62,341 nt of DNA, taken from contig WASQ01000076.1 of the NCBI GenBank assembly GCA_009712185.1, positions 58,632 through 120,972 on the forward strand, given 5' to 3'. The first letter of the stretch is position 1, and every line of letters starts with the position of its first letter. Origin of the DNA: Telmatospirillum sp. (lineage in GTDB: Bacteria; Pseudomonadota; Alphaproteobacteria; Rhodospirillales; Magnetospirillaceae). The notes under the pieces were generated by a model that saw only the letters and a list, made by a program, of their open reading frames with translations, made no database searches and was not told the origin of the DNA. Positions 1-62,341 of the stretch are shown piece after piece. Position numbers and translations under genes: made by a program.

Positions 1-231
1 CCCCCACCCGCCCCCCCCCCCCCGCCCGCGGCGGACTCCGGCAGGGACGCCGGAGCCACTGTTTTTCCCCAATCCCGGTGGCACAGGCTTCCGCGCCTGT
101 GTTCTGTGTTTTCTTCTTTTGCGACGGCCCGGGGTGTCCCGTGATTTCCTAAAAGGATATTATCGGAGACATTGCCGATGACGGCTCCCGTCATCCTGTA
201 TCGCCGCAATCTAACATTTTGTTCCCTTGCG
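1..231. other. Non-coding start of window, C-rich tract
   Basis: No convincing gene is visible. The first 40 bases are a nearly pure C/G tract. A 20-bp hairpin (82-101) lies inside and is listed separately. The short open frames here have arginine/proline-rich translations typical of shadow frames in GC-rich repeats. Confidence 0.5.
82..101. repeat. CACAGGC-N6-GCCTGTG palindrome, copy 1
   Basis: A perfect 7-bp stem (CACAGGC/GCCTGTG) encloses the loop TTCCGC. The same stem with a related 6-nt loop recurs at 7163-7182 and 40900-40919, always outside genes. This is a small dispersed palindromic family. Function is unknown; a transcript-end or REP-like role is possible. Confidence 0.7.
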
Positions 232-366
232 AGTGGGGCCAAGCATCCGGGGGTGTGAAAAAATTCCACCAGTGGTTCCGGCGTCCCTGCCGGTGGTCCT
301 GCGAAGCCGGAGTTCAGAAATTCCGCCGCTTGCGCGTCGGCGGCGGGCAGGATGCTTGGCCCCACT
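232..366. repeat. Inverted-repeat-bounded element, copy A
   Basis: A 17-bp sequence beginning AGTGGGGCCAAG at 232-248 returns as its exact reverse complement at 350-366. The interior holds shorter palindromes and a CCGCCGCTT-type core shared with the elements at 388-491 and 28664-28827. It has no coding potential. It resembles a composite REP/BIME-type element, and it lies just before a fragment of the transposase class known to mobilise REPs. Confidence 0.7.
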
Positions 367-387
367 CGGGGGAGAGAACATAGCAGT

Positions 388-491
388 AGGAGTGGGGCGG
401 ACGTCCCGTCCGCCATTCGGCGAAAGCCGAAAAATCAGCATGTCCGCCGCTTCCGCGCCGAACGGCGGGCGGGACGCTTGGCCCCACTCCT
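388..491. repeat. Inverted-repeat-bounded element, copy B
   Basis: AGGAGTGGGGC (388-398) and its reverse complement (481-491) bound about 100 bp. Inside is a hairpin of the form TTCGGCG..AAGCCGAA plus the CCGCCGCTT core. The sequence running out of its right end (about 485-522) closely matches the reverse complement of the left end of the element at 28664. They share a CAGGGACTC block and the 14-bp end GTTGGATTTTGACC. The two are therefore members of one family in opposite orientation. Confidence 0.7.
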
Positions 492-509
492 GATTCAGGG
501 ACTCGTCTG

Positions 510-655
510 TTGGATTTTGACCGCTATCGTCTCCACGGCTATGTCGTGATGAACGATCACGTCCATGTCATCGTCACTCCGCTTGCCCCCTGGATGCTTG
601 CGGATCTGCTCCATTCCTGGAAATCGTTTACGGCCAACAGGTTCCAGCGGATGAC
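510..655 (+). pseudogene. REP-associated tyrosine transposase (RAYT) fragment
   Basis: The translation from about 510 contains YVVMNDHVHVIVTPL, the histidine (HUH) motif of the Y1/IS200-like transposase family. It is followed by LHSWKSFTANRFQRMTG, a stretch characteristic of RAYT proteins. Intact members are roughly 150-250 residues. Here only about 48 residues resemble the family. The N-terminal start region and the C-terminal part with the catalytic tyrosine are missing, and the reading frame then runs into unrelated residues. The fragment directly abuts the repeat elements, as expected if the enzyme once moved them. It is almost certainly inactive. Confidence 0.75.
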
Positions 656-675
656 GGGGCCGCCGTCCGGCGCGC

Positions 676-1380
676 CTATCTCCTCTTATCGGTCTTGCTG
701 CATCCGGCCACGACGGCGTCGCGCGTCACGCGGCCGTCGTGATTGTGATCCAGCCCGGCGAAAATCTCCTCCGCCTGCGCCATGAAATCGGCCGTGGTCA
801 CCTTGAAGTTCAAGGATTTGTCCGCCGACATCACCGGATCGGCCCGGGTGTCGACCTCGGGGCCGCGGAGCGCTCCAGGCAGCGGGCGCGAGGTGGTCCC
901 TCCTCTTGCCCGGTCATAGGGCGAGGGGGATGCCAGCGGGTCGTTGAGGGGGACCACCGGCGTCGACTGGGGCGCGTAGGGGGCGCGATAGTCGGACAGG
1001 GCGGCGGCGGTGACATAGCCGGCTTTGTGGCGATCCATCCGCTCGAACTGCTGACGCGCATCGGTCAGGAATTCCGTGCGGTCGATGACACCGTCATGGT
1101 TGGCGTCCACCCGGTCGAACCAGGCCGACATCGCCTCTTCGCAGGCCGGATGGCCTAGCGGTCCGCCGGACAGCGGTTCCGCATTGGGGCTGAACAGGAT
1201 CGGCCGGAGGGAAGGGGGGCGGACATGTTCCCGGCTGTCGCGTCCGGCGCAGCCGGCGATGGCTCCCGCCAGAAGAATCACTCCCAGCACCGCCATCCCC
1301 CGCGAGAGGCGGCGTCCTGTCCCCGGACAGGGCTGTGACGGGGCGGGAAAAGAGGGCTCCGGACGCAAAGTCATCTCCAT
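676..1380 (-). CDS. EF-hand domain lipoprotein
   Basis: A 234-residue protein. A hydrophobic segment ends in LAGAIAGC (about residues 36-43), which fits a lipobox, so the mature protein is probably anchored by a lipidated Cys. Two canonical calcium-binding EF-hand loops are visible: DANHDGVIDRTEF in the middle and DHNHDGRVTRDAV near the C-terminus. A degenerate third loop may lie between them (DRHKAGYVTAAAL). The linker is rich in Pro/Ser. The start is uncertain: the Met at 1296 would give a signal peptide with almost no basic n-region, so the longer form is kept. It is transcribed divergently from the sensory operon at 1668. The specific role is unknown; calcium binding at the periplasmic face is the family expectation. 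Confidence 0.75.
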   Translation of the reverse strand: MEMTLRPEPSFPAPSQPCPGTGRRLSRGMAVLGVILLAGAIAGCAGRDSREHVRPPSLRPILFSPNAEPLSGGPLGHPACEEAMSAWFDRVDANHDGVIDRTEFLTDARQQFERMDRHKAGYVTAAALSDYRAPYAPQSTPVVPLNDPLASPSPYDRARGGTTSRPLPGALRGPEVDTRADPVMSADKSLNFKVTTADFMAQAEEIFAGLDHNHDGRVTRDAVVAGCSKTDKRR

Positions 1381-1598
1381 GCACGCGGGGGGAGGGGGCG
1401 GGACCGGTGGCGGCGGCCGGATGGCGGTCCTTCAGGACATTAGCGGAATCGACTTTCACGCGTATAACGCCAAAACGGCCGTTTGGTAACAGATTATTTC
1501 AAAGAAGAGGACAACGGGAAACCGAAAGGGCAATCTTTTCAGATCGCTGGTCGGGCGCCGATCCGATTTGGAACGATCGATCTGCAACCGACGCAATA

Positions 1599-1627
1599 TT
1601 GACGATTGTCACAAATTTCCGCAAACT
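1599..1627 (+). promoter_or_regulatory. Possible promoter for the 1668-7126 operon
   Basis: TTGACG (1599-1604) lies 17 bp before CAAACT (1622-1627). It sits in a locally AT-richer patch about 40 bp upstream of the chosen start codon at 1668. The -10 match is weak, so this is only a candidate. Confidence 0.3.
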
Positions 1628-1667
1628 GGTCTGGCCACCACATTTGATCACGCGAAAGAACACCTGG

Positions 1668-2195
1668 ATGCTCCGCGCTTTTGCGGTTGGAACGCTTGTA
1701 CTGATGATGGCGCTGTGGCCGCAGTCAGGCAAGGCGACAACCTTGAACGAGCTCAAGGTGGAAGTGCGCGTGGTGGATTTTCTTCAGGATCCGCCGCGCG
1801 GCCGGACGCCGGTCGCCATTGTCTACGATCCCCAGATCAGGGCGTCGTTCGACGACGCCGTTGCCATGTTCATCCATCTCCAGGATCAGCGGGAAGGGGG
1901 GAAAGCGCAGCTGTTCCCGATCCTCACGGATGTGCGCACCCTGGCCGAACGTCCGGATGTTCGCATAGGTTTTATTGCTCAGGGCATGGAACAGCATTAC
2001 GGTCATATCTTCGACTATGCGCGGGATCACCACATGCTGACCATTTCCGCGGACCTGGGCTGCGTCCGCAAGGCGCAATGCATGGTCGGCGTGGCGGGGT
2101 CGCCCCGGGTCGAGGTGATAATCAGTCAACAGGCAGCGTCGGCGGGCGGTATCGCCTTCACCGAGGCATTCCGAATGATGGTGACGGAAAACTGA
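1668..2195 (+). CDS. YfiR/DUF4154-like periplasmic protein
   Basis: A 175-residue protein with a signal peptide (residues 1 to about 23, ending near SGKA). ATG 1668 was chosen because the predicted secretion signal begins there; the frame is open further upstream without such a feature. The mature part contains VAIVYDP early, a paired-Cys segment (CVRKAQC) and a conserved-looking tail AGGIAFTEAFRMM. It resembles the small YfiR-type proteins found before TonB-dependent receptors and sensor kinases in alphaproteobacteria. It is followed after 14 bp by the receptor gene and then by a hybrid kinase. It may act as a periplasmic accessory or signal protein for them. Family assignment is by pattern only. 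Confidence 0.55.
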   Translation: MLRAFAVGTLVLMMALWPQSGKATTLNELKVEVRVVDFLQDPPRGRTPVAIVYDPQIRASFDDAVAMFIHLQDQREGGKAQLFPILTDVRTLAERPDVRIGFIAQGMEQHYGHIFDYARDHHMLTISADLGCVRKAQCMVGVAGSPRVEVIISQQAASAGGIAFTEAFRMMVTEN

Positions 2196-2209
2196 CGATC
2201 CAGAGGCCC

Positions 2210-4174
2210 ATGGCATTTGCCGTCGCATGTCTCCTGGCGATCGCCCCTGCGGGCCGGTCCCGGGCGCAGGGCCTTGACTATCATGCCTACGAACAATTGT
2301 TCGGCGAACCGGTGACGGCCAGCGCCACCGGAAAGCCGGAACGGGTGTCCGAGACGCCGGTGCAGATGGACGTCATCACCGCCGAGGATATCCGGCGATC
2401 CGGTGTCCGCGACCTGCCGACGCTGTTGCGGCGGCTGGGCGCCGTCGATGTTCTCCGGGGATCCTCGACCATGGCCGATGTCGGGATCGGTGGTTTCATC
2501 CGGTCGTTGTCCAGTCGCGTGATGGTGACGATCAACGACCGGCCGGTTTATTCCGATCTGATGGGGGCGGTCCTGTGGCCAACGCTTGCCGTGGAACTGC
2601 CGGAGATCCGTCAGATCGAGGTGATCAAGGGGGCCCAGAGCGCCCTTTACGGTTTCAACGCGGTCGACGGCGTCATCAATATCGTCACCTTCGCGCCCGA
2701 CACCGATCCCGTGAACGTTGTTCAGGCCCGGATCGGCAATCATGCGCGGCGGGACGGCACCGCCATCGCCTCGATCGGTCTGGGAGAGGGGAGAGGCATC
2801 CGCCTGACCGCCGCCACCGATCATGCCGGCGATTCGGGGCTGGTGGTCCGCACCCCGCTGGACGCCGCCTTCCGCAAGGATCCGAACCGGCGGTCCTTCG
2901 CCTTCGACGGACGCTGGTCCTTCACCGACGGCGGTGCCGCCCGGATCGGCGCTTCCCATACCGACGTGACGGACCGGACCGTCGCCTACAACGCCTATTT
3001 CGAGGCGCGGGTCGTCACCGACGTGGTGGAGGCCTCCTACGCCCGCGACAGCGCCGTCGGCCACTGGAGCGCCGATCTGTCCTATACCAGCATGGATCTG
3101 CCCTGGGTCGCCTCCGAACCCACCGGCCAGCAGACCAACCGTGACCGCCTTCTTGACATCCGTCTGTCGGATCTCTTCAAGCTGGGCGCCGACGACAGTT
3201 TCCGGCTGGGCTCTGAGATCCGCCATGACGCGCTGACGTCGAGCAATCTCCAGGGCGGCACCCTGACGGGCGACCTTCTGGCCGGGTCGGTGATGTGGCA
3301 GCACCGTTTTTCGCCGGACTGGTCGATGGTCAACGCCGCCCGGTTCGATCATGACGCCCTGGGCCGAAGCGGACCGGGCGGAAGGGTCGATCTGTTCGGC
3401 AACCAGGCGTTCGATCGCGCTGTGATGGGAACCAGCGTGAACAGCGCCCTGGTCGGCAGAATCACCGGGGAGGACACGCTCCGGCTGGCGTTCGGTCGCG
3501 GTCTGAAGCTGCCGTCGCTGACCAATTTCGGTCTGCCGGTCCGGTTCCTGCCCCGCTACTCCAACAGTCTGCTGTCGGAAAATCCCAATCTGCCGGCCGC
3601 GTCGGTCGATGACCTGCGGCTGGCCTGGGACCATGCGCTGGACGGCGGGGCAACGGTGGCCCGTCTGGCCCTGTTTCATGATGCGACGTCGAAGACCGTG
3701 GGGCCGGTCGCCGCCGTGGTGGCCGGCCGGCCCGTCCTGATGACGGCGTCGACCGCCGGCGTGGTGACAAACGGGATGGAGCTCGGCCTGCTCCATCGCG
3801 CGCGCCGGGGATGGACCTGGCAGGCCAATTACACGCTGGACCGACTGCACGAACATCGGGACCAGGGGCTGCGCGACAGCCTGCCCGAACATAAAATCAA
3901 TCTGGAGGCCGGATATGCCTGGGAGGACTGGCAGGCCGGACTGGCCGCCGCCTATCGCTCCCCGACCCGGGGGCTCGTCCTGCAGGCCGGTCCCCGTCCG
4001 ATCGTCACCGTCGGCAACATCAAGGCCCACAGCGAGCTGTCGCCCCATGTCGCCTGGCAGGCTGGCGACAATGTCCGTGTCGACCTGACCGCGGAGAACC
4101 TCTGGCCTTATCAAGATACGCTGCTCCAGAAGATGGATACGCGGTATTATTTGTCAATTACCATTAGCTATTGA
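2210..4174 (+). CDS. TonB-dependent receptor
   Basis: A 654-residue outer-membrane receptor. It has an N-terminal signal peptide (to about SRAQG), a TonB-box-like segment (EPVTASATGKPERV), a plug domain (about residues 45-160, with VITAEDIRRSG and the GAQSALYGFNAVDGVINIVT block), and then a beta-barrel with alternating aromatic and polar strands. It ends in ITISY with a terminal aromatic residue, as expected for barrel assembly. ATG 2210 has AGAGG just upstream and follows the preceding stop by 14 bp. The substrate is not evident. The partner kinase downstream suggests that ligand binding or uptake is coupled to signalling. It is slightly short for a siderophore receptor, closer to BtuB/colicin-receptor size. 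Confidence 0.9.
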   Translation: MAFAVACLLAIAPAGRSRAQGLDYHAYEQLFGEPVTASATGKPERVSETPVQMDVITAEDIRRSGVRDLPTLLRRLGAVDVLRGSSTMADVGIGGFIRSLSSRVMVTINDRPVYSDLMGAVLWPTLAVELPEIRQIEVIKGAQSALYGFNAVDGVINIVTFAPDTDPVNVVQARIGNHARRDGTAIASIGLGEGRGIRLTAATDHAGDSGLVVRTPLDAAFRKDPNRRSFAFDGRWSFTDGGAARIGASHTDVTDRTVAYNAYFEARVVTDVVEASYARDSAVGHWSADLSYTSMDLPWVASEPTGQQTNRDRLLDIRLSDLFKLGADDSFRLGSEIRHDALTSSNLQGGTLTGDLLAGSVMWQHRFSPDWSMVNAARFDHDALGRSGPGGRVDLFGNQAFDRAVMGTSVNSALVGRITGEDTLRLAFGRGLKLPSLTNFGLPVRFLPRYSNSLLSENPNLPAASVDDLRLAWDHALDGGATVARLALFHDATSKTVGPVAAVVAGRPVLMTASTAGVVTNGMELGLLHRARRGWTWQANYTLDRLHEHRDQGLRDSLPEHKINLEAGYAWEDWQAGLAAAYRSPTRGLVLQAGPRPIVTVGNIKAHSELSPHVAWQAGDNVRVDLTAENLWPYQDTLLQKMDTRYYLSITISY

Positions 4175-4180
4175 GATAAG

Positions 4181-7126
4181 ATGGATCAACCTAGAGGCGA
4201 TCATTCCGATGGCCCCTCCCCCATGCCGTCCAAGGCGCGGGGCTCCTCCGGGCTGCCGGGCTGGCTGGCGCCGGACGAGTTGTTCTCGCGCCGGCGCCTG
4301 TTGTTCGCCCTGCGTGTCGGATTGCTGCCGGCCATCGTGCTGGCCTTCGTCGGTCTGTTGTTCCAAGTGGGCAGTTCGGTCCTGCGCAATCAGGAAACCG
4401 TGATGAAGGCGGTGGTTGAGACCGACCTGGAGAGTATTTCCCGGTTGGCCGAGATCAACAACCGCCTTCAGGCGACCAATGCCGAGATCTATCGGCTGAT
4501 GACCCTGGTCGCGGCCCATGAACGGGTTCCGGATCTGCGCGACAGGGTCGACGGGTTCAGCCGGCGGATCGACAAGATCATCGTTGATCTGCACGATTAC
4601 AGCGAACGCGAGCCGGCCGCCGCCAAACAGGTCTCGATCGACGAATTCGTGCGCAATCTGGAACTCTACAAGGGCGCGATCCTGTGGGTGGGATCGATGC
4701 TGGAGATCGATTTCCCGAGCGCTGTCGCGTTCATCACGCCGTTCAACCAGCATATCGACCGCATGAGCGCGCAGCTCACCAAGATCATCGCCGTCTCGTC
4801 GGAGAAGGCCAACGACCGGGCGGTCGCGGCCGCCAACGAACTGCACCAGGTCGCCAACGACTATATGATCGGGTCCGTCGCGGTCTGTCTTCTGGTGTCG
4901 ATTTTCACCTGGCGCATGGGCAAGCGGCAGGAACGGCTGTTCATGACCACCGTGCAGCTTGAGCGCATGGTGGCGGAACGCACCAACGATCTGTTCTCCG
5001 CCAAGGAGCAGGCGGAAGCCGCCACCCAGGCGAAATCCCAGTTCCTGGCCGCCATGAGCCATGAGATCCGCACACCGATGAACGGCGTGATGACCATGGC
5101 GAAGCTCCTGCATCAGACCAATCTCGACGCTGAGCAGGACGGCATGGCCTCGGTGATTCTGGAATCCGCCGGCGCGCTTCTGACCATCATCAACGACATC
5201 CTCGATTTTTCGAAGATCGAGGCCGGGAAGATGGAACTTGAGCACTCCCCCTTCTCACTGGTGGCGCTGGTCGAGGAGGCGGCCGAGCTGCTGATGCCGA
5301 AGGCCGAGGAAAAACGCCTGAAGCTGGCCTCCTGCATCGACCCGGGCGCCCCCGACCATTTCCTGGGCGACCAGATCCGCCTGCGCCAGATCCTGCTCAA
5401 CATGATCGGCAACGCCGTCAAATTCACCAAGACCGGTCATGTGCTGGTGGAGGCCACGGTGGACCGGCGTCCCGACGGGGCGACGATCCGCTTCGAGATC
5501 GCCGACACAGGGATCGGCATTACCGAAGAACAGCAGCGCCGGTTGTTCCAGCCGTTCGAGCAGGCCGACAGTTCGACCGCCCGCCGCTTCGGCGGCACCG
5601 GACTGGGCCTGTCGATCTGCCGGCGGCTGGTGGAACTGATGGGGGGCGAGATCGGGCTCACGTCCGAACCCGGCCGCGGGTCGCTGTTCTGGTTTTCGGT
5701 TCCCTGCGCCCTGGCGCCGGAGCCCGAGCAGGAGCAGGAACGTCCCCTGACGGGTCTCACCGTTCTGGTGGCCGAGGACGATCCCGATGTGGCGGCCATC
5801 TGGCGTCGCTATCTCGACTTTCACGATGTGCGGACCGACGTCGAGACCTCGGCGGCGGGCGTGCTGGCCGCCGGCCGGGCGGCGGCGGCCCGCGGCGCCC
5901 CCTACGACTTCGTTCTGGGCGACAGCGAACTGGGCGGCGGCTCCACCATCGATCTTGGATCGACCCTGTTGCATGACCCGGTTTTCGGCGGTGTGCGGCC
6001 CCTGCTGGTGGCGTCCCGGGCGCAGCGTTCGACCTGTCCAGAGGCCATCCGGCGCGGGTTCGTGCGGACTATCACCAAGCCGGTTCGCCGGACCGCTCTT
6101 TCCCTGACCATGGCTGCGGCCGCCGGCCGCAGGCTCGGGATCTCCGACCGGCCGGCGCCGGAGGAGCGGGAGGCCCAGCATCTGTCCTGGGGAAAACCTT
6201 CCCGGGAGGAGGCGGAGGCCGCCGGCGCCCTGATCCTGGTGGCGGAGGACAATCCGACCAATCAGCTGGTGATGCAAAAGCTGATGGACCGGCTGGGCTA
6301 TGTCATCGATCTGGCCGGCAACGGTCATGTCGTCCTCGACAAGCTGCGCGACCGCCGCTATGGCTTGCTGATTGCCGATTGTCACATGCCGGAAATGGAT
6401 GGTTACGACCTGACAACCCGCATCCGCGCTCAGGAATCGGAGACCGGCGAGCATCTGCCGATTGTTGCCCTGACCGGCGATGCCCTGGTGGGGGCGGCTC
6501 AATATTGCTTCGACGTCGGCATGGACGACTATCTCAGCAAACCGGTGGTGATCGAACTGCTGGACGCGACCATCCAGCGCTGGCTGCCGGTGGCGGCGAC
6601 CCTGCGCCGCGCCCCTTCTCCAGTCCCGTCCGCGTCTCAAGTCCCGTCGCGGGATCCGTCGCCTGTGCCGGGGGAGGCCCCGTCCGCCACGATTGCCTCC
6701 GTCATGCCATTCCCCGGCGGTGAGGGGGGGCGCCTGGGGGGCGCGCCTCTGGCGCCGAAATCTGCGCCCGTGGCCGATCCGGCCTGTCTGGTCGAGGCTT
6801 TCGGCGGGTTCACCGACGACGCCCTGGCGTTGCTGGATCAGTTTTTCGGCAGCGCCCAGGCGGATATCGCGGGGGTGCGCGACGCCCTGTCCCGGGGGGA
6901 TGGCGCCGATGCGCGCAAGACCGCGCATCATGCGGCCAGCGGTGCCCGCAGCATCGGCGCCGTGGAGTTCGGCGTCCTTTGCTCCTCGATCGAGCGGGCC
7001 CTGGCCGACGGATATGGTGTCGAGGATCTGGTCAAACAGCTTCCCCCGACCCTTGACCGCGCCCGCCAGGGATTCGACGCTCTCATCCTGTCCGACCGCG
7101 CCCAGCAGTGGGAACAGCCCGCCTGA
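4181..7126 (+). CDS. Hybrid sensor histidine kinase (HK-REC-REC-Hpt)
   Basis: A 981-residue BarA-like phosphorelay protein. It has TM1 (about 41-62), a periplasmic helical sensor region (about 65-228), TM2 (about 229-246), a short coiled linker, and a HisKA domain with [11 protein letters not shown] (phospho-His294). The HATPase domain shows NAVKFT, DTGIGI and GTGLGLSI. Two receiver domains follow (acceptor Asp581 in LGDSEL; Asp733 in [11 protein letters not shown]), then a Pro/Ser-rich linker (about 810-865) and a C-terminal Hpt domain with candidate His916. In the Hpt motif the usual Lys and Gly after the His are replaced ([10 protein letters not shown]). The start lies 6 bp after the receptor stop, so the genes are probably one operon. 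No DNA-binding output domain is present; a separate response regulator elsewhere is expected. Confidence 0.93.
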
Positions 7127-7140
7127 GCCGGGTTTGCCGG

Positions 7141-7182
7141 CTCCGGCGCCGGAGTCTTTCCCCACAGGCGCGGAGGCCTGTG
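7141..7182. terminator. Tandem hairpins between convergent genes
   Basis: CTCCGGCGCCGGAG (7141-7154) is a perfect palindrome followed by TCTTTC. A second hairpin, CACAGGC-GCGGAG-GCCTGTG, follows at 7163-7182 (copy 2 of the dispersed palindrome family). They lie between the end of the kinase gene and the end of the convergent fcl gene, where a bidirectional terminator would be useful. The U-tract is poor, so termination is inferred. Confidence 0.4.
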
Positions 7183-7216
7183 CTCCTGGAATTGGAATCG
7201 TCCCCGACGGAGTTCG

Positions 7217-8194
7217 CTACTCCTTCTGGGGCCGGCCGCCGCGCACGCCTTTGCCCGACAGGCGGTCGAGATACCAGCGATAGGTGCTGTCCAGCCCCTC
7301 CTCCAGGGGAATGCGGCTTTTCCAGCCCAGGGCGGCAAGCCGGTCCACGTTCAGCACCTTGCGCGGGGTGCCGTCCGGCTTGTCGGTATCGAACTCGAAG
7401 CGTCCCTCGAACCCGACCACCCGGGCGATCGCCTCGGCCAGACCCCGGATGGTGATCTCGACACCGGTGCCGACATTGACCGGCGCCTCCTCGTCATAGC
7501 TGCGCAGCAGGAAAACGCAGGCGTCGGCCAGATCGTCGACATGAAGGAACTCGCGACTGGGGGTCCCGCTGCCCCAGATGGTGACGCTGTCCTGTCCCTC
7601 GGCGCGGGCGCTGTGGATCTTGGACATCAGCGCCGGCAGCACATGGCTGTTGGCAAGGTCGAAATTATCCTCCGGCCCGTAAAGATTGGTGGGCATGGCG
7701 GAGATGAAGGCGCTGCCATACTGGCGCCGGTAGGCCTGGCACAGCTTGATGCCGGCGATTTTGGCGATGGCGTACCATTCATTGGTGGGTTCCAGCGGGC
7801 CGGTCAGCAACGCGTCCTCATCGATCGGCTGCGGGGCGAGACGCGGATAGATGCAGGACGATCCCAGGAACAGCAGCTTTGTCACGCGGGTGCGGCGCGA
7901 GGCCTCGATGATGTTCTGCTCGATCGCAAGATTGTCATAGAGGAATTCGGCCGGGCGGGTGGCATTGGCCTGAATGCCGCCCACGGTGGCGGCGGCGACC
8001 ACCACCACTTCGGGCCGCATCCGGTCCATCCAGTTTTCCACCGCCTGCTGGCGGCGCAGATCGACCTCTTCGCGGCCCACCGTCAGGACGCCGCAGGGTT
8101 CGCGCGACAGGCGGCGCACGATGGCCGATCCGACCATGCCGCGATGGCCGGCGACCCAGACACGCTTGCCGGAAAGATCGAACGCCTCACTCAT
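7217..8194 (-). CDS. fcl: GDP-L-fucose synthase
   Basis: A 325-residue short-chain dehydrogenase/epimerase that converts GDP-4-keto-6-deoxymannose to GDP-L-fucose with NADPH. It shows the Rossmann motif GHRGMVGS near the N-terminus, FLGSSCIYP with the catalytic Ser, [11 protein letters not shown] with the catalytic Tyr and Lys, and [11 protein letters not shown], which is characteristic of this enzyme. Length is normal for the family. The start overlaps the end of gmd by 8 bp, indicating translational coupling, so the pair makes GDP-fucose from GDP-mannose. GDP-mannose can be supplied by manC and the mutase at 27241-30298. Confidence 0.95.
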
Positions 8195-9260
8195 GATCGA
8201 TTCCCCGCGCCTTGGCTTCGGCCGCCACGGTCTTCAGGTCCGCCCGGACCATTTCGGCGACCAGATCCCTGAATCCGGTGGTATGGCGCCAACCCAGTCT
8301 TTCATGCGCCTTGGAGGGATCGCCCAGCAGCAGATCGACCTCGGTGGGTCGGAAGTAACGCGGATCGATCGCCACCAGTTGCGCCCCGGTGGCCTCATCC
8401 AGCCCCTGTTCCTCCACGCCGGTTCCCTTCCAGACGATCGCGCGTCCGACCTCGGCGAAGGCCAGTTCGATGAAGTCCCGCACCGAGTGGGTCTCCCCGG
8501 TTGCCAGAACATAATCGTCGGGCGTCTCCTGTTGGAGGATTCGCCACATGCCCTCGACATAGTCGCGGGCATGGCCCCAGTCGCGGCGGGAATCGATATT
8601 GCCGATGAACAGGGTCTTTTGCAGCCCGAGATGGATCGCCGCCACGGCGCGGCTGATCTTGCGGGTGACGAAGGTTTCGCCGCGGATCGGGCTTTCATGG
8701 TTGAACAGGATGCCGTTGCTGGCATGCAGGCCGTAGGCCTCGCGGTAGTTCACCGTGATCCAGTAGCCGTATAATTTGGCGGCGGCATAGGGGCTGCGCG
8801 GGTAGAACGGCGTCTTTTCGGTCTGTGGGGTCTCGCGGACCTTGCCGAACAGCTCGGACGTCGAGGCCTGGTAAAACCGCGTCACCTTTTCGAGCCCCAG
8901 GATGCGGATCGCCTCCAGAAGGCGCAGTGTTCCCAGGCCGTCGGCGTTGGCGGTGTATTCCGGCGTCTCGAAGCTGACCTGGACATGGCTTTGCGCCGCC
9001 AGATTATAGATCTCGTCGGGGCGGACCTCCTGCACCAGCCGGATCAGATTGGTGGCGTCGGTCATGTCGCCGTAATGCAGATGGAACCGGACGTCGCTCT
9101 CGTGGGGATCCTGATAAAGGTGATCGACCCTCTGGGTGTTGAACGACGACGACCGCCGCTTGACGCCATGGACGACATAGCCCTTGCCCAGCAGAAGCTC
9201 CGCCAGATAAGCGCCGTCCTGTCCGGTGATCCCGGTAATCAATGCTGTCCTGGCAGCCAT
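8187..9260 (-). CDS. gmd: GDP-mannose 4,6-dehydratase
   Basis: A 357-residue NADP-dependent sugar dehydratase. It shows the nucleotide-binding motif [27 protein letters not shown], the catalytic Thr/Ser region [10 protein letters not shown], and the Tyr-x3-Lys pair in [12 protein letters not shown]. It catalyses the first step from GDP-mannose to GDP-fucose, or to another 6-deoxyhexose if other enzymes compete. Length and motifs match the family throughout. It is first in a two-gene operon with fcl. Confidence 0.96.
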
Positions 9261-9415
9261 CTTCGTCCCTAAACCAGCACCTGTTGAAAAACGGAGGCCA
9301 GGATGCGTCGTCGGCCCCGAAATGTCGATTGCCGTTTTCGGGGGGAGGGCGGCCCGTCTCCTGCCGCCCCGGGGGCGCGGGGTTCATCCTGGTCAATCGG
9401 GCCACAGTTGATAGA

Positions 9416-9844
9416 ATGACGCTCTTTTCACTGACGGGGTTGCAAGGGGTGCTAGGAAGAGGTCTCAATCCCGCGCGGTTCGTGGCGCTGCTCGACGAAT
9501 TCCGCCAGAAGGTTTCCCAGGAACGGATTGCGGCCCGGATTCAGGAAGTGTCCCAGGACGAGCTGATTGCCCTGGTGAAGCTGCATAGCGAGTTGAAGGC
9601 CCGCTATCTGGTCTCTGTCCTGGACCTGATCGCGCCCAATCTCACCGACCTGGAAGGAACGGTGGCGGAGGCGCGCCGCTATCGCGAACTGGCCGAAGAG
9701 GTCGACAGGGGCGTGAAGGCGGTGGTCGATGGCGTGGTAACGCGCGAAATCGCCATGGCCGGCCTGGAGTTCGGCCGCGAATTCTCTCCGGACATCGAAG
9801 CCGCCATCAACGCCTTCATCGCGGAGAATACGGAGGAGGAGTGA
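9416..9844 (+). CDS. Conserved hypothetical, helical, 142 aa
   Basis: I do not recognise the family. The 142-residue protein looks soluble and strongly helical. It is rich in Glu, Ala and Leu, with amphipathic stretches around residues 20-60 and 75-105, and has no Cys, signal peptide or membrane segment. It ends in an acidic tail (ENTEEE). ATG 9416 was chosen because the frame upstream reads through the gmd promoter region. It stands alone between the divergent gmd gene and the convergent membrane-protein gene. The codon pattern (strong third-position G/C) supports a real gene. A link to the surface locus is only positional. Confidence 0.6.
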   Translation: MTLFSLTGLQGVLGRGLNPARFVALLDEFRQKVSQERIAARIQEVSQDELIALVKLHSELKARYLVSVLDLIAPNLTDLEGTVAEARRYRELAEEVDRGVKAVVDGVVTREIAMAGLEFGREFSPDIEAAINAFIAENTEEE

Positions 9845-9851
9845 GCCCCGG

Positions 9852-11483
9852 TCAACCCGCCAGGGGATGAGAGGCGTCAACGGTAATGACGCCGATCAGC
9901 TTCATGACGTCGCCGTTAGCCAGGGTCAATGTCACCGTGTTGGTGCCATGCAACGTCTGGGCTGTGGCGCCCAGTTCGCTGTCGGAGACAAACAGGACAC
10001 CTTTGGTCAAGGCGAAAATGCTGAAGGCGACGCTGGGATCGTCGAACACGACCAGTTGGATCGGGCCGCTGACGGTGCGTTCGTAAGCGGAAACGGCCAT
10101 TGACAGATAATCGGTGGGCCGCATCGAACCCGTCACCGCGTGCGTTCCGGAATAGGCGAAGTCGTTGAGGACGTTCAGAAGATCGGTCGGAGACGAGGTG
10201 TTGATATCTGTGTTTGTCGAACCGGCGGGAATGGTCCCGGGATGGGACTCTGCGGCCGGCGTTCCGCTGGAGCCGGGGGACGAGCTTGAGGGGGCGCCGG
10301 ATCCCGACGTCTCGGCCGGCGACCCGCCGATGATGGCCGGCGAACTGGAGGCTGGAGAGGACGCCGATGAGGGTGAGCCGTGGCTATTGGCTTCCCGGAT
10401 CAGCGAGAAAACCTGAATGGCCTGTGGGTCCAGATCGCTCAGGGTCAGGTGGTGGCTTGCGTCGGCGGACGGCACGGCGACGGCACTGGAATCGACCGTC
10501 GCCGGAACGACGGCATGAATGGTCGAGTGAAACGGAATATGGTCCGATAGCCCGGTCATGCCGGAAAATTGGGCCGTTGCGGCGGTACTGTGCGCGGTGT
10601 CGCCGGTGTGTGACGCGACCGGGAGAGGGGTGGTCAGGGTGACGGATGCGGTCGTCAGCACCGGCCCGCGGTCGAAGGAGACCGCGTCAGGGGCTGCCAG
10701 GTCTAGGATGGTGACGGCATCATGCGGCGAAACGACGGTCGGAACCGCGGCCACCGGCGCGTCATCAAGGGCCGCATGGACCACCACGGGCTGCGCCTGG
10801 GTGGCGGCCAAAGCCGATCCCGACGGCATCGTGAGCTCGACGCTGTGATCGATCAGCGGGGCAATCGCCGCGATCGCAATCGCCATCAGGGAGGCCAGTG
10901 GCGTGCCGGATTCGGCGGCTCCGGACGTGCGGGACAGGACCTTGTCGGCGTGGACGGGATCGGCCAGCAGAAGCTTCAGCAGGAAACCGGTTTCTCCGTG
11001 ATGCCCGTTTTCTCCGTGATGCCCGTCTTGCAACGACACCTGAACCGGATCGGCCGCACCGTCGGCGGCCTCGGCGCGATGGGCATAAAACAACGCTGTC
11101 GCCACAAAAGCGGTCAGGACAACGGCGGGATGAAGGAACAGAGACGCGCCGTTCGTCGCCCGGGGCATCACCAAGGGCTGCTGGCGGACAAGCTGATCGA
11201 TGATGTCGCGGAAATTGGCGCCCCGGTAAGATTGCTCGACGACAGCGCTGGCGGCCACATATTGCCCGTCGATCCGCGCGAAATGCACAACCACGTCGCC
11301 ATTATCCGCGCGGCAGAAAACGAACCAGGGCTCCCCCTCATCCGAAAGGCCCATGTCGGTTTCGACCGCCAGACCGGCCTTCCCCAACAGGTCAACGACA
11401 CGATAAAGCTCGGACAACTCATGATTCTGCCACGGGCGGGGAGCCCTTTCCCGTGCGCCAAACGCGTAGACGACAGCCACCAT
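9852..11483 (-). CDS. Unknown bitopic membrane protein with Ser-rich exterior
   Basis: A 543-residue protein I cannot assign. Residues 1 to about 105 form a compact, probably cytoplasmic domain (WFVFCRADNGDVVVHFARIDGQYVA is its clearest stretch, given here as two parts: WFVFCRADNG and DVVVHFARIDGQYVA). One transmembrane helix follows (about 116-135). Then come a GHHGENGHHGE repeat, a second hydrophobic stretch (SLMAIAIAAIAPLI), a long low-complexity Ala/Ser/Thr/Pro region (about 250-440) and a folded C-terminal part with TNTVTLTLANGDVMKLIGV. That last stretch resembles ends of secreted beta-rich proteins. It lies 28 bp downstream of the XRE regulator on the same strand, so the two are probably co-transcribed. 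Its place beside the secretion genes suggests a role at the cell surface or in control of secretion. Confidence 0.6.
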   Translation of the reverse strand: MVAVVYAFGARERAPRPWQNHELSELYRVVDLLGKAGLAVETDMGLSDEGEPWFVFCRADNGDVVVHFARIDGQYVAASAVVEQSYRGANFRDIIDQLVRQQPLVMPRATNGASLFLHPAVVLTAFVATALFYAHRAEAADGAADPVQVSLQDGHHGENGHHGETGFLLKLLLADPVHADKVLSRTSGAAESGTPLASLMAIAIAAIAPLIDHSVELTMPSGSALAATQAQPVVVHAALDDAPVAAVPTVVSPHDAVTILDLAAPDAVSFDRGPVLTTASVTLTTPLPVASHTGDTAHSTAATAQFSGMTGLSDHIPFHSTIHAVVPATVDSSAVAVPSADASHHLTLSDLDPQAIQVFSLIREANSHGSPSSASSPASSSPAIIGGSPAETSGSGAPSSSSPGSSGTPAAESHPGTIPAGSTNTDINTSSPTDLLNVLNDFAYSGTHAVTGSMRPTDYLSMAVSAYERTVSGPIQLVVFDDPSVAFSIFALTKGVLFVSDSELGATAQTLHGTNTVTLTLANGDVMKLIGVITVDASHPLAG

Positions 11484-11511
11484 GACGTGATCCGGATATT
11501 TTGAAAACGGC

Positions 11512-11856
11512 CTAGTGAACGTCCTTTTCTGTTGCTGCGCAAGAGCTTTCCGGATCGGATGCCTCGCCGAACAACAATCGATAGGTCTCGGGATCGTAAT
11601 ATCGCATGAGTTGCTTCACGAAATCCGCCGGACGGATGTGCAAAGCCGCCGCCCAGCGTTCGTAACGATCAGGAGGGATTCGTCCGCGGCCGACCTCCAG
11701 TTGCGAGATGAAGGTGTAATATTCGACACCAACCCGCTCCGCCAGTTGGCGCTGCGTCAGACAGGCCTTCTCCCGCAATTCCTTCAGCCATTTGCCGGCG
11801 TCCTTACGCAACTTCTGGACGTCATGTCCGGCACTTTGTTGGGGATGTGCATACAT
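11512..11856 (-). CDS. XRE-family helix-turn-helix regulator
   Basis: A 114-residue DNA-binding protein. The HTH spans about residues 22-75 (LTQRQLAERVGVEYYTFISQLEVGRG), which is a clear Cro/CI-type fold. It is followed by a short helical tail that mentions no ligand domain. An extension upstream of ATG 11856 is possible but has no family resemblance. A near-perfect TGTACA-N8-TGTACA palindrome lies about 70 bp upstream (11925-11944), consistent with autoregulation. A related site overlaps the promoter of the surface-protein gene at 18469. It is divergent from the type I secretion operon and most likely the local regulator. Confidence 0.82.
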   Translation of the reverse strand: MYAHPQQSAGHDVQKLRKDAGKWLKELREKACLTQRQLAERVGVEYYTFISQLEVGRGRIPPDRYERWAAALHIRPADFVKQLMRYYDPETYRLLFGEASDPESSCAATEKDVH

Positions 11857-12429
11857 CGTTCGCAATCCACGACATAAAAAAGAGGGGACCAAATTATCCA
11901 CAGGATAGGAGAAAACCCGAGGCATGTACAGAAGTTACTGTACAAGATTTTTCTCCCCTTTTCCGAAGGTCCGAGGGCCGGACGCGACCTGCGGCCGCCG
12001 ATGGCGGAGGATGGGTCGCCGGACAATTTTCTTCCCCCTTCCGGTGCGGAGAGGGGATGCCGGACCTCCGGCTTCACCTCCATTTGCTTCGATGATCGCA
12101 AGACCATGAAACCGCTCACGTTGTTCAGGGGGGATCTGCACGGGGCGGGTCGGGGCAACGATTCGCTTGCGTCCAAAAGGGGTAATCGCTAGTGTCCGAT
12201 CCGCTTTGTCATCTCGGTTATGGCGGGGTCCGCAGGAAAAATGCGGGAGTGACCGGGGCGGGGGACCGCCTGAAGGTCCGGGACTTCTAATCGGTTCAAG
12301 GGTGGACGTGCCGGTGCGACGCAATCCGTGGCAGAAGGGCCTCAGGGCCGACAACAGTAACTTCCTTACCGGATCCGGACTTTCCATCGCCTTAATGGGG
12401 GCGTCCGCCGCGTGGGAGGTATCCGGGCA
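11857..12429. other. Divergent intergenic region, regulator/secretion operon
   Basis: This 573-bp stretch separates the XRE gene and the secretion ATPase. Besides the palindrome at 11925-11944 it holds a GGAGGT ribosome-binding site at 12414-12419. I see no convincing gene: the overlapping short frames translate to Arg/Pro/Ser-rich shadow sequence. Promoters for both directions must lie here, but I cannot place them confidently. Confidence 0.5.
11925..11944. promoter_or_regulatory. Candidate operator TGTACAGAAGTTACTGTACA
   Basis: This is two TGTACA half-sites separated by 8 bp, within an almost perfect 20-bp inverted repeat (the two central positions of GAAGTTAC do not pair). It lies upstream of the XRE gene. 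A relative, TGTAAAGTCACTGTACA, occurs at 18389-18405 before the surface-protein gene; both are preceded by GC-A. Binding by the adjacent XRE protein is inferred from position. Confidence 0.55.
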
Positions 12430-14133
12430 ATGGTGAAACGGAAGCAGAAGTCGGAACTGGCGCTGGCGCTCGGAAAATGTCGGGGTGCTCTCCTTGGCGC
12501 CGGCACATTCAGTTGCTTCATTAACCTTCTGGCGCTGATTTCCCCCCTCTATATGTTGCAGATCTATGACCGGGTGCTGGGCAGCCGCAACGAGACCACG
12601 CTCGTCGTGCTCACGGTCATCTGCGCCAGCCTGCTCGCCGTCAGTTCCGCGCTTGAGGTGATGCGCTCACGCGTGCTGGTCCGCATCGGCGGCCGCATGG
12701 ACGAATTGCTGAACGGGCGGATTTTCAATGCCGTCTTCGATCTGGCGATCCGGCATCCCGGGGCAGCCTCAACCCAGGCATTACGTGATCTTGACACCAT
12801 TCGTGAATTCCTGACCGGCAACGGCCTGTTCGCCTTCTTCGACGCCCCCTGGATGCCGATCTATTTCGCCACCGTCTTCATGATCCATCCGATGCTCGGC
12901 TGGATCGCCGTGGCGGGCGGCGTCCTGATTTTCGGTCTGGCCATCGTCAATGAAGTGGCGACGCGTCATACCCTGGGAGATGCCAACACAAACAATATTG
13001 CCGCCTCCCGCTTTGCCGACGGCAGTCTCCGCAATGTCGAGGCCTTGCAGGCGATGGGCATGGTGGATGGCGTCTATGGCCGCTGGAAGGACAAGCGCGC
13101 CCGGGTGCTGCAGTTGCAGGCCGCCGCCAGCGACCGCGCCGGCGTGATCCAGTCTCTGTCGCGATTCGTCCGGGTTTCGCTGCAAATGGCGATCCTTGGC
13201 GGCGGCGCCTATTATGTTTTGCAAAACGAGATCACCGCCGGCCTGATGATCGCCGCCTCCATCGTCATGGGCCGCGCCCTGGCGCCGATCGAGATGGCAG
13301 TGGCGACGTGGCGGCAGTTTCTGATGGCGAGATCCTCCTATGAACGTCTGACGGAGCTGTTGCAGGTCATTCCCGCCAACGAGGAGTTCATGCCGTTGCC
13401 GGCGCCGCAGGGCAATTTGTCGGCGGAAAGCATCGTCGTTGTTCCTCCCGGTGCGGCGGCCCCGGGGTTGAGGGGCGTGTCCTTCCGGGTCGCCGCCGGC
13501 GATATTGTCGGGGTCATCGGTCCCAGCGCTGCCGGAAAATCGACCCTGGCGCGGGTCATGGTTGGCGTCTGGCCGGTGCAGTCCGGGACGGTGCGCTTTG
13601 ATGGTGCGGATCTCAAGACCTGGGACCGGTCCCGCCTCGGGCCCTCGATCGGCTATCTGCCGCAGGACGTGGAACTGTTCGAAGGCACCGTCGCAGAAAA
13701 CATCGCCCGTTTCGGCGAAGTCGACGCCGATGCCGTGGTGGCTGCCGCGCAGGCTGCCGGCGTCCATCAACTGATCCTGGGGTTGCCGAAAGGCTATGAC
13801 ACGCAAATCGGTCCCGGCGGTCAGGCATTGTCCGGAGGCCAACGCCAGCGTGTCGGCCTGGCCCGCGCGCTGTACCGGACCCCGCCGGTGCTGGTGCTCG
13901 ACGAGCCCAATTCAAATCTCGATACCGAGGGCGAGGAGGCTTTGGCACGCGCCATGGCGCAGTTCAAGGAGAGGCGCCAGACCGCCCTCGTGATCACCCA
14001 CCGCCTCAACCTTCTCGCCGGGGTCGACTATATCATGGTGATGAACCAGGGGATGATCGAGCAATTCGGTACCCGGGACCAGATCCTGGCAAAATTCGCC
14101 CGGCCGACGCCGGTCGTCGCGACGGGGGCGTGA
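12430..14133 (+). CDS. Type I secretion permease/ATPase (PrtD/HasD-like)
   Basis: A 567-residue half-transporter that powers export of an unfolded substrate across the inner membrane. The N-terminal membrane domain (about residues 15-300) includes SPLYMLQIYDRVLGSRNETT, typical of the PrtD/RsaD branch, with no C39 peptidase-like domain. The ATPase domain has Walker A GPSAAGKST (364-372), signature LSGGQRQRVGLARAL (about 467) and Walker B VLVLDEPNSNLD. ATG 12430 is preceded by GGAGGT at good spacing; a GTG at 12412 overlaps that site and is less likely. It is the first gene of the exporter operon, with the membrane-fusion gene starting 2 bp after its stop. The closest functional analogy is SapD/RsaD/PrtD. 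Confidence 0.95.
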   Translation: MVKRKQKSELALALGKCRGALLGAGTFSCFINLLALISPLYMLQIYDRVLGSRNETTLVVLTVICASLLAVSSALEVMRSRVLVRIGGRMDELLNGRIFNAVFDLAIRHPGAASTQALRDLDTIREFLTGNGLFAFFDAPWMPIYFATVFMIHPMLGWIAVAGGVLIFGLAIVNEVATRHTLGDANTNNIAASRFADGSLRNVEALQAMGMVDGVYGRWKDKRARVLQLQAAASDRAGVIQSLSRFVRVSLQMAILGGGAYYVLQNEITAGLMIAASIVMGRALAPIEMAVATWRQFLMARSSYERLTELLQVIPANEEFMPLPAPQGNLSAESIVVVPPGAAAPGLRGVSFRVAAGDIVGVIGPSAAGKSTLARVMVGVWPVQSGTVRFDGADLKTWDRSRLGPSIGYLPQDVELFEGTVAENIARFGEVDADAVVAAAQAAGVHQLILGLPKGYDTQIGPGGQALSGGQRQRVGLARALYRTPPVLVLDEPNSNLDTEGEEALARAMAQFKERRQTALVITHRLNLLAGVDYIMVMNQGMIEQFGTRDQILAKFARPTPVVATGA

Positions 14134-14135
14134 TC

Positions 14136-15536
14136 ATGCCCTTGCCAGCGATTTTTCATAAAAAACTCGAATCCGCGACGCTCGATATCCTGCACAAAGG
14201 AACGGCGCTGGTCACCCGTCTGGACAGCAATCTGACGCCGGTGGACAAACTGGGCGACGTGCGCCGACCGCTCTGGATCGGGATTATGATCATCCTGGTG
14301 ACGTTCGGCGGCGTCGGCCTGTGGGCCGTGACCGCGGAACTCGACAGTGCCGCCCAGGCGCCGGGAGTCGTTATCGCGGAGGGCAACCGGCGGATCATCC
14401 AACATCTCGAAGGCGGCATCGTTAAAGAGATCCTGGTGACCGAAGGGCAGGAGGTTAAGGCCGGAGACGTCCTGGTTCGCCTCGACGACGTCCGGGTAAG
14501 GGCGCAGCTTGGCATCGTCCAGGCCGATCTCGACCTGCAAAGGGCGGTGGAGGCCCGCCTGCTGGCCGAGCGCGATGGCCTCAAGGAGCCTCAGTTTCCG
14601 AAGACCCTGCTGGACCGCATGCAGAAGGACGTCACGGTCGCCAACATCGTCAACGGACAGCGGAATCTGTTTTTCGCACGGCGCGCGACGATGAAGGGTC
14701 AACACGAGATTCTGGATCAGCGCATCAACCAGAACAATGAGCAAATCGCCGCCATCCGGTCGGAGGCCGAGGCAAAAGGCAAGCAGATCGCCCTGATCAA
14801 CGAAGAACTGTCGGATTTGTCCGGCCTGCTCGACGCCGGTTATGTGACCAAGACCCGGGTTCTCGCCCTGCGCCGCGAAGCGGCCCGTCTGCAAGGCGAA
14901 TTGGGGGAGCATCAGGCCACCATCGCCCGCACCCAGCAGGCGATCGGCGAGGACCGGCTGCAGATCCTCCAGATCGAAAAGCAGCGTCAGGAGGAAGTGG
15001 CAAAGGAACTGCGCGACGTCCAGGCCCGGATCACCGAGGATTCGGAACGTCAGGTGGCCGCCGAGGACCAGACGCGCCGTGTCGACATCACATCTCCGGT
15101 GGACGGAGCCGTGCTCAATCTCATGATTCACACGGTCGGTGGTGTCATCACACCCGGTTCTCCGATCATGGAAATCGTACCGTCGGACGAAAAGCTGGTG
15201 GTCGAGGCACAGGTCAATCCGCTCGATATCAACACCGTCCACGCGGGCCAGGACGTCGCGCTGCACGTCAGCGCCGCCGGCGCCCGGTTGATTCCGGTGA
15301 TTTACGGCACCGTGGAAGGGGTTTCCGCCGACCGCGTCACCGATCAGAAAACGGGCCATGCCTATTACAAGGCGAAGATCACCGTTTCGAAGGACCAGCT
15401 TTCCCGTCTGGGCGATGTGAAACTGCAAAGCGGCATGGCGGTGGAGGCGATGATCTCTCGCGGTTCGCAGTCGGCCCTGCATTACGCGGTGAAGCCACTG
15501 CTGGAAAGCCTGACCCGGTCGTTCCGCGAAGAATGA
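14136..15536 (+). CDS. Type I secretion membrane-fusion protein (HlyD family)
   Basis: A 466-residue periplasmic adaptor. It has a short cytoplasmic N-terminus, a single TM (about residues 46-68), and a lipoyl/barrel-sandwich half with EGNRRIIQHLEGGIVKEILV. A long alpha-helical hairpin (about 135-310, rich in Gln/Glu/Arg) follows, then the second half-lipoyl segment (ITSPVDGAVLNLMIHTVGG) and the conserved HlyD tail with GMAVEAMI. It bridges the ATPase at 12430 and the outer-membrane channel at 15796. A GTG at 14130 overlaps the upstream stop and could extend it by two residues. Length is typical for PrtE/HasE-type adaptors. Confidence 0.95.
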   Translation: MPLPAIFHKKLESATLDILHKGTALVTRLDSNLTPVDKLGDVRRPLWIGIMIILVTFGGVGLWAVTAELDSAAQAPGVVIAEGNRRIIQHLEGGIVKEILVTEGQEVKAGDVLVRLDDVRVRAQLGIVQADLDLQRAVEARLLAERDGLKEPQFPKTLLDRMQKDVTVANIVNGQRNLFFARRATMKGQHEILDQRINQNNEQIAAIRSEAEAKGKQIALINEELSDLSGLLDAGYVTKTRVLALRREAARLQGELGEHQATIARTQQAIGEDRLQILQIEKQRQEEVAKELRDVQARITEDSERQVAAEDQTRRVDITSPVDGAVLNLMIHTVGGVITPGSPIMEIVPSDEKLVVEAQVNPLDINTVHAGQDVALHVSAAGARLIPVIYGTVEGVSADRVTDQKTGHAYYKAKITVSKDQLSRLGDVKLQSGMAVEAMISRGSQSALHYAVKPLLESLTRSFREE

Positions 15537-15795
15537 CCGGCCGTCCGGGTGACGATATAACGAGATGGGGCATGGGCGTGGGGGCTTGCGAAAAGAACCT
15601 GCGGCGGGGCCTGTTTTCCCCCGGCCCAGAGTCGCCGGCCCGGAGGCGCCGGCCAGGGGAGGCCGGGAAAGGAGCCGCGATCCGGGCCTGGCCGTACGGT
15701 CCGGCAACGGAGCGTCCATCCTTCCGGCGTCACGCTCTGTCCCGGTGCGATCGACCGTTCTTCTTCCAGCCGACTTCCTTTAAGGTGTTCCCGTC

Positions 15796-17232
15796 ATGAC
15801 CCGCCTTCGTCCGTGCCTCTTGTCCACCGTGGCCTTCCTGTTGTTCGCCGGCTGCGGCGCGGCACGGGCGCAGACACTGGAGGAGGTCCTGGTGACCACC
15901 TACACCAGCAATCCGCAGATCGAGGCCGATCGCGCCCGCCAGCGGGCGTCCGACGACGACGTCGCCCGCGCTCTCGGCGGCTGGCGCCCGGTGGCTACCT
16001 TGCAGGTGCAGCACGGCCGGGGGCACGATATCTACCAGTACAAACAGACCAAGCGGAACATCAATCCCCTTTATCCCGCCAATCCCTCCTATTCCGTCCA
16101 TGAATGGCGGACGCCCGACAATCTTCTGCTGCAGATCCAGCAGGCCATCTATGACGGCGGCCGGACCAGCGCCGATCTCCGCCATTCTCAACTGGCGGTA
16201 GAGGCTGGGCTGGCGACCATGGTGTCGGTGGAACAGCAGGTCTTGGGCGGTGCCGTGCAGGCCTATTACGACCTCTACCGCGACCAGGAGATCGCGGAAC
16301 TGGCCCGGCAGAACGTGGCCTGGTTGCAGGAGCAGGCCAATGCCGTGCATGCCCGCTATCAGGTGAAGGACGTCACACAGACCGACGTCGCCCAGGCGGA
16401 GGCTCGACTTGCCAAGGGGCTTTCCGACCAGACCACGGCGGAAGGAACCCTGGAGGTAACGCGGTCGGCGTTCCAGGCCGCGACGGGGATTGTTCCGGGT
16501 GTCCTTCCGTCGCCGCCACCCGCGCCGGTGGCCCTGCTGCCAACCTCGAAGGACGAGGCGATGGCCCTGGCCGAGACCAATCCCGACATGAGGGCCGCGC
16601 AGCTCACCGCCCAGGTGGCGGAGGCCGATGTCGACTATATGGCCAGCGGCTTGATGCCCACCCTGTCCCTCCAGGCCACGGCGCGGCGAATGAACGACAG
16701 CGATCAGGCCTATCTTGGCACCACGGACCATCAGGTTCTTCTGTCGCTCAGCATTCCCCTGTACGAGGGGGGGGTTTCCGCGGCGCGCACCCGCGGGGCG
16801 AAGCAAACCGCCGGGCAGAAGCGACTGGAAGCCGATTACACCCGGCGCAAGGTGACCGATCAGGTCAACCGTGCCTGGCAGCAGTTGCAATCGGCGCGCG
16901 CCAATATCCGTTCGCTGACCGAGCAGGTGCGTGCGGCCGACGTGGCGCGGACCAGCATCCGCGCCGAAATGCGGGTGGGCACGCGCACGGTTCTCGATCA
17001 GCTCAACACCGAGCAGGAACTGATGGACGCGAAGATTTCCCTCTTGCGCGCCCGCCATGACGAGACGGTGGCGAGTTATGGCGTCCTGATTTCAGTCGGG
17101 CATCTGACGGCCAGCGCGTTAGGGTTGCCCGTGGAGATCTACGATCCCGCGATCCACTATGAGAAAGTCCGCAATCAGTGGATTGGAACGGGGATCGACG
17201 AGGATTATGGAAAGGACCGGAAGCCGGAGTGA
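15796..17232 (+). CDS. TolC-family outer membrane efflux/secretion channel
   Basis: A 478-residue protein with a signal peptide (cleavage near ARAQ, residue 26). Two TolC repeats follow: the first has NPQIEADRARQRASDDDV and LLQIQQAIYDGGRT; the second has NPDMRAAQLTAQVAEADV and LSLSIPLYEGGVSAARTR. LYDGG/LYEGG turns are family hallmarks. It completes the three-part type I exporter. The 259-bp gap from the adaptor gene shows no gene, so it may have its own promoter or remain in the operon. The C-terminal tail after the second repeat is short and charged. Confidence 0.94.
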   Translation: MTRLRPCLLSTVAFLLFAGCGAARAQTLEEVLVTTYTSNPQIEADRARQRASDDDVARALGGWRPVATLQVQHGRGHDIYQYKQTKRNINPLYPANPSYSVHEWRTPDNLLLQIQQAIYDGGRTSADLRHSQLAVEAGLATMVSVEQQVLGGAVQAYYDLYRDQEIAELARQNVAWLQEQANAVHARYQVKDVTQTDVAQAEARLAKGLSDQTTAEGTLEVTRSAFQAATGIVPGVLPSPPPAPVALLPTSKDEAMALAETNPDMRAAQLTAQVAEADVDYMASGLMPTLSLQATARRMNDSDQAYLGTTDHQVLLSLSIPLYEGGVSAARTRGAKQTAGQKRLEADYTRRKVTDQVNRAWQQLQSARANIRSLTEQVRAADVARTSIRAEMRVGTRTVLDQLNTEQELMDAKISLLRARHDETVASYGVLISVGHLTASALGLPVEIYDPAIHYEKVRNQWIGTGIDEDYGKDRKPE

Positions 17233-17376
17233 CCATGGCACCGCGCTGCGGGACGCTTTTCGGCTGAACAGGTGCCGAAGGCGTTTGATGCGCGATCGAG
17301 GACCTGTCGGCCGAAGCGATCAGGACGAGGCGCGGCGGACGCGTCCATTGACGGCCGGACGCGGAGGACCATCATC

Positions 17377-17988
17377 GTGAGCAAACCGGACCTCTATCAA
17401 ATTCTCGGCGTTCCCAGAAACGCGACCCGCGCGGCCGTCAAGGCCGCCTACCGGGCCAAAGTGAAGCGCGTTCATCCTGATGTCGGCGGGAAGCCCGAAG
17501 ACTTTCGCCTGTTGCTGCTGGCGCGGGATATTCTGTCGGACGCGGACCGGCGGCGCCGCTATGACGAGTCCGGCATTTTGCCGACGGAGACGATCGAGAG
17601 GAACTTCGACTCGAAGGTCTACGTCGCTGCCGGAGACGTCCTGCTGGCCGTGTTGCCGCAGATCAAAAGTCCGAATTACGAGAATGTCCTGATTCTGATG
17701 CGTGAATGGGTCGCCTCGCATCTGGTCGAATTGGAGAGGCGCGTCTCTGACCTGGACTTGTCCGTGGAAAAAATGACGGTTGTCGAAGCCAGGATTCAGA
17801 CGGACCGAAAAGACAATCTGCTTCGTTCCCTCGTTGCCGGCCGCCGGGGCGATTTGCGCGATCAACGCGAGTTGGCGATGCAGGAGCACCAGCTTTACGA
17901 ATCAGTTCAGGATTTTCTCGACGATTATCACTATTTCACGCAGATCGAGAATGTTCTGATTTCGACCGACATCTGGTCCAGCCGCTAA
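17377..17988 (+). CDS. J-domain (DnaJ-like) co-chaperone
   Basis: A 203-residue protein. The N-terminal J-domain (residues 3 to about 65) has LYQILGVPRNATRAAVKAAY, the HPD triad (33-35, in VHPDVGG) and a clear helix IV (DADRRRRYDESG). No Gly/Phe or zinc-finger region follows. The remaining about 135 residues form an unfamiliar helical domain. GTG 17377 was chosen because GGAGG lies at 17363-17367; open frame upstream is Arg-rich filler. It lies 144 bp after the TolC-family gene and before the large secreted-protein gene. A J-protein can direct a DnaK to a substrate, so a role in keeping the export substrate unfolded is plausible but unproven. Confidence 0.88.
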   Translation: MSKPDLYQILGVPRNATRAAVKAAYRAKVKRVHPDVGGKPEDFRLLLLARDILSDADRRRRYDESGILPTETIERNFDSKVYVAAGDVLLAVLPQIKSPNYENVLILMREWVASHLVELERRVSDLDLSVEKMTVVEARIQTDRKDNLLRSLVAGRRGDLRDQRELAMQEHQLYESVQDFLDDYHYFTQIENVLISTDIWSSR

Positions 17989-17996
17989 TACCAGCC

Positions 17997-18134
17997 TGTG
18001 CTGATCGGACCCGATCAGCACAGCCCGCAGTTGCCGGGCGGGTTTCTCCGAAACCCTTGGCTTCGTTCGCTATCCACTCGCGGGCCCTCATCGGGCCAGC
18101 CAACCGGCGACGAGCAATCCTCAGCGCCGGTTGG
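17997..18134. other. Structured intergenic region with four hairpins
   Basis: Four inverted repeats follow the J-domain gene. They are a perfect 12-bp stem with a 2-nt loop (17997-18022, TGTGCTGATCGG/CCGATCAGCACA); GGGTTTC-TCC-GAAACCC (18040-18056); GGCCC-TCATC-GGGCC (about 18083-18097); and CCAACCGGCG...CGCCGGTTGG (18100-18134). None has a strong U-tract, so simple termination is not the only reading. A structured RNA or mobile repeat is possible. The rest, to 18363, shows no gene. Confidence 0.5.
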
Positions 18135-18363
18135 TATAGGCCTTTCCACCCGGTGAAGCTGGGCATTCCGGTGGCCGGCGGGGTGCCTATGCCGGTCGCG
18201 AGAGGATCCCTTCCCTGATCTTCGGAAGACCGGCGGCTATCCCGTTCGGCCAGATCGCAAAGATCATCCCGGATATGAGCTGGTTTCTTCAATTGACTGA
18301 AGAAAAATGTCTTTTTCCCGACGGGTTGGCGAAAATTCCGGGAGCCATCCCGCGAGTTTCGCG

Positions 18364-18405
18364 TTGACTTTCTTCCCAAATCGATGCATGTAAAGTCACT
18401 GTACA
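18364..18405 (+). promoter_or_regulatory. Promoter and candidate operator of the surface-protein gene
   Basis: TTGACT (18364-18369) is a good -35 box. A TGTAAA at 18389-18394 would be the -10 with a long 19-bp spacer. That TGTAAA is also the first half of TGTAAAGTCACTGTACA (18389-18405), a degenerate relative of the palindrome upstream of the XRE gene. Binding there would occlude RNA polymerase. It leaves an untranslated leader of about 65 nt before the start codon. Confidence 0.5.
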
Positions 18406-18468
18406 GGAGAGGTGGGGGACTCGCCCCTGCCCTTCGCCTGTCTTAAACCCATCGTCAGGAGTTTTCCG

Positions 18469-21400
18469 ATGGCAACCACTCTCGCCGCCGAAACAACTTT
18501 TGTTACCAATATTTATCAAAACGTTCTGCTTGAACCCGCCTCTCTCGTGACGTCCTCGTCGGCCCAGATCACCTCTTGGGCCACCCTGATCGTCTCGGGC
18601 GTGCTGACCGAACAGCAGGTTCTGACCGACATCACCACCACGGGCACGACCGGCGCCTGGGTCACCAATTATGTGGTGCCGCTGGTGCAGCTCTACGAGG
18701 GCTTCTACCACTCCACGCCCGATATCGCCGGCCTGCAGAACTGGGTTGCTTATTTCTCCTCGACCGCGCCGCTGTCCGCGACCGGTGCCCAGCCGTCCAA
18801 TTATGCGTCGGTGCTCTCCAGCATCGCCCAGGTGTTCGCCAGCAACACCCAGTTCACCGCGACCTACGGCTCCGCCCCGACGGCGCAGGCGTTCGTCACC
18901 GCGCTCTATCAGAACATCCTCGGCCGCGCCCCCGATGCAGCAGGCCTCGCCGGGTATGTCGCCTATCTGACCAGCACCGCCGGCGCGAGCCCGTCTGTTG
19001 CTTCGATGGCCAGCCTGGCCCTCGCCTTCGTGAATTCGGCCGAGGCCAAGGCCGACGCCACCGCGCCGATTCAGGCGTGGCTGCAGGGCGGTGTGAACGG
19101 CAGCTATGCCTCCACCATTCCTGGGATTACCGGTACCCCGGCGGTGACGAATGTTGCGCTGACCACCGGTCAGGACACCGTGTCCCCGGCTGGCAACACG
19201 GCGATCTTCGGCACCTACAATGGCACCGCTGCCACGCAGGCGTCGACGTTCAATGCGGGTGACAGCATCAATGCGACCGGCCTCAACAACACGTTGAACC
19301 TGACCGACATCGGCACGGGCGGCAGCGCCGATTTCAGCAATGTTGCCGGCGTCACCGTTTCGGGCGTGCAGACCCTCAATGTGATTTCCAGTGAGGCTGT
19401 TACGGCCAACACGGCCTCCAGCGTCAATGGTTATTCAGGCCTGACTGCTCTGACGGTCAAGGCTGTCGGCGGGGCCAGCATCACGGCGGCGTCCACCACG
19501 GCCGTGTCCGTGACCGACTCCGCGCTTGGCGCGAGCCATACCGATTCCGTTCTGGGCGGCGGCAATGTCAGCATCACCGCGAGCGGCGCTGCGAACGCAT
19601 CGGCCATCACCGTCGGCAGCGCGACCGCCGCTCCGACCGGCACCGTGACGATCGTTGAAAACGCCTCGTTGTCGACGGCCGCCGGTGCCGCGACCCTGGG
19701 CGCCATCACTGTGACGGGCGGGACCACGGTTTCCATTACCGAAAACCTCGCCAATTCGGATGTGACTGCGGGTAACCTGCTGACCGCGGGTGCGGTCTCG
19801 GTGACCGGCACGGCGACCACCACCAATGTCGTCGTCGCGCAGACCGCGGCGGCCACTGCCACTGCCGGTGTGACGGAAACGGCGGCGATCACTGTCGGTG
19901 CCGGCGGTCTGACCGCGGGCCAGTCCGTGACGATCGGCGGCCTGACCTATACCTCGACAGGTGTGACGACCCAGGCGCAGTTGGAAACCGCGTTTGCCAA
20001 TTTGGCGGCTGGTGCGACCACGGGTGGCGGCGCTGGCACGGGAAGCTATACGGGCACCTTGACCGGGTTCAGCACCGGTGCTGCGGCCGCCCATGTCATC
20101 ACCGCGACTTCGGCGACGAAATTCACCAATGTCACGGATCTGGCCTATACCGACGCCAATGGCGCCCTGACCAGCGTCGTTGAAACGCAGGGCTCTGCCG
20201 GTACGGGCGGGATTGCCAATGGCGCGGTGACGATCACCGACGTCAACGCCGGTAGCACGACGAAGGCGGGAACGATCGCGTCGGTCAGCCTGACCAACTA
20301 TGCGAGCGGTTCTTCGATTTCGTCGAACGCCCTGTCGACCCTGACCATTGCCGGTACCGGAGCGGGCACGCTGTCGCTGACCGATTCGCTGACGACGCCG
20401 ACGATCACCGCGCTGACGCTGAACCTGAACGCCGCGACCGTGAATGCGATCAGCGACGTCAATGCCGAACTGAAGACGTTGAACGTGGTGACCGGCGGCA
20501 CGGCGGCTTCGACCGTCGGCACCTTCACCGACGCCAACCTGACCACCCTCAATGTCTCGGGTAGCCAGGCGTTGACCTTCACCAACGAGCCGGCCAGCCT
20601 CACGGCCATCAACGTCAGCGGCGCGGCGGGCTTGACCATCTCGTTGGATCCGACGGCGACGACCTTCACCTCGACCAGCACCGGGTCGGATGTGATCACG
20701 ATCACCAAGGCGGCGACCAAGACCATCACGGGCAACGGAACGGCCGGCGAGGAACTCGTCTGGAACGCCGACGCCGCTCCGGCCGCGACGGCCTATCTGG
20801 GCACCGTGACCGGTTTCAAGGTGTTCGGGCTCGGTGGCTCTGTGGCGACGACCGGCAACGACATCTTCGATATGAGCAAGATCACCGGATTCACCGCCCT
20901 TGATGTCCAGGCGAATGCTCATACCAACACCATCCAGTTCACCAACGTCACCGCGGCCACGCCTCTGTCGATCGACGGCGCCTTCGCCGGTACGCTGGTG
21001 TATCAGACGGCGGATACCGCCGGTGCCACCGACAGCCTCGCGCTGACCCTCGGTGCGGCGGCGAACAAGGCCGGCTTCACTGTCGCTGCTCTGACTGTTG
21101 AAGACAGCCAGTTGAACGGCATTGGTAACCTGACCATTACCAGCAATGCCTCCAACACCAGTGCCAACAACATCATTACGACCTTGCAGGATGCGTCTCT
21201 GACGAACCTGACCCTGGCCGGCACCGGTGGCCTGACGATCTCCAACGGCCTGACCACCAATGCCGCCAGCCTGTCGATCAACGCGATCAGCAGCGGTAAG
21301 GGCGGTCTGGTCTTCTCGACGGGCATCACCGATACCCACCTGACCTCCCTGACCCTGACCGGTACCGACGCCATCAATCTCGGTACGATCACGGACGGAA

Positions 21401-22050
21401 CGTCGGGCATCACGGTCAACGGTTCGGCGGCGAATGCCGGTGTTACCCTGACCCTGGCGGGTGCGACCTCGTCGGGGCATACCGACAGCATCACGCTCGG
21501 CAACGGCACCAATGTCGTCACCGACTCCGCCGCCCTGGCCGGCTCGACCGTCAACATCACCGTTGGAACGGGTGCCAACACCATTACCCTCGGCGCGGCG
21601 GCGACCAACAATGTGACCTTTGGTGCCCACAGCACCACGGCGACCATTGACACTGTCAATGTGGCGGCCTCCACCTCCACCTCTGTTGTTCCGACGGCGA
21701 TCCTGACTGGCCTGAACGCTAACGGCGTCGACACCATCCACTTCCTGGGTGATGGCGGCAACGGTGCGACGGGCGCGATCGTTGCGTTCACGACGGCGCA
21801 GATCAACACTTACGGCAACAATCCGACCGATCTGGCCGGCGCGATCGCCGGAGTGCTGTCCGCGACTGGCGGTAACCTGGCGCAGCACGCCATTGCCGAG
21901 TTCCAGTTCCAGGGCAATACCTACTTCGTGGAACATGCCGGTGCGGGGCACACCTTCGCCGCTGGCGACACCGTGGTCGAACTGACCGGTCTGAACACCT
22001 TCACGACCGCCACCAGTGCGACGGCGGGCGTTCTGCATCTGCTTGGCTAA
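18469..22050 (+). CDS. Large DUF4214 / S-layer-like secreted protein
   Basis: A 1193-residue, Cys-free, strongly acidic surface protein with about eleven Lys and a single Arg. The N-terminal about 200 residues are helical with DUF4214-like repeats (LYEGFYHSTPDIAGLQNWV; LYQNILGRAPDAAGLAGYV). The rest is Thr/Ser/Ala/Gly/Asn-rich beta-repeat sequence, consistent with a beta-helix or stacked-sheet surface protein. There is no Sec signal peptide. The C-terminus is hydrophobic (VLHLLG), as in type I substrates. Canonical RTX nonapeptides are not obvious, although GTGANTITLG-type strands occur. ATG 18469 has AGGAG 7 bp upstream. Placement after a complete type I exporter, and followed by SapC-family genes, makes it the likely exported S-layer protein or adhesin. 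A strong terminator follows. Confidence 0.88.
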   Translation: MATTLAAETTFVTNIYQNVLLEPASLVTSSSAQITSWATLIVSGVLTEQQVLTDITTTGTTGAWVTNYVVPLVQLYEGFYHSTPDIAGLQNWVAYFSSTAPLSATGAQPSNYASVLSSIAQVFASNTQFTATYGSAPTAQAFVTALYQNILGRAPDAAGLAGYVAYLTSTAGASPSVASMASLALAFVNSAEAKADATAPIQAWLQGGVNGSYASTIPGITGTPAVTNVALTTGQDTVSPAGNTAIFGTYNGTAATQASTFNAGDSINATGLNNTLNLTDIGTGGSADFSNVAGVTVSGVQTLNVISSEAVTANTASSVNGYSGLTALTVKAVGGASITAASTTAVSVTDSALGASHTDSVLGGGNVSITASGAANASAITVGSATAAPTGTVTIVENASLSTAAGAATLGAITVTGGTTVSITENLANSDVTAGNLLTAGAVSVTGTATTTNVVVAQTAAATATAGVTETAAITVGAGGLTAGQSVTIGGLTYTSTGVTTQAQLETAFANLAAGATTGGGAGTGSYTGTLTGFSTGAAAAHVITATSATKFTNVTDLAYTDANGALTSVVETQGSAGTGGIANGAVTITDVNAGSTTKAGTIASVSLTNYASGSSISSNALSTLTIAGTGAGTLSLTDSLTTPTITALTLNLNAATVNAISDVNAELKTLNVVTGGTAASTVGTFTDANLTTLNVSGSQALTFTNEPASLTAINVSGAAGLTISLDPTATTFTSTSTGSDVITITKAATKTITGNGTAGEELVWNADAAPAATAYLGTVTGFKVFGLGGSVATTGNDIFDMSKITGFTALDVQANAHTNTIQFTNVTAATPLSIDGAFAGTLVYQTADTAGATDSLALTLGAAANKAGFTVAALTVEDSQLNGIGNLTITSNASNTSANNIITTLQDASLTNLTLAGTGGLTISNGLTTNAASLSINAISSGKGGLVFSTGITDTHLTSLTLTGTDAINLGTITDGTSGITVNGSAANAGVTLTLAGATSSGHTDSITLGNGTNVVTDSAALAGSTVNITVGTGANTITLGAAATNNVTFGAHSTTATIDTVNVAASTSTSVVPTAILTGLNANGVDTIHFLGDGGNGATGAIVAFTTAQINTYGNNPTDLAGAIAGVLSATGGNLAQHAIAEFQFQGNTYFVEHAGAGHTFAAGDTVVELTGLNTFTTATSATAGVLHLLG

Positions 22051-22093
22051 TATCAACGTCCGGGCGTAAATGCCCGGGGTGATAGCGGGAGGA

Positions 22094-22123
22094 CCCCCGC
22101 CGGGAAACCGGCGGGGGTTTTCT
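22094..22123 (+). terminator. Rho-independent terminator after the surface-protein gene
   Basis: A 10-bp perfect GC stem (CCCCCGCCGG/CCGGCGGGGG) with a GAAA tetraloop is followed by TTTTCTC. A smaller hairpin (CCGGGC...GCCCGG, 22060-22077) precedes it. It is a textbook intrinsic terminator and isolates the highly expressed gene from the SapC gene downstream. Confidence 0.9.
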
Positions 22124-22327
22124 CAACAAAAATAGTAACGTATCCATCAGTGGGCGGATCAGGTCATATCCGTTTCGCCGCGAAGCCTGCGGCCGTGTTT
22201 TCCGGTGTCATCCCGGGGGCGTGGACATGACCGCGGCCGCTCCTCTATCGACGGGGTGTTAAATGTGCGGCCGAAGGTCCGCATGGGTTCACCGCGTCTT
22301 TGATGTCAGGAATAAGGAGCCGTTCGC

Positions 22328-23119
22328 ATGTCCAATGTCGTCGTCGTTTCACATGACGCCTTTGGCGCCAGAAAGTGGCTGCGATTCTCCAATTTTGCTT
22401 TTGCTGCCCGCCAATCTGTCGTTCCTGTTCTGGCGACTGAAATGGCGAACGCGGCAATGGTGTTCCCTTTAGCCTTTGCTCCGCGGGGAGATACGTTCGA
22501 ATTGGTTGCCGTTCTGGGATTGGCCCCGGAACAGAATCTCTTCGTTGCGCCGGACGGCCGCTGGCTGGCCGGTTATGTCCCGTCTGTCTTGCGGAGTCAT
22601 CCCTTTCAAATCGCGACCGCGCCAGATGGGCAGAAAGTCCTGTGCGTCGACGTCGACAGCGGTCTGGTTGTCGACGGACACTCAGGAATGGGCGAGCGTT
22701 TTTTTGAGGAAAATGGCTCTCTGAGTGCGGCGTTGCAGTCCGTGGTTGATTTTCTTGCTCAGCGGGAAAACGGGATCGCGATTACCGCGGCGGCATGTGC
22801 GGCCCTACAGGAACAGGGGCTGATCGTACCTTGGAATATTACGATTCAGCGTGGCGATGCGCAGCAAAAGATCGAAGGACTTTTCAGAATCGATGAAACG
22901 ATCCTGGAATCTTTGCCAGATCAATCATTTGTATTGCTTAGGAAAAGTGTCGCTCTTCCATTGGCGTATTCACAAATGCTTTCGATGCACCATCTTTCAC
23001 TTCTTGGGAAGTTGGGGCAGGCAAGGGAGCAGGAAGCCGCCAGAAGCCAGGCGGCCCACCAAATGCCTCTTTCAGGCGACATCGATCTGTCCATATTGAC
23101 CAACAGGAAAAATCGGTAA
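22328..23119 (+). CDS. SapC family protein (first copy)
   Basis: A 263-residue protein of the SapC family. It shows the usual succession: an N-terminal FAFAARQSVVPVLATEMANA segment, LVAVLGLAPEQNLFVAPDGRWLAGYVPSVLR (in parts: LGLAPEQNLFV, GRWLAGYVPSVLR, PFQIA) and a Val-rich VDVDSGLVV strand. SapC genes accompany the S-layer secretion genes sapDEF in Campylobacter; their biochemical role is unknown. AAGGAG at 22314-22319 gives good spacing to ATG 22328. It follows the terminator of the surface-protein gene by about 200 bp, so it has its own transcript, possibly with the methyltransferase gene 162 bp on. Its codon use is somewhat less GC-rich than that of the glycan genes. Confidence 0.85.
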   Translation: MSNVVVVSHDAFGARKWLRFSNFAFAARQSVVPVLATEMANAAMVFPLAFAPRGDTFELVAVLGLAPEQNLFVAPDGRWLAGYVPSVLRSHPFQIATAPDGQKVLCVDVDSGLVVDGHSGMGERFFEENGSLSAALQSVVDFLAQRENGIAITAAACAALQEQGLIVPWNITIQRGDAQQKIEGLFRIDETILESLPDQSFVLLRKSVALPLAYSQMLSMHHLSLLGKLGQAREQEAARSQAAHQMPLSGDIDLSILTNRKNR

Positions 23120-23281
23120 GGCCAACGCCGGGCCAGGAGAGCCTGCGAACCTAACCGGGGAACAGGAGGCCAGGCTGCCTCGATGTTCGGGCAGATCAAC
23201 ATGCACCGTTATTATATTTCTATGGGAAATTCTCGGGTGGCACAGGTATTATCTGTCGAAATCTCATGACAGGGGGGGTAT

Positions 23282-24817
23282 ATGTCCGATTGGACGTCTG
23301 GCTATGTCGCCGATATCGGCTATACATTCGGGTATTACGGGGAACTGAATCCGCTCCGCGTGAGACTGGCGTTTCTTAATGCCGGTATTGTCTGTCCCGA
23401 TATCGCTGTGGCCTGTGAGCTGGGATTTGGACAGGGACTGAGTGCCAATATTCATGCCGCGGCATCATCCATTGCCTGGCATGGGACCGATTTCAATCCG
23501 GCCCAGGCCGCCTTTGCCCGCGAGATTGCACAGGCGTCCGGCGCCGCAGCGAATCTTTACGATGAATCTTTTGCCGAATTCTGCGCCCGCGAAGATCTTC
23601 CAGATTTTGATTATATCGGTCTGCACGGTATCTGGAGTTGGATTTCGCTCGATAATCAGAAAACTATTATCGAATTCCTTCGCCGCAAGCTGAAAGTCGG
23701 CGGTATCCTTTACATCAGTTATAACACCCTACCCGGGTGGGCTTCGATGGTGCCAATGCGCCATCTGTTGACCCAACATGCGGAGGTTATGGCGGCTCCT
23801 GGTCGCGGCACCGTTTCACGCATTGATGCGGCGCTGGATTTTGCCGGTAAATTTCTGGCGACCAATCCGGCTTACGGCCGCGCCAATCCTCAAATCGTTG
23901 AGCGGATGAAAGGGGTGGCGACGCAGAACAGGCATTATCTCGCTCACGAATATTTCAATCGCGACTGGACGCCGATCCATTTTGCCGAGATGGCGGAACA
24001 ACTGGCGCCGGCGAAACTGACATATGCCTGTTCCGCCCATTATCTGAGCCATGTTGACGGGATCAATCTCACCGCCGAGCAACAGGCGTTTCTGCTCGAT
24101 ATCCCTGACGCCATGTTTCGGGAAAGTGTGCGAGATTTCATTATCAATCAGCAATTCCGGCGCGACTATTGGGTGAAGGGCGCCCGCAGATTGTCAAGGC
24201 TGGAGCAGGCGGAAGGACTTCGCAACCAGCGGGTCGTGTTGGCGGTGCCGCGTACCAACGTTTCTCTCAAAACGGTCGGGGCATTGGGCGAAGCGACCTT
24301 GCAGGACAGCATTTACGCTCCCATCATCGATATCCTTGCTGATTACAAACCAAAGGCCGTTGGCGAGGTGGAACGCCTTCTTCATAGCAAGGGGATCGCG
24401 TTTTCCCAGATGGTTCAGGCATTGCTTGTGCTGACCGGCAACGGTGACGTTGTGGCCGTCCAGGAGGACGCTGCCATCGGCAAAGCCAAAGGGCGCACGA
24501 CAAAACTCAACCATTATCTGATGCAGAAGGCGCGGGGAAGCGGAGATATCAGCTTTCTCGCCAGTCCGGTCAGTGGTGGTGGCGTTGCCGTCGGGCGGTT
24601 CCAGCAACTTTTCCTGTCGGCTCTATTCCAGGGGCGAAAGACTCCCTCCGAGTGGGCGGAGTTCGTGTGGCAGGTTCTTTCCGCGCAGGGGCAGTCCCTT
24701 GCCAGGGATGGCAAAACGTTGAGCAGCGCTGAGGAAAACCTTGCCGAATTGGTTTCGCAGGCCCGTCAGTTCGCCGAAACACAGTTGCCGGTTTTGAGAG
24801 CCCTGGGTGTGGGATGA
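23282..24817 (+). CDS. Methyltransferase with PF10119 regulatory domain
   Basis: A 511-residue protein. The N-terminal Rossmann-type SAM-binding domain has motif I at ELGFGQG (46-52), an acidic strand end at HGTDFNPAQAAFA, and FDYIGLHGIWSWIS. The middle (about 210-300) matches the methyltransferase regulatory domain pattern (FAEMAEQLAPAKLTYACSAHYL; DFIINQQFRRDYWVKG). A helical C-terminal domain follows. Rickettsia lysine methyltransferases that modify the surface protein OmpB have this architecture, to my knowledge. Lying between two SapC genes and behind the S-layer-like gene, it is a candidate for modifying the secreted surface protein on Lys residues. The substrate is inferred. A run of Gs before ATG 23282 acts as the ribosome site. 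Confidence 0.82.
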   Translation: MSDWTSGYVADIGYTFGYYGELNPLRVRLAFLNAGIVCPDIAVACELGFGQGLSANIHAAASSIAWHGTDFNPAQAAFAREIAQASGAAANLYDESFAEFCAREDLPDFDYIGLHGIWSWISLDNQKTIIEFLRRKLKVGGILYISYNTLPGWASMVPMRHLLTQHAEVMAAPGRGTVSRIDAALDFAGKFLATNPAYGRANPQIVERMKGVATQNRHYLAHEYFNRDWTPIHFAEMAEQLAPAKLTYACSAHYLSHVDGINLTAEQQAFLLDIPDAMFRESVRDFIINQQFRRDYWVKGARRLSRLEQAEGLRNQRVVLAVPRTNVSLKTVGALGEATLQDSIYAPIIDILADYKPKAVGEVERLLHSKGIAFSQMVQALLVLTGNGDVVAVQEDAAIGKAKGRTTKLNHYLMQKARGSGDISFLASPVSGGGVAVGRFQQLFLSALFQGRKTPSEWAEFVWQVLSAQGQSLARDGKTLSSAEENLAELVSQARQFAETQLPVLRALGVG

Positions 24818-25017
24818 CCCGATCCGCGGCGATCGGGAAAGGGCGATCCTGAGGCGCCTGAATATCCTCCGTTTTGCGGATGGGCGTTGCCTGCATCGCA
24901 GTTTTCCTTGCCATTTGCCGCCTTGTACAGCAACATTGCAACATCGTCTTTACCCCTTGGCGCAGCCGGCCATTTTCGGCTAAACCATCGTCGTCGTCAT
25001 TATCAGGGTTTTGTCCC

Positions 25018-25734
25018 ATGGCTTTCATTCCCGTTACCCGTGAGCAGCACAGTGGAAAATTCCTGCTCCCGCTTTCGTCCTTCGCGCATGCCGCCAAAAG
25101 CGCCGCCGTCGAGGTGGTCCTGGGCGAATTGGCGCAGGTGACCGCCTGCTATCCGATGTTCTTCATCCGGCAAGGGGAGGGGTACCATCTGGTCGCGCTG
25201 TTGGGCATGAAGCAGGGCGAAAATCTGTATGTGGATCGCGCCGGCCGCTGGACCGGCCTTTATGTTCCGGCCATGTTGCGGGCTTATCCTTTCACCATGG
25301 TCCCCCAGAACGGGCAACTCTCCGTTTTCTATGACGAGGCGTCCGGACTGCTGTCGGACAAGGAGGGAGAGCCCCTGTTCGGGACCGGAGAGGGGGAACC
25401 GAACGGTCCCCTGGCCCGCGCGATCAAACTGCTGACGGAACTGAACCTGGACGGCGAACGAACCGCGAAACTGGCGAAGCAGTTGGCCGACTACGGCCTT
25501 CTGAAGGCCGCGACCCTGAAAATGGATCGGAGCGGCCAGCCCGGTGAGGCGTTGGACGGCATTTTCGCCGTCGACGAGGCTGCCCTGGGTGGCCTGGGGG
25601 ATGAGGCGTTCCTCGGCCTGCGCCGCAGCGGCGCACTGATCCTGGCCCATGCCCAGATGCTGTCGCTGGGACAGCTTGGCCGTCTTCAGGCGGAGGCGAA
25701 CATCCGCGACCGGGACAACGCCCGGCTTTCATGA
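25018..25734 (+). CDS. SapC family protein (second copy)
   Basis: A 238-residue SapC-family protein, paralogous to the one at 22328. It shares the pattern VVLGELAQVTACYPMFF, LLGMKQGENLYVDRAGRWTGLYVPAMLRAYPF (in parts: LLGMKQGENLYV, GRWTGLYVPAMLR) and a SLGQLGRLQ helix near the end. The two copies are clearly diverged. ATG 25018 was chosen because family similarity begins there. Its stop overlaps the start of the next gene by 4 bp (ATGA), so the two are co-translated. Function is unknown beyond association with S-layer loci. Confidence 0.85.
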   Translation: MAFIPVTREQHSGKFLLPLSSFAHAAKSAAVEVVLGELAQVTACYPMFFIRQGEGYHLVALLGMKQGENLYVDRAGRWTGLYVPAMLRAYPFTMVPQNGQLSVFYDEASGLLSDKEGEPLFGTGEGEPNGPLARAIKLLTELNLDGERTAKLAKQLADYGLLKAATLKMDRSGQPGEALDGIFAVDEAALGGLGDEAFLGLRRSGALILAHAQMLSLGQLGRLQAEANIRDRDNARLS

Positions 25735-26411
25735 CAGCCGCGGAAAACGGAACGGATCCGGTTCTCGTCGTCAAAACCATCGATTTTGGGTATGACGACG
25801 ACGCCGACCGTCTGTTTCTCGATTGCACCGACCATGTGTCGGTGCGGCGTCTGTGGTTGACGCGGCGCCTGACCCGGCGCCTTCTCGCGGCTTTCGCCGG
25901 TGCGCTGGAACGGTCAAGCCCGGCGGTGCGCAAGGCGCCGGCCGATGCCCGCCAGGAAGTCATGGCGATGGAGCATCTGATGTCGCTGGCGGTCCAGCCT
26001 CCCGCCACTCCGCCAGTCTCGTCCACTCCACCGGTCTCTTCCGGTTCGTCGCTCTCGTCCGGTGCGCCAGTGTCTTCCGGCGCCGGCGAATCTCCGGGGG
26101 TCGGGCATCACGCGGGGGAGAACGCCGATCGGGCGGAGGGAGGGGCCGGGACGCTGTCGGCGGAACGTCGCGAGGCGGCGCTGGTGTCCCGGATCGATGT
26201 CGAGATCCATCCCGCCGAATTCCGCCTGCTGCTCCATTCCGCCGACCGGCCTTTGGCCTCGGTCGGGTTGAACCGGGGCGAGGTGCACAAGGTTCTGGCC
26301 GCGCTCGATCACTGGGCGCGGGTCGCGGAATGGGACATCGCCGCGGCCGCCGGGTGGCTGGACGGGGCGGAACGCGCGGCGGTCTCCGTTGTCGGCCGCA
26401 ACGCCTCGTGA
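25731..26411 (+). CDS. Hypothetical protein with Pro/Ser linker
   Basis: A 226-residue protein I do not recognise. It has a small N-terminal domain (residues 1 to about 90; FGYDDDADRLFLDCTD, basic helix WLTRRLTRRLLAAFAGALER), a low-complexity Pro/Ser/Gly linker (about 93-130) and a C-terminal domain (about 145-220; RIDVEIHPAEFRLLLHSADRPLA). No signal peptide or TM is evident. It starts inside the stop of the second SapC gene and is followed 13 bp later by the gene at 26425, so three genes form one operon. It may be a cytoplasmic partner of SapC. Confidence 0.6.
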   Translation: MTAAENGTDPVLVVKTIDFGYDDDADRLFLDCTDHVSVRRLWLTRRLTRRLLAAFAGALERSSPAVRKAPADARQEVMAMEHLMSLAVQPPATPPVSSTPPVSSGSSLSSGAPVSSGAGESPGVGHHAGENADRAEGGAGTLSAERREAALVSRIDVEIHPAEFRLLLHSADRPLASVGLNRGEVHKVLAALDHWARVAEWDIAAAAGWLDGAERAAVSVVGRNAS

Positions 26412-26424
26412 AGGAGGAGTGAAC

Positions 26425-26961
26425 ATGACCGGACATCCCGGGGTGGCCCCCCAGCATCTTCTGGCGTTCGGCGCCATCGTCCAGTGGTTCGCCCGCCACG
26501 AATATCTGATGCAGACGGCGATGGCCGGCATCACCGGGACCGATCTGTCCACCATCCTGGTGCTGACCGCCGGCCTGTCCTACACCGCGAAGCGCGACGC
26601 CCTGGCCAGTCTCACCCACACCACCGGCCTGCCGGAGCCGGTGGGCGAGGCCGTGCGGACCTATCTCGACGATCTCAACCGCCACAACGGCCTGCGCAAC
26701 GCGGTCGCCCATTCCATGTGGGTCCCCGGAAGCCGGCCCGATTCGATCAAGCCCATGCGCCTGATCGTGCGGGGCGGCATCGGCAAGCCGGTCGGCCATA
26801 TCGAGGACGAGCGGGACTATCTGGCGGAGGAGCTGTTGCAGGTCGCGACCGACGTGGCCGGAATCTATCAGCGCTTCGTCGAGTTCCTGCTGTCGTCGGG
26901 GCTGGTGCGCGAGGTCGCGGCCCAGACGCTGAAGTCCGATCATCCCCATCCGACGGCATAA
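26425..26961 (+). CDS. Hypothetical helical protein with RxxxxH (HEPN-like) motif
   Basis: A 178-residue all-helical protein. It contains NRHNGLRNAVAHSMW, where RNAVAH fits the Rx4H signature of HEPN-type RNases and of related four-helix proteins. I cannot assign a family. The ribosome site AAGGAGGAG (26411-26419) gives ideal spacing to ATG 26425 and fixes this start over an upstream one at 26389. It ends the SapC operon. Rx4H motifs also occur in non-catalytic helical proteins, so nuclease activity is speculative. No obvious antitoxin neighbour such as MNT is seen. Confidence 0.6.
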   Translation: MTGHPGVAPQHLLAFGAIVQWFARHEYLMQTAMAGITGTDLSTILVLTAGLSYTAKRDALASLTHTTGLPEPVGEAVRTYLDDLNRHNGLRNAVAHSMWVPGSRPDSIKPMRLIVRGGIGKPVGHIEDERDYLAEELLQVATDVAGIYQRFVEFLLSSGLVREVAAQTLKSDHPHPTA

Positions 26962-27240
26962 GTCCGCCCCCATAATCCCGGTGAGCCCCCTTGCCGATTG
27001 CGGGCGACGTCCGGCAGGCCCGCCGGTCCCCCTTTGATGGCCTGTTGATCATAGGGGGCCCGACCGGCCCCAAGCCCCGCGCGCCGGTAACCCGATGTCA
27101 GGGCCCGGTGATGGGAGGATTGGCGGACGGGGATCCGCGCAGGGCTCGGGACGCTCTGCAATCTCTCCTTGACCGGGTTCCCGGGCCCCCCTATTACCGG
27201 TGGATTTATGATGTTTCCATTGGCGGAGCCGGGATCGGTC

Positions 27241-28662
27241 ATGTCCAGGATTACACCAGTCGTTCTGTCCGGCGGCGCCGGAACCCGGTTGTGGCCCCTG
27301 TCGCGGGAACATTTCCCCAAACAATTGCTGCCGCTGGCAGGGGAACGGACGATGGTCCAGGAGACGCTGCTGCGCTTCGCCGATGGCGTCCGGTTCGCCC
27401 CGCCCATCCTGGTCACCAATGAGGAAACCCGGTTCGCGGTGGCGGAGCAGATGCGGGCCGCGGGCATCGCCGACGGCCGTCTGGTTCTGGAACCCGTCGC
27501 CCGCAATACCGCGCCCGCGATCGTCGCCGCCGCCCTTCTGGCCGCGGAAAGCGATCCCGACGCCGTGCTGCTGGTGGTGCCGTCCGATCATGTGATCACC
27601 GATCCCCGGGCCTTTCTCGATCTGGTCGGGACCGCGTTCGGCGCCGCCCGGGCGGGCCGGCTGGTCACCTTTTCCATCGTTCCCACCCGGGCGGAAACGG
27701 GATACGGCTATATCCGCCGGGGAGAACCGCTGGCGGATCATCCCGGGGTCAGCGCCGTCGCCGCCTTTGTCGAAAAACCCGACCGCGACCGCGCGGAACA
27801 GTTTCTGGCCGACGGCGGCTATTTCTGGAACAGCGGCATGTTCCTGTTCTCCGCCGCCTCCTTCCTGTCGGAAATCGAAACCCATGCGCCCGACGTGCTG
27901 CGCGCGGGGCGCGCCGCCGTGGCGGGCCGCACCGTCGATCTCGATTTCATCCGGCTGGAGCGCGAGGCCTTCACCGCCTCGCCCTCGATCTCGGTCGACT
28001 ATGCGGTCATGGAACACACCCGGCTGGCCGCCACCATCCCCTGCGACGTGGGTTGGACCGATGTCGGCGCCTGGTCCGAATTGTGGCGGATCGCCGCCAA
28101 GGACGAAGCGGGCAACGCCATCTCCGGCGATGTGGTGATCGAGGACAGCCACGACTGCTATGTGCGGTCCGAGGGGCTGCTGACCGCGGTGGTCGGGGCG
28201 CGCGATCTTGTGGTCGTCGCCACCGACGACGCCATCCTGGTGGCGGACCGGGACCGGACTCAGGACGTGAAGCTGATCGTCGATCGCCTGCGCCGCGAAA
28301 AGCGGGACGAACTGGCGGATCATCGGCGGGTCCACCGGCCCTGGGGCTATTTCCAGTCGATCCACACCGGGGACCGCTTCCAGGTCAAGCGGCTGACCGT
28401 GAAGCCGGGCAGCAAGCTGTCACTGCAAAAGCATTACCACCGCGCGGAACATTGGGTGGTGGTGAACGGGACCGCGCTGGTCACCCGTGGCGAGGAAACC
28501 TTCCTGATTCACGAGAATGAATCGGTTTATATCCCGCTTGGGACCCTGCACCGGCTGGAAAACCCGGGAAAGGTGCCGCTCAGCGTGATCGAGGTTCAGT
28601 CGGGGTCCTATCTCGGCGAGGATGACATCGTGCGCATCGACGATACCTACGGCCGAAGCTAG
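27241..28662 (+). CDS. manC: Mannose-1-phosphate guanylyltransferase / mannose-6-P isomerase
   Basis: A 473-residue bifunctional type II enzyme that makes GDP-mannose. The nucleotidyltransferase half has the signature LSGGAGTRLWPLSRE and FVEKPDRDRAEQFL. The C-terminal cupin (about 350-470) has RPWGYFQSIHTGDRFQVKRL, LSLQKHYHRAEHW and YIPLGTLHRLEN, the isomerase signature. In-frame ATGs at 27208/27211 could add about 11 residues; 27241 is where family similarity begins. Its product feeds gmd/fcl and probably mannosyl transfer. An inverted-repeat element begins two bases after its stop. Confidence 0.95.
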   Translation: MSRITPVVLSGGAGTRLWPLSREHFPKQLLPLAGERTMVQETLLRFADGVRFAPPILVTNEETRFAVAEQMRAAGIADGRLVLEPVARNTAPAIVAAALLAAESDPDAVLLVVPSDHVITDPRAFLDLVGTAFGAARAGRLVTFSIVPTRAETGYGYIRRGEPLADHPGVSAVAAFVEKPDRDRAEQFLADGGYFWNSGMFLFSAASFLSEIETHAPDVLRAGRAAVAGRTVDLDFIRLEREAFTASPSISVDYAVMEHTRLAATIPCDVGWTDVGAWSELWRIAAKDEAGNAISGDVVIEDSHDCYVRSEGLLTAVVGARDLVVVATDDAILVADRDRTQDVKLIVDRLRREKRDELADHRRVHRPWGYFQSIHTGDRFQVKRLTVKPGSKLSLQKHYHRAEHWVVVNGTALVTRGEETFLIHENESVYIPLGTLHRLENPGKVPLSVIEVQSGSYLGEDDIVRIDDTYGRS

Positions 28663-28663
28663 G

Positions 28664-28827
28664 GGTCAAAATCCAACAGATGAGTCCCTGAACCGGGAGT
28701 AGGGCGGGCGTCCCGCCCGCCGTTCGGCGGAAGCCGAAAAGCCGGCATTTCCGCCGCTTTCGCGTCGGAGGCGGGCAGGATGCCCGTCCCACTCCATGCA
28801 GAAGGACTAATCGGTTGGATTTTGACC
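28664..28827. repeat. Terminal-inverted-repeat element between manC and the mutase gene
   Basis: It is bounded by GGTCAAAATCCAAC (28664-28677) and its exact reverse complement (28814-28827). The interior carries a GTCCCGCC-type palindrome, the TTCGGCGGAAGCCGAAAA hairpin and the CCGCCGCTTTCGCG core seen in the elements at 232-491. The 14-bp end also occurs at 509-522, where it runs into the RAYT fragment. The size (164 bp), lack of coding capacity and termini look like a small non-autonomous mobile element. Confidence 0.75.
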
Positions 28828-28921
28828 GCGAGGGGCGACCCCCCGAGGGACTTTTGCGGATGCCGGTCCGCGACGACCGGCGCCATGCCGCCATTGGCGG
28901 GGCGAACTTTGAGAGGGGCTG

Positions 28922-30298
28922 ATGTCACACCACTTCCATCCGACCGTTCTGCGCGAATATGACATCCGGGGCATCGTGGGCGAGACCCTGTTCCCCGCCG
29001 ACGCCGAGGCCATCGGCCGCGCCTTCGGCACGCTGGTGGTCCGCCGGGGCGGAACCACCGTCTGCGTCGGCTACGACGGCCGGTTGAGTTCGCCGGACCT
29101 TGAGGCGGCGCTGGTGAGCGGACTGGTGTCGACCGGCGTGACGGTGCGCCGCCTGGGGCGCGGACCGACCCCGATGCTCTATTTCGCCGCCCATACCCTG
29201 GGCGCCGATGGCGGGATCATGGTCACCGGATCCCATAATCCGCCCAACCATAACGGCTTCAAGATGGTGTTGGGCGGAAAGCCCTTCTTCGCCGACCAGA
29301 TCCAGGACCTGGGGCGTCTCAACGCCCGGGGCGATCTGGTCGCCGCCCCCGGCGGATCGGTCATCGACACGCCGGTGCGTGAGGATTACATCCGCCGCCT
29401 GCTGGCCGACTTCGAGGGCGGACACCCCCTCTCCGTAGTGTGGGATGCCGGCAACGGCGCCGCCGGAGAGGTCATGACGGCGCTGGCCGGACAACTGCCC
29501 GGACGGCATATCCTGCTGAACGCCGAGATCGACGGCACCTTCCCGGCCCACCATCCCGATCCGACGGAGCCCGAGAATCTGGAGCAGTTGATCGCCGCCG
29601 TGGCCGCTGAAAAGGCCGATCTCGGCATCGCCTTCGACGGCGATGGCGACCGGATCGGCGTCGTCGACGCGAAAGGCCACATCTGGTGGGGCGACCAGAT
29701 GATGATGCTTCTGGCGGAGGACGTGCTGAAGACCCGGCCGGGGGCTCCGATTCTGGCCGACGTCAAGGCCAGCCAGAGCCTGTTCGACCATATCGCGGCC
29801 CTGGGCGGCCAGCCGGTGATGTGCCGGACCGGCCATTCGCTGATCAAGACCCGCATGGTGGAGACCGGGTCGCCGCTGGCCGGGGAGATGTCCGGCCATC
29901 TGTTCTTCGCCGACCGCTATTACGGCTATGACGACGCGCTCTATGCCGCCGTGCGCTTCCTGTCGATGGTATCCCGCTGGCCGGGGCAGACGCTGGCGGA
30001 CCGCTATGACGCGCTGCCCCGCCTGTTCAATACGCCGGAAATCCGGATCACCTGCCCGGACGAGCGTAAGTTCCAGGTGGTGTCCGAGGTCAGGGAGCGG
30101 CTGGCGGCGGCCGGCGCCCGCGTTTCCGACGTCGATGGCGTGCGGGTCAGCACCGATGACGGCTGGTGGCTGCTGCGCGCCTCCAACACCCAGGCGGTTC
30201 TGGTCGCGCGCTGCGAATCCGGATCGCCCGACGGGCTTACCCGGCTGAAGGCGGTCCTGGCCGACCAGTTGGACCGGTCGGACCTGCGCCTGCCCTGA
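28922..30298 (+). CDS. manB: Phosphomannomutase/phosphoglucomutase
   Basis: A 458-residue alpha-D-phosphohexomutase interconverting hexose-6-P and hexose-1-P. The catalytic phosphoserine loop is TGSHNPPNHNGFK. The Mg-binding loop is AFDGDGDRIGVVD, the sugar-binding loop GEMSGHLFF, and the phosphate-binding tail RASNTQAVLVARCE. It is full length. It supplies mannose-1-P to manC and, if it also uses glucose, glucose-1-P to rfbA. Starting ATG 28922 overlaps a TGA (ATGTCACACC context) and follows a GAGAGG-type site. Confidence 0.93.
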   Translation: MSHHFHPTVLREYDIRGIVGETLFPADAEAIGRAFGTLVVRRGGTTVCVGYDGRLSSPDLEAALVSGLVSTGVTVRRLGRGPTPMLYFAAHTLGADGGIMVTGSHNPPNHNGFKMVLGGKPFFADQIQDLGRLNARGDLVAAPGGSVIDTPVREDYIRRLLADFEGGHPLSVVWDAGNGAAGEVMTALAGQLPGRHILLNAEIDGTFPAHHPDPTEPENLEQLIAAVAAEKADLGIAFDGDGDRIGVVDAKGHIWWGDQMMMLLAEDVLKTRPGAPILADVKASQSLFDHIAALGGQPVMCRTGHSLIKTRMVETGSPLAGEMSGHLFFADRYYGYDDALYAAVRFLSMVSRWPGQTLADRYDALPRLFNTPEIRITCPDERKFQVVSEVRERLAAAGARVSDVDGVRVSTDDGWWLLRASNTQAVLVARCESGSPDGLTRLKAVLADQLDRSDLRLP

Positions 30299-30379
30299 GC
30301 GGCGCGGACTTGACGGGGCCCCAACAGGCGGGCGGTGTCCGGTGGAAATCCCGTTTCACCGCCCGGCCATCCAGAGTAT

Positions 30380-31282
30380 ATGTCATGGCCGGACGTGGAC
30401 GCCGGATCGTCAAGGGAGCGGACAGCGCAGGTGGTTGTTTTCAGTGCACAACAGGGCCGGGGATTGTCGTTCCGGCAGACCGCCACCGGCATCTTCACCA
30501 CCGCCATCCAGCATCGGAAACTGATCCTGAGACTGGCGAAGCGGGAAATCCTGGCGCGCTATAAGGGATCCCTGCTGGGCGTCCTGTGGGCCATCCTGAA
30601 CCCCCTGCTGCTGCTCGCGGTTTACACCTTCGTATTTTCGGTGGTGTTTCACATGCGCTGGGGCGCCGACGCGGGCGGCAGTACCGGCGAGTTCGCGCTG
30701 TTGCTGTTTTCCGGCCTGATCCTGTTCAACATCCTGGCGGAGTGCCTGATCCGGGCGCCGGGCCTGATGCTGGAGAACGTCTCCTATATCAAAAAGGTCC
30801 TGTTCCCGCTGGAGGTCCTGCCCTATGTGCAGATGGCGGTGGCGCTGTTCGGTGCGGCCACCAGCCTCGTCATCTTGGCGGTTTTCTATCCCTTCGTCTT
30901 CGGTCTGCCGCCCGTGACCGTGCTGCTGGCGCCGCTGGTGATGGTGCCGCTGATCCTCCTGGTGATGGGACTGTCCTGGTTCCTGGCCTCGGTCGGTGTC
31001 TTCCTGCGCGACGTCCGCCAGATCATCGGAATCTTCGTCACCGTGACCATGTTCATGAGCCCGATCTTCTATCCGGCGGAGGCGGTGCCGGCCGGATACC
31101 GTCCGCTTCTGCAACTGGGGCCGCTCGCCATTCCGCTGGAGGCGTTCAAACAGACCCTGTTCTGGGGAAAGATGCCCGACTGGCGGTGGCTCGCGATCTA
31201 TGGCGCCGGTTCCTTCCTGGTGGCTATGGCGGGGTTCTGGTGGTTCATGCGCACACGCAAGGCTTTCGCCGATGTCGTCTGA
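30380..31282 (+). CDS. wzm: ABC-2 polysaccharide export permease (Wzm-like)
   Basis: About 300 residues with six predicted transmembrane helices. The ABC-2 permease signature is clear: LAKREILARYKGSLLGVLWA, then LLFSGLILFNILAECL, VSYIKKVLFPLEVLP and FMSPIFYPAEAVP. It exports a completed lipid-linked polysaccharide across the inner membrane. The start is uncertain. ATG 30380 lacks a good ribosome site, and GTG 30431 or GTG 30335 are alternatives; all precede the conserved cytoplasmic helix. The stop overlaps the start of the ATPase gene by 11 bp, so they form the Wzm/Wzt pair. Confidence 0.92.
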   Translation: MSWPDVDAGSSRERTAQVVVFSAQQGRGLSFRQTATGIFTTAIQHRKLILRLAKREILARYKGSLLGVLWAILNPLLLLAVYTFVFSVVFHMRWGADAGGSTGEFALLLFSGLILFNILAECLIRAPGLMLENVSYIKKVLFPLEVLPYVQMAVALFGAATSLVILAVFYPFVFGLPPVTVLLAPLVMVPLILLVMGLSWFLASVGVFLRDVRQIIGIFVTVTMFMSPIFYPAEAVPAGYRPLLQLGPLAIPLEAFKQTLFWGKMPDWRWLAIYGAGSFLVAMAGFWWFMRTRKAFADVV

Positions 31283-32624
31283 TATCACCATCCACGCCGA
31301 TAACGTCAGCAAGGCCTACACCATCTATCGCCGGCCGGAAGACCGGCTGAAGCAGATGTTCGCCTTCGGCCGGCGGAAATATTACGACGAGTACTGGGCG
31401 CTCCGGGGCGCCAGTCTGACCGTGCGGCGGGGCGAGACCGTGGGGCTGGTCGGCCGCAACGGGTCGGGAAAATCCACCTTCCTGCAACTGATCTGCGGGA
31501 CCCTGGCGCCCACCTCGGGCTCCATCGAAGTCAGCGGCCGGGTCGCTGCGCTGCTGGAACTGGGGGCCGGATTCAATCCGGAATTCACCGGCCGCGAAAA
31601 TGTCTATATCGCCGCCTCGATCCTGGGTCTGACCCGCGAGCAGATCGACGAGCGCTTCGCCGCCATCGAGGACTTCGCCGGGATCGGCGACTTCATCGAC
31701 CAGCCGGTGAAACTTTATTCCAGCGGCATGTACGCGCGGCTGGCCTTTTCCGTCGCCGCCCATGTCGAGGCCGATGTCCTGATTGTCGACGAGATCCTGG
31801 CGGTCGGCGATGCGCCTTTCACCCAGCGCTGCATGCGCTACATCCGCCAGTTCAAGGAACGCGGGACCCTGCTGCTGGTCAGTCACGACATGACGGCGGT
31901 GACGGCGTTGTGCGACCGCGTGGTCTGGCTGGACCGGGGGGAAATCAGGACAGAGGGCGACCCCAAGGACATCTGTCACCAGTATTTGGCGGCGCTTCTC
32001 GAGGAAAATGACGAGTCGGGCGCCTTCCGCATCGGGGGGGAGCGCCGTGCCGTGGCGCCGCCGAAACTGGCGCCCGTGCCCGACGTCCGCCAGAAGCAAC
32101 TGGCCGGCTCGGATCATGCCAACCGTCTTCAGATCTTCGAATTCAATCCCGACGCCCCCTGGTTCGGCCAGCAGGGCGCCGCGATCGAACAGGTGGCGGT
32201 CGAGGCCCTGGACGGCACGCCGCTGCAAATCGCCGAGGGCGGCGAGGAGGTGGTCTTACGCATCGGCGTGCGGGCGGAACAGGCGCTGTCCGGGCCGATC
32301 GTCGGCTGGCTGCTGAAGAACCGCATGGGCCAGACGCTGTTCGGCGACAATACCTTCGTGTCCTACCAGGACGCGCCCTTGAGCGTGGCCGCCGGGCAGC
32401 GGTTCCAGGCGAAATTCCGGTTCCAGCTTCCGTTCCTGCCGCCGGGCGACTATGCCCTGTCCGTCGCCGTCGCGGAGGGGACGCAGCTTCACCATGTGCA
32501 ACATCACTGGATCGACGACGCGCTGTTCATCACCGTCGCCACCAGCCAGATCCGCCATTCCCTGGTGGGCATCCCCATGCATGAGATTTCCCTGGCGCTG
32601 ACGGAAGACGCCAGCGGAAGGTAA
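31272..32624 (+). CDS. wzt: Polysaccharide ABC exporter ATPase with C-terminal Wzt domain
   Basis: A 450-residue ATPase partner of the permease at 30380. The N-terminal ATPase domain has Walker A GRNGSGKST, the signature YSSGMYARLAFSVA and Walker B VLIVDEILAVGD, as in Wzt/TagH. Residues about 285-445 form an extra beta-sandwich region (VEALDGTPLQIAEGGEEVVLRI, given as parts VEALDGT and EEVVLRI; NTFVSYQD; LPPGDYALSVAVAEG). This matches the Wzt C-terminal carbohydrate-binding domain. In O9a-type systems this domain recognises the modified non-reducing end of the glycan, which implies a terminating modification here too. Confidence 0.94.
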   Translation: MSSDITIHADNVSKAYTIYRRPEDRLKQMFAFGRRKYYDEYWALRGASLTVRRGETVGLVGRNGSGKSTFLQLICGTLAPTSGSIEVSGRVAALLELGAGFNPEFTGRENVYIAASILGLTREQIDERFAAIEDFAGIGDFIDQPVKLYSSGMYARLAFSVAAHVEADVLIVDEILAVGDAPFTQRCMRYIRQFKERGTLLLVSHDMTAVTALCDRVVWLDRGEIRTEGDPKDICHQYLAALLEENDESGAFRIGGERRAVAPPKLAPVPDVRQKQLAGSDHANRLQIFEFNPDAPWFGQQGAAIEQVAVEALDGTPLQIAEGGEEVVLRIGVRAEQALSGPIVGWLLKNRMGQTLFGDNTFVSYQDAPLSVAAGQRFQAKFRFQLPFLPPGDYALSVAVAEGTQLHHVQHHWIDDALFITVATSQIRHSLVGIPMHEISLALTEDASGR

Positions 32625-32664
32625 TTCCCGCCGGCGATGAGCGGTGGTCATCGCCGGCGGGTGG

Positions 32665-32950
32665 TTTTTTGAAACGCCCTCGCCGGGCGCGTGTGTCCGC
32701 CTGTTTTTTGGGGGAGCCCTCGCCGGGCGCAGGCATCCGCCTGCTTGGCCGCGGCCTCAATGGCCGCTGGTTTTTTGAAACGCCCTCGCCGGGCGCGGGC
32801 GTTGGCCTGTTTTTTTTGGGGGAGCCCTCGCCGGGCGCAGGCATCCGCCTGCTTGGCCGCGGCCTCAATGGCCGCTGGTTTTTGAAACGCCCTCGCCGGG
32901 CGCAGGCGTTGGCCTGTTTTTTGGGGGAGCCCTCGCCGGGCGCGGGCGTC
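32665..32950. repeat. Tandem repeat, about 106-bp unit, 2.7 copies
   Basis: The unit starts GAAACGCCCTCGCCGGGCGC at 32671, 32777 and 32884 (periods 106 and 107). Each full unit contains two CCCTCGCCGGGCGC blocks separated by T-rich and G-rich runs plus a GGCCGCGGCCTCAATGGCCG palindrome. Copies differ mainly in T-run length. It lies between the converging ends of wzt and the glycosyltransferase gene at 32949, reaching its stop codon. There is no coding content. It could act as terminator or BIME-like DNA. Confidence 0.8.
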
Positions 32951-34829
32951 AGGTTCGACGCTTGCCGCTTTCCCTCTTACCGGCCCGCCAGGGGCGGTGG
33001 GCGCGGGGCGGGAAGGCCAGTCCGCCGCCGCAGCCATCCTGGGTGCGGTTGGGGCTGTAGCAGGGATCGCTGGCGAGTGTCGGTCCCCATTTTTCGCACA
33101 TGATACGATAATCGCGGCGGAAGCGTTCGATCTTGTCGGGCGCCATGTCCGATCCCCGGCTCGCCGATTCGTAATGATAAAGTTCGGCAAACGGCGTCCA
33201 GAGGATGCGCAGGCCCCGCTCGCGGATTTTGAGGCACAGATCGACGTCGTTGAAGGCCACCGGCAGGCGGTCCTCGTCGAAGCCGCCGACCGCCTCGAAG
33301 GGCTCGCGGCGCATCACCAGACAGGCGGCCGTCACGCAGGACACCGACCGGGCCAGCAGGACATCCTCGAAATAGCCCCGGCTGTCGCGCGGTTCCGCCA
33401 GATGCAGATGGCCGGCGACGCCGCCCAGTCCGATGACCACGCCGGCATGCTGAAGCGTGTCGTTGGGGAAATAGAGCTTGGCCCCGACGGCGCCGATCTC
33501 CGGCCGGCAGGCCTCCGCCACCATCTCGCGCAGCCAGTCGCGGTGGATAACCTTGATGTCATTGTTGAGGAACGCCAGGATCGACCCCCGCGCCACCCCC
33601 ACCGCGCCATTGTTGAGGGCGGCATAGTTGAAGGGGCCGTCGTCGCGCAGAACCCGAACACCCCGCCGTTCCACCTCCCGCAGATAGGCGAGGGTCTCCT
33701 GGTCGGTGCTGCCATTGTCGATGACGATGATCTCCAACGGAGCGTAGTCGGTTCCGTCCAGAAGCCCGTCGACACAGGGGCGCAACAGATCGACACGGTC
33801 CCGGGTCGGGATGATCGCGGAGACCAGGGGCGCCGGATCGGAGAGCGGGCGTCGCAGCCGGAACCGGCCGGGCGAGGCCGCGACCGGCACCACCTCCGCC
33901 GTGATGGACCGGCGGGCGAGATGATCCAGGATCAGGCGGCGGGCGGCTTCGGCCTCGGATTTTGAGACCGGCCCCGCTGCCCGGTTGAACGTCGGTCCGC
34001 CCGTCCGGTGGCAGAGAACGGCCGGGATATGGCGGATCTGATCGGGGGGCAGCGTTTCCGTCACCCGCAACAGCAGGTCATGGTCCGCCGAACCGCCAAA
34101 ACCGGGCCGCAAACCACCCGCTGCCAGGATGAGGCTGCGCCGGACGGCGCAGAGGCGGCCCAGAAAATTCTGCGACAGGAACAGGTCGGGGTCCCAGTCG
34201 CCCTTGAACCAGGGATCGCGATGACGGCCGGCGTCGTCGATCCGGTCCTCGTCGGAATAGATCACGCCGGCGTCGGGGGCGCGGTCCGCCTCCCGGGCGA
34301 CCCGGTAAAGCGCCTGGGGCGACAGGGTGTCGCCGGGATCGAGAACGGCGACGAACTCGCCCGCCGCGGCCTCCAGCAGCGCCTGACGGGATGACACGGC
34401 GTCCCGGGTTTTGGCGGCGGGCAGAAAGCGGATACGGGAATCGTCAAGGTCCGGCGCCATCCCTTCCGGACGGGACCCCGCGATCAGCAGTTCCCAATGG
34501 GGATAGAGCTGGTCCTGGAGGGAGCGGATGGTCCGGTCGGGACAGGACGGGGTCTCTCCGGCCGGCGGGACCACCAGCGACATCAGGGGGCGGTGCGTCA
34601 GGCCGGCGATGTCGCGGCGGATGGCGCGCCGGTCGGATCGCGTCAGGCGGTCATAGAAAAACCGCCAGGCGTCATACCCGACCAGCCGCGCCGGCAGCCG
34701 CAGCCCGAGGAAAAGGATCGTTTGCCGCGCCAGGACCGCCAGTCCGTCGCGGCGGTAGTAGTAAAGCGCGCGGGTCAGAAGATAAGGCAGGCGCGACAGT
34801 CCGCCGCCGGCCGCCGGCGTCCCGCTCAT
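32949..34829 (-). CDS. Two-domain GT2 glycosyltransferase (O-antigen type)
   Basis: A 626-residue protein with two GT-A domains. The first (about 80-280) has LMSLVVPPAGE, VLDPGDTLSPQALY and YSDEDRID. The second (about 330-595) has PLVSAIIPTRDRVDLL, IDNGSTDQETL, FLNNDIKVIHRDWL and FNDVDLCLKIRERG. Dual GT2 proteins of this type are common rhamnosyl- or O-antigen transferases. It starts at ATG 34829, overlapping the rfbD stop by 4 bp, so it is co-translated with rfbD and probably uses dTDP-rhamnose. The first domain looks degenerate at the N-terminal nucleotide-binding strand. Confidence 0.87.
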   Translation of the reverse strand: MSGTPAAGGGLSRLPYLLTRALYYYRRDGLAVLARQTILFLGLRLPARLVGYDAWRFFYDRLTRSDRRAIRRDIAGLTHRPLMSLVVPPAGETPSCPDRTIRSLQDQLYPHWELLIAGSRPEGMAPDLDDSRIRFLPAAKTRDAVSSRQALLEAAAGEFVAVLDPGDTLSPQALYRVAREADRAPDAGVIYSDEDRIDDAGRHRDPWFKGDWDPDLFLSQNFLGRLCAVRRSLILAAGGLRPGFGGSADHDLLLRVTETLPPDQIRHIPAVLCHRTGGPTFNRAAGPVSKSEAEAARRLILDHLARRSITAEVVPVAASPGRFRLRRPLSDPAPLVSAIIPTRDRVDLLRPCVDGLLDGTDYAPLEIIVIDNGSTDQETLAYLREVERRGVRVLRDDGPFNYAALNNGAVGVARGSILAFLNNDIKVIHRDWLREMVAEACRPEIGAVGAKLYFPNDTLQHAGVVIGLGGVAGHLHLAEPRDSRGYFEDVLLARSVSCVTAACLVMRREPFEAVGGFDEDRLPVAFNDVDLCLKIRERGLRILWTPFAELYHYESASRGSDMAPDKIERFRRDYRIMCEKWGPTLASDPCYSPNRTQDGCGGGLAFPPRAHRPWRAGKRESGKRRT

Positions 34830-35719
34830 GCCAGCAGCCGCGCCAGGACAGCGTCCAGACTGTCCTGCCAGGAGGGCGGCACGAGCCCGAACGTCTCCCG
34901 GAACCGGCTGGTGTCCAGCACCGAGTAACGGGGGCGGCGGGCCGGGGTGGGATAGTCGCTGGTCGGGATGGCCCGGACCTCGGGGCGATGGCCCCACCGC
35001 CGTCCCGCCACCTCGAAAATTCGTTCGGCGAGGCCGTGCCAGGTGGTTTCTCCGGCATCGACGTAATGATAGGTGCCGGTGACGTCGGGTGCGGTGGGGG
35101 ATGCGGCGAGGCGGAGGACGATGGTTTCCAGGGCCGCCGCGATGGCGTCGGCGGAGGTCGGGCATCCCCGCTGATCGTTGACGACGGACAGCCGGTCGCG
35201 GTCCTTACCGACGCGCAGCATGGTCCGCACGAAATTCTTTCCGTCGGCCGCATAGACCCAGGCGGTGCGCAGGATGACATGGCGCGGACAGCCGGCGCGA
35301 ACCCGCCGTTCCCCCTCCAGTTTGCTGGCGCCATAGACATTGATCGGGCCGACCGGGTCGTCCTCGCGGTAGGGGCTGGTGGCATCGCCCGGAAACACAT
35401 AGTCCGTGGACACATGGATCAAGGGCCGGTTCCGTCCGCCGCACCAGTCCGCGATGGCGCCCGGGGCCAGTCCGTTGATCGTATGGGCCGCGTCCCTGTC
35501 GCTTTCCGCCTGATCGACGGCGGTGTAGGCGGCGCAGTTGACGACCACGTCCGGGTCGATGCGGTCGAGACGGCCGGCGATGTCCCCCGGCCGCGACAGA
35601 TCGAGATCCTGCCGGGGCGCGGCGACCAGGAGAAGCCCCGGCGTCTGCCGGGCCATCAGCGCTCCTCCAACCTGACCGCTGACTCCGGTGACGAGAACCC
35701 GGACCGCTTGATCCGACAT
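34826..35719 (-). CDS. rfbD: dTDP-4-dehydrorhamnose reductase
   Basis: A 297-residue NADPH-dependent enzyme of the last dTDP-L-rhamnose step. It shows VLVTGVSGQVGGAL, VVNCAAYTAVDQAE, HVSTDYVFPGD, and NVYGASKLEGE with the catalytic Tyr/Lys. ATG 35719 has AAGGGG upstream, and homology begins there; an in-frame extension to 35782 is unlikely. It is divergent from rfbC, B and A, which complete the pathway on the other strand. Confidence 0.94.
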   Translation of the reverse strand: MSDQAVRVLVTGVSGQVGGALMARQTPGLLLVAAPRQDLDLSRPGDIAGRLDRIDPDVVVNCAAYTAVDQAESDRDAAHTINGLAPGAIADWCGGRNRPLIHVSTDYVFPGDATSPYREDDPVGPINVYGASKLEGERRVRAGCPRHVILRTAWVYAADGKNFVRTMLRVGKDRDRLSVVNDQRGCPTSADAIAAALETIVLRLAASPTAPDVTGTYHYVDAGETTWHGLAERIFEVAGRRWGHRPEVRAIPTSDYPTPARRPRYSVLDTSRFRETFGLVPPSWQDSLDAVLARLLA

Positions 35720-36028
35720 GAAAGACCCCTTCGATTGGGTGGACGACGGCGGCACGCTGGCATTGCGGGGCGGGGCTGTCAACAGCCCCGGCGGACCCCG
35801 TCGCCGCGATCGCCCCGGGGGCCTGTCGGGGCCCCCGGGCGAACCTGATCGCCGCCGCGACCTCGACGCCGGCCCGCCATCCCCGCCGCACGCCTGTTTC
35901 CCTGGCGGCGACGGCGGCTGTCGGTGGAGCCTTTCCCGGGCGCCGTCGGCCCTCTATGATCGGGGCCGCGGGACCCCGGACCATGCCACAGGGGTCGGAA
36001 GACGATATCAGTGAAAGGACAGTCCGCC
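35720..36028. other. Divergent rfbD/rfbC intergenic region with strong hairpins
   Basis: No gene is seen in this 309-bp region. It carries CGGGGCTG-TCAA-CAGCCCCG (35771-35790, 8-bp perfect stem) and a longer GC palindrome at about 35810-35842. The latter runs TCGCCC...GGGCGA with an inner GGGGGCC/GGCCCCC. Both promoters should lie here, but no clear boxes are visible. Confidence 0.55.
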
Positions 36029-36580
36029 ATGGATGTGATCGCGACCGGGATACCTGAGGTGCGGATCATCAAGCCGCGCCGTTTCGGCGATCACCGGGGA
36101 TTTTTCTCCGAAACCTACAACAGCCGGACCTTCGCCGAGGCCGGGATCGATCGCCCCTTCGTGCAGGACAACCAGTCGCGATCCGCGGCCAAGGGGACCG
36201 TCCGGGGGCTGCATTTCCAGAGTCCCCCCTTCGCGCAGGACAAACTGATCCGCGTCGTCCGCGGGTCGATCCTGGATGTCGCGGTGGACATTCGCCGGGA
36301 CTCCCCTACTTTTGGTCGACATGTCTCGGTTGTTCTTAATGTCGAAGAGTGGAATCAGCTCTATATTCCGGCAGGATTTGCCCATGGCTTCTGTACGCTT
36401 GAACCTGATACGGAAGTTTTATATAAAGTCACAAATTTTTATTCATCTGATCATGATCACGGCCTCTTGTGGAATGATCCTGATCTACAAATTGAGTGGC
36501 CGGTGTCCCTGAGCGACGCCGTTCTGTCGGAGAAAGATCAAAAGCATCCGCGGCTGAAGGATCTCCCGGCCTATTTTTGA
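36029..36580 (+). CDS. rfbC: dTDP-4-dehydrorhamnose 3,5-epimerase
   Basis: A 183-residue cupin-fold epimerase. It shows FGDHRGFFSETYN, QDNQSRSAAKGTVRGLHFQ with the catalytic His, VVRGSILDVAVDIRRDSPTFG (parts: GSILDVAVDIR; SPTFG), IPAGFAHGF and YKVTNFYSS. ATG 36029 has AGGA about 10 bp upstream. Base composition shifts sharply within the gene: by my count lines 36121-36300 are about 68% GC and 36301-36480 about 43%, without any loss of frame or motif. This looks like a recombinant (mosaic) gene whose 3' part came from a lower-GC donor. Confidence 0.95.
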   Translation: MDVIATGIPEVRIIKPRRFGDHRGFFSETYNSRTFAEAGIDRPFVQDNQSRSAAKGTVRGLHFQSPPFAQDKLIRVVRGSILDVAVDIRRDSPTFGRHVSVVLNVEEWNQLYIPAGFAHGFCTLEPDTEVLYKVTNFYSSDHDHGLLWNDPDLQIEWPVSLSDAVLSEKDQKHPRLKDLPAYF

Positions 36581-36718
36581 TCTCATATTTGCCATGATCC
36601 TGATCTTTCATCGCGGCATTGGGGACATGGCAACGGAAAGGCCGGGGGTCGGGTCCGATCGTCGGCGCGGCACAAGGGGGAAGGCGCCCGAGGGGGCGCT
36701 TCCGGTTAAGGGGGCAGG

Positions 36719-37777
36719 ATGCGGACGGTTCTTGTTACGGGTGGCGCGGGCTTTATCGGCAGCGCGGTGGTCCGCCAGCTCCTCGACGACGACGGCGTCT
36801 TCGTCGTCAATGTCGACAAGCTGACCTACGCCGCCAATCCGGCCTCGATCCCGGCCGCCCAGGGGCATCCCCGCTACGCCTTCGAACAGGTGGACATCTG
36901 CGACGCGGAGGCCGTCCGGCGATTGTTCGCGGACTGGAAACCCCACGCCGTCATGCATCTGGCCGCCGAATCCCACGTCGACCGGTCGATCGACGGCCCG
37001 GGAGAGTTCATCCGCACCAATATCGTCGGGACCTATACGCTTCTGGAGGCAGCGCTTCACCATTGGCGCGGGATCGATGACGCGGCGCGGCGCGACCGCT
37101 TCCGGTTTCTTCATATCTCGACCGACGAGGTGTTCGGCAGCCTGGGGCCGACCGGATATTTTTCCGAGACCACGCCCTATGCGCCCAACTCGCCCTATTC
37201 GGCGTCAAAGGCATCGTCGGACCATCTGGTGCGCGCCTGGCATGCCACCTATGGCCTGCCGGTCCTGCTGACCAACTGTTCGAACAATTACGGCCCTTAT
37301 CATTTTCCCGAAAAACTGATCCCGCTGGTGATCATCCGGGGGCTGGCCGGCGAAAAGCTGCCGGTCTATGGCACCGGGGCCAATATCCGCGACTGGCTTT
37401 TCGTCGAGGACCACGCCCGCGCCCTGCGGCTGGTCCTGGACCGGGGCACCGTCGGGGAAAGTTATAATGTCGGGGGGCATAACGAACGGACCAATCTCCA
37501 GGTGGTGGAGGCGATCTGCGACCTTCTCGATGAGATGGCGCCCACGTCGGCGGGGTCGCATCGGCGGCTGATCTCCTTCGTCGCCGACCGGCCGGGCCAC
37601 GATCATCGTTACGCCATCGATCCCGCCAGGATTACCCGCGATCTCGGTTGGCGTCCCCAGGAAAGCTTCGAAAGCGGCCTGCGGAAAACCGTGCGCTGGT
37701 ATCTCGACAATCGCGACTGGTGGCAGTCCATCCTGGATCGCGGCTATCGCGCCGACCGGGTCGGTCTGGGCAAGTGA
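36719..37777 (+). CDS. rfbB: dTDP-glucose 4,6-dehydratase
   Basis: A 352-residue SDR-family enzyme forming dTDP-4-keto-6-deoxyglucose. It shows [40 protein letters not shown] with the catalytic Asp/Glu, [15 protein letters not shown] with the Tyr/Lys, and [18 protein letters not shown] 36719 follows a GGGGGCAGG ribosome site. It sits in the rfbCBA series and returns to the normal high GC after the AT-rich end of rfbC. Confidence 0.96.
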
Positions 37778-37892
37778 TCCCGCGCCCGGCCGGGGGGAGA
37801 TTTCCGGATGGGGGCCGGCAAGACGGCGGATCCGCCGTTGCCCGATCCCCGTTCTTCGGGGCGCCACGCCCCGGTCAACGTTAGGAGCGAAC

Positions 37893-38773
<881 letters not shown>

Positions 38774-38777
<4 letters not shown>

Positions 38778-40879
38778 AAGCGATTGCGTCCGCCCTGGGC
38801 GCCGGGGACGATGGCGTCGCGGCGGAACCGCGGCTTGACATCGTCATCGTCAATTGGAATGCCGGGGCCTTGCTCCGGCAATGCCTCGATTCCGTTTTCC
38901 AAAGCGACGAGGCCGGTTTCCGTCTGGACCGGGTGGTGGTGGTCGATAACGCGTCCTCGGACGGTTCGGCCGACGGTTTTTCCTTTCCCCGTCTGACGGT
39001 GATGCGTCTGCCGGAAAACAGGGGATTCGCGAAGGGATGCAATATCGGCGCGGCCGGATCCCGGGCCGACTATCTTCTGTTTCTCAATCCGGACATCCTG
39101 CTGGACCGCGACACAATGTCAGGGGCCGTCCGTTTCATGGAAAGGGCGCGCAGTGTCACCGCCTCGACCGTGAAGCTGCGCGATCTCGACGGAAATACGC
39201 AGCGATGCTGCGCCCGGTTTCCGACACCGATCCGGATGCTGGCGCAGGGACTGGGGCTCGATCGCCTGTTTCCCAAGCTGTTTCCCCCCCATTTTCTGAC
39301 CGACTGGGATCATGAGGACACGCGGACGGTCCCCCAGGTCATGGGCGCCTTCCTGTTGATCCGCCGTCCGGCCTTTGAACGCCTGGGCGGATTCGACGAG
39401 CGGTTCTTCGTCTATTACGAGGATGTCGATCTTTGCCGGCGCATCGCGCTGGACGGCGGACGCTGCGTCCATAACGCGGCGGCCACCGCACGGCATGTCG
39501 GCGGGGGGACCACCAACCGGATCAAGGCGCGGCGGCAGTTCCTGGGGGCGCAAAGCCGTATCCGCTATGCCCGGAAATATTTTGGCTGGCCGGCTGCAAC
39601 AATGTTAACATTTGCTGGAATGTTACTGGACCCCCTGGCCCGGGTCGCCCGGGGCGTGGCCCAGGGGTCCGCCAGCCAGATTGTCGATGCCATCCGAGGA
39701 GCCGCAATGCTGTGGGCTGACCTGCCCCGCCAGATGACCGCGCCCGTCCCGTCGCCGGATGCCTGCGCCCGACGGGCAGAGCCGCGCCGGCTCCGCGTTC
39801 TGGCCTTGACCCGCTATCCGCGCCAGGGCGCCAGCAGCCGCACGCGGTTCCTCAGTTATTTTCCGGCTTTGCGGGCTGACAATGTGGCGCTGACGGTGTC
39901 GCCCTTCTTCGATGACGACTATCTCCGGATTCTGTATTCCGGGGCCCGGCCTCCGCTGGGGTCGGTCCTGTTCTACTACCTCCGCCGTCTGGCGGCCCTC
40001 CTGCGGGTGGGCTCCTATGACCTGATCTGGGTCGAGAAGGAGGCGCTGCCCTGGGTTCCTTACGCGCTGGAAGGCTTTCTTCTCCGGCGGACGCCTTACA
40101 TCGTGGATTTCGACGACGCCTGGTTCCTGAGATATGGCAAACACCGCCTGGGTCTCGTCCGCCAGGTGCTGGGGCGGAAACTGGAGACGCTGGTCCGCCA
40201 TTCCGGCCTGACCGTGGTCGGCAACGATTATCTGGCGGACTGGGCGAGGGAGGCCGGAGCGGCGGACATCGCGCAGTTTCCGACGCCCGTCAATCTCGAT
40301 GTCTACAGGCCGATCCGCGACATCCCTCAAGACGGTCCCTTAAGAATCGGCTGGATGGGCACGCCCACCTCGGCCTCGGCCTATCTGCGGCCGCTGTTCC
40401 CGGTCCTTGAAGAGGCAATTCGGGAAGGGTGGGCAACCCTGACCGTGGTCGGGGCTTCGGGTGACGAGTTCAAGGCGATCGGCGCCGACGTCGTGGCCTG
40501 GAGCGAAGACCGCGAGGTCGATCAGCTTCACAGCTTCGACGTGGGGATCATGCCCCTGGCCCATGATCTGTGGAGCGCCGGAAAATGCGCCTACAAGCTG
40601 ATCCAGTATATGGCCGTCGGCCTGCCGGTGATCGCCTCTCCGGTCGGGATGAACCGGAAGGTCGTTCACCACGGGATCAATGGTTTCCTGGCCGATGATC
40701 TCGACGCCTGGCGCACGGCCCTGAAGACGCTCGCCGCCGATCGCGCGCTGTGCCGCCGGATGGGGGAGGCCGGACGCCAGATCGTATCGCAGCACTATTG
40801 CCTCGCGGTGGTCGAGCCCCGGCTGGTGGCTGCCATCCGTGGCGCGGCGGAAAAAAAAATGGGCGAGGCCCCGGGCTGA
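38774..40879 (+). CDS. GT2-GT4 fusion glycosyltransferase
   Basis: A 701-residue two-enzyme fusion. Residues about 20-300 are a GT2 rhamnosyltransferase-like domain ([56 protein letters not shown]). Residues about 345-695 are a GT4-like GT-B domain ([75 protein letters not shown]). It is co-translated with rfbA through a 4-bp overlap. It probably adds two successive sugars, at least one rhamnose, to the exported glycan. Confidence 0.88.
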
Positions 40880-40899
40880 TGCCGAGACAAAGCCAGTGG

Positions 40900-40919
40900 C
40901 ACAGGCCTCCGTGCCTGTG
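40900..40919. repeat. CACAGGC-N6-GCCTGTG palindrome, copy 3
   Basis: A perfect 7-bp stem with loop CTCCGT lies 20 bp after the fusion glycosyltransferase stop. It matches copies at 82-101 and 7163-7182. Confidence 0.7.
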
Positions 40920-41015
40920 CCGGGGCAATTCCGCCGCTCGGACGCCCGCGATCCGGCGACAACCGGATATCCCGCCTGAAACAGGGTGGTTTTGCCGGCC
41001 ATGGGAGACCGTTTG

Positions 41016-42083
41016 ATGGATGGATCAGAGGATTTGGCGTTTACCGGAGAGCGTTTCATGCCGTCGCTCGACGGCAGCATCGCGCTGGAGCACTGGCACC
41101 GCTATCTGTTGGCGCGGGAGCTGGTGGCCGGGAAGACGGTCCTCGATATCGCCTGCGGAGAGGGATATGGCAGCGCGCTGCTGGCCGAAACCGCGGCGAA
41201 GGTGACGGGTGTCGACATTTCCGACGAGGCGGTCCGTCATGCGGCGAAGGCCTATACGCGGCCCAATCTCCATTTCCTGCCGGGATCCTGCGCGGCGATC
41301 CCGCTCGATGACGGGTCGGTCGACGCCGTCGTCAGTTTCGAGACCATCGAGCATCATGACCAGCATGCCGAGATGATGGCCGAGGTCCGGCGGGTTCTCC
41401 GTCCCGGCGGCCTGTTGATCATCTCCTCGCCGGATCGCCTGGAATATTCGGTGCTGCCGAACAATTCCAACGAATACCATGTGAAGGAACTGTTCCGGCA
41501 CGAGTTCGAGTCCCTGCTGTCGGCCCATTTCCGGCATTGGGCCATGCTGGGTCAGCGGGTCCTGTTCGGGTCCGGCCTGTTTCTGGAAGGGGGGGCGTCC
41601 CCCGTGGCAACCTATGCCGGTCCGGACGAGAGCGACGACCGGCGGACCCGTGCCGACGGGATGGCGCGGCCGCTCTATCTGGTTGCCGTTGCCACCGACG
41701 GCGAGCTGCCGGTGATCTCCAGCAGCTTTCTCGAACAACCCCTGATGCAATCCGATTTCTGCCGGTTCTGGCAGAAGACGCTGACCGATCTGGCGGTCGC
41801 GAAGGACGAGCAGATCGAGGCGCTGCATGGTCGGTGCGCTGATCGCGACCGGACAATCGCCGATCTCGGTCGCCGGATTGAGACCCTGGAGGCCAACGTC
41901 CGGGGGCTGGAGGGACAGGTGCAGGTCCTGAAGGGCGAGATCGAGGGGCGGGACGGAATCATTCTCCATCTGCGCAAACAGATCGAAGGGATCTATCTGT
42001 CCACCTCCTGGCGGGTCACCGGGCCTTTGCGTGTTCTGTCGCGCCGCCTCTCGGCCCTTCGCGCCCGCCGCGGCGGGTCTTGA
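41016..42083 (+). CDS. SAM methyltransferase with C-terminal coiled coil
   Basis: A 355-residue protein. The class I methyltransferase domain (about 30-245) has VLDIACGEGYGSALLA, VTGVDISDEAV, DAVVSFETIEHH and LRPGGLLIISSPDR. The tail (about 262-345) is a coiled coil with heptad-like Leu/Ile (IADLGRRIETLEANVRGLEG) ending in IYLSTSWRVTGPLR, a motif common in glycan enzymes. GGGAG at 41003-41007 supports ATG 41016 over 41001. A methyltransferase plus coiled coil beside a Wzt with a carbohydrate-binding tail recalls WbdD-type chain-length terminators, though no kinase domain is present here. Confidence 0.85.
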   Translation: MDGSEDLAFTGERFMPSLDGSIALEHWHRYLLARELVAGKTVLDIACGEGYGSALLAETAAKVTGVDISDEAVRHAAKAYTRPNLHFLPGSCAAIPLDDGSVDAVVSFETIEHHDQHAEMMAEVRRVLRPGGLLIISSPDRLEYSVLPNNSNEYHVKELFRHEFESLLSAHFRHWAMLGQRVLFGSGLFLEGGASPVATYAGPDESDDRRTRADGMARPLYLVAVATDGELPVISSSFLEQPLMQSDFCRFWQKTLTDLAVAKDEQIEALHGRCADRDRTIADLGRRIETLEANVRGLEGQVQVLKGEIEGRDGIILHLRKQIEGIYLSTSWRVTGPLRVLSRRLSALRARRGGS

Positions 42084-42086
42084 TTC

Positions 42087-42481
42087 GACGGTGTCACGGT
42101 CGCGCTGAACGCCGGACAAGGCGGAGCGGAAGAATGGCGCCGGCGTCCCGCCGGCGATTGCCGCGGACGGGCAAAGTCCGGATTGTGCTTCTGAACATTT
42201 TCAGCGGCTGTCGGAAAAGATGCCGCGAATGCCGGTCATCGGCAGCGTTCCGCAAGACGTCGTCGCTTCGCGCCGAACGCCGGCGGGACGCCGGCGCCAC
42301 TCCGGGCTTTTTCGCACCGGCACCTCGGGCGGGCCCCGTAAATGTGACAGAGCCCTGAACTTCTGGCTTCGCGCGGATCAGCTCGCGTTGACGGTGTCAC
42401 GGTCGCGCTGAACGCCGGACAAGGCGCCACTCCGGGGCTTTTTCGCACCGGCACCTCGGGCGGGACGCGAAAATGTGACAG
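42087..42481. repeat. Nested repeats: 37-bp direct repeat, near-copy and 21-bp inverted repeat
   Basis: A 37-bp sequence (GACGGTGTCACGGTCGC...) is duplicated at 42087-42123 and 42390-42426. A second block (CCACTCCGGG...TTTTTCGCACCGG...AATGTGACAG) occurs at about 42296-42350 and 42426-42481. Between them, a perfect 21-bp inverted repeat (42136-42156 and 42278-42298; GGCGCCGGCG...) bounds a 163-bp element like those at 232-491. The region between the convergent methyltransferase genes holds no gene. Confidence 0.75.
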
Positions 42482-42494
42482 GTCTGGACAAATG

Positions 42495-43178
42495 TCAGGG
42501 ACGGGCGATGAGGGCCAGCGCCGCCGGATAGTCGACGGCGATGGTCTGGACAGAGGAGAAGCCCGCCTCCATCACGCGGGTCCAGGCATCGGCGCCGAAT
42601 TCCCAATGGACCACGTAATCCTCGGCCCGGACGTCCGGATTGCCGTGATAGCTTTTCGGCAGCCCGGCGCGGCTGCGTGTCATACGGTCGACGATGATCG
42701 GGATGGTGAAGCAGAGCGCGCCGTTCGGCGTCAGGATCCGTCGGCATTCGGCCAGAGCCCGCACCGGGTCCGCGACATGCTCCAGGGTGTCGGAGTGGGT
42801 GACCACGTCGAAGGTGCCCTCGGCGAAGGGCATGGCATGCATGTCGATGTCGGGATAGGTGCGGAAGACATGGCCCGGCATGGCCGCCAGGACCGGCGTC
42901 AGGAAGCCGGCCTCGTTGATTTCCAGCACCGAGAATTTGCGTGCCCGTTCGGTCTTCACGAAATCGCCCAGCAGGGACTCGGTGCCGAAGACCGTCCTTA
43001 AGGCTTCCGCCAGGGCGATCGATCGCAGGTTCGCGCCGCAACCGACGCACTGGCATCCCTGCTGCCGGTCGACATAGTCGCGCTCGCGGGCGGTCAGCCC
43101 CCATTCCTCGGCCAGGAGATCGCCCAGCACCGCCCGGCGTTCGAACCGGGTCCCTCCGCATACGGAACAGACCGTCAT
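42495..43178 (-). CDS. Class I methyltransferase with N-terminal zinc-ribbon-like Cys
   Basis: A 227-residue protein. It has CSVCGG at the start and CQCVGCG near residue 43, which could bind zinc. The SAM domain is weak at motif I (KFSVLEINEAGFL) but has THSDTLEHVADP and CRRILTPNGALCFTIPI. This architecture is found among methyltransferases of glycan clusters. It is likely the last gene of the minus-strand series, 36 bp after the GT2 gene. The substrate is unknown, presumably a sugar of the exported glycan. Confidence 0.75.
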   Translation of the reverse strand: MTVCSVCGGTRFERRAVLGDLLAEEWGLTARERDYVDRQQGCQCVGCGANLRSIALAEALRTVFGTESLLGDFVKTERARKFSVLEINEAGFLTPVLAAMPGHVFRTYPDIDMHAMPFAEGTFDVVTHSDTLEHVADPVRALAECRRILTPNGALCFTIPIIVDRMTRSRAGLPKSYHGNPDVRAEDYVVHWEFGADAWTRVMEAGFSSVQTIAVDYPAALALIARP

Positions 43179-43214
43179 GACGCTTGTCCTACCCGTCCCA
43201 TCCTGCCCTGACGG

Positions 43215-43931
43215 TCAGCCGCGCCGGAGATTGTATTTCAGGATGCACCAGACGGCGCGCAGGCCATCGCGCCAGCCGATCTTCTTGCCCTCCGCATAGG
43301 TGCGGCCGCTATAGCTGATACCGACCTCGTAGATGCGCGGGCGGCTTTGCATATGGGCGATCTTGGCGGTGATTTCGGGTTCGAAGCCGAAGCGGTTCTC
43401 CTCGATGCGGATCGATTTCACCACATCACGGACGAACAGCTTGTAGCAGGTCTCCATGTCGGTGAGGTTCAGATCGGTCAGCATATTGGACATCAGCGTC
43501 AGCATCCGGTTGCCAAGGCTGTGCCAGAAATAGAGGACCCGCATCTCGTCGCCGCTGCGGAAGCGCGAGCCATAGACCACATCGGCGCGACCGTCCAGGA
43601 TCGGTTTCAGCAGCTTGGAATAGTCATCGGGGTTGTATTCAAGATCGGCGTCCTGAACCAGGACGATGTCGCCGTCGGCCGCCTGGAAACCGGTGCGCAG
43701 GGCCGCGCCCTTGCCAAGATTGACGCCATGCTCGATCACCCGGACATTGTTCCGCTCGGTCGCGATCGTGCGGGCGATCTGCGCGGAATCATCGCGTGAG
43801 CCGTCATCCACGATGATCAGTTCATGCCGCAGTCCCGAGGTATCGGCGGCCAGCACCTTGTCGACGACATGGCGCAGGGTCTGCGCCTCGTTGTAGCAGG
43901 GCATGACGATCGACAAAGTGGAAAACTGCAT
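43215..43931 (-). CDS. GT2 glycosyltransferase (dolichyl-phosphate mannosyltransferase-like)
   Basis: A 238-residue single GT-A domain without C-terminal membrane helices. It shows LSIVMPCYNEAQTLRHVVD, IIVDDGSRDDS, NLGKGAALRTGF, VLVQDADLEYNPDDY (DxD-like) and VVYGSRFRSG. Proteins of this type transfer a sugar to polyprenyl phosphate, giving the donor used by GT-C membrane transferases. The two such candidates at 44127 and 45899 fit that partnership. ATG 43931 has GGAG just upstream; 43946 is an alternative. Confidence 0.88.
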   Translation of the reverse strand: MQFSTLSIVMPCYNEAQTLRHVVDKVLAADTSGLRHELIIVDDGSRDDSAQIARTIATERNNVRVIEHGVNLGKGAALRTGFQAADGDIVLVQDADLEYNPDDYSKLLKPILDGRADVVYGSRFRSGDEMRVLYFWHSLGNRMLTLMSNMLTDLNLTDMETCYKLFVRDVVKSIRIEENRFGFEPEITAKIAHMQSRPRIYEVGISYSGRTYAEGKKIGWRDGLRAVWCILKYNLRRG

Positions 43932-44126
43932 TTTCTCCAGCCTCATGCTTTAGCGGAGGGCGTCTGTCCGACGGCATTTCTGCGATCTTTCAGAGATCCC
44001 CCCTTAAGTCGAAGAGTTGGTGGACCAAAGACGCGAAAGCCAGGCTCAAGCGCCGTCGGGGCCTGGCGTCCGACGCGATGATGTCGCGTCAAACGCTTAC
44101 CGGAAACCATCGGGGGGCACAAGTTG

Positions 44127-45875
44127 TTAATGGTTTTGCGAGGGGTCTCCGGCCTCCCCGGTGAAGGGGCTCCATGTCGCCGTGTCGACATGATAGGCGC
44201 AGAGACCCGCCATGACGCCGCGGCCCGTCGCCCAGGCGGCCACCGCTTTCCGGTAATCGGGATGGGTCGGGAAATGCAGCGCCCAGCCTTCCGGCGTCCA
44301 GCCGCTGTAGCCGTTCAGGGTGGGCATGTGGAAACGCTGGGCGGCCAGCATGGCATTGAGCTGAAGCGGCGCCCACCAGCCGTTGTAGTCGTCCCGGTCC
44401 GCCGTCACCACCATGGTCCGGCAACTGGAGGGCGGAGAGGGGACATGGGCCAGCAACGCCCGTTCCTCCCGCTTCGACAGGATGTCGCGGTGGGTGGAAA
44501 TCTGTTCGCCGGCCAGCAGCAAGGCCATCAGGCCGATCAGCAGAAGGGCCCCCGTGCCCCGGGCCCGGGCCAGCAGGCGGTCGACGCCATAGGCCGCGAC
44601 CGCCGCCACCGGCAGCATCAGAAGGATGTTGTAGCGGAACACCGACCGGATGGCCCCGCCCCCGGGGACCAGCTCATAGATCAGGCGCCAGGCCGCCCGG
44701 TCGCCGAACCGCACCATCAGCGCCTCGCTCACGAGGACGGCGCGCCCCAGCAGCAGAAAGAGGCCCGGGCTGGCGCTGTCGCCCGCGGGCGACGGCAGGC
44801 GGCCGGCGATGGCGCGGGACGATCCCCGCCGCAGCAACAAATGCGCCGTCGTCGCCAGGAACAGCGCCAGCGTCAGCCAGGGGATGCCCTTGTCCAGCTC
44901 CCAGAAGCTGGGGCGCAGTTGCAGGGTGGGGGCCAGACGCTGCAACAGGCTGCCCCAGACGGCGTTGTCCCAACTGACATTGATGAGATCGACCGGTGTC
45001 GGGATCATCGGCAGGATCTCGGCGAACGGCCGCCGCGAAAAAGACTTCAGAATCGGCAGATAGGTGGCGACAAAGGGGATGCTGGCGAGAAGCCCGAAGG
45101 CCACATTGCCGGACAGGCTGATCCAGCGGGCCGCGATCCGCCGGGGCCAGACCAGAACCTCGCCGGCCCGGCCGGTCAGCAGCGCGCCGGCCAGCCAGAG
45201 CGCCGCCAGGGTCGCCAGGAACAGGGCCAGGAACCAGGCCATGTAAAAGGCGGTATAGGCCAGCAGCGGGAACAGAATGAAAAAGGCCATGCCGTACAGA
45301 TGCGACCGGCCGCTGTCGCCGTTGCCCCGTCCATCCTTGCCGGCAAGGGCGCGGAACAGGAAAACCAGCAGGAACGGGACGAACGCCACCGCCTGAAGCT
45401 GGCCATGGGCGATGCTGGTCGCCATCGGACTGCCGAAGGCGAAGAGGGCCGCGCCCAGCACCGCCGCCGGCCGCGACAGGGCCAGGACGCCGCGCAACAG
45501 CCAGACGGTGCCCAGGACCCCGGCCGGCGGCAGGGCCATCACCAGGGCCTGATAGGCTGCGAAACAGTCGAAATGGGCGCGGCGCAGCAAGCTGTAGGGC
45601 AGGCCGTAGAGAAACAGGGTGTCGCTATAGCCGAGAACGTTGCGTTCCGGATAGAAGATCGCCGGAGATCGCCAGTCCGCGAGACCGCGAAACACGTCGT
45701 ACCAATGTTCGCAGACATAGATCAGGAATTTGGCGTCGCCGATATTGCCCGGAATATGATCGAAGCCGTCCGACGTCGTCTGCCAGAAAAAGATCAGCGT
45801 CCCGGCCAGTCCGATCGCCCCGTAGAGGGCCAGCCAGCACAGCCGGGTCGTCAGGGATGGGGCGGCGGCGGACAT
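44127..45875 (-). CDS. Polytopic membrane protein, GT-C-like
   Basis: A 582-residue integral membrane protein with about ten to twelve hydrophobic helices and a soluble C-terminal about 100 residues. The first periplasmic loop has HIPGNIGDAKFLIYVCEHW with acidic residues, where GT-C enzymes place their catalytic Asp. Also visible are FAFGSPMATSIAHGQ and PTPVDLINVSWDNAVWG. AGGAG about 8 bp before ATG 45875 supports this start. ATG 45902, overlapping the upstream stop by 4 bp, is an alternative. It probably uses a polyprenyl-phosphate sugar, but the family is not certain. Confidence 0.7.
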   Translation of the reverse strand: MSAAAPSLTTRLCWLALYGAIGLAGTLIFFWQTTSDGFDHIPGNIGDAKFLIYVCEHWYDVFRGLADWRSPAIFYPERNVLGYSDTLFLYGLPYSLLRRAHFDCFAAYQALVMALPPAGVLGTVWLLRGVLALSRPAAVLGAALFAFGSPMATSIAHGQLQAVAFVPFLLVFLFRALAGKDGRGNGDSGRSHLYGMAFFILFPLLAYTAFYMAWFLALFLATLAALWLAGALLTGRAGEVLVWPRRIAARWISLSGNVAFGLLASIPFVATYLPILKSFSRRPFAEILPMIPTPVDLINVSWDNAVWGSLLQRLAPTLQLRPSFWELDKGIPWLTLALFLATTAHLLLRRGSSRAIAGRLPSPAGDSASPGLFLLLGRAVLVSEALMVRFGDRAAWRLIYELVPGGGAIRSVFRYNILLMLPVAAVAAYGVDRLLARARGTGALLLIGLMALLLAGEQISTHRDILSKREERALLAHVPSPPSSCRTMVVTADRDDYNGWWAPLQLNAMLAAQRFHMPTLNGYSGWTPEGWALHFPTHPDYRKAVAAWATGRGVMAGLCAYHVDTATWSPFTGEAGDPSQNH

Positions 45876-45898
45876 GGTCGGGCTCCTGTGGCGGGATC

Positions 45899-47665
45899 TC
45901 ATGGGATGGCCGGTCCGGCGGTCGCCGGACCGGTTGCCGGGCGGAACAGATGGAACGGCGGGCTGTCGAGGACCGTGCGATAGGACGGGGGCAGGGAGAA
46001 CCGTCCAAAGGTCAGGATCCAGCGGGTGCCTTCCGGGATCTCGCCGGGGGCAATCGCGACATCCTGTTGCGGTTTCGAGAGAATCCAGTTGTCCCGGGCC
46101 AGACCGAACAGCGCGAAGTCCATCCGCCCCCAACGCTCGGCACCGATCACCAGGCCATGGTCCCGGTCCTCTTCCGGCAGGGTGGCCATCACGGACCGCG
46201 CCTGGCCCGCGAGGGGCGAAAAACCGCCGGAAACCTGATATTGCCAAAGGGAGGCCTCAACCGTCGATCCGGTCCAGAACAGGGACAGGAACCCGAGGCC
46301 GAACAGCAGGGCCCGTTGCGGACGGAGAAGGGTGGCGATCTGGGTGGCGCAGGCCAGCGCGAGGAAGAGGGAGGGCGGCGCCAGCCCGGCCTTTCCCGCC
46401 CAGGGCGTCTGGGAAATAGCCAGCATCCCGGTCACGTTCCACGGATACATATGGAACAGCGTTCCGCCACGCAGCCACCAGAAAAGGGCCGCCGCGAGCG
46501 ACAGGGCGGCGCCGATCCGGATTGCGGTCCTGGAACAGCCGGCGCCCGACGCCGCCGGCAGCATCAGAAGGGCGAAGGGGATCAGGAATTCGTTGTAGCG
46601 GGTGTAGATGTCGTGCCAGGGCTTGACGACACCGGCGCCGACCAGTTCCGCGGTGAACACGGCGGTCATCGCGGTCGCGCCGCCGAGCGCCAGAAGCACG
46701 AAAACCGCAAGGAAAAGGCGGTTCCGCTGGTCCGGGTCGTCCGTTGCCGGGGCGTCGCCTCGCCAGCCGCGCAGCACTTGCGCGGTCATGAGGGCGATGG
46801 CCGGCCCCGCCACCAGCAACAGCAGAACCAGATGCGCCCCAAGGCTGCGCAGGATGTCGGGCAGGATATTGTGGGACACGCCGCCATAGCCGATTACCAC
46901 ATTGGCGTAAAACACCCCCAGGAGATCGATCAGGCGATGTTCGACCGCGCCGGTCAGCAGCATCTTGATCAGCACGATGCTGGCCGCCATGACCGCCGTG
47001 GCGACCAGACAGCCTTGCAGGGCGATCCGCGGGCGCAAGCCCCGCGGATGAACGGCGAGCGCGGCGAACGCCGCCCACAGGGCCAGGATCAGGGACAAGG
47101 CGTGGGGTTTCGTCAACAACAGCAGCCCCAGCAGAAGGCCGGCGACGGCCGAGGCCCTGACCGGACGGACCGCCAGATCGACCGCCATCACGCGGATCAG
47201 GGCGGCGCACAGACAGCAGTAAAGAGCGTCCGGCATGACCGACGCCGCATAGCCGGAAAAGGGGATCAGCGCGGCCACGGCCGTCACCGCCATGGCCGGT
47301 CCCCTGCCGCCCTGCCGCCCTGCGACGGAGAACAGCAGCACGGCAGCGGCGAAGAAGAACACCAGATTGAGCGCCTTCACCCAGCCCTCGGCATAGCCGA
47401 ACAGGCGGAATCCCCAGTGAACCAGCCAGAAGAACAGGGTGTTGTTCACATGCTGGAGGTGATCGTCGTGAACGTAAAGCGAGGCGGTATCGGGGAAGGC
47501 GCGTCCCGCGATGTAGTAGGCATATTCGTCGCCGCCCCAGATCGGGGAATTCAGCGTCAGGGTCCTGATCAGCACCAGCCCCGCGGCAAGGGCGAAAACG
47601 GCTGCGGAGGCCAGGAACAACGCGCGGTCACGCGCGTCCGTCGTCGGCGTGGGGTCAAAGGGCAT
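45899..47665 (-). CDS. GT-C family membrane glycosyltransferase-like protein
   Basis: A 588-residue protein with about ten to twelve transmembrane helices. The first periplasmic loop has IWGGDEYAYYIAGRAF, where the DE pair fits the catalytic acidic motif of ArnT/PMT-type GT-C transferases. LPDILRSLG and KPWHDIYTRYNEFLIP are further conserved-looking stretches. The C-terminal periplasmic domain is mixed. It overlaps its upstream neighbour by 11 bp, so it belongs to one operon from 52820 down to 44127. Confidence 0.75.
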   Translation of the reverse strand: MPFDPTPTTDARDRALFLASAAVFALAAGLVLIRTLTLNSPIWGGDEYAYYIAGRAFPDTASLYVHDDHLQHVNNTLFFWLVHWGFRLFGYAEGWVKALNLVFFFAAAVLLFSVAGRQGGRGPAMAVTAVAALIPFSGYAASVMPDALYCCLCAALIRVMAVDLAVRPVRASAVAGLLLGLLLLTKPHALSLILALWAAFAALAVHPRGLRPRIALQGCLVATAVMAASIVLIKMLLTGAVEHRLIDLLGVFYANVVIGYGGVSHNILPDILRSLGAHLVLLLLVAGPAIALMTAQVLRGWRGDAPATDDPDQRNRLFLAVFVLLALGGATAMTAVFTAELVGAGVVKPWHDIYTRYNEFLIPFALLMLPAASGAGCSRTAIRIGAALSLAAALFWWLRGGTLFHMYPWNVTGMLAISQTPWAGKAGLAPPSLFLALACATQIATLLRPQRALLFGLGFLSLFWTGSTVEASLWQYQVSGGFSPLAGQARSVMATLPEEDRDHGLVIGAERWGRMDFALFGLARDNWILSKPQQDVAIAPGEIPEGTRWILTFGRFSLPPSYRTVLDSPPFHLFRPATGPATAGPAIP

Positions 47666-48674
47666 CCGGGGTCATCCGCTGAGGGGGAGGCTGGTCGCCG
47701 GAGGGAGGGTTTCCTTTCTGGGGCCAGGGCAGGCGCGGGTGCAGGGGCGTGGTGGGAACCCCGGCCATATCATGGGACAGGAAGGCCAGCAGCAACTGGA
47801 AGCCCAGGATGATCGGCAGGACCGCCAGCATCACCGTTCCCGTCGAGGCGAAAACGCCCCGGCTGGCATCGACATACCAGGTGACGGCGCCGAACAGGCC
47901 CCCGGACAACAGGAGGACGAGGCCGCACAGCAGATACACCGACGCGATGGAAAAATTCCGCAGAAAATAGCTGTACAGCACGCGTTTCAGGAAATTCCGA
48001 AGATGGCCGGCGAGAAATTCGGGGATGATGGCGCCGACCCGCAGGCCGCTGGTCTCGTCGCCGTAACGGGCGCGCATCGGCACGTCGAGCACCCGGGCCC
48101 GCAAGAGCGCGAGATGGTAAAGCAGATCGGATTCGAAAAAATAGCGGCGGCTGATTCTGTCCAGCGGCAATTCCCGCACGACGGCCGCATGGATCGCGAA
48201 ATAGCCGTTGGTCGGGTCGAAGATGTCCCAGTAGCCGGTGGACAGCTTCGACAGAAAGGACAGCGCCGCATTGCCGAAAATCCGCACGGCCGGCATGGAG
48301 CCGACGTCGTCCAGGCGATAGAACCGGTTCCCTTTGACATAGTCCGCCTGCCCCTGGACGATGGGGCGGATGAAGGCTCCGATCAGGGCAGGATCCATCT
48401 GGCCGTCGCCATCGATCTTCACGCAGATGTCGGCGCCGTCGCGGACGGCGGCGGCGATGCCGGCGAGAGTCGCGCCCCCCACCCCCTGATTGACGTCAAG
48501 GGTCAGCACGCGGACCCGGGGATCGCGGCAGCTTTCGCGGACGAAGGCGCCGGTCTGCTCCGGGCAGTGGTCGTCGACGACATAGATCGAGGAGACGTCG
48601 GGGCCGATGGCCGCGAGCACCGCCCCGATGTGACGCCGGACCCGGAAGCAGGGGATGACGACCGCGACGCGCAT
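47655..48674 (-). CDS. GT2 glycosyltransferase with C-terminal membrane helices
   Basis: A 339-residue protein. The GT-A domain (residues 1 to about 225) has VAVVIPCFRVRRHIGAVL, YVVDDHCPEQTGAF, NQGVGGATLAGI and VKIDGDGQMDP (DxD-like). Two hydrophobic helices (about 255-280 and 290-320) follow. The pattern matches GtrB/DPM-type transferases that load a sugar onto a lipid carrier. The ATG at 48674 begins right at the family start, preceded by GGGG. It is a second candidate donor-maker for the GT-C proteins. Confidence 0.87.
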   Translation of the reverse strand: MRVAVVIPCFRVRRHIGAVLAAIGPDVSSIYVVDDHCPEQTGAFVRESCRDPRVRVLTLDVNQGVGGATLAGIAAAVRDGADICVKIDGDGQMDPALIGAFIRPIVQGQADYVKGNRFYRLDDVGSMPAVRIFGNAALSFLSKLSTGYWDIFDPTNGYFAIHAAVVRELPLDRISRRYFFESDLLYHLALLRARVLDVPMRARYGDETSGLRVGAIIPEFLAGHLRNFLKRVLYSYFLRNFSIASVYLLCGLVLLLSGGLFGAVTWYVDASRGVFASTGTVMLAVLPIILGFQLLLAFLSHDMAGVPTTPLHPRLPWPQKGNPPSGDQPPPQRMTPDAL

Positions 48675-48699
48675 GGTTTTCCCCGTCAGGGCCTCCCTG

Positions 48700-49827
48700 T
48701 CAGCAGGACGTCTCCATCGCCTCGATCCGGTCGCGGTACCGAAGACCGATGGCCGGATAGGCGAAGGAGCGGCGCATGTGAAGGCCGGCCTTGCGGCCAA
48801 GCGCGCGGCCGAAGGCGGGATCGTCCAGCAGGCGGACCATGTGCGCCGCCGCCCTCGCGGTGTCGGCGTCGGCCCAGACCTGTCCCCCGGACCGGGGATA
48901 GCTGCCGTCCTCCACCGGGACCAGGGTGTAATCGACGAGCAGCGCGGTCTCCGGCGTCGTGAAGTCCATATTGCCGGAATAACCGGTGGCGATCACCGGC
49001 TTGCCCAGAAACATCGCCTCGGCCAGGCCGCGGCCATAGCCTTCCGACCGGTGCAGCGAGATGAAGCAGTCAGACAGGCGGACCAGATTTTTCATCTCGT
49101 TGTCCGACAAAGCCCTGTCGATGATCAGGATGCGGTTGCGGAACGGTTCGATGCGCCGCTGGAATTCCTCGAAATCACGGGTTCTCTGCCGCGAATTATT
49201 GAGCTTGATCACGAAGGTGACGTTGTCGTGGGGACGGGCCTTCACCAGTTGCGCGAAAGCCTCGACCGCCGCGAAGGGATTCTTGCGGGCGATGAAGGAG
49301 GTGAAATCGAAGAAGAACAGGAAGACATAGGAGCCTTCCGGGATCCCGAAGGCCCGCCGCCCGAGGAAGGAGCGCAGCCGGACCTCCGTCGCCAGCGGCA
49401 TATGATACACCGGCGTCGCCGTCGCCTGGCGCAGTCCGTCGAGGACGAACCGCGAGGGCGCCCAGATCTCGTCGAACCGCTCCAACTGTTCTGCCCAGTC
49501 GGCCGGATAGCAGGACAATTCCCAGTTGGGATAGATGACGTTGCGCCCCTTGGGAAGGTCCTCCGCGCCAAGATGGCGCAGCGCCTGATCGATCTCGTCG
49601 CCGTTGATGTGGAAAAGGTTGACGCCCGTCCCCAGCTCGCGCGTGACGGCGGCCCCCATCTCGGCCTCGTGGTCCGGGTCGTGCACCGAAAGGCCGTAGA
49701 TGTCGAGCACCCGGCTCGACACGCCGGCCGCGGCCAGAGCCCGGAAACTGCAACGCACGTCCTCGCCCCGGCCGCTGGGGGCGAAGGCGTGGCCGACCAG
49801 CGTGATCCCGCCGTCGGGAGGGGTCAC
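48700..49827 (-). CDS. GT4-family glycosyltransferase
   Basis: A 375-residue GT-B enzyme. The C-terminal domain shows FLFFFDFTSFIARKNPFAAVEA, VIKLNNSRQRTRDF, HRSEGYGRGLAEAMFLGKPVIATGYSGN (parts: HRSEGYGRGLAEAM; GKPVIATGYSGN). The EGYG-x5-E motif binds the nucleotide sugar. It starts at GTG 49827, overlapping the stop of the upstream gene (GTGA) with GGGAG before it. No membrane segment is seen. Confidence 0.9.
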   Translation of the reverse strand: MTPPDGGITLVGHAFAPSGRGEDVRCSFRALAAAGVSSRVLDIYGLSVHDPDHEAEMGAAVTRELGTGVNLFHINGDEIDQALRHLGAEDLPKGRNVIYPNWELSCYPADWAEQLERFDEIWAPSRFVLDGLRQATATPVYHMPLATEVRLRSFLGRRAFGIPEGSYVFLFFFDFTSFIARKNPFAAVEAFAQLVKARPHDNVTFVIKLNNSRQRTRDFEEFQRRIEPFRNRILIIDRALSDNEMKNLVRLSDCFISLHRSEGYGRGLAEAMFLGKPVIATGYSGNMDFTTPETALLVDYTLVPVEDGSYPRSGGQVWADADTARAAAHMVRLLDDPAFGRALGRKAGLHMRRSFAYPAIGLRYRDRIEAMETSC

Positions 49828-52820
49828 GACCGGTCTCCCGGCCGGGCCAGTTGCCAGGCGTCGAGGGCATTGCGCACGGCTTCCAGATTGGCATGGCCGT
49901 AACGGCGGTCCGGTTCGAGATAGGCGCCTTCCGCCCATTCGTTCCAGGCGTTGACGAAGACAATCCTCTCATCGCCGAAATTCTGTTCGCGGACCTGACG
50001 CAGGGCGGCCTCAAGCCACGCCTGGAAGGCGCCGGGGGAGGAGTTCTCCAGCCACATGCCGCTGTCCTGGCGCCGGGCGGTGTTGTCCCAGGAGGGCGTC
50101 ACGCCGGGGAAGCGGGTATGGCCGGGCTGCGGGCGCAGGACATAGCGCAGGGCGGCATCCCGGTAGTCGTCGGCGACGCACTGGCAGTCCGGATTGACCA
50201 GGATGCCCGAGGGCCGGCGGGGCCGGCCGAGGCCGTGGGGCGGAAACTCGACGGAGGCGTCGCAGTTGTAGTCGCCCGGGTCGGGCAGGCCGGTGCCCAG
50301 GAAGAAGCTTTCCACCATGGCCAGATAGATCTCTCCCACGCCTTCGTCGCGGCAGATTTTCCGCCATGTCTCGGCGGTGCGGGCGAAGTCCGGGAAGCCC
50401 TTGACATTGTAGACCAGCAGCAGCGGCCGGCCATTGATGCGGATGTGGTTGGGCGCGCGGAAATAACGGATCAGATCGTGGATGACGGCGCGATCGTCCT
50501 CCGGGGAATAGTTCTGGGCGATCAGGATTTCATGCTCCTGCCCGTCCCAGCGCCTTGTCCAGTTCTCATTGGCCCAGCAAAGGCAGAAGGGCAGATCCGG
50601 CCTGCCGGTGGCCAGCATGCGTTCGATCGGCGCCTCCAGGAGGCGCTTGCCGGCGAACCAGTAATAGTAATAGCAGAACCCGCCGATGCCGTAGCGCCGG
50701 GCCATCTCCGCCTGTTCGTCCATCACCTCGGGGACACGCAGATCGTAGAATCCGAGATCGGCCGGCAGGCGGGGCTGATAGTGCCCGACGAAGTTCGGTT
50801 TCGCCTTGGTGACATTGCGCCACTCGGTGAAGCCCTTGCCCCACCAGAGATCGTTTTCCGGGAAGGGATGATACTGCGGCAGATAGAAGGCCAGGACCCG
50901 AACATCGTTCAGGGTCTCAATCTCCGTCTGCCACCGGTCCAGGATTTTCTGCCGGTTGGTGGTGATGCAGCGAGTCTTGAAGGCGCTGTCGGTGCCCGCC
51001 GTGGTCTTGGACAGGTGATGGATGATGACCGAGGCGGGATTGACCAGGATCTTAAGACCCAGCCGGCGCAGCTTCAGGCAGAGATCGGCGTCCTCGTAAT
51101 AGGCCGGCGCCAGATCGTCGCTGAAACCGCCGACCTCGCGGAACCGCGCGGTCTCCACCAGCAGGCAGGCGCCGGAGCAATAATCGACCTCGCGCACGCG
51201 GTTGAAGCGGGGATCCGAGGGATCGTCGCCGCAGCCGATCAGGGTCGCCGACCCGTCGCGGTTCAGCGCCGCGCCGGCCTCCTGGAGGCGGCCGTTGGGA
51301 TAGAGGATCTTGGGTGCCACGGCGCCGACATCCGCGGCGCTGGAGAAGGTGTCGACCAGACGGTCGAGCCAGCCCTCCGTCACCTGAACGTCGTTATTGA
51401 GGAACAGCAGATAGCGACCGCGCGCCGATGTCTGGGCGTTGTTGCAGTTGCGCAGGAAGTTGAGGTTTTCGGGATTGCGCACCACCGTGAGATGGGCGAT
51501 CGCGGCCAGGGCCTCGGAGGTCTCGTCGGTCGAGGCATCGTCGGCGACGATAATCTCGAACGGCACCGCCCCCTGTCCGACCCGGGCGATGGAGGTCAGG
51601 CATTCGAGGGTGGTGCGGATCTCGTTGAACACCGGAATGATCACCGAGACGACCGGGTCCGTCACCTCCGGCAGGGCGATCCGGCCGGCGATTCCGACCG
51701 GCGTTCCCTCCGCAAGGTCGATGATGTCGGGCGCCGGCAGGGTCAGCCGGGCGATGCGGGCGCGCCGGCGTTCCCCGATGGCCGTCCTCATGTCCTCGTA
51801 ATCGTTGTTCGCGGCCCATCCCCGGGCGACCATGTCGGCCGCCACCTCGACGGCCCGCCCCAGACGCTGGCAGGCGTCGCCGCCCAGCGGCTCATCGATG
51901 TCGCCGATGCCGGCGAAGGGTTCGGATCCCAGCGCATTGGTGGGAACGCCGGCGGCGCGGCCCAGGCGCAGGAAATGCGTCAGCGGATTCTGTCCGCCGA
52001 TGTCGGGATGCTGGTCGGCGTACCAGGAGGTGTCGAAATCGGGGCTGGCGAGACGGCCCTCCCGCGCCCCGTGAAACAGATAATGCAGCAGCGGATTGAC
52101 CGTGCCCGACCGCAGATCGGCGTATTGGTCGCGGTACCAGGCGGTCTGGAACACCGGATTGGGGTCGCGTCCCTCGGCGGCGCCGACCTCCAGATAATGG
52201 GTCAGCGGATCCCATCCCGCGGCCGCGATGTCCGGGTAATGCTCAAGATACCAGTCGGCGTCGAACAGGCCGGAGCGCGCCAGCGCGCGCGCCGAACGCC
52301 AGAGCGAGATCCGCCGTCCGATGTCGCCCGGCCGGCGCAGCAGGCCGGCCATCCGCGACAGGCGGAACCGGACCCGCCGGGCCAGACCGGCGCGGACATG
52401 GGCGGTGGCGGCGGTCCGGGCGGCGGATGCCGGCGCCGGCTGGGGCGCCTGGGCGGCCTGGGAATGCTGCTGCTGGCGTTTCAGCTCGTCGTAGAGGCCG
52501 CGATATTGCTGGTAAAGATCCCCGGCCTGCCGGCAGGCCTCCTCCAGCGCGTCATGCCGTCCGCTCAGGTCGCGATGCCGTTCCTCAAGCGCCGCAAGGG
52601 CGGCGCCGAGCCGGGCGGCCTCCGCGGTCCGGTTGTCGAGGTCGCTTTGCAAGGCCCGGCATTTGTCGGCCAGCGCCTGATAGCGACCGGACAGGAAGGC
52701 GAATTGCCCGGCCAGGCTGTGGGGGGCACTGTCCGGAGTTGTGGCGGCGGGGGGCGCGGGCGGGCGGATGGCTTCGACGGGATGGTCTGGCAAGGTCTTC
52801 TCTTCAGGGATGGATGACAT
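49824..52820 (-). CDS. Multidomain GT2 + WbsX (GH99-like) glycan protein
   Basis: A 998-residue protein in four parts. Residues about 40-120 are coiled coil. About 185-300 holds three repeats of a 35-40-residue motif (DADWYLEHYPDIAAAGWDPLTHYL; TAWYRDQYADLRSG; TSWYADQHPDIGG, the first given here as DADWYLEHYPDIAA and WDPLTHYL). About 375-640 is a GT2 domain (VVSVIIPVFNEIRTTLECL, FLNNDVQVTEGWLD, YYEDADLCLKLRRLG). About 650-985 is a WbsX/GH99-like domain (VLAFYLPQYHPFPENDLWWG, CLCWANENWTRRWDG). Such proteins occur in rhamnan/O-antigen loci. It is the head of the minus-strand operon. Confidence 0.9.
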   Translation of the reverse strand: MSSIPEEKTLPDHPVEAIRPPAPPAATTPDSAPHSLAGQFAFLSGRYQALADKCRALQSDLDNRTAEAARLGAALAALEERHRDLSGRHDALEEACRQAGDLYQQYRGLYDELKRQQQHSQAAQAPQPAPASAARTAATAHVRAGLARRVRFRLSRMAGLLRRPGDIGRRISLWRSARALARSGLFDADWYLEHYPDIAAAGWDPLTHYLEVGAAEGRDPNPVFQTAWYRDQYADLRSGTVNPLLHYLFHGAREGRLASPDFDTSWYADQHPDIGGQNPLTHFLRLGRAAGVPTNALGSEPFAGIGDIDEPLGGDACQRLGRAVEVAADMVARGWAANNDYEDMRTAIGERRRARIARLTLPAPDIIDLAEGTPVGIAGRIALPEVTDPVVSVIIPVFNEIRTTLECLTSIARVGQGAVPFEIIVADDASTDETSEALAAIAHLTVVRNPENLNFLRNCNNAQTSARGRYLLFLNNDVQVTEGWLDRLVDTFSSAADVGAVAPKILYPNGRLQEAGAALNRDGSATLIGCGDDPSDPRFNRVREVDYCSGACLLVETARFREVGGFSDDLAPAYYEDADLCLKLRRLGLKILVNPASVIIHHLSKTTAGTDSAFKTRCITTNRQKILDRWQTEIETLNDVRVLAFYLPQYHPFPENDLWWGKGFTEWRNVTKAKPNFVGHYQPRLPADLGFYDLRVPEVMDEQAEMARRYGIGGFCYYYYWFAGKRLLEAPIERMLATGRPDLPFCLCWANENWTRRWDGQEHEILIAQNYSPEDDRAVIHDLIRYFRAPNHIRINGRPLLLVYNVKGFPDFARTAETWRKICRDEGVGEIYLAMVESFFLGTGLPDPGDYNCDASVEFPPHGLGRPRRPSGILVNPDCQCVADDYRDAALRYVLRPQPGHTRFPGVTPSWDNTARRQDSGMWLENSSPGAFQAWLEAALRQVREQNFGDERIVFVNAWNEWAEGAYLEPDRRYGHANLEAVRNALDAWQLARPGDRS

Positions 52821-53113
52821 GCGGGGATCCGAAAATCCGGTCCGGACGTCAGAGGGCGGTCCGGGAAAGCCCGGGCCAACCTAACGGAGACCGGCATCAA
52901 AGGCAACGCCGACAACCTTTTGGCGGGGTTGGGAAATCAGGTCAAGGAATGGGACGATCCCCACGGGCACGCCCCGACGGGCCCGGTGAACGCGCGCGGG
53001 CCGCCTGATGTCATGCGGTCTTCGACGCGAACTGCTGATTCGCTTGTTCGCCCAGGCAGCGCCAGGGTAACCTGCGCCCCAGTGGTGACGAGTTCGGACT
53101 GGCGGTGCCTCCC

Positions 53114-53983
53114 ATGTATGCCTATACCAAAGAAACCCTGTCCGCGGCCGAGGCCGCCGCTGCCGCCGGGGACGCCGGCGCGGTCTGGAGGATTCTGCGC
53201 GGGCTCTGTCTCGACGATTTCGGCGAACTGCTGCTGCATATGCCGTCGCCGGACTATCCCGGGCTGTCGTCGGTGCTTCCGCATATGGCCGCGGCCGAGG
53301 TGCAGAACAACTGGACGGGAAACAACGGCTATCCGTTGCTGGCGCAGACGCTGAATTTCGTGCGCTCCGTCGACTACCATTTCCTGACGCTGGCCGGACG
53401 GCGTCTCAATGGCGCCAAGATTCTGGATTTCGGCTGCGGATTCGGACGCATCGCCCGGCTGATGTATTACTTCACCGATCCCGACCGCTTCTTCGGCGTG
53501 GATCCCTGGTACCAGTCGATCCGCCTTTGCAAGGAAAGCCGGCTTCCCGGCACCTTCCTGATTTCCGATTATGTGCCGCGGGACCTGCCGGTGACGGATC
53601 GGGACTTCGACCTGATCTATTGTTTTTCGGTGTTCACCCATCTGTCGATGCGGACCACCCGGGCGGCCCTGACGACATTGCGCGCGCATATCGCGCCCGG
53701 CGGTCTGCTGGTGATCACCATCCGGCCGGAGGAATACTGGCACCGGTCGGCGGTCGATCCGTTCTCGGGCCGCACCGCCGACGATCTTCTGGCCGAACAC
53801 CGCGCCACCGGCTTCGCGTTCAATCCCCACCGGCGCGATCCCATCGACGGCGATATCACCTATGGCGACACCTCGATGACCATCGACTGGCTGACCCGCG
53901 AATGTCCCGAATGGACGATCCGGGGCCTGGACCGGACGCTGGATGATCCGTTGCAGATCCTGCTGTTCCTGTCTCCCCGCTGA
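53114..53983 (+). CDS. Class I SAM-dependent methyltransferase
   Basis: A 289-residue protein with an N-terminal helical cap (residues 1-90). A SAM domain follows: GAKILDFGCGFGRIARLM (motif I), FFGVDPWYQSI (motif II acidic residue), FDLIYCFSVFTHLS and HIAPGGLLVITIR. A GTG at 53105 could extend it by three residues. It is transcribed alone, divergent from the GT2/WbsX operon, with 293 bp of intergenic DNA holding no gene. It is probably a sugar or lipid methyltransferase of the same glycan. Confidence 0.85.
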   Translation: MYAYTKETLSAAEAAAAAGDAGAVWRILRGLCLDDFGELLLHMPSPDYPGLSSVLPHMAAAEVQNNWTGNNGYPLLAQTLNFVRSVDYHFLTLAGRRLNGAKILDFGCGFGRIARLMYYFTDPDRFFGVDPWYQSIRLCKESRLPGTFLISDYVPRDLPVTDRDFDLIYCFSVFTHLSMRTTRAALTTLRAHIAPGGLLVITIRPEEYWHRSAVDPFSGRTADDLLAEHRATGFAFNPHRRDPIDGDITYGDTSMTIDWLTRECPEWTIRGLDRTLDDPLQILLFLSPR

Positions 53984-54008
53984 TCGGTTCCGATCCGCGG
54001 GGACACGG

Positions 54009-54214
54009 CGATCGCGTGACCGCTCTCGCCGTGCTTTATTTATGTTTCCCTCGAAGCGCCGGGCGCGCCCCTCCGGGGCGCTGGGCTTTCCTCCGCTCTC
54101 GCTCCAGCACGACGATCGCTTGACCGCGCTCGCCGTGCTTCTCTTATGTTTCCCTCAAGCGCCGGGCGCGCCCCTCCGGGGCGCTGGGCTTTCCTCCGCT
54201 CTCGCTCCGGCGGG
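54009..54214. repeat. Tandem duplication, about 104-bp unit, two copies
   Basis: CGATCGC-TGACCGC-CTCGCCGTGC begins both copies (54009 and 54113). Each copy contains a GCGCCCC-TCC-GGGGCGC hairpin (54065-54081 and 54168-54184) followed by TGGGCTTTCC. The two copies differ by a few substitutions and one indel. The hairpins could act as terminators between the methyltransferase and creA-like genes. The region 53984-54298 has no gene. Confidence 0.8.
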
Positions 54215-54298
54215 CTCAATGCCCGAACGCGGCCCGGCACCCTTTGACCGGGGCAGCCGGCGCGCGTTCAAGCGATGGCCGCGTCCGTGGGGCAATTC

Positions 54299-54841
54299 TT
54301 ATTTACCGCCCCAGGGCATGATCGGGACGGTCGAAATGGCATTCTTGGGCGAGCCGTCGATCAGCTTGTCCGAATAGCTGAGATAGACCAGCGTGTTGTT
54401 CGGCCGGTCGTAGAACCGCACCACCTGGAGCTTCTTGAACAGCCAGGACCGGTTTTCGCGGAACACATCCTCGCCGTCCTTGAGCTCGCCCTTGATGGTG
54501 ATCGGCCCCACCTGCCGGCAGGCGATGGAGGCGTCGGAGGTGTCCTCGGCGACGCCGATGGCCCCTTTGACGCCTCCGGTCCTGGCCCGGCTGACGTGGC
54601 AGACGACGCCGTCGACATGGGGGTCGCGGAAACTGTCGATGCAGACCTTGTCATTGGCCAGCCCCAGCATCCGGATGTTGGTGGCGACGCACCCGCCCTC
54701 TTCCGCGCGCGCCGCGCCCGCCGCGCGCGGCGCCAGGGCAAGGGCCGAAAGGACCAGAGCGAAAAGGCTGGGAGCCGAAAAGAGAGGGGAGGGGCGTCCG
54801 GCGCGGGCCGGGATCGGGTTTTCCGTCGGTGTCGGGGTCAT
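54299..54841 (-). CDS. creA: CreA family periplasmic protein
   Basis: A 180-residue protein with a signal peptide (hydrophobic about 20-44). The mature part has VCIDSFRDPHVDGVVCHVSRARTGG (parts: CIDSFRDPHVDGV and CHVSRARTGG), followed by AIGVAEDTSDASIACRQVGPI and FKKLQVVRFYD. These are signature stretches of the CreA family, whose function is unknown. Two Cys pairs could form disulfides. It stands alone and is divergent from the LacI-type gene, with 285 bp between. Confidence 0.9.
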   Translation of the reverse strand: MTPTPTENPIPARAGRPSPLFSAPSLFALVLSALALAPRAAGAARAEEGGCVATNIRMLGLANDKVCIDSFRDPHVDGVVCHVSRARTGGVKGAIGVAEDTSDASIACRQVGPITIKGELKDGEDVFRENRSWLFKKLQVVRFYDRPNNTLVYLSYSDKLIDGSPKNAISTVPIMPWGGK

Positions 54842-55126
54842 GGCTGTCCTCTCGTGGAGACCGGTGCTGGGGCGGAGGCTACATCAAAGATCCCCGGCGC
54901 CCAACCGCCGGAATTTTCGTGCCGTGCGGACCGCCGGGCGTTCGGGTTATGTCAAAGGGCCGGGGCGTTGAGCGCCTCTGCCGAAGGTCATTGATCTCCT
55001 GAACGGGGCTCCGCCGGCTCCAGCAAATGTTTGATCCCTCCCCGATGCGATGCAACAATGCTCCACCCCGGGAACGGACCGGCCGCCGCCGGCCCCGGTT
55101 CCGGGTCTTCATTTCCGGGGATCGAG

Positions 55127-56215
55127 ATGGTGCGTTCCGCTTCCAGTCCTCCGGGCCGCAAAGCCTCCAGGAGGATGTCGTCGGACCCGGGACATGCCGA
55201 CCGGTCGCGACCGACAGGGCGATCGAGCGGAAACGTGACGCTGGGCGATGTGGCGCGGATGGCCGGGGTGTCCCCGATTACGGTGTCCCGCGTCCTCAAT
55301 CATCCCGAACTGGTGACGTCCGACACGCTGGAGACCGTGCGCCGGGCCATCGCCGAGACCGGCTATGTTCCCAATCTGCTGGCCGGGGGACTGGCCTCCA
55401 GCCGGACCAGACTGGTGGCGGCCATTGTTCCCACCCTGGGCAATGCCATGTTCATCGACACGATCCAGCCCCTTAACGACACCCTGGCGGAGGCCGGTTA
55501 TCAGCTCTTCCTGGGACTGTCCGGGTTCCCCGCCGCCGAGGAGGAGGATCTGCTGACCGGAATCCTGTGCCGGCGGCCGGATGCCATCGTGCTGACGGGG
55601 GTCGACCATTCCGGGGAAAGCCGGCGGCGGCTGGATGCCGCGCGGGTCCCTGTGGGGGAGATGTGGGATCTGACGGCCTCCCCGGTCGATTCCGTGGTCG
55701 GTTTTTCCCATGAGCGGGTCGGTCGGGAGGTCGCGCGGTTTCTGGGGGCGAAGGGCTATGAAACCTTCGCGGTGATCTGCGCGGAGGACGACCGCGCGCA
55801 GGTGCGTCGCCGCGGCTTCGAAAGCCAGCTTGCGGCGATGGGGCATGAGGTCCCCGTCGCGGTCACTGTGCCGACACCCACCACCGTGCGCCTCGGCCGC
55901 GAGGGGCTGGCGCGCCTGCTGGCGGGAGGGGCGCGGCCCGACGCGGTGTTCTGCAGTTCCGACGTCCTGGCGCAGGGGGTCCTGGCGGAGGCCCAGTCGC
56001 TGGGGATCCGGGTTCCGGACGATCTGGCGGTCATGGGCTTCGCCGACCTGGATTTCGCGGCCTATACCTATCCCGCCCTGTCCACAGTCCATATCGACCG
56101 TGCCGCCATCGGCCGGCAGACGGCGGAGATTCTGCTGGAACGCCTGTCCGGCCGGCGGACGGAGCCCGCTGTGGTGGACGTGGGGTTCACCATCGTTGAG
56201 CGGGCGAGCACATGA
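55127..56215 (+). CDS. LacI-family transcriptional regulator (GntR-type)
   Basis: A 362-residue repressor. The LacI HTH (VTLGDVARMAGVSPITVSRVLNHPELV in two parts: VTLGDVARMAGVS and TVSRVLNHPELV) lies about 38-65. The periplasmic-binding-like domain has AAIVPTLGNAMFIDTI, DAIVLTGVDHS, FCSSDVLAQGVL and VMGFADLDFAAY. The start at 55127 has GGGGATCGAG before it. Another ATG at 55175 still precedes the HTH; earlier in-frame codons are less likely. It is the first gene of an overlapping operon with a diguanylate cyclase. The effector is probably a sugar or sugar acid, by family. Confidence 0.88.
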   Translation: MVRSASSPPGRKASRRMSSDPGHADRSRPTGRSSGNVTLGDVARMAGVSPITVSRVLNHPELVTSDTLETVRRAIAETGYVPNLLAGGLASSRTRLVAAIVPTLGNAMFIDTIQPLNDTLAEAGYQLFLGLSGFPAAEEEDLLTGILCRRPDAIVLTGVDHSGESRRRLDAARVPVGEMWDLTASPVDSVVGFSHERVGREVARFLGAKGYETFAVICAEDDRAQVRRRGFESQLAAMGHEVPVAVTVPTPTTVRLGREGLARLLAGGARPDAVFCSSDVLAQGVLAEAQSLGIRVPDDLAVMGFADLDFAAYTYPALSTVHIDRAAIGRQTAEILLERLSGRRTEPAVVDVGFTIVERAST

Positions 56216-57945
56216 CGGAGGGCGCGCTGCTGCCGGGGACGGAGGCTGACCCTGTCGCCTTGGGGCCGGACGGCCCGTTGGCGCTGGATCCGGAGGGCAT
56301 CGCCCTGCTGTCCGAGGCCGTGGCGGTGCTGGACGGGACCGGGGGCGTCGTGGTCGCCAGCAAGGGATTCCGGGCCGATCCGGTCCTGTTCCCGGACGGG
56401 TCCGCCAGCCCGTCGCTTGCCGCCCTTCTGGCGGAAGGACGCCGGCCGGCGGGCGGAGCATGGCCGCGCCTGCGGATCGGCGATGGGCCGGCGGCCCGCC
56501 TCTATGACATCGTGACCATTCCGCTCCGGACGCCGGGATGGCGGATGGTCTTCGCCACCGACCGGACCCTGGATGTCGGGCTCAAGAATGCGCTGGTGGT
56601 CTCCCGCGCGCGCTTCAAGACTCTGGTCGAGGTGTCGAGCGACTATGCCTGGGAGACCGGGACCGACGGGACCTTCAATATGGTGACGCCCAAGGGCCTC
56701 GCCGGCCGGTCCCCGCGGGAACTGATCGGTGTCAATCCCGCCACGCTTCTGGATCCGGAATCGCCCCAGGTGGCGATTTCCCCCTTTGCCACCCCCGTGC
56801 CGGTCGAGGGGGCCGAGGTCTGGGTCCGCCATGTCGACGGCAGCCTGATCTGTTTCGAGGTGGCGGCGGTCCCCCTTTATGACGATCAGGGCGACTGGCG
56901 CGGCGCAAGGGGCGTCTGTCACGACATCACGGAGCGGTGCCGGCAGGAGCGCGCCCAGGCGGAGCAGCGCAACCGCGAGCGCGTGTTCGCCCGGATCACC
57001 GATGTGTTCCGCCGCGAGATCGATCCGTCCGATATGCTCCAGGTCGCGGCCAGCACCAGCACCCATGGGTTCGGTGCCAGCGGCTGCCAGATCTTCGGTG
57101 CGGAGGCGCGCCCCGACCGGGTGGTGAGCCATCCGCTCCTGTCTCCGGTCGCCTCTTTCGGCATCGTTCCCGATCCTCTGCTGGTGGGGCCGGTTCTCGA
57201 CCAGCTTGTCGGGCATGTGCCTCCAGGGCCGGAGATCCTTGCCGTCGCCGGCCTGTCGCTGTTGCTGGCGCCCGCGCTCTATTCCGGCCGTCTGGTCGGC
57301 GCCATGCTGCTGTGGCGCAATCCCGGCCGCGATCCCTGGGGCGAGGGCGATCAGCGGCTGCTGGCGACGCTGTCGGGACAGATTGCCGCCGCCATCGAAC
57401 AGCAGGCCGCCTACCGGTTGCTGCTGGACGCGTCGCGCACGGATCCTCTGACCGGCCTGCTGAACCGCCGGGCCTTCTATGACGAGATGAAGCGCCGGTT
57501 CCGCCGCCAGCAGCGGGATACAAAGGCGGCATCGCTGATCTATCTCGATCTCGACAATTTCAAGCTGGTTAACGATGTTCACGGCCATGGAAAAGGCGAC
57601 GAGGCTCTGCGGCATGTCGGGGACATCCTGCGCAATAACACGCGCAGCACCGATCTCGTCGCGCGCCTGGGCGGGGATGAGTTCGCGGTCTGGCTGGATG
57701 CGGCGGACGAGACGGTGGCCGTCAACCGCGCCCAGGTCTTTCTGGCGGCGGCGCAGACCCTGGTGATCTATTCCGGCAAGGCCGACCGGCCGCTCCGGAT
57801 GTCCATCGGCATCGCCGTCCATGAGCCGCGATCGGCCGAGGATATCAACGAATTCGTGAGCCGCGCGGACATGGCGATGTACAAGGTCAAACACGGCGGC
57901 AAGGGCACCTATGGGCTGGCTCCGCCGGCACGGGCGAGACGGTGA
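56212..57945 (+). CDS. PAS/GAF-GGDEF diguanylate cyclase
   Basis: A 577-residue signalling enzyme that makes cyclic di-GMP. It has an N-terminal sensory part (1 to about 110), a PAS domain (about 125-250; FKTLVEVSSDYAWETGTDG), a GAF-like domain (about 255-405) and GGDEF (about 410-575). The cyclase motif GGDEF is intact (487-491), and the inhibitory I-site RxxD is present as RSTD (478-481) at the canonical five-residue distance. There is no EAL domain. The start codon overlaps the LacI-type stop (ATGA), so the two are co-translated. Confidence 0.92.
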   Translation: MTEGALLPGTEADPVALGPDGPLALDPEGIALLSEAVAVLDGTGGVVVASKGFRADPVLFPDGSASPSLAALLAEGRRPAGGAWPRLRIGDGPAARLYDIVTIPLRTPGWRMVFATDRTLDVGLKNALVVSRARFKTLVEVSSDYAWETGTDGTFNMVTPKGLAGRSPRELIGVNPATLLDPESPQVAISPFATPVPVEGAEVWVRHVDGSLICFEVAAVPLYDDQGDWRGARGVCHDITERCRQERAQAEQRNRERVFARITDVFRREIDPSDMLQVAASTSTHGFGASGCQIFGAEARPDRVVSHPLLSPVASFGIVPDPLLVGPVLDQLVGHVPPGPEILAVAGLSLLLAPALYSGRLVGAMLLWRNPGRDPWGEGDQRLLATLSGQIAAAIEQQAAYRLLLDASRTDPLTGLLNRRAFYDEMKRRFRRQQRDTKAASLIYLDLDNFKLVNDVHGHGKGDEALRHVGDILRNNTRSTDLVARLGGDEFAVWLDAADETVAVNRAQVFLAAAQTLVIYSGKADRPLRMSIGIAVHEPRSAEDINEFVSRADMAMYKVKHGGKGTYGLAPPARARR

Positions 57946-57947
57946 TC

Positions 57948-59345
57948 ATGGTGGAGGACAGGCGGACGGACGGGGAGAGCGCCGGGCAGGACCGGGAGCC
58001 GCTGTCCTATGAGCAGGCACGGGAGCGGGCTTCCGATGCCGACTGGCGTCTCCGCCGCGCCCTTGCCGGACGCCCCGATACCCCCGCCGAAGTCCTGTTT
58101 TTCCTCTGCGCGGATGCCGAACCCCGGGTGAGGACGGCGGTCGCGGGCAATGCGGCCACCCCCGTCAAGGGAAATCTGGTTCTGGCCGGGGATGCCGATG
58201 CGGATGTCCGCCGCGCGCTGGCCGGGAAGATCGCCCGCGATGGCCGCATGGCCGGCGCCACGCCCGACCAGGCCCGTCCGCGTGAGATCATGGATCAGGC
58301 GCTGACCCTTCTTGCCGCCGACCCGCTGGCGGAGGTCAGGGCCGGCGTGGCGGAAGCTCTGAAGGACGCGGCCGATGTCGACGCCGGTCTCGTTGCCCGG
58401 CTGGCGGGCGACCCCGAGATCGCCGTTGCCCGGCCGCTGCTGGAGTGGTCGCCGCTGCTGGACGACGACTTCCTGTTAACGCGCATCGCCGGCCATCCGG
58501 GGGCGGATGTCCTGGAGGCCATCGCGCGCCGGGCCTTTCTCGATTCCCGTGTCACCGAGGCGATCGTGGCCGCCGGCGACGCGGTTTCCATCGCCCAGCT
58601 CCTGCGCAACGATCACGCGACCTTGCAGGAGGATACTCTGGACGTTCTGATCGATAGCGCCGCCACCGAACCCAGTTGGCAGGAACCGCTGGTCTGCCGG
58701 CCGGAACTGTCGGAACAGGCGCTGGACCGGGTGGTGGAGATGGTGTCGGCGTCGGTGCTCGACCGGGTCTCGCGCCGGGGCGATCTGCCGCCGCAGACAG
58801 CCGCCGCGGTCAGCCGCGCCATCGCGGAGTCCCTGCGGGCCGGCGCGTCCGGGGCGGACCGGCGGGACGCGGGCGGCGCCGACCCGGCCCGGGCGCGGGA
58901 GGGGGCGCGGGCGCGCCGGCAGGACGGGCATCTCGACGAGACGGCGCTGCTGGTCGCCCTGTTGAGCGACCGGCAGGAGGATGTGGCGGCGGGACTGGCT
59001 TTGCTGGCCGGGGTCGGCCTGTCCACGGTCCGGGAGATCCGGTTGTCGCAATCGCCGCTCGCCCTCTGCTCGCTGGCGCGCGCGGCGGGTCTGTCGGCCG
59101 GTTTCGCGGTGGATCTGCAACTGCGCTTCGGCGCCATCGCGCCGGACCGGGTGCGCCGGCCGGCGGCCGACGGGGGATATGCCTTCGATCCCGGCGAAAT
59201 GGACTGGCATCTCGACATGTTCCGCGCCAGTCAGGGTGCCCATGATCCCCAGGACCCTCAGGATCCTCAAAGTTCCCGGGATCCTCAAAGTTCCCGGGAT
59301 CCCCAGAATCCCGGCGATTCCCGGGCACCCGGCGATCCGCCCTGA
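57948..59345 (+). CDS. DUF2336-like HEAT-repeat protein
   Basis: A 465-residue alpha-helical protein resembling DUF2336/HEAT-type proteins common in alphaproteobacteria. Helical repeats run through about 15-230 (SDADWRLRRALAGRPDTP; AEPRVRTAVAGNAATP; ADVRRALAGKIARDG). A helical C-terminal domain (about 330-430) follows, with an Asp/Pro/Gln-rich tail containing an 18-bp tandem repeat in its DNA (59261-59296). GTG 57942, overlapping the cyclase stop, is an alternative start. Its partners in the operon suggest a role linked to c-di-GMP control, but this is inference. Confidence 0.75.
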   Translation: MVEDRRTDGESAGQDREPLSYEQARERASDADWRLRRALAGRPDTPAEVLFFLCADAEPRVRTAVAGNAATPVKGNLVLAGDADADVRRALAGKIARDGRMAGATPDQARPREIMDQALTLLAADPLAEVRAGVAEALKDAADVDAGLVARLAGDPEIAVARPLLEWSPLLDDDFLLTRIAGHPGADVLEAIARRAFLDSRVTEAIVAAGDAVSIAQLLRNDHATLQEDTLDVLIDSAATEPSWQEPLVCRPELSEQALDRVVEMVSASVLDRVSRRGDLPPQTAAAVSRAIAESLRAGASGADRRDAGGADPARAREGARARRQDGHLDETALLVALLSDRQEDVAAGLALLAGVGLSTVREIRLSQSPLALCSLARAAGLSAGFAVDLQLRFGAIAPDRVRRPAADGGYAFDPGEMDWHLDMFRASQGAHDPQDPQDPQSSRDPQSSRDPQNPGDSRAPGDPP

Positions 59346-59355
59346 CCGCCCGCCG

Positions 59356-60225
59356 TCAGCGGTCCTCTCCGACCGGAACCCGGCATCGGCGGGCCAGTCC
59401 CTCCAGCAGTTCGAGAACGTCCTCGATCCGGGCCGGCAGTTCCTGATCCGCCAGCAGACCCAGTGTCTTCGCCCGCAGACCGATGGTGACCAGAAGCGGC
59501 GGCCGCAGTCCGGCGCCCGACAGCAGACCGGGATCGGCCAGCAGCTCGCGCGCCGGTCCCTGGGCCAGGACACGACCGTCGGAAAACAGGGCGACATCGT
59601 CGGCAAAGGCCCAGGCGAGATCGACGTCATGGGTGCTGAACACCAGGGTGGTGCCGGCGCGGCCCAGCTCATCGAGCGCGTGGAGGAGTTGGTCGGCCCC
59701 CGGATGGTCGAGCCCGGCGGTGGGCTCGTCCAGCAGCAGGATTTCGGGCGACATGGCGACGGCACCGGCAATGGCGACCCGTTTCTTCTGACCGAAGGAC
59801 AGCATATGGGTGGGGCGGTGCCCCAGACCGGCAATGCCCAGAGCGTCCATCGCGCCGGCCACCCGGTCGCGGACCTCGGCCTCGGACAGGCCGAGATTGA
59901 GGGGGCCGAAAGAGATGTCCTCGGCCACCGAGGCGGCGAACAACTGGTCGTCGGCATCCTGCAACACCAGCCCGACACGCCGGCGCCAGGAGGCAAGCGC
60001 GTCGCGGCCGTAGCCCATCGGCCGGCCGTCCAGAAGGACCTCGCCGGAGGAGGGGCGCAAGGTGCCGTTCAGATGCAGAAGCAGCGTCGTCTTGCCGGCC
60101 CCGTTGGGACCCAGGATCGCAAGGCGCCGGCCCTCACGGATGGAGAGGTGAAGTCCGTCGAGGGCGGGAACATCCCCCGGATAGGCGTAGCGGAGGTCCC
60201 TGGCCTCCAGCAGAGAAGGGGTCAT
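59356..60225 (-). CDS. cbiO: Cobalt ECF transporter ATPase
   Basis: A 289-residue ABC ATPase of an energy-coupling-factor transporter. It shows Walker A GPNGAGKTT, Q-loop LQDADDQLFAASV, signature LSFGQKKRVAIAGAVA and Walker B ILLLDEPTAGLDH. The QLF motif after the Q-loop is typical of CbiO. The start at 60225 overlaps the cbiQ stop (ATGA); a GTG nine bases earlier is possible. It is the last gene of cbiMNQO under a cobalamin riboswitch. The C-terminal about 50 residues extend past the ATPase core. Confidence 0.93.
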   Translation of the reverse strand: MTPSLLEARDLRYAYPGDVPALDGLHLSIREGRRLAILGPNGAGKTTLLLHLNGTLRPSSGEVLLDGRPMGYGRDALASWRRRVGLVLQDADDQLFAASVAEDISFGPLNLGLSEAEVRDRVAGAMDALGIAGLGHRPTHMLSFGQKKRVAIAGAVAMSPEILLLDEPTAGLDHPGADQLLHALDELGRAGTTLVFSTHDVDLAWAFADDVALFSDGRVLAQGPARELLADPGLLSGAGLRPPLLVTIGLRAKTLGLLADQELPARIEDVLELLEGLARRCRVPVGEDR

Positions 60226-60953
60226 AACCAGCACGCTCCGATCGCCGCGGTCGCGGCCTCCAGCGCCAGGATCCCGCCCAGGACGGACCAGGACGGCGCC
60301 ACCGTCGTTGACAGAACCCGCATATCGCCCCGCCAGCCGCGCGCCGCCAGTCCCACCTCCAGGCGCCGTCCCCGGTCGATGGCGCGTGGCAGCAGATTGG
60401 CGATCAGGACGCCGAGCGAGGTCAGGCGGCGGCGCAGCCCGACATGCCCCAGCCGCGCCGCCTGGGCCGTGTTCATGGCCGCAGCGGTGTCCGCCAGCAG
60501 AAACAGGAAGCGGTAGATCAGGAGGGCGATCTCCGCGATTTCAGCCGGAACGCCGATCCGGCGCGAACCGGCCACCAGATCGCTGGCCGGGGTGGTCAGC
60601 GCCAGGAACAGCAGGCAGGTCACCCCCGCCAGCGCCCGCCCGGCGACGGTCGCCGCCGAGGCGAGGCCGCCCGGCGCCAGCGACAGGCCGTCGGGACCGA
60701 TGGCGATCAGCAGCGACAGGGCGCCGGCCAGCAGGAATCCCGTGGGCGCCGCCATCGCCGCCAGCCAGACCCGGACGGGGACGCGGGCGCCGGCGAGGGC
60801 GGCCATGGTCATCATGGTCGCGACCAGGGCCGCGGTCGGCCAGGGCGGCAGGATGACGTCGACGATCAGCATGCCGATCGCCAGGACCGCCTTTTCGACC
60901 AACGGACGGGATCGCCAGCGGTTGAGGTGCGCGACCCTATCGACGGGCGACAT
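60222..60953 (-). CDS. cbiQ: Cobalt ECF transporter transmembrane protein
   Basis: A 243-residue membrane component (T protein) with about five or six helices. The cytoplasmic motif that couples to the ATPase is visible as ARRR-like basic segments (AARLGHVGLRRRL; GRRLEVGLAARGWRGD). It overlaps cbiN by 17 bp and cbiO by 4 bp, so the genes are translationally coupled. Confidence 0.9.
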   Translation of the reverse strand: MSPVDRVAHLNRWRSRPLVEKAVLAIGMLIVDVILPPWPTAALVATMMTMAALAGARVPVRVWLAAMAAPTGFLLAGALSLLIAIGPDGLSLAPGGLASAATVAGRALAGVTCLLFLALTTPASDLVAGSRRIGVPAEIAEIALLIYRFLFLLADTAAAMNTAQAARLGHVGLRRRLTSLGVLIANLLPRAIDRGRRLEVGLAARGWRGDMRVLSTTVAPSWSVLGGILALEAATAAIGACWL

Positions 60954-61233
60954 CGTCCGGCCGTCCGGGATGCCGCCGGCCGATCAGATAGCCCAGGACT
61001 CCGGCCCCCAGCGCGGCCTGAAGGGCGAACAGCATGCTTTCGATCTCGTCGCTGGGCGGCTTCCACAGCGGCTGGAACCAGGGCTGGTAACCGGGGCGGG
61101 ATTCCAGGATGGCGGCGGTGCCGAGGTCGTCGGATCCCTTGAATTCCCCTCCCCGGCCGGGCAGCACCAGCGGTGCCGCGACGATGGCCACGGTGGCCGC
61201 GATCAGCCAGACGGAACGGCGTGAACTGGTCAT
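60937..61233 (-). CDS. cbiN: Cobalt transport protein CbiN
   Basis: A 98-residue protein with two transmembrane helices (about 8-26 and 66-86) and a periplasmic loop with [23 protein letters not shown] (parts: [19 protein letters not shown]). This arrangement and the position between cbiM and cbiQ match CbiN. It is required with CbiM for cobalt loading in this family. Confidence 0.9.
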
Positions 61234-61898
61234 TTCGAGTCTCCGGACAGGGTGCTGATCTCGTCAGGCTTGCCGGCGCGCCCCGACAGGGCGTTCATCA
61301 CGACGACCGTCAGCAGCCCTTCCGCGATGGCCAGCGGGATCTGGGTCACGGCATAGATTCCGCCGAACTTCAGCACGGCCCCGCCAAATCCCGATACCGG
61401 GTCGGGATAGGCCAGCGCCAGTTGGACGGAGGTGGTGGCGTAAGTCGCCAGATCGCCGATGGCGGCGGCCAGGAAGACCGCGACGGCGGTTCCCAGTCCC
61501 GCCCGTCCGGCCAGCCGCCAGACCAGCCAGCTCACCCAGGGGCCGGCGATGGCCATCGAGAAGACATTGGCCCCCAGGGTCGTCAGTCCGCCATGGGCCA
61601 GAAGCAGCGCCTGGAACAGAAGCACGATGGTGCCCAGCACCGCCATCACCGACGGGCCGAAGATCACCGCGCCCAGGCCCGTTCCGGTGGGATGGGAGCA
61701 GGATCCCGTCACCGACGGCATCTTGAGCGCCGACAGGACGAAGGTGAAGGCACCGGCCGCGGCCAGCGTCATTTTTGCCTGCGGCCGATCGGCCGCGATC
61801 CGCCGCAGCCGGACAGCGCCGGCAATGACGAAGGGCGCGGACAGCGCGAACCAGCCGGCCGCATGCGCCGCGGGAAGATAACCTTCCATAATATGCAT
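61230..61898 (-). CDS. cbiM: Cobalt ECF substrate-binding membrane protein
   Basis: A 222-residue integral membrane protein with six or seven helices. It begins MHIMEGYLP. In CbiM/NikM the N-terminal Met-His directly coordinates the metal, so the start must be 61898 and not the GTG at 61907. It has [23 protein letters not shown] (parts: [19 protein letters not shown]), the family metal motif, and [18 protein letters not shown](TGG) upstream supplies the ribosome site. It lies about 85 nt after the riboswitch. Confidence 0.94.
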
Positions 61899-61984
61899 CG
61901 GTTCCACCTCAGAACACGGACGCGCTGCAACCTCCTCCGCCCCGGATCACCCCGTCCGGACCGGCGTCGCACGCGCTGACGGTG

Positions 61985-62200
61985 ATGGCAGGTCTCCTGG
62001 CTCGCGTGTCCCGGGGTCCGGTTCCAGCCTTCCCAGCTATTTTGCGGCTCCGCGGTGGACGTCGGAGGCGCGGCCAGTGGCAATCTCGAGGGGCCGGACC
62101 CTATGCGCTTACAGTTGCGGGGGCAGCGACGGGCTTGGTCCCCCGTCCGGAGGTCCGCACCGTCTTCCCTTTTCACCCCTCCGGCCGCCGGCCATCGGGG
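61985..62200 (-). promoter_or_regulatory. Cobalamin riboswitch controlling cbiMNQO
   Basis: Read on the minus strand, the conserved B12-box (GCCCCCGCAACTGT, 62111-62124) is present. It is preceded by GGGAAGACGGTG and followed by GCCACTG, TGGGAAGGC and the closing GCCAGGAGACCTGCC (61987-62001). All core cobalamin-aptamer blocks are therefore there in order. It lies directly before cbiM. Binding of adenosylcobalamin is expected to lower expression of the cobalt transporter. The switch mechanism (terminator or ribosome-site masking) is not clear. Confidence 0.95.
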
Positions 62201-62214
62201 AACCATCGCGGCGA

Positions 62215-62244
62215 AGTCTAGGCGGCAGTCCCGACAGGGGTCAA
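62215..62244 (-). promoter_or_regulatory. Promoter upstream of the cobalamin riboswitch
   Basis: On the minus strand, TTGACC (62244-62239) is followed after 18 bp by TAGACT (62220-62215). Both boxes are close to sigma-70 consensus. Transcription would start near 62207, immediately ahead of the aptamer, which supports the assignment. I see no gene in the bases after 62244. Confidence 0.65.
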
Positions 62245-62341
62245 GCGACTCATCGCTTTGGGGGAGGGAATGTGTTTGTGTTCATTGCCCTCAGCAACTG
62301 TCTTGTCAGGCGACAGCATTCCGCCACGGTTTGCCGTCCCT

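Follow-up and report, generated by a model that had tools for sequence, protein, structure and literature searches.

A Telmatospirillum locus that most likely exports an RsaA-type S-layer protein and may methylate it beforehand

The S-layer of Caulobacter is formed by RsaA, which is exported by RsaD, RsaE and RsaF and anchored on O-antigen. The Campylobacter fetus sapDEF genes encode a type I secretion system (T1SS), and the methylation of rickettsial OmpB is an immune-evasion device. According to the available text of the corresponding sources, C. fetus sapCDEF is essential for the S-layer (PMC4943207), OmpB is required for the S-layer of R. parkeri (PMC13337285) and is an autotransporter rather than a T1SS substrate (PMC9553169), and a gammaproteobacterium, Methylomicrobium album BG8, carries an RsaA homologue beside PrtD, HlyD and TolC genes (PMC13274458). 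According to the available text of PMC11784438, few bacterial surface proteins are known to carry multiple methylated lysines, namely outer-membrane proteins of Rickettsia, the flagellin of Salmonella and AtaA, an Acinetobacter protein with 234 lysines in 3630 residues that is methylated by KmtA (outer-membrane-protein lysine methyltransferase type A). The term S-layer is not used there, nor are the gene-neighbourhood terms looked for, and a study of Caulobacter S-layer biogenesis (PMC11026435) mentions neither methyl nor SapC.

The window (the whole stretch of Telmatospirillum sp. DNA analysed here, 62,341 nucleotides) contains a locus that most likely makes and exports a Caulobacter-like crystalline protein coat. 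We propose, with a probability of about 0.6, that this block builds an RsaA-type S-layer, the protein of which would be methylated before type I export. The features concerned are listed below.

7217-9260, minus strand: NAD-dependent epimerase (fcl-like) and GDP-mannose 4,6-dehydratase genes (PF01370, PF16363), probably for O-antigen sugar supply
9852-11483, minus strand: open reading frame o9852, no Pfam family above cut-off
11512-11925, minus strand: XRE-family DNA-binding regulator (HTH_3, PF01381, E = 5.5e-7)
12412-14133, plus strand: type I secretion ABC protein, PrtD family (TIGR01842, 767 bits, cut-off 510)
14130-15536, plus strand: type I secretion membrane-fusion protein (adaptor), HlyD family (TIGR01843, 398 bits, cut-off 209)
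15796-17232, plus strand: type I secretion outer-membrane protein, TolC family (TIGR01844, 257 bits, cut-off 225)
17377-17988, plus strand: J-domain protein, GTG start at 17377 (PF00226, E = 8e-15; HPD motif in the translation)
18469-22050, plus strand: large protein, most likely an RsaA-type S-layer protein, 1193 residues, no cysteine (DUF4214, E = 5e-18)
22328-23119, plus strand: SapC1, SapC family (PF07277, E = 3e-57, 194.2 bits, cut-off 28.9)
23282-24817, plus strand: PF10119 methyltransferase (E = 1.2e-31, 109.7 bits, cut-off 25.5)
25018-25734, plus strand: SapC2, SapC family, start best placed at the ATG at 25018 (PF07277, E = 9e-53 for the longer open reading frame, 179.5 bits, cut-off 28.9)
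25731-26411, plus strand: small protein, no Pfam family at E ≤ 0.1
26425-26961, plus strand: small protein, no Pfam family at E ≤ 0.1 (open reading frame scanned from 26389)
27169-40879: O-antigen gene stretch (Pfam families), probably for O-antigen synthesis and export

The initial annotation had listed an XRE regulator, a T1SS, a J-protein, a 1193-residue DUF4214/beta protein, two SapC proteins and a PF10119 methyltransferase, all of which were recovered where it had placed them. The functional block extends beyond 11512-26961, with o9852 pairing in relatives with the XRE gene, and with O-antigen genes, recognised by their Pfam families, bordering the block on both sides; those at 27169-40879 include genes for a ManC-type guanylyltransferase/isomerase, a phosphomannomutase, an ABC-2 permease, an ATPase with Wzt_C and glycosyltransferases, together with nucleotide-sugar genes. 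The three secretion proteins all passed the curated TIGRFAM cut-offs and constitute a complete PrtD/HlyD/TolC set, the ABC protein at 12412-14133 being the only PrtD match over the cut-off in its genome among the matches listed.

On the basis of its sequence, C-terminal signature and predicted fold, the large protein is most likely an RsaA-type S-layer protein. It matched RsaA in sequence (phmmer, E = 7.4e-16, with two long stretches of high compositional bias) and consists of a helical N-terminal part bearing DUF4214 followed by an all-beta part. The RsaA-type C-terminal pattern, a candidate export signal in a protein whose gene adjoins those of the exporter, was present in the large protein and in 18 of 23 methyltransferase-linked relatives, the strict pattern being missing in the other five. 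Foldseek searches of the PDB with its model yielded six matches at E ≤ 0.001, every one of them an RsaA chain (E values of 1.6e-23 to 5.5e-20), and the next match had an E value of 0.83; TM scores were 0.46-0.60 by target and 0.38-0.42 by query, with an rmsd of at least 9 Å. The model itself is of moderate confidence (pLDDT of 74.6), with a weak N-terminal part, and predicted models can lean towards known folds. The lysine, arginine and cysteine content is very low, as in the S-layer-like relatives. There are 11 lysines in the 1193 residues, few for a multiply methylated substrate, which counts against a methylation step.

The locus thus resembles the Caulobacter RsaA system in its large protein, poor in lysine and arginine, devoid of cysteine and divided into helical N-terminal and beta C-terminal parts, in the RsaA fold match and RsaA-type C-terminus of this protein, and in the adjacent PrtD-type exporter and adjoining O-antigen genes. 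Unlike RsaA, the large protein has no RTX motif: motif and profile searches revealed no GGxGxD or GxGxD motif and no PF00353 match. The GGxGxD motifs were found in all 23 methyltransferase-linked relatives and were also lacking from L071 and L073, truncated relatives from the same family. As these motifs are absent, calcium-driven folding as in RsaA is doubtful for the large protein. A further difference from the rsaA locus lies in the SapC pair and the PF10119 methyltransferase; both gene families are present in the Caulobacter vibrioides control genome, which was scored for their presence. The M. album BG8 cluster is similar in that the gene for an RsaA-type protein adjoins T1SS genes, but the available text of PMC13274458 names neither a methyltransferase nor SapC. 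Likewise, the C. fetus sap locus (sapA/sapB and sapCDEF) has a SapC-family gene beside a type I exporter and an S-layer protein, whereas the locus described here is set apart by its two SapC proteins, RsaA-type protein, methyltransferase and J-protein. The S-layer reading of the initial annotation is strengthened by the RsaA-type protein, the PrtD-type exporter and the O-antigen neighbourhood.

The only PDB relatives of the PF10119 protein at E ≤ 1 were the Rickettsia enzymes PKMT2 (E = 4.5e-19) and PKMT1 (E = 1.6e-17). The residues E46-L47-G48-x-G50-x-G52 and D70, which we take to be the AdoMet-binding motif of class I methyltransferases, were invariant in seven of seven aligned sequences. 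The enzyme resembles PKMT1 and PKMT2 as a predicted AdoMet enzyme of the PF10119 type, and the rickettsial target, OmpB, is an S-layer protein; it differs from them in that its candidate target would be a T1SS substrate. KmtA, from the same superfamily, similarly has one dedicated surface protein, but this protein, AtaA, is a trimeric autotransporter (available text of PMC11784438).

The methyltransferase, which the initial annotation named without explaining it, is a recurring partner of S-layer-like genes. Among 80 named close relatives, the gene next upstream, on the same strand, was S-layer-like in 23 of 69 loci, with a gap of 33-249 bp in 21 of these 23, whereas the gene next downstream was S-layer-like in none of 68; only two S-layer-like proteins were encountered more than 5 kb from the methyltransferase, in 475 kb. 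SapC was encoded within 3 kb of the methyltransferase in 13 of these 80 relatives. The gene order of the window (S-layer protein-SapC-methyltransferase) was also found in L140, L152 has the order S-layer-like protein-methyltransferase-SapC-ABC-MFP-OMF, and G269, G343 and G180, from one genus, have the order methyltransferase-SapC-ABC-MFP-XRE-o9852. A second sample comprised 80 SapC-bearing genomes, that of the window among them. The methyltransferase occurred together with SapC in 28 of these and was no more than 5 kb from it in six (0.13 pairs expected); it occurred together with PrtD in 18 and was equally close in four (0.09 expected). These counts come from only four and two genera, respectively, because G180, G269 and G343 belong to the same genus. 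Genomic linkage makes the S-layer-like protein the putative target of this candidate lysine methyltransferase. A lysine excess was sought in S-layer-like proteins as a mark of the substrate and was not found: the lysine and arginine counts of linked and unlinked proteins did not clearly differ, and the linked protein of L062 has 6 lysines and 16 arginines.

SapC1 has no apparent signal peptide, and its model (pLDDT of 90.8) had no fold relative in the PDB (best E value of 0.11; TM by query not above 0.16 among the 50 matches listed) or among viral models (best E value of 0.058). SapC2 is 57% identical to the SapC of L023, from the same family, and is probably of the resident lineage. An expected frequent association of SapC genes with those for TonB receptors and halogenases was not borne out among the 25 of 81 neighbour families listed, none of which was dominant (77 neighbouring open reading frames in the best-scoring 30 alphaproteobacterial loci). 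Of the 40 genomes of the second sample that encode SapC as well as PrtD, 6, including that of the window, have the two genes no more than 20 kb apart (0.73 pairs expected). The association of SapC with the S-layer exporter, proposed in the initial annotation, thus holds at this locus but concerns a minority of SapC genes; most are unlinked to PrtD, and a role for SapC as a strict component of the exporter is not supported. The other four genomes of the genus contain no SapC and lack the full gene set. Only one of 288 genomes of the class, that of the window, yielded the C-terminal part of the J-protein, and the only relatives of the entire protein among the fetched loci were those of L023 (47%) and L111 (32%); it lies outside the recurring core and is possibly an accessory chaperone. 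Given the rarity of this J-protein part and of close SapC-PrtD linkage, the six families cannot be regarded as one system conserved as a block.

From the computed gene content, RsaA-like sequence and predicted fold, exporter family and PKMT-family similarity, and from the repeated occurrence of exporter, SapC and methyltransferase genes near one for an S-layer-like protein, we infer S-layer formation, O-antigen anchoring, methylation and its target, chaperone roles and regulation, as follows. The 1193-residue protein would be synthesised in the cytoplasm without a signal peptide, where SapC and, in this strain, the J-protein may hold it export-competent. Before export, the PF10119 enzyme would methylate its lysines, in the manner of PKMT1 and PKMT2 on OmpB and KmtA on AtaA. 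The exporter would then recognise the C-terminal RsaA-type signal, and the PrtD/HlyD/TolC complex would pass the protein outward in one step. Outside the cell, the helical DUF4214 end may bind O-antigen, and the lattice would be built from the beta part. The XRE gene and o9852 would regulate the locus.

Alternatively, the large protein might form no crystalline layer and serve, once secreted by the T1SS, as an adhesin or a biofilm matrix protein. DUF4214 also occurs in further proteins of the same genome, on six other contigs, and the large protein lacks the RTX motif. Nevertheless, RsaA is the sole PDB fold match at E ≤ 0.001, the C-terminus is of the RsaA type, O-antigen genes are present on both flanks and the lysine, arginine and cysteine content is very low, like that of the S-layer-like relatives, making this explanation unlikely. 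We consider it somewhat unlikely that the locus exports an S-layer protein but that the target of its methyltransferase is a different one (a porin, SapC, the exporter, or a flagellar or adhesin protein), the genes being linked only as surface functions. The strict position of the S-layer-like gene, directly upstream, on the same strand, mostly at 33-249 bp and never directly downstream, argues against such a target. In favour of one are the small number of lysines in the large protein, the methylation of OmpA, Sca1 and a porin by the PKMTs of Rickettsia (available text of PMC11784438) and the 26 loci, out of 65 named ones at least 10 kb long, that lack all three of a directly upstream S-layer-like protein, a T1SS ABC gene scoring above 200 bits and SapC (three of these 26 encode an S-layer-like protein elsewhere in the locus).

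It is very unlikely that the block is a chance neighbourhood, in which an unrelated SapC1-methyltransferase pair was inserted by horizontal transfer beside a Caulobacter-like exporter and its substrate. Base composition is consistent with such an insertion, the GC3 of SapC1 (0.564) and the methyltransferase lying in the range 0.56-0.62, versus 0.77-0.81 for the exporter, substrate and SapC2 (that of the XRE gene is also low, at 0.59), as is the spread of methyltransferases with about 65% identity across several classes and phyla, alphaproteobacteria L091, L093 and L111 included, while further alphaproteobacterial loci outside the named set reach 49%. However, the same families are joined in distant genomes (the single genus of G269, G343 and G180, and L152), so transfer would have united parts already belonging together. 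Judging from composition only, SapC1 was probably acquired together with the methyltransferase. A beta- or gammaproteobacterial donor of the methyltransferase is not supported, because the alphaproteobacterial loci L091, L093 and L111 likewise reach 64-65% identity. NpdA-type S-layers were considered for the beta- and gammaproteobacterial loci but not retained, as NpdA is associated with type II secretion (available text of PMC10765051).

The presence of a PKMT-like enzyme at a coat locus suggests that the chemical marking of coat proteins may be wider than thought. A broader generalisation, which we advance tentatively and at slightly less than even odds, is that PF10119 methyltransferases include widespread, dedicated S-layer-protein lysine methyltransferases in free-living proteobacteria, which would modify RsaA-type proteins in the cytoplasm ahead of their type I export; SapC would serve as a cytosolic partner specific to S-layers, with a fold so far unsolved. 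If this is true, the methylation of rickettsial OmpB would represent a single instance of a more ancient means of adjusting S-layers, and the linkage offers a reason for the action of rickettsial methyltransferases on an S-layer protein. SapC, named after C. fetus, would gain a narrower role that can be tested. The linkage also identifies some two dozen further genomes with neighbouring S-layer-like protein and methyltransferase genes; cultured environmental bacteria are among them, so the methylation idea is open to immediate testing by mass spectrometry. Cultured strains with such a gene pair include Rhodoblastus acidophilus DSM 137 (L111), Limnohabitans radicicola (L106) and Noviherbaspirillum denitrificans (L152).

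Copies of the XRE regulator are 70-79% identical in five genomes of the same family. The product of o9852 has a conserved N-terminal domain of about 130 residues, what looks by eye like a single transmembrane segment, and a variable remainder; the domain was found in 16 of 80 genomes, and an XRE relative lay beside it, on the same strand, at 18 of 20 places, and we propose o9852 as a putative partner of the XRE regulator. Pfam and PDB searches did not assign o9852 to the glycosyltransferases. Genes for relatives of the small protein at 25731-26411 follow SapC or precede the ABC gene of the exporter (43% identity in L023; 25-39% in L015, L016, L063 and L067), and that at 26425-26961 has a 53% identical relative at the equivalent position, behind SapC, in L023.

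Profile searches confirmed the presence of all the components named for this block in the initial annotation, and the exporter components exceeded the curated thresholds of the three T1SS subfamily profiles (TIGR01842, TIGR01843 and TIGR01844). The genes concerned are as follows:

9852–11483 (−): o9852, a protein with a conserved N-terminal domain, next to the XRE regulator gene
start GTG 17377: J-protein, HPD motif present
18469–22050 (+): large (probable S-layer) protein
22328–23119 (+): SapC1
23282–24817 (+): methyltransferase (METHYLTRANSFERASE)
25018–25734 (+): SapC2, best start ATG 25018

Two more small ORFs follow SapC2. A 150-aa ORF without a Pfam family, lying between the XRE and ABC genes (11935–12387, −), may be spurious. 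The interpretation that fits the whole locus best is an RsaA-type S-layer system to which a recurring partner has been added; this partner is the PKMT-type methyltransferase, which the initial annotation had listed without explanation. Export of an S-layer by this locus is likely (probability of about 0.8).

At E≤1, the methyltransferase had only two relatives of solved structure, PKMT2 (E 4.5e-19) and PKMT1 (E 1.6e-17) of Rickettsia, and its AdoMet motif was invariant in all seven aligned sequences. OmpB is a methylation substrate of PKMT1/2 and the adhesin AtaA of Acinetobacter Tol 5 is methylated by KmtA (PMC11784438), the R. parkeri S-layer requires OmpB (PMC13337285), and a link between S-layer and methylation has already been published for Rickettsia (PMC9553169). 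Among open-licence publications, screened mostly at the level of their listings, none was found tying PF10119 enzymes to T1SS-exported S-layer proteins. Methylation of the window S-layer protein is plausible, with roughly even odds.

A seven-sequence alignment was used to scan named genomes for relatives. Of at least 564 methyltransferase loci detected, the best 80, with 58–66% identity to the window enzyme, were retained. Judged by record title, these 80 came mostly from Beta- and Gammaproteobacteria, with a few from Alphaproteobacteria (L091, L093, L111, L154 and L155), Chlorobi and deltaproteobacterial groups. S-layer-like proteins were defined as having at least 500 aa, K+R <4.5%, A,T,G,S,V,N,L,I,D >80% and no more than two Cys. 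A same-strand protein of this kind ended ≤800 bp upstream of the methyltransferase in 23 of the 69 loci with 2 kb of upstream sequence (these 23 proteins being, hereafter, the linked relatives), and none was found directly downstream in 68 loci; the background was two such proteins in 475 kb located >5 kb from the methyltransferase. Four further upstream proteins (L118, L130, L143 and L152) were recovered with a looser filter, chosen after they had been seen, and SapC lay between the S-layer-like protein and the methyltransferase in L139 and L140, the latter having the order and strand of the window. With these loci included, the total reached 29. SapC was present ≤3 kb from the methyltransferase in 13 of these 80 loci, and a T1SS ABC gene (>200 bits) in 14. 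Nevertheless, when the 65 loci spanning 10 kb or more are considered, 26 had no directly upstream S-layer-like protein, no ABC gene >200 bits and no SapC; three of these 26 did encode an S-layer-like protein at another position. Six of the 80 loci (L077, L084, L089, L121, L137 and L146) contained a tandem pair of PrtD-like ABC genes, an arrangement compatible with a heterodimeric ABC exporter.

The large protein is, on the basis of its sequence and predicted model, of the RsaA type. Its 1193 residues include 11 lysines, a single arginine and no cysteine, the calculated pI is ~4, and DUF4214 occupies residues 120–195. A search of solved-structure sequences yielded four at E≤1, all Caulobacter RsaA (best E 7.4e-16); two long matching stretches are compositionally biased, and a third, of ~50 C-terminal residues, is hardly biased. 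The C-terminal pattern [GSDN][NDT][TSA][YF] followed by D..[VIL]xLxG was found in the window protein, RsaA and 18 of the 23 linked relatives. An AlphaFold2 model whose alignment included 22 relatives (18 of the linked ones, plus L118, L130, L139 and L140) had a pLDDT of 74.6 and a pTM of 0.63, with a weak, helical N-terminal region of 210 residues and a beta remainder. Its six PDB matches at E≤0.001 were all RsaA chains (E 1.6e-23 to 5.5e-20; TM 0.46–0.60 by target and 0.38–0.42 by query), the next best match having an E of 0.83. The GGxGxD RTX motif, an RsaA hallmark, was not found in the window protein or in L071 and L073, two truncated relatives from the same family, but occurred at least once in all 23 linked relatives; likewise, PF00353 did not match the window protein but matched 15 of the 23 proteins in the alignment for the model. 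DUF4214 gave 18 matches in the window's genome, the window's own included, the others being on contigs C30, C39, C89, C111, C130 and C137.

Of the 386 genomes of the class, 85 carried SapC, as did 8 of 61 relatives (the window's own being included in both counts), but it was absent from the remaining four genomes of the genus. Linkage was assessed in 80 of 91 SapC-bearing genomes, 11 fragmented ones being omitted and G335, below the cut-off, uncounted; PF10119 was present in 29 (28 over the cut-off) and PrtD, over the cut-off, in 40. Pairs within the stated distances exceeded those expected from uniform placement in 4 Mb: methyltransferase–SapC (≤5 kb) in 6 of the 28 genomes with both (0.13 pairs expected), methyltransferase–PrtD (≤5 kb) in 4 of 18 (0.09) and SapC–PrtD (≤10 kb) in 5 of 40 (0.36), the window's own genome being included in the first and last counts. 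As G269, G343 and G180 carry one genus label, the six genomes represent four genera and the four represent two. These three share the order methyltransferase-SapC-ABC-MFP-XRE-o9852, and an S-layer-like gene lay directly upstream of the methyltransferase in three of the six alphaproteobacterial loci compared (G269, G155 and G091). The linkage therefore recurs, yet it concerns a minority of SapC genes. Of 14 control genomes, Caulobacter vibrioides alone matched SapC, and it alone matched PF10119. One SapC domain (G028:C29:3821-4450; L009, L024) is embedded in a longer open frame (1464 aa) that may encode a fusion protein.

Third-position GC was 0.56 for SapC1, 0.62 for the methyltransferase and 0.59 for the XRE gene, and 0.81 for the S-layer protein, 0.78–0.81 for the exporter and 0.77 for SapC2. 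Among the fetched loci, SapC1 was nearest to the SapC of betaproteobacterial methyltransferase loci (L152 and L082, 44–45%) and SapC2 to that of a same-family genome (L023, 57%), which also carries both small ORFs and the J-protein. A resident S-layer locus with SapC2 is likely to have received a SapC1-methyltransferase pair, assignable to no one donor group because methyltransferases of ~65% identity are found in several classes, alphaproteobacteria included.

The SapC1 model was confident (pLDDT 90.8, pTM 0.83), with no significant match among PDB chains (best E 0.11) or viral models (best E 0.058), and no signal peptide was apparent in SapC by eye. Given the genomic linkage, and the requirement of the sapCDEF locus for S-layer formation in C. 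fetus (PMC4943207, citing earlier work), SapC may be a cytosolic helper.

The block is flanked on the left by GDP-mannose 4,6-dehydratase and epimerase genes, and on the right by genes for a ManC-type bifunctional enzyme, a phosphomannomutase, an ABC-2 permease with a Wzt-type ATPase, glycosyltransferases and nucleotide-sugar enzymes. Together these genes are most readily interpreted as a cluster for making and exporting O-antigen. Since the O-antigen is the attachment site of RsaA in Caulobacter (PMC13337285), the window S-layer protein would, by analogy, be anchored on it.

The unnamed N-terminal domain of o9852 (~130 aa) occurred in 16 of 80 genomes, in 10 of these ≤25 kb from SapC or PrtD, and a relative of the XRE regulator adjoined it on the same strand in 18 of 20 places. 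The regulator and the o9852-type protein (9852–11925) form a conserved two-gene unit, presumably with a regulatory role. Elsewhere in the window, a TonB-dependent receptor plug protein lies close to the left end (1568–4174, +), and a cobalamin riboswitch (61970–62222, −) is the only Rfam match over threshold.
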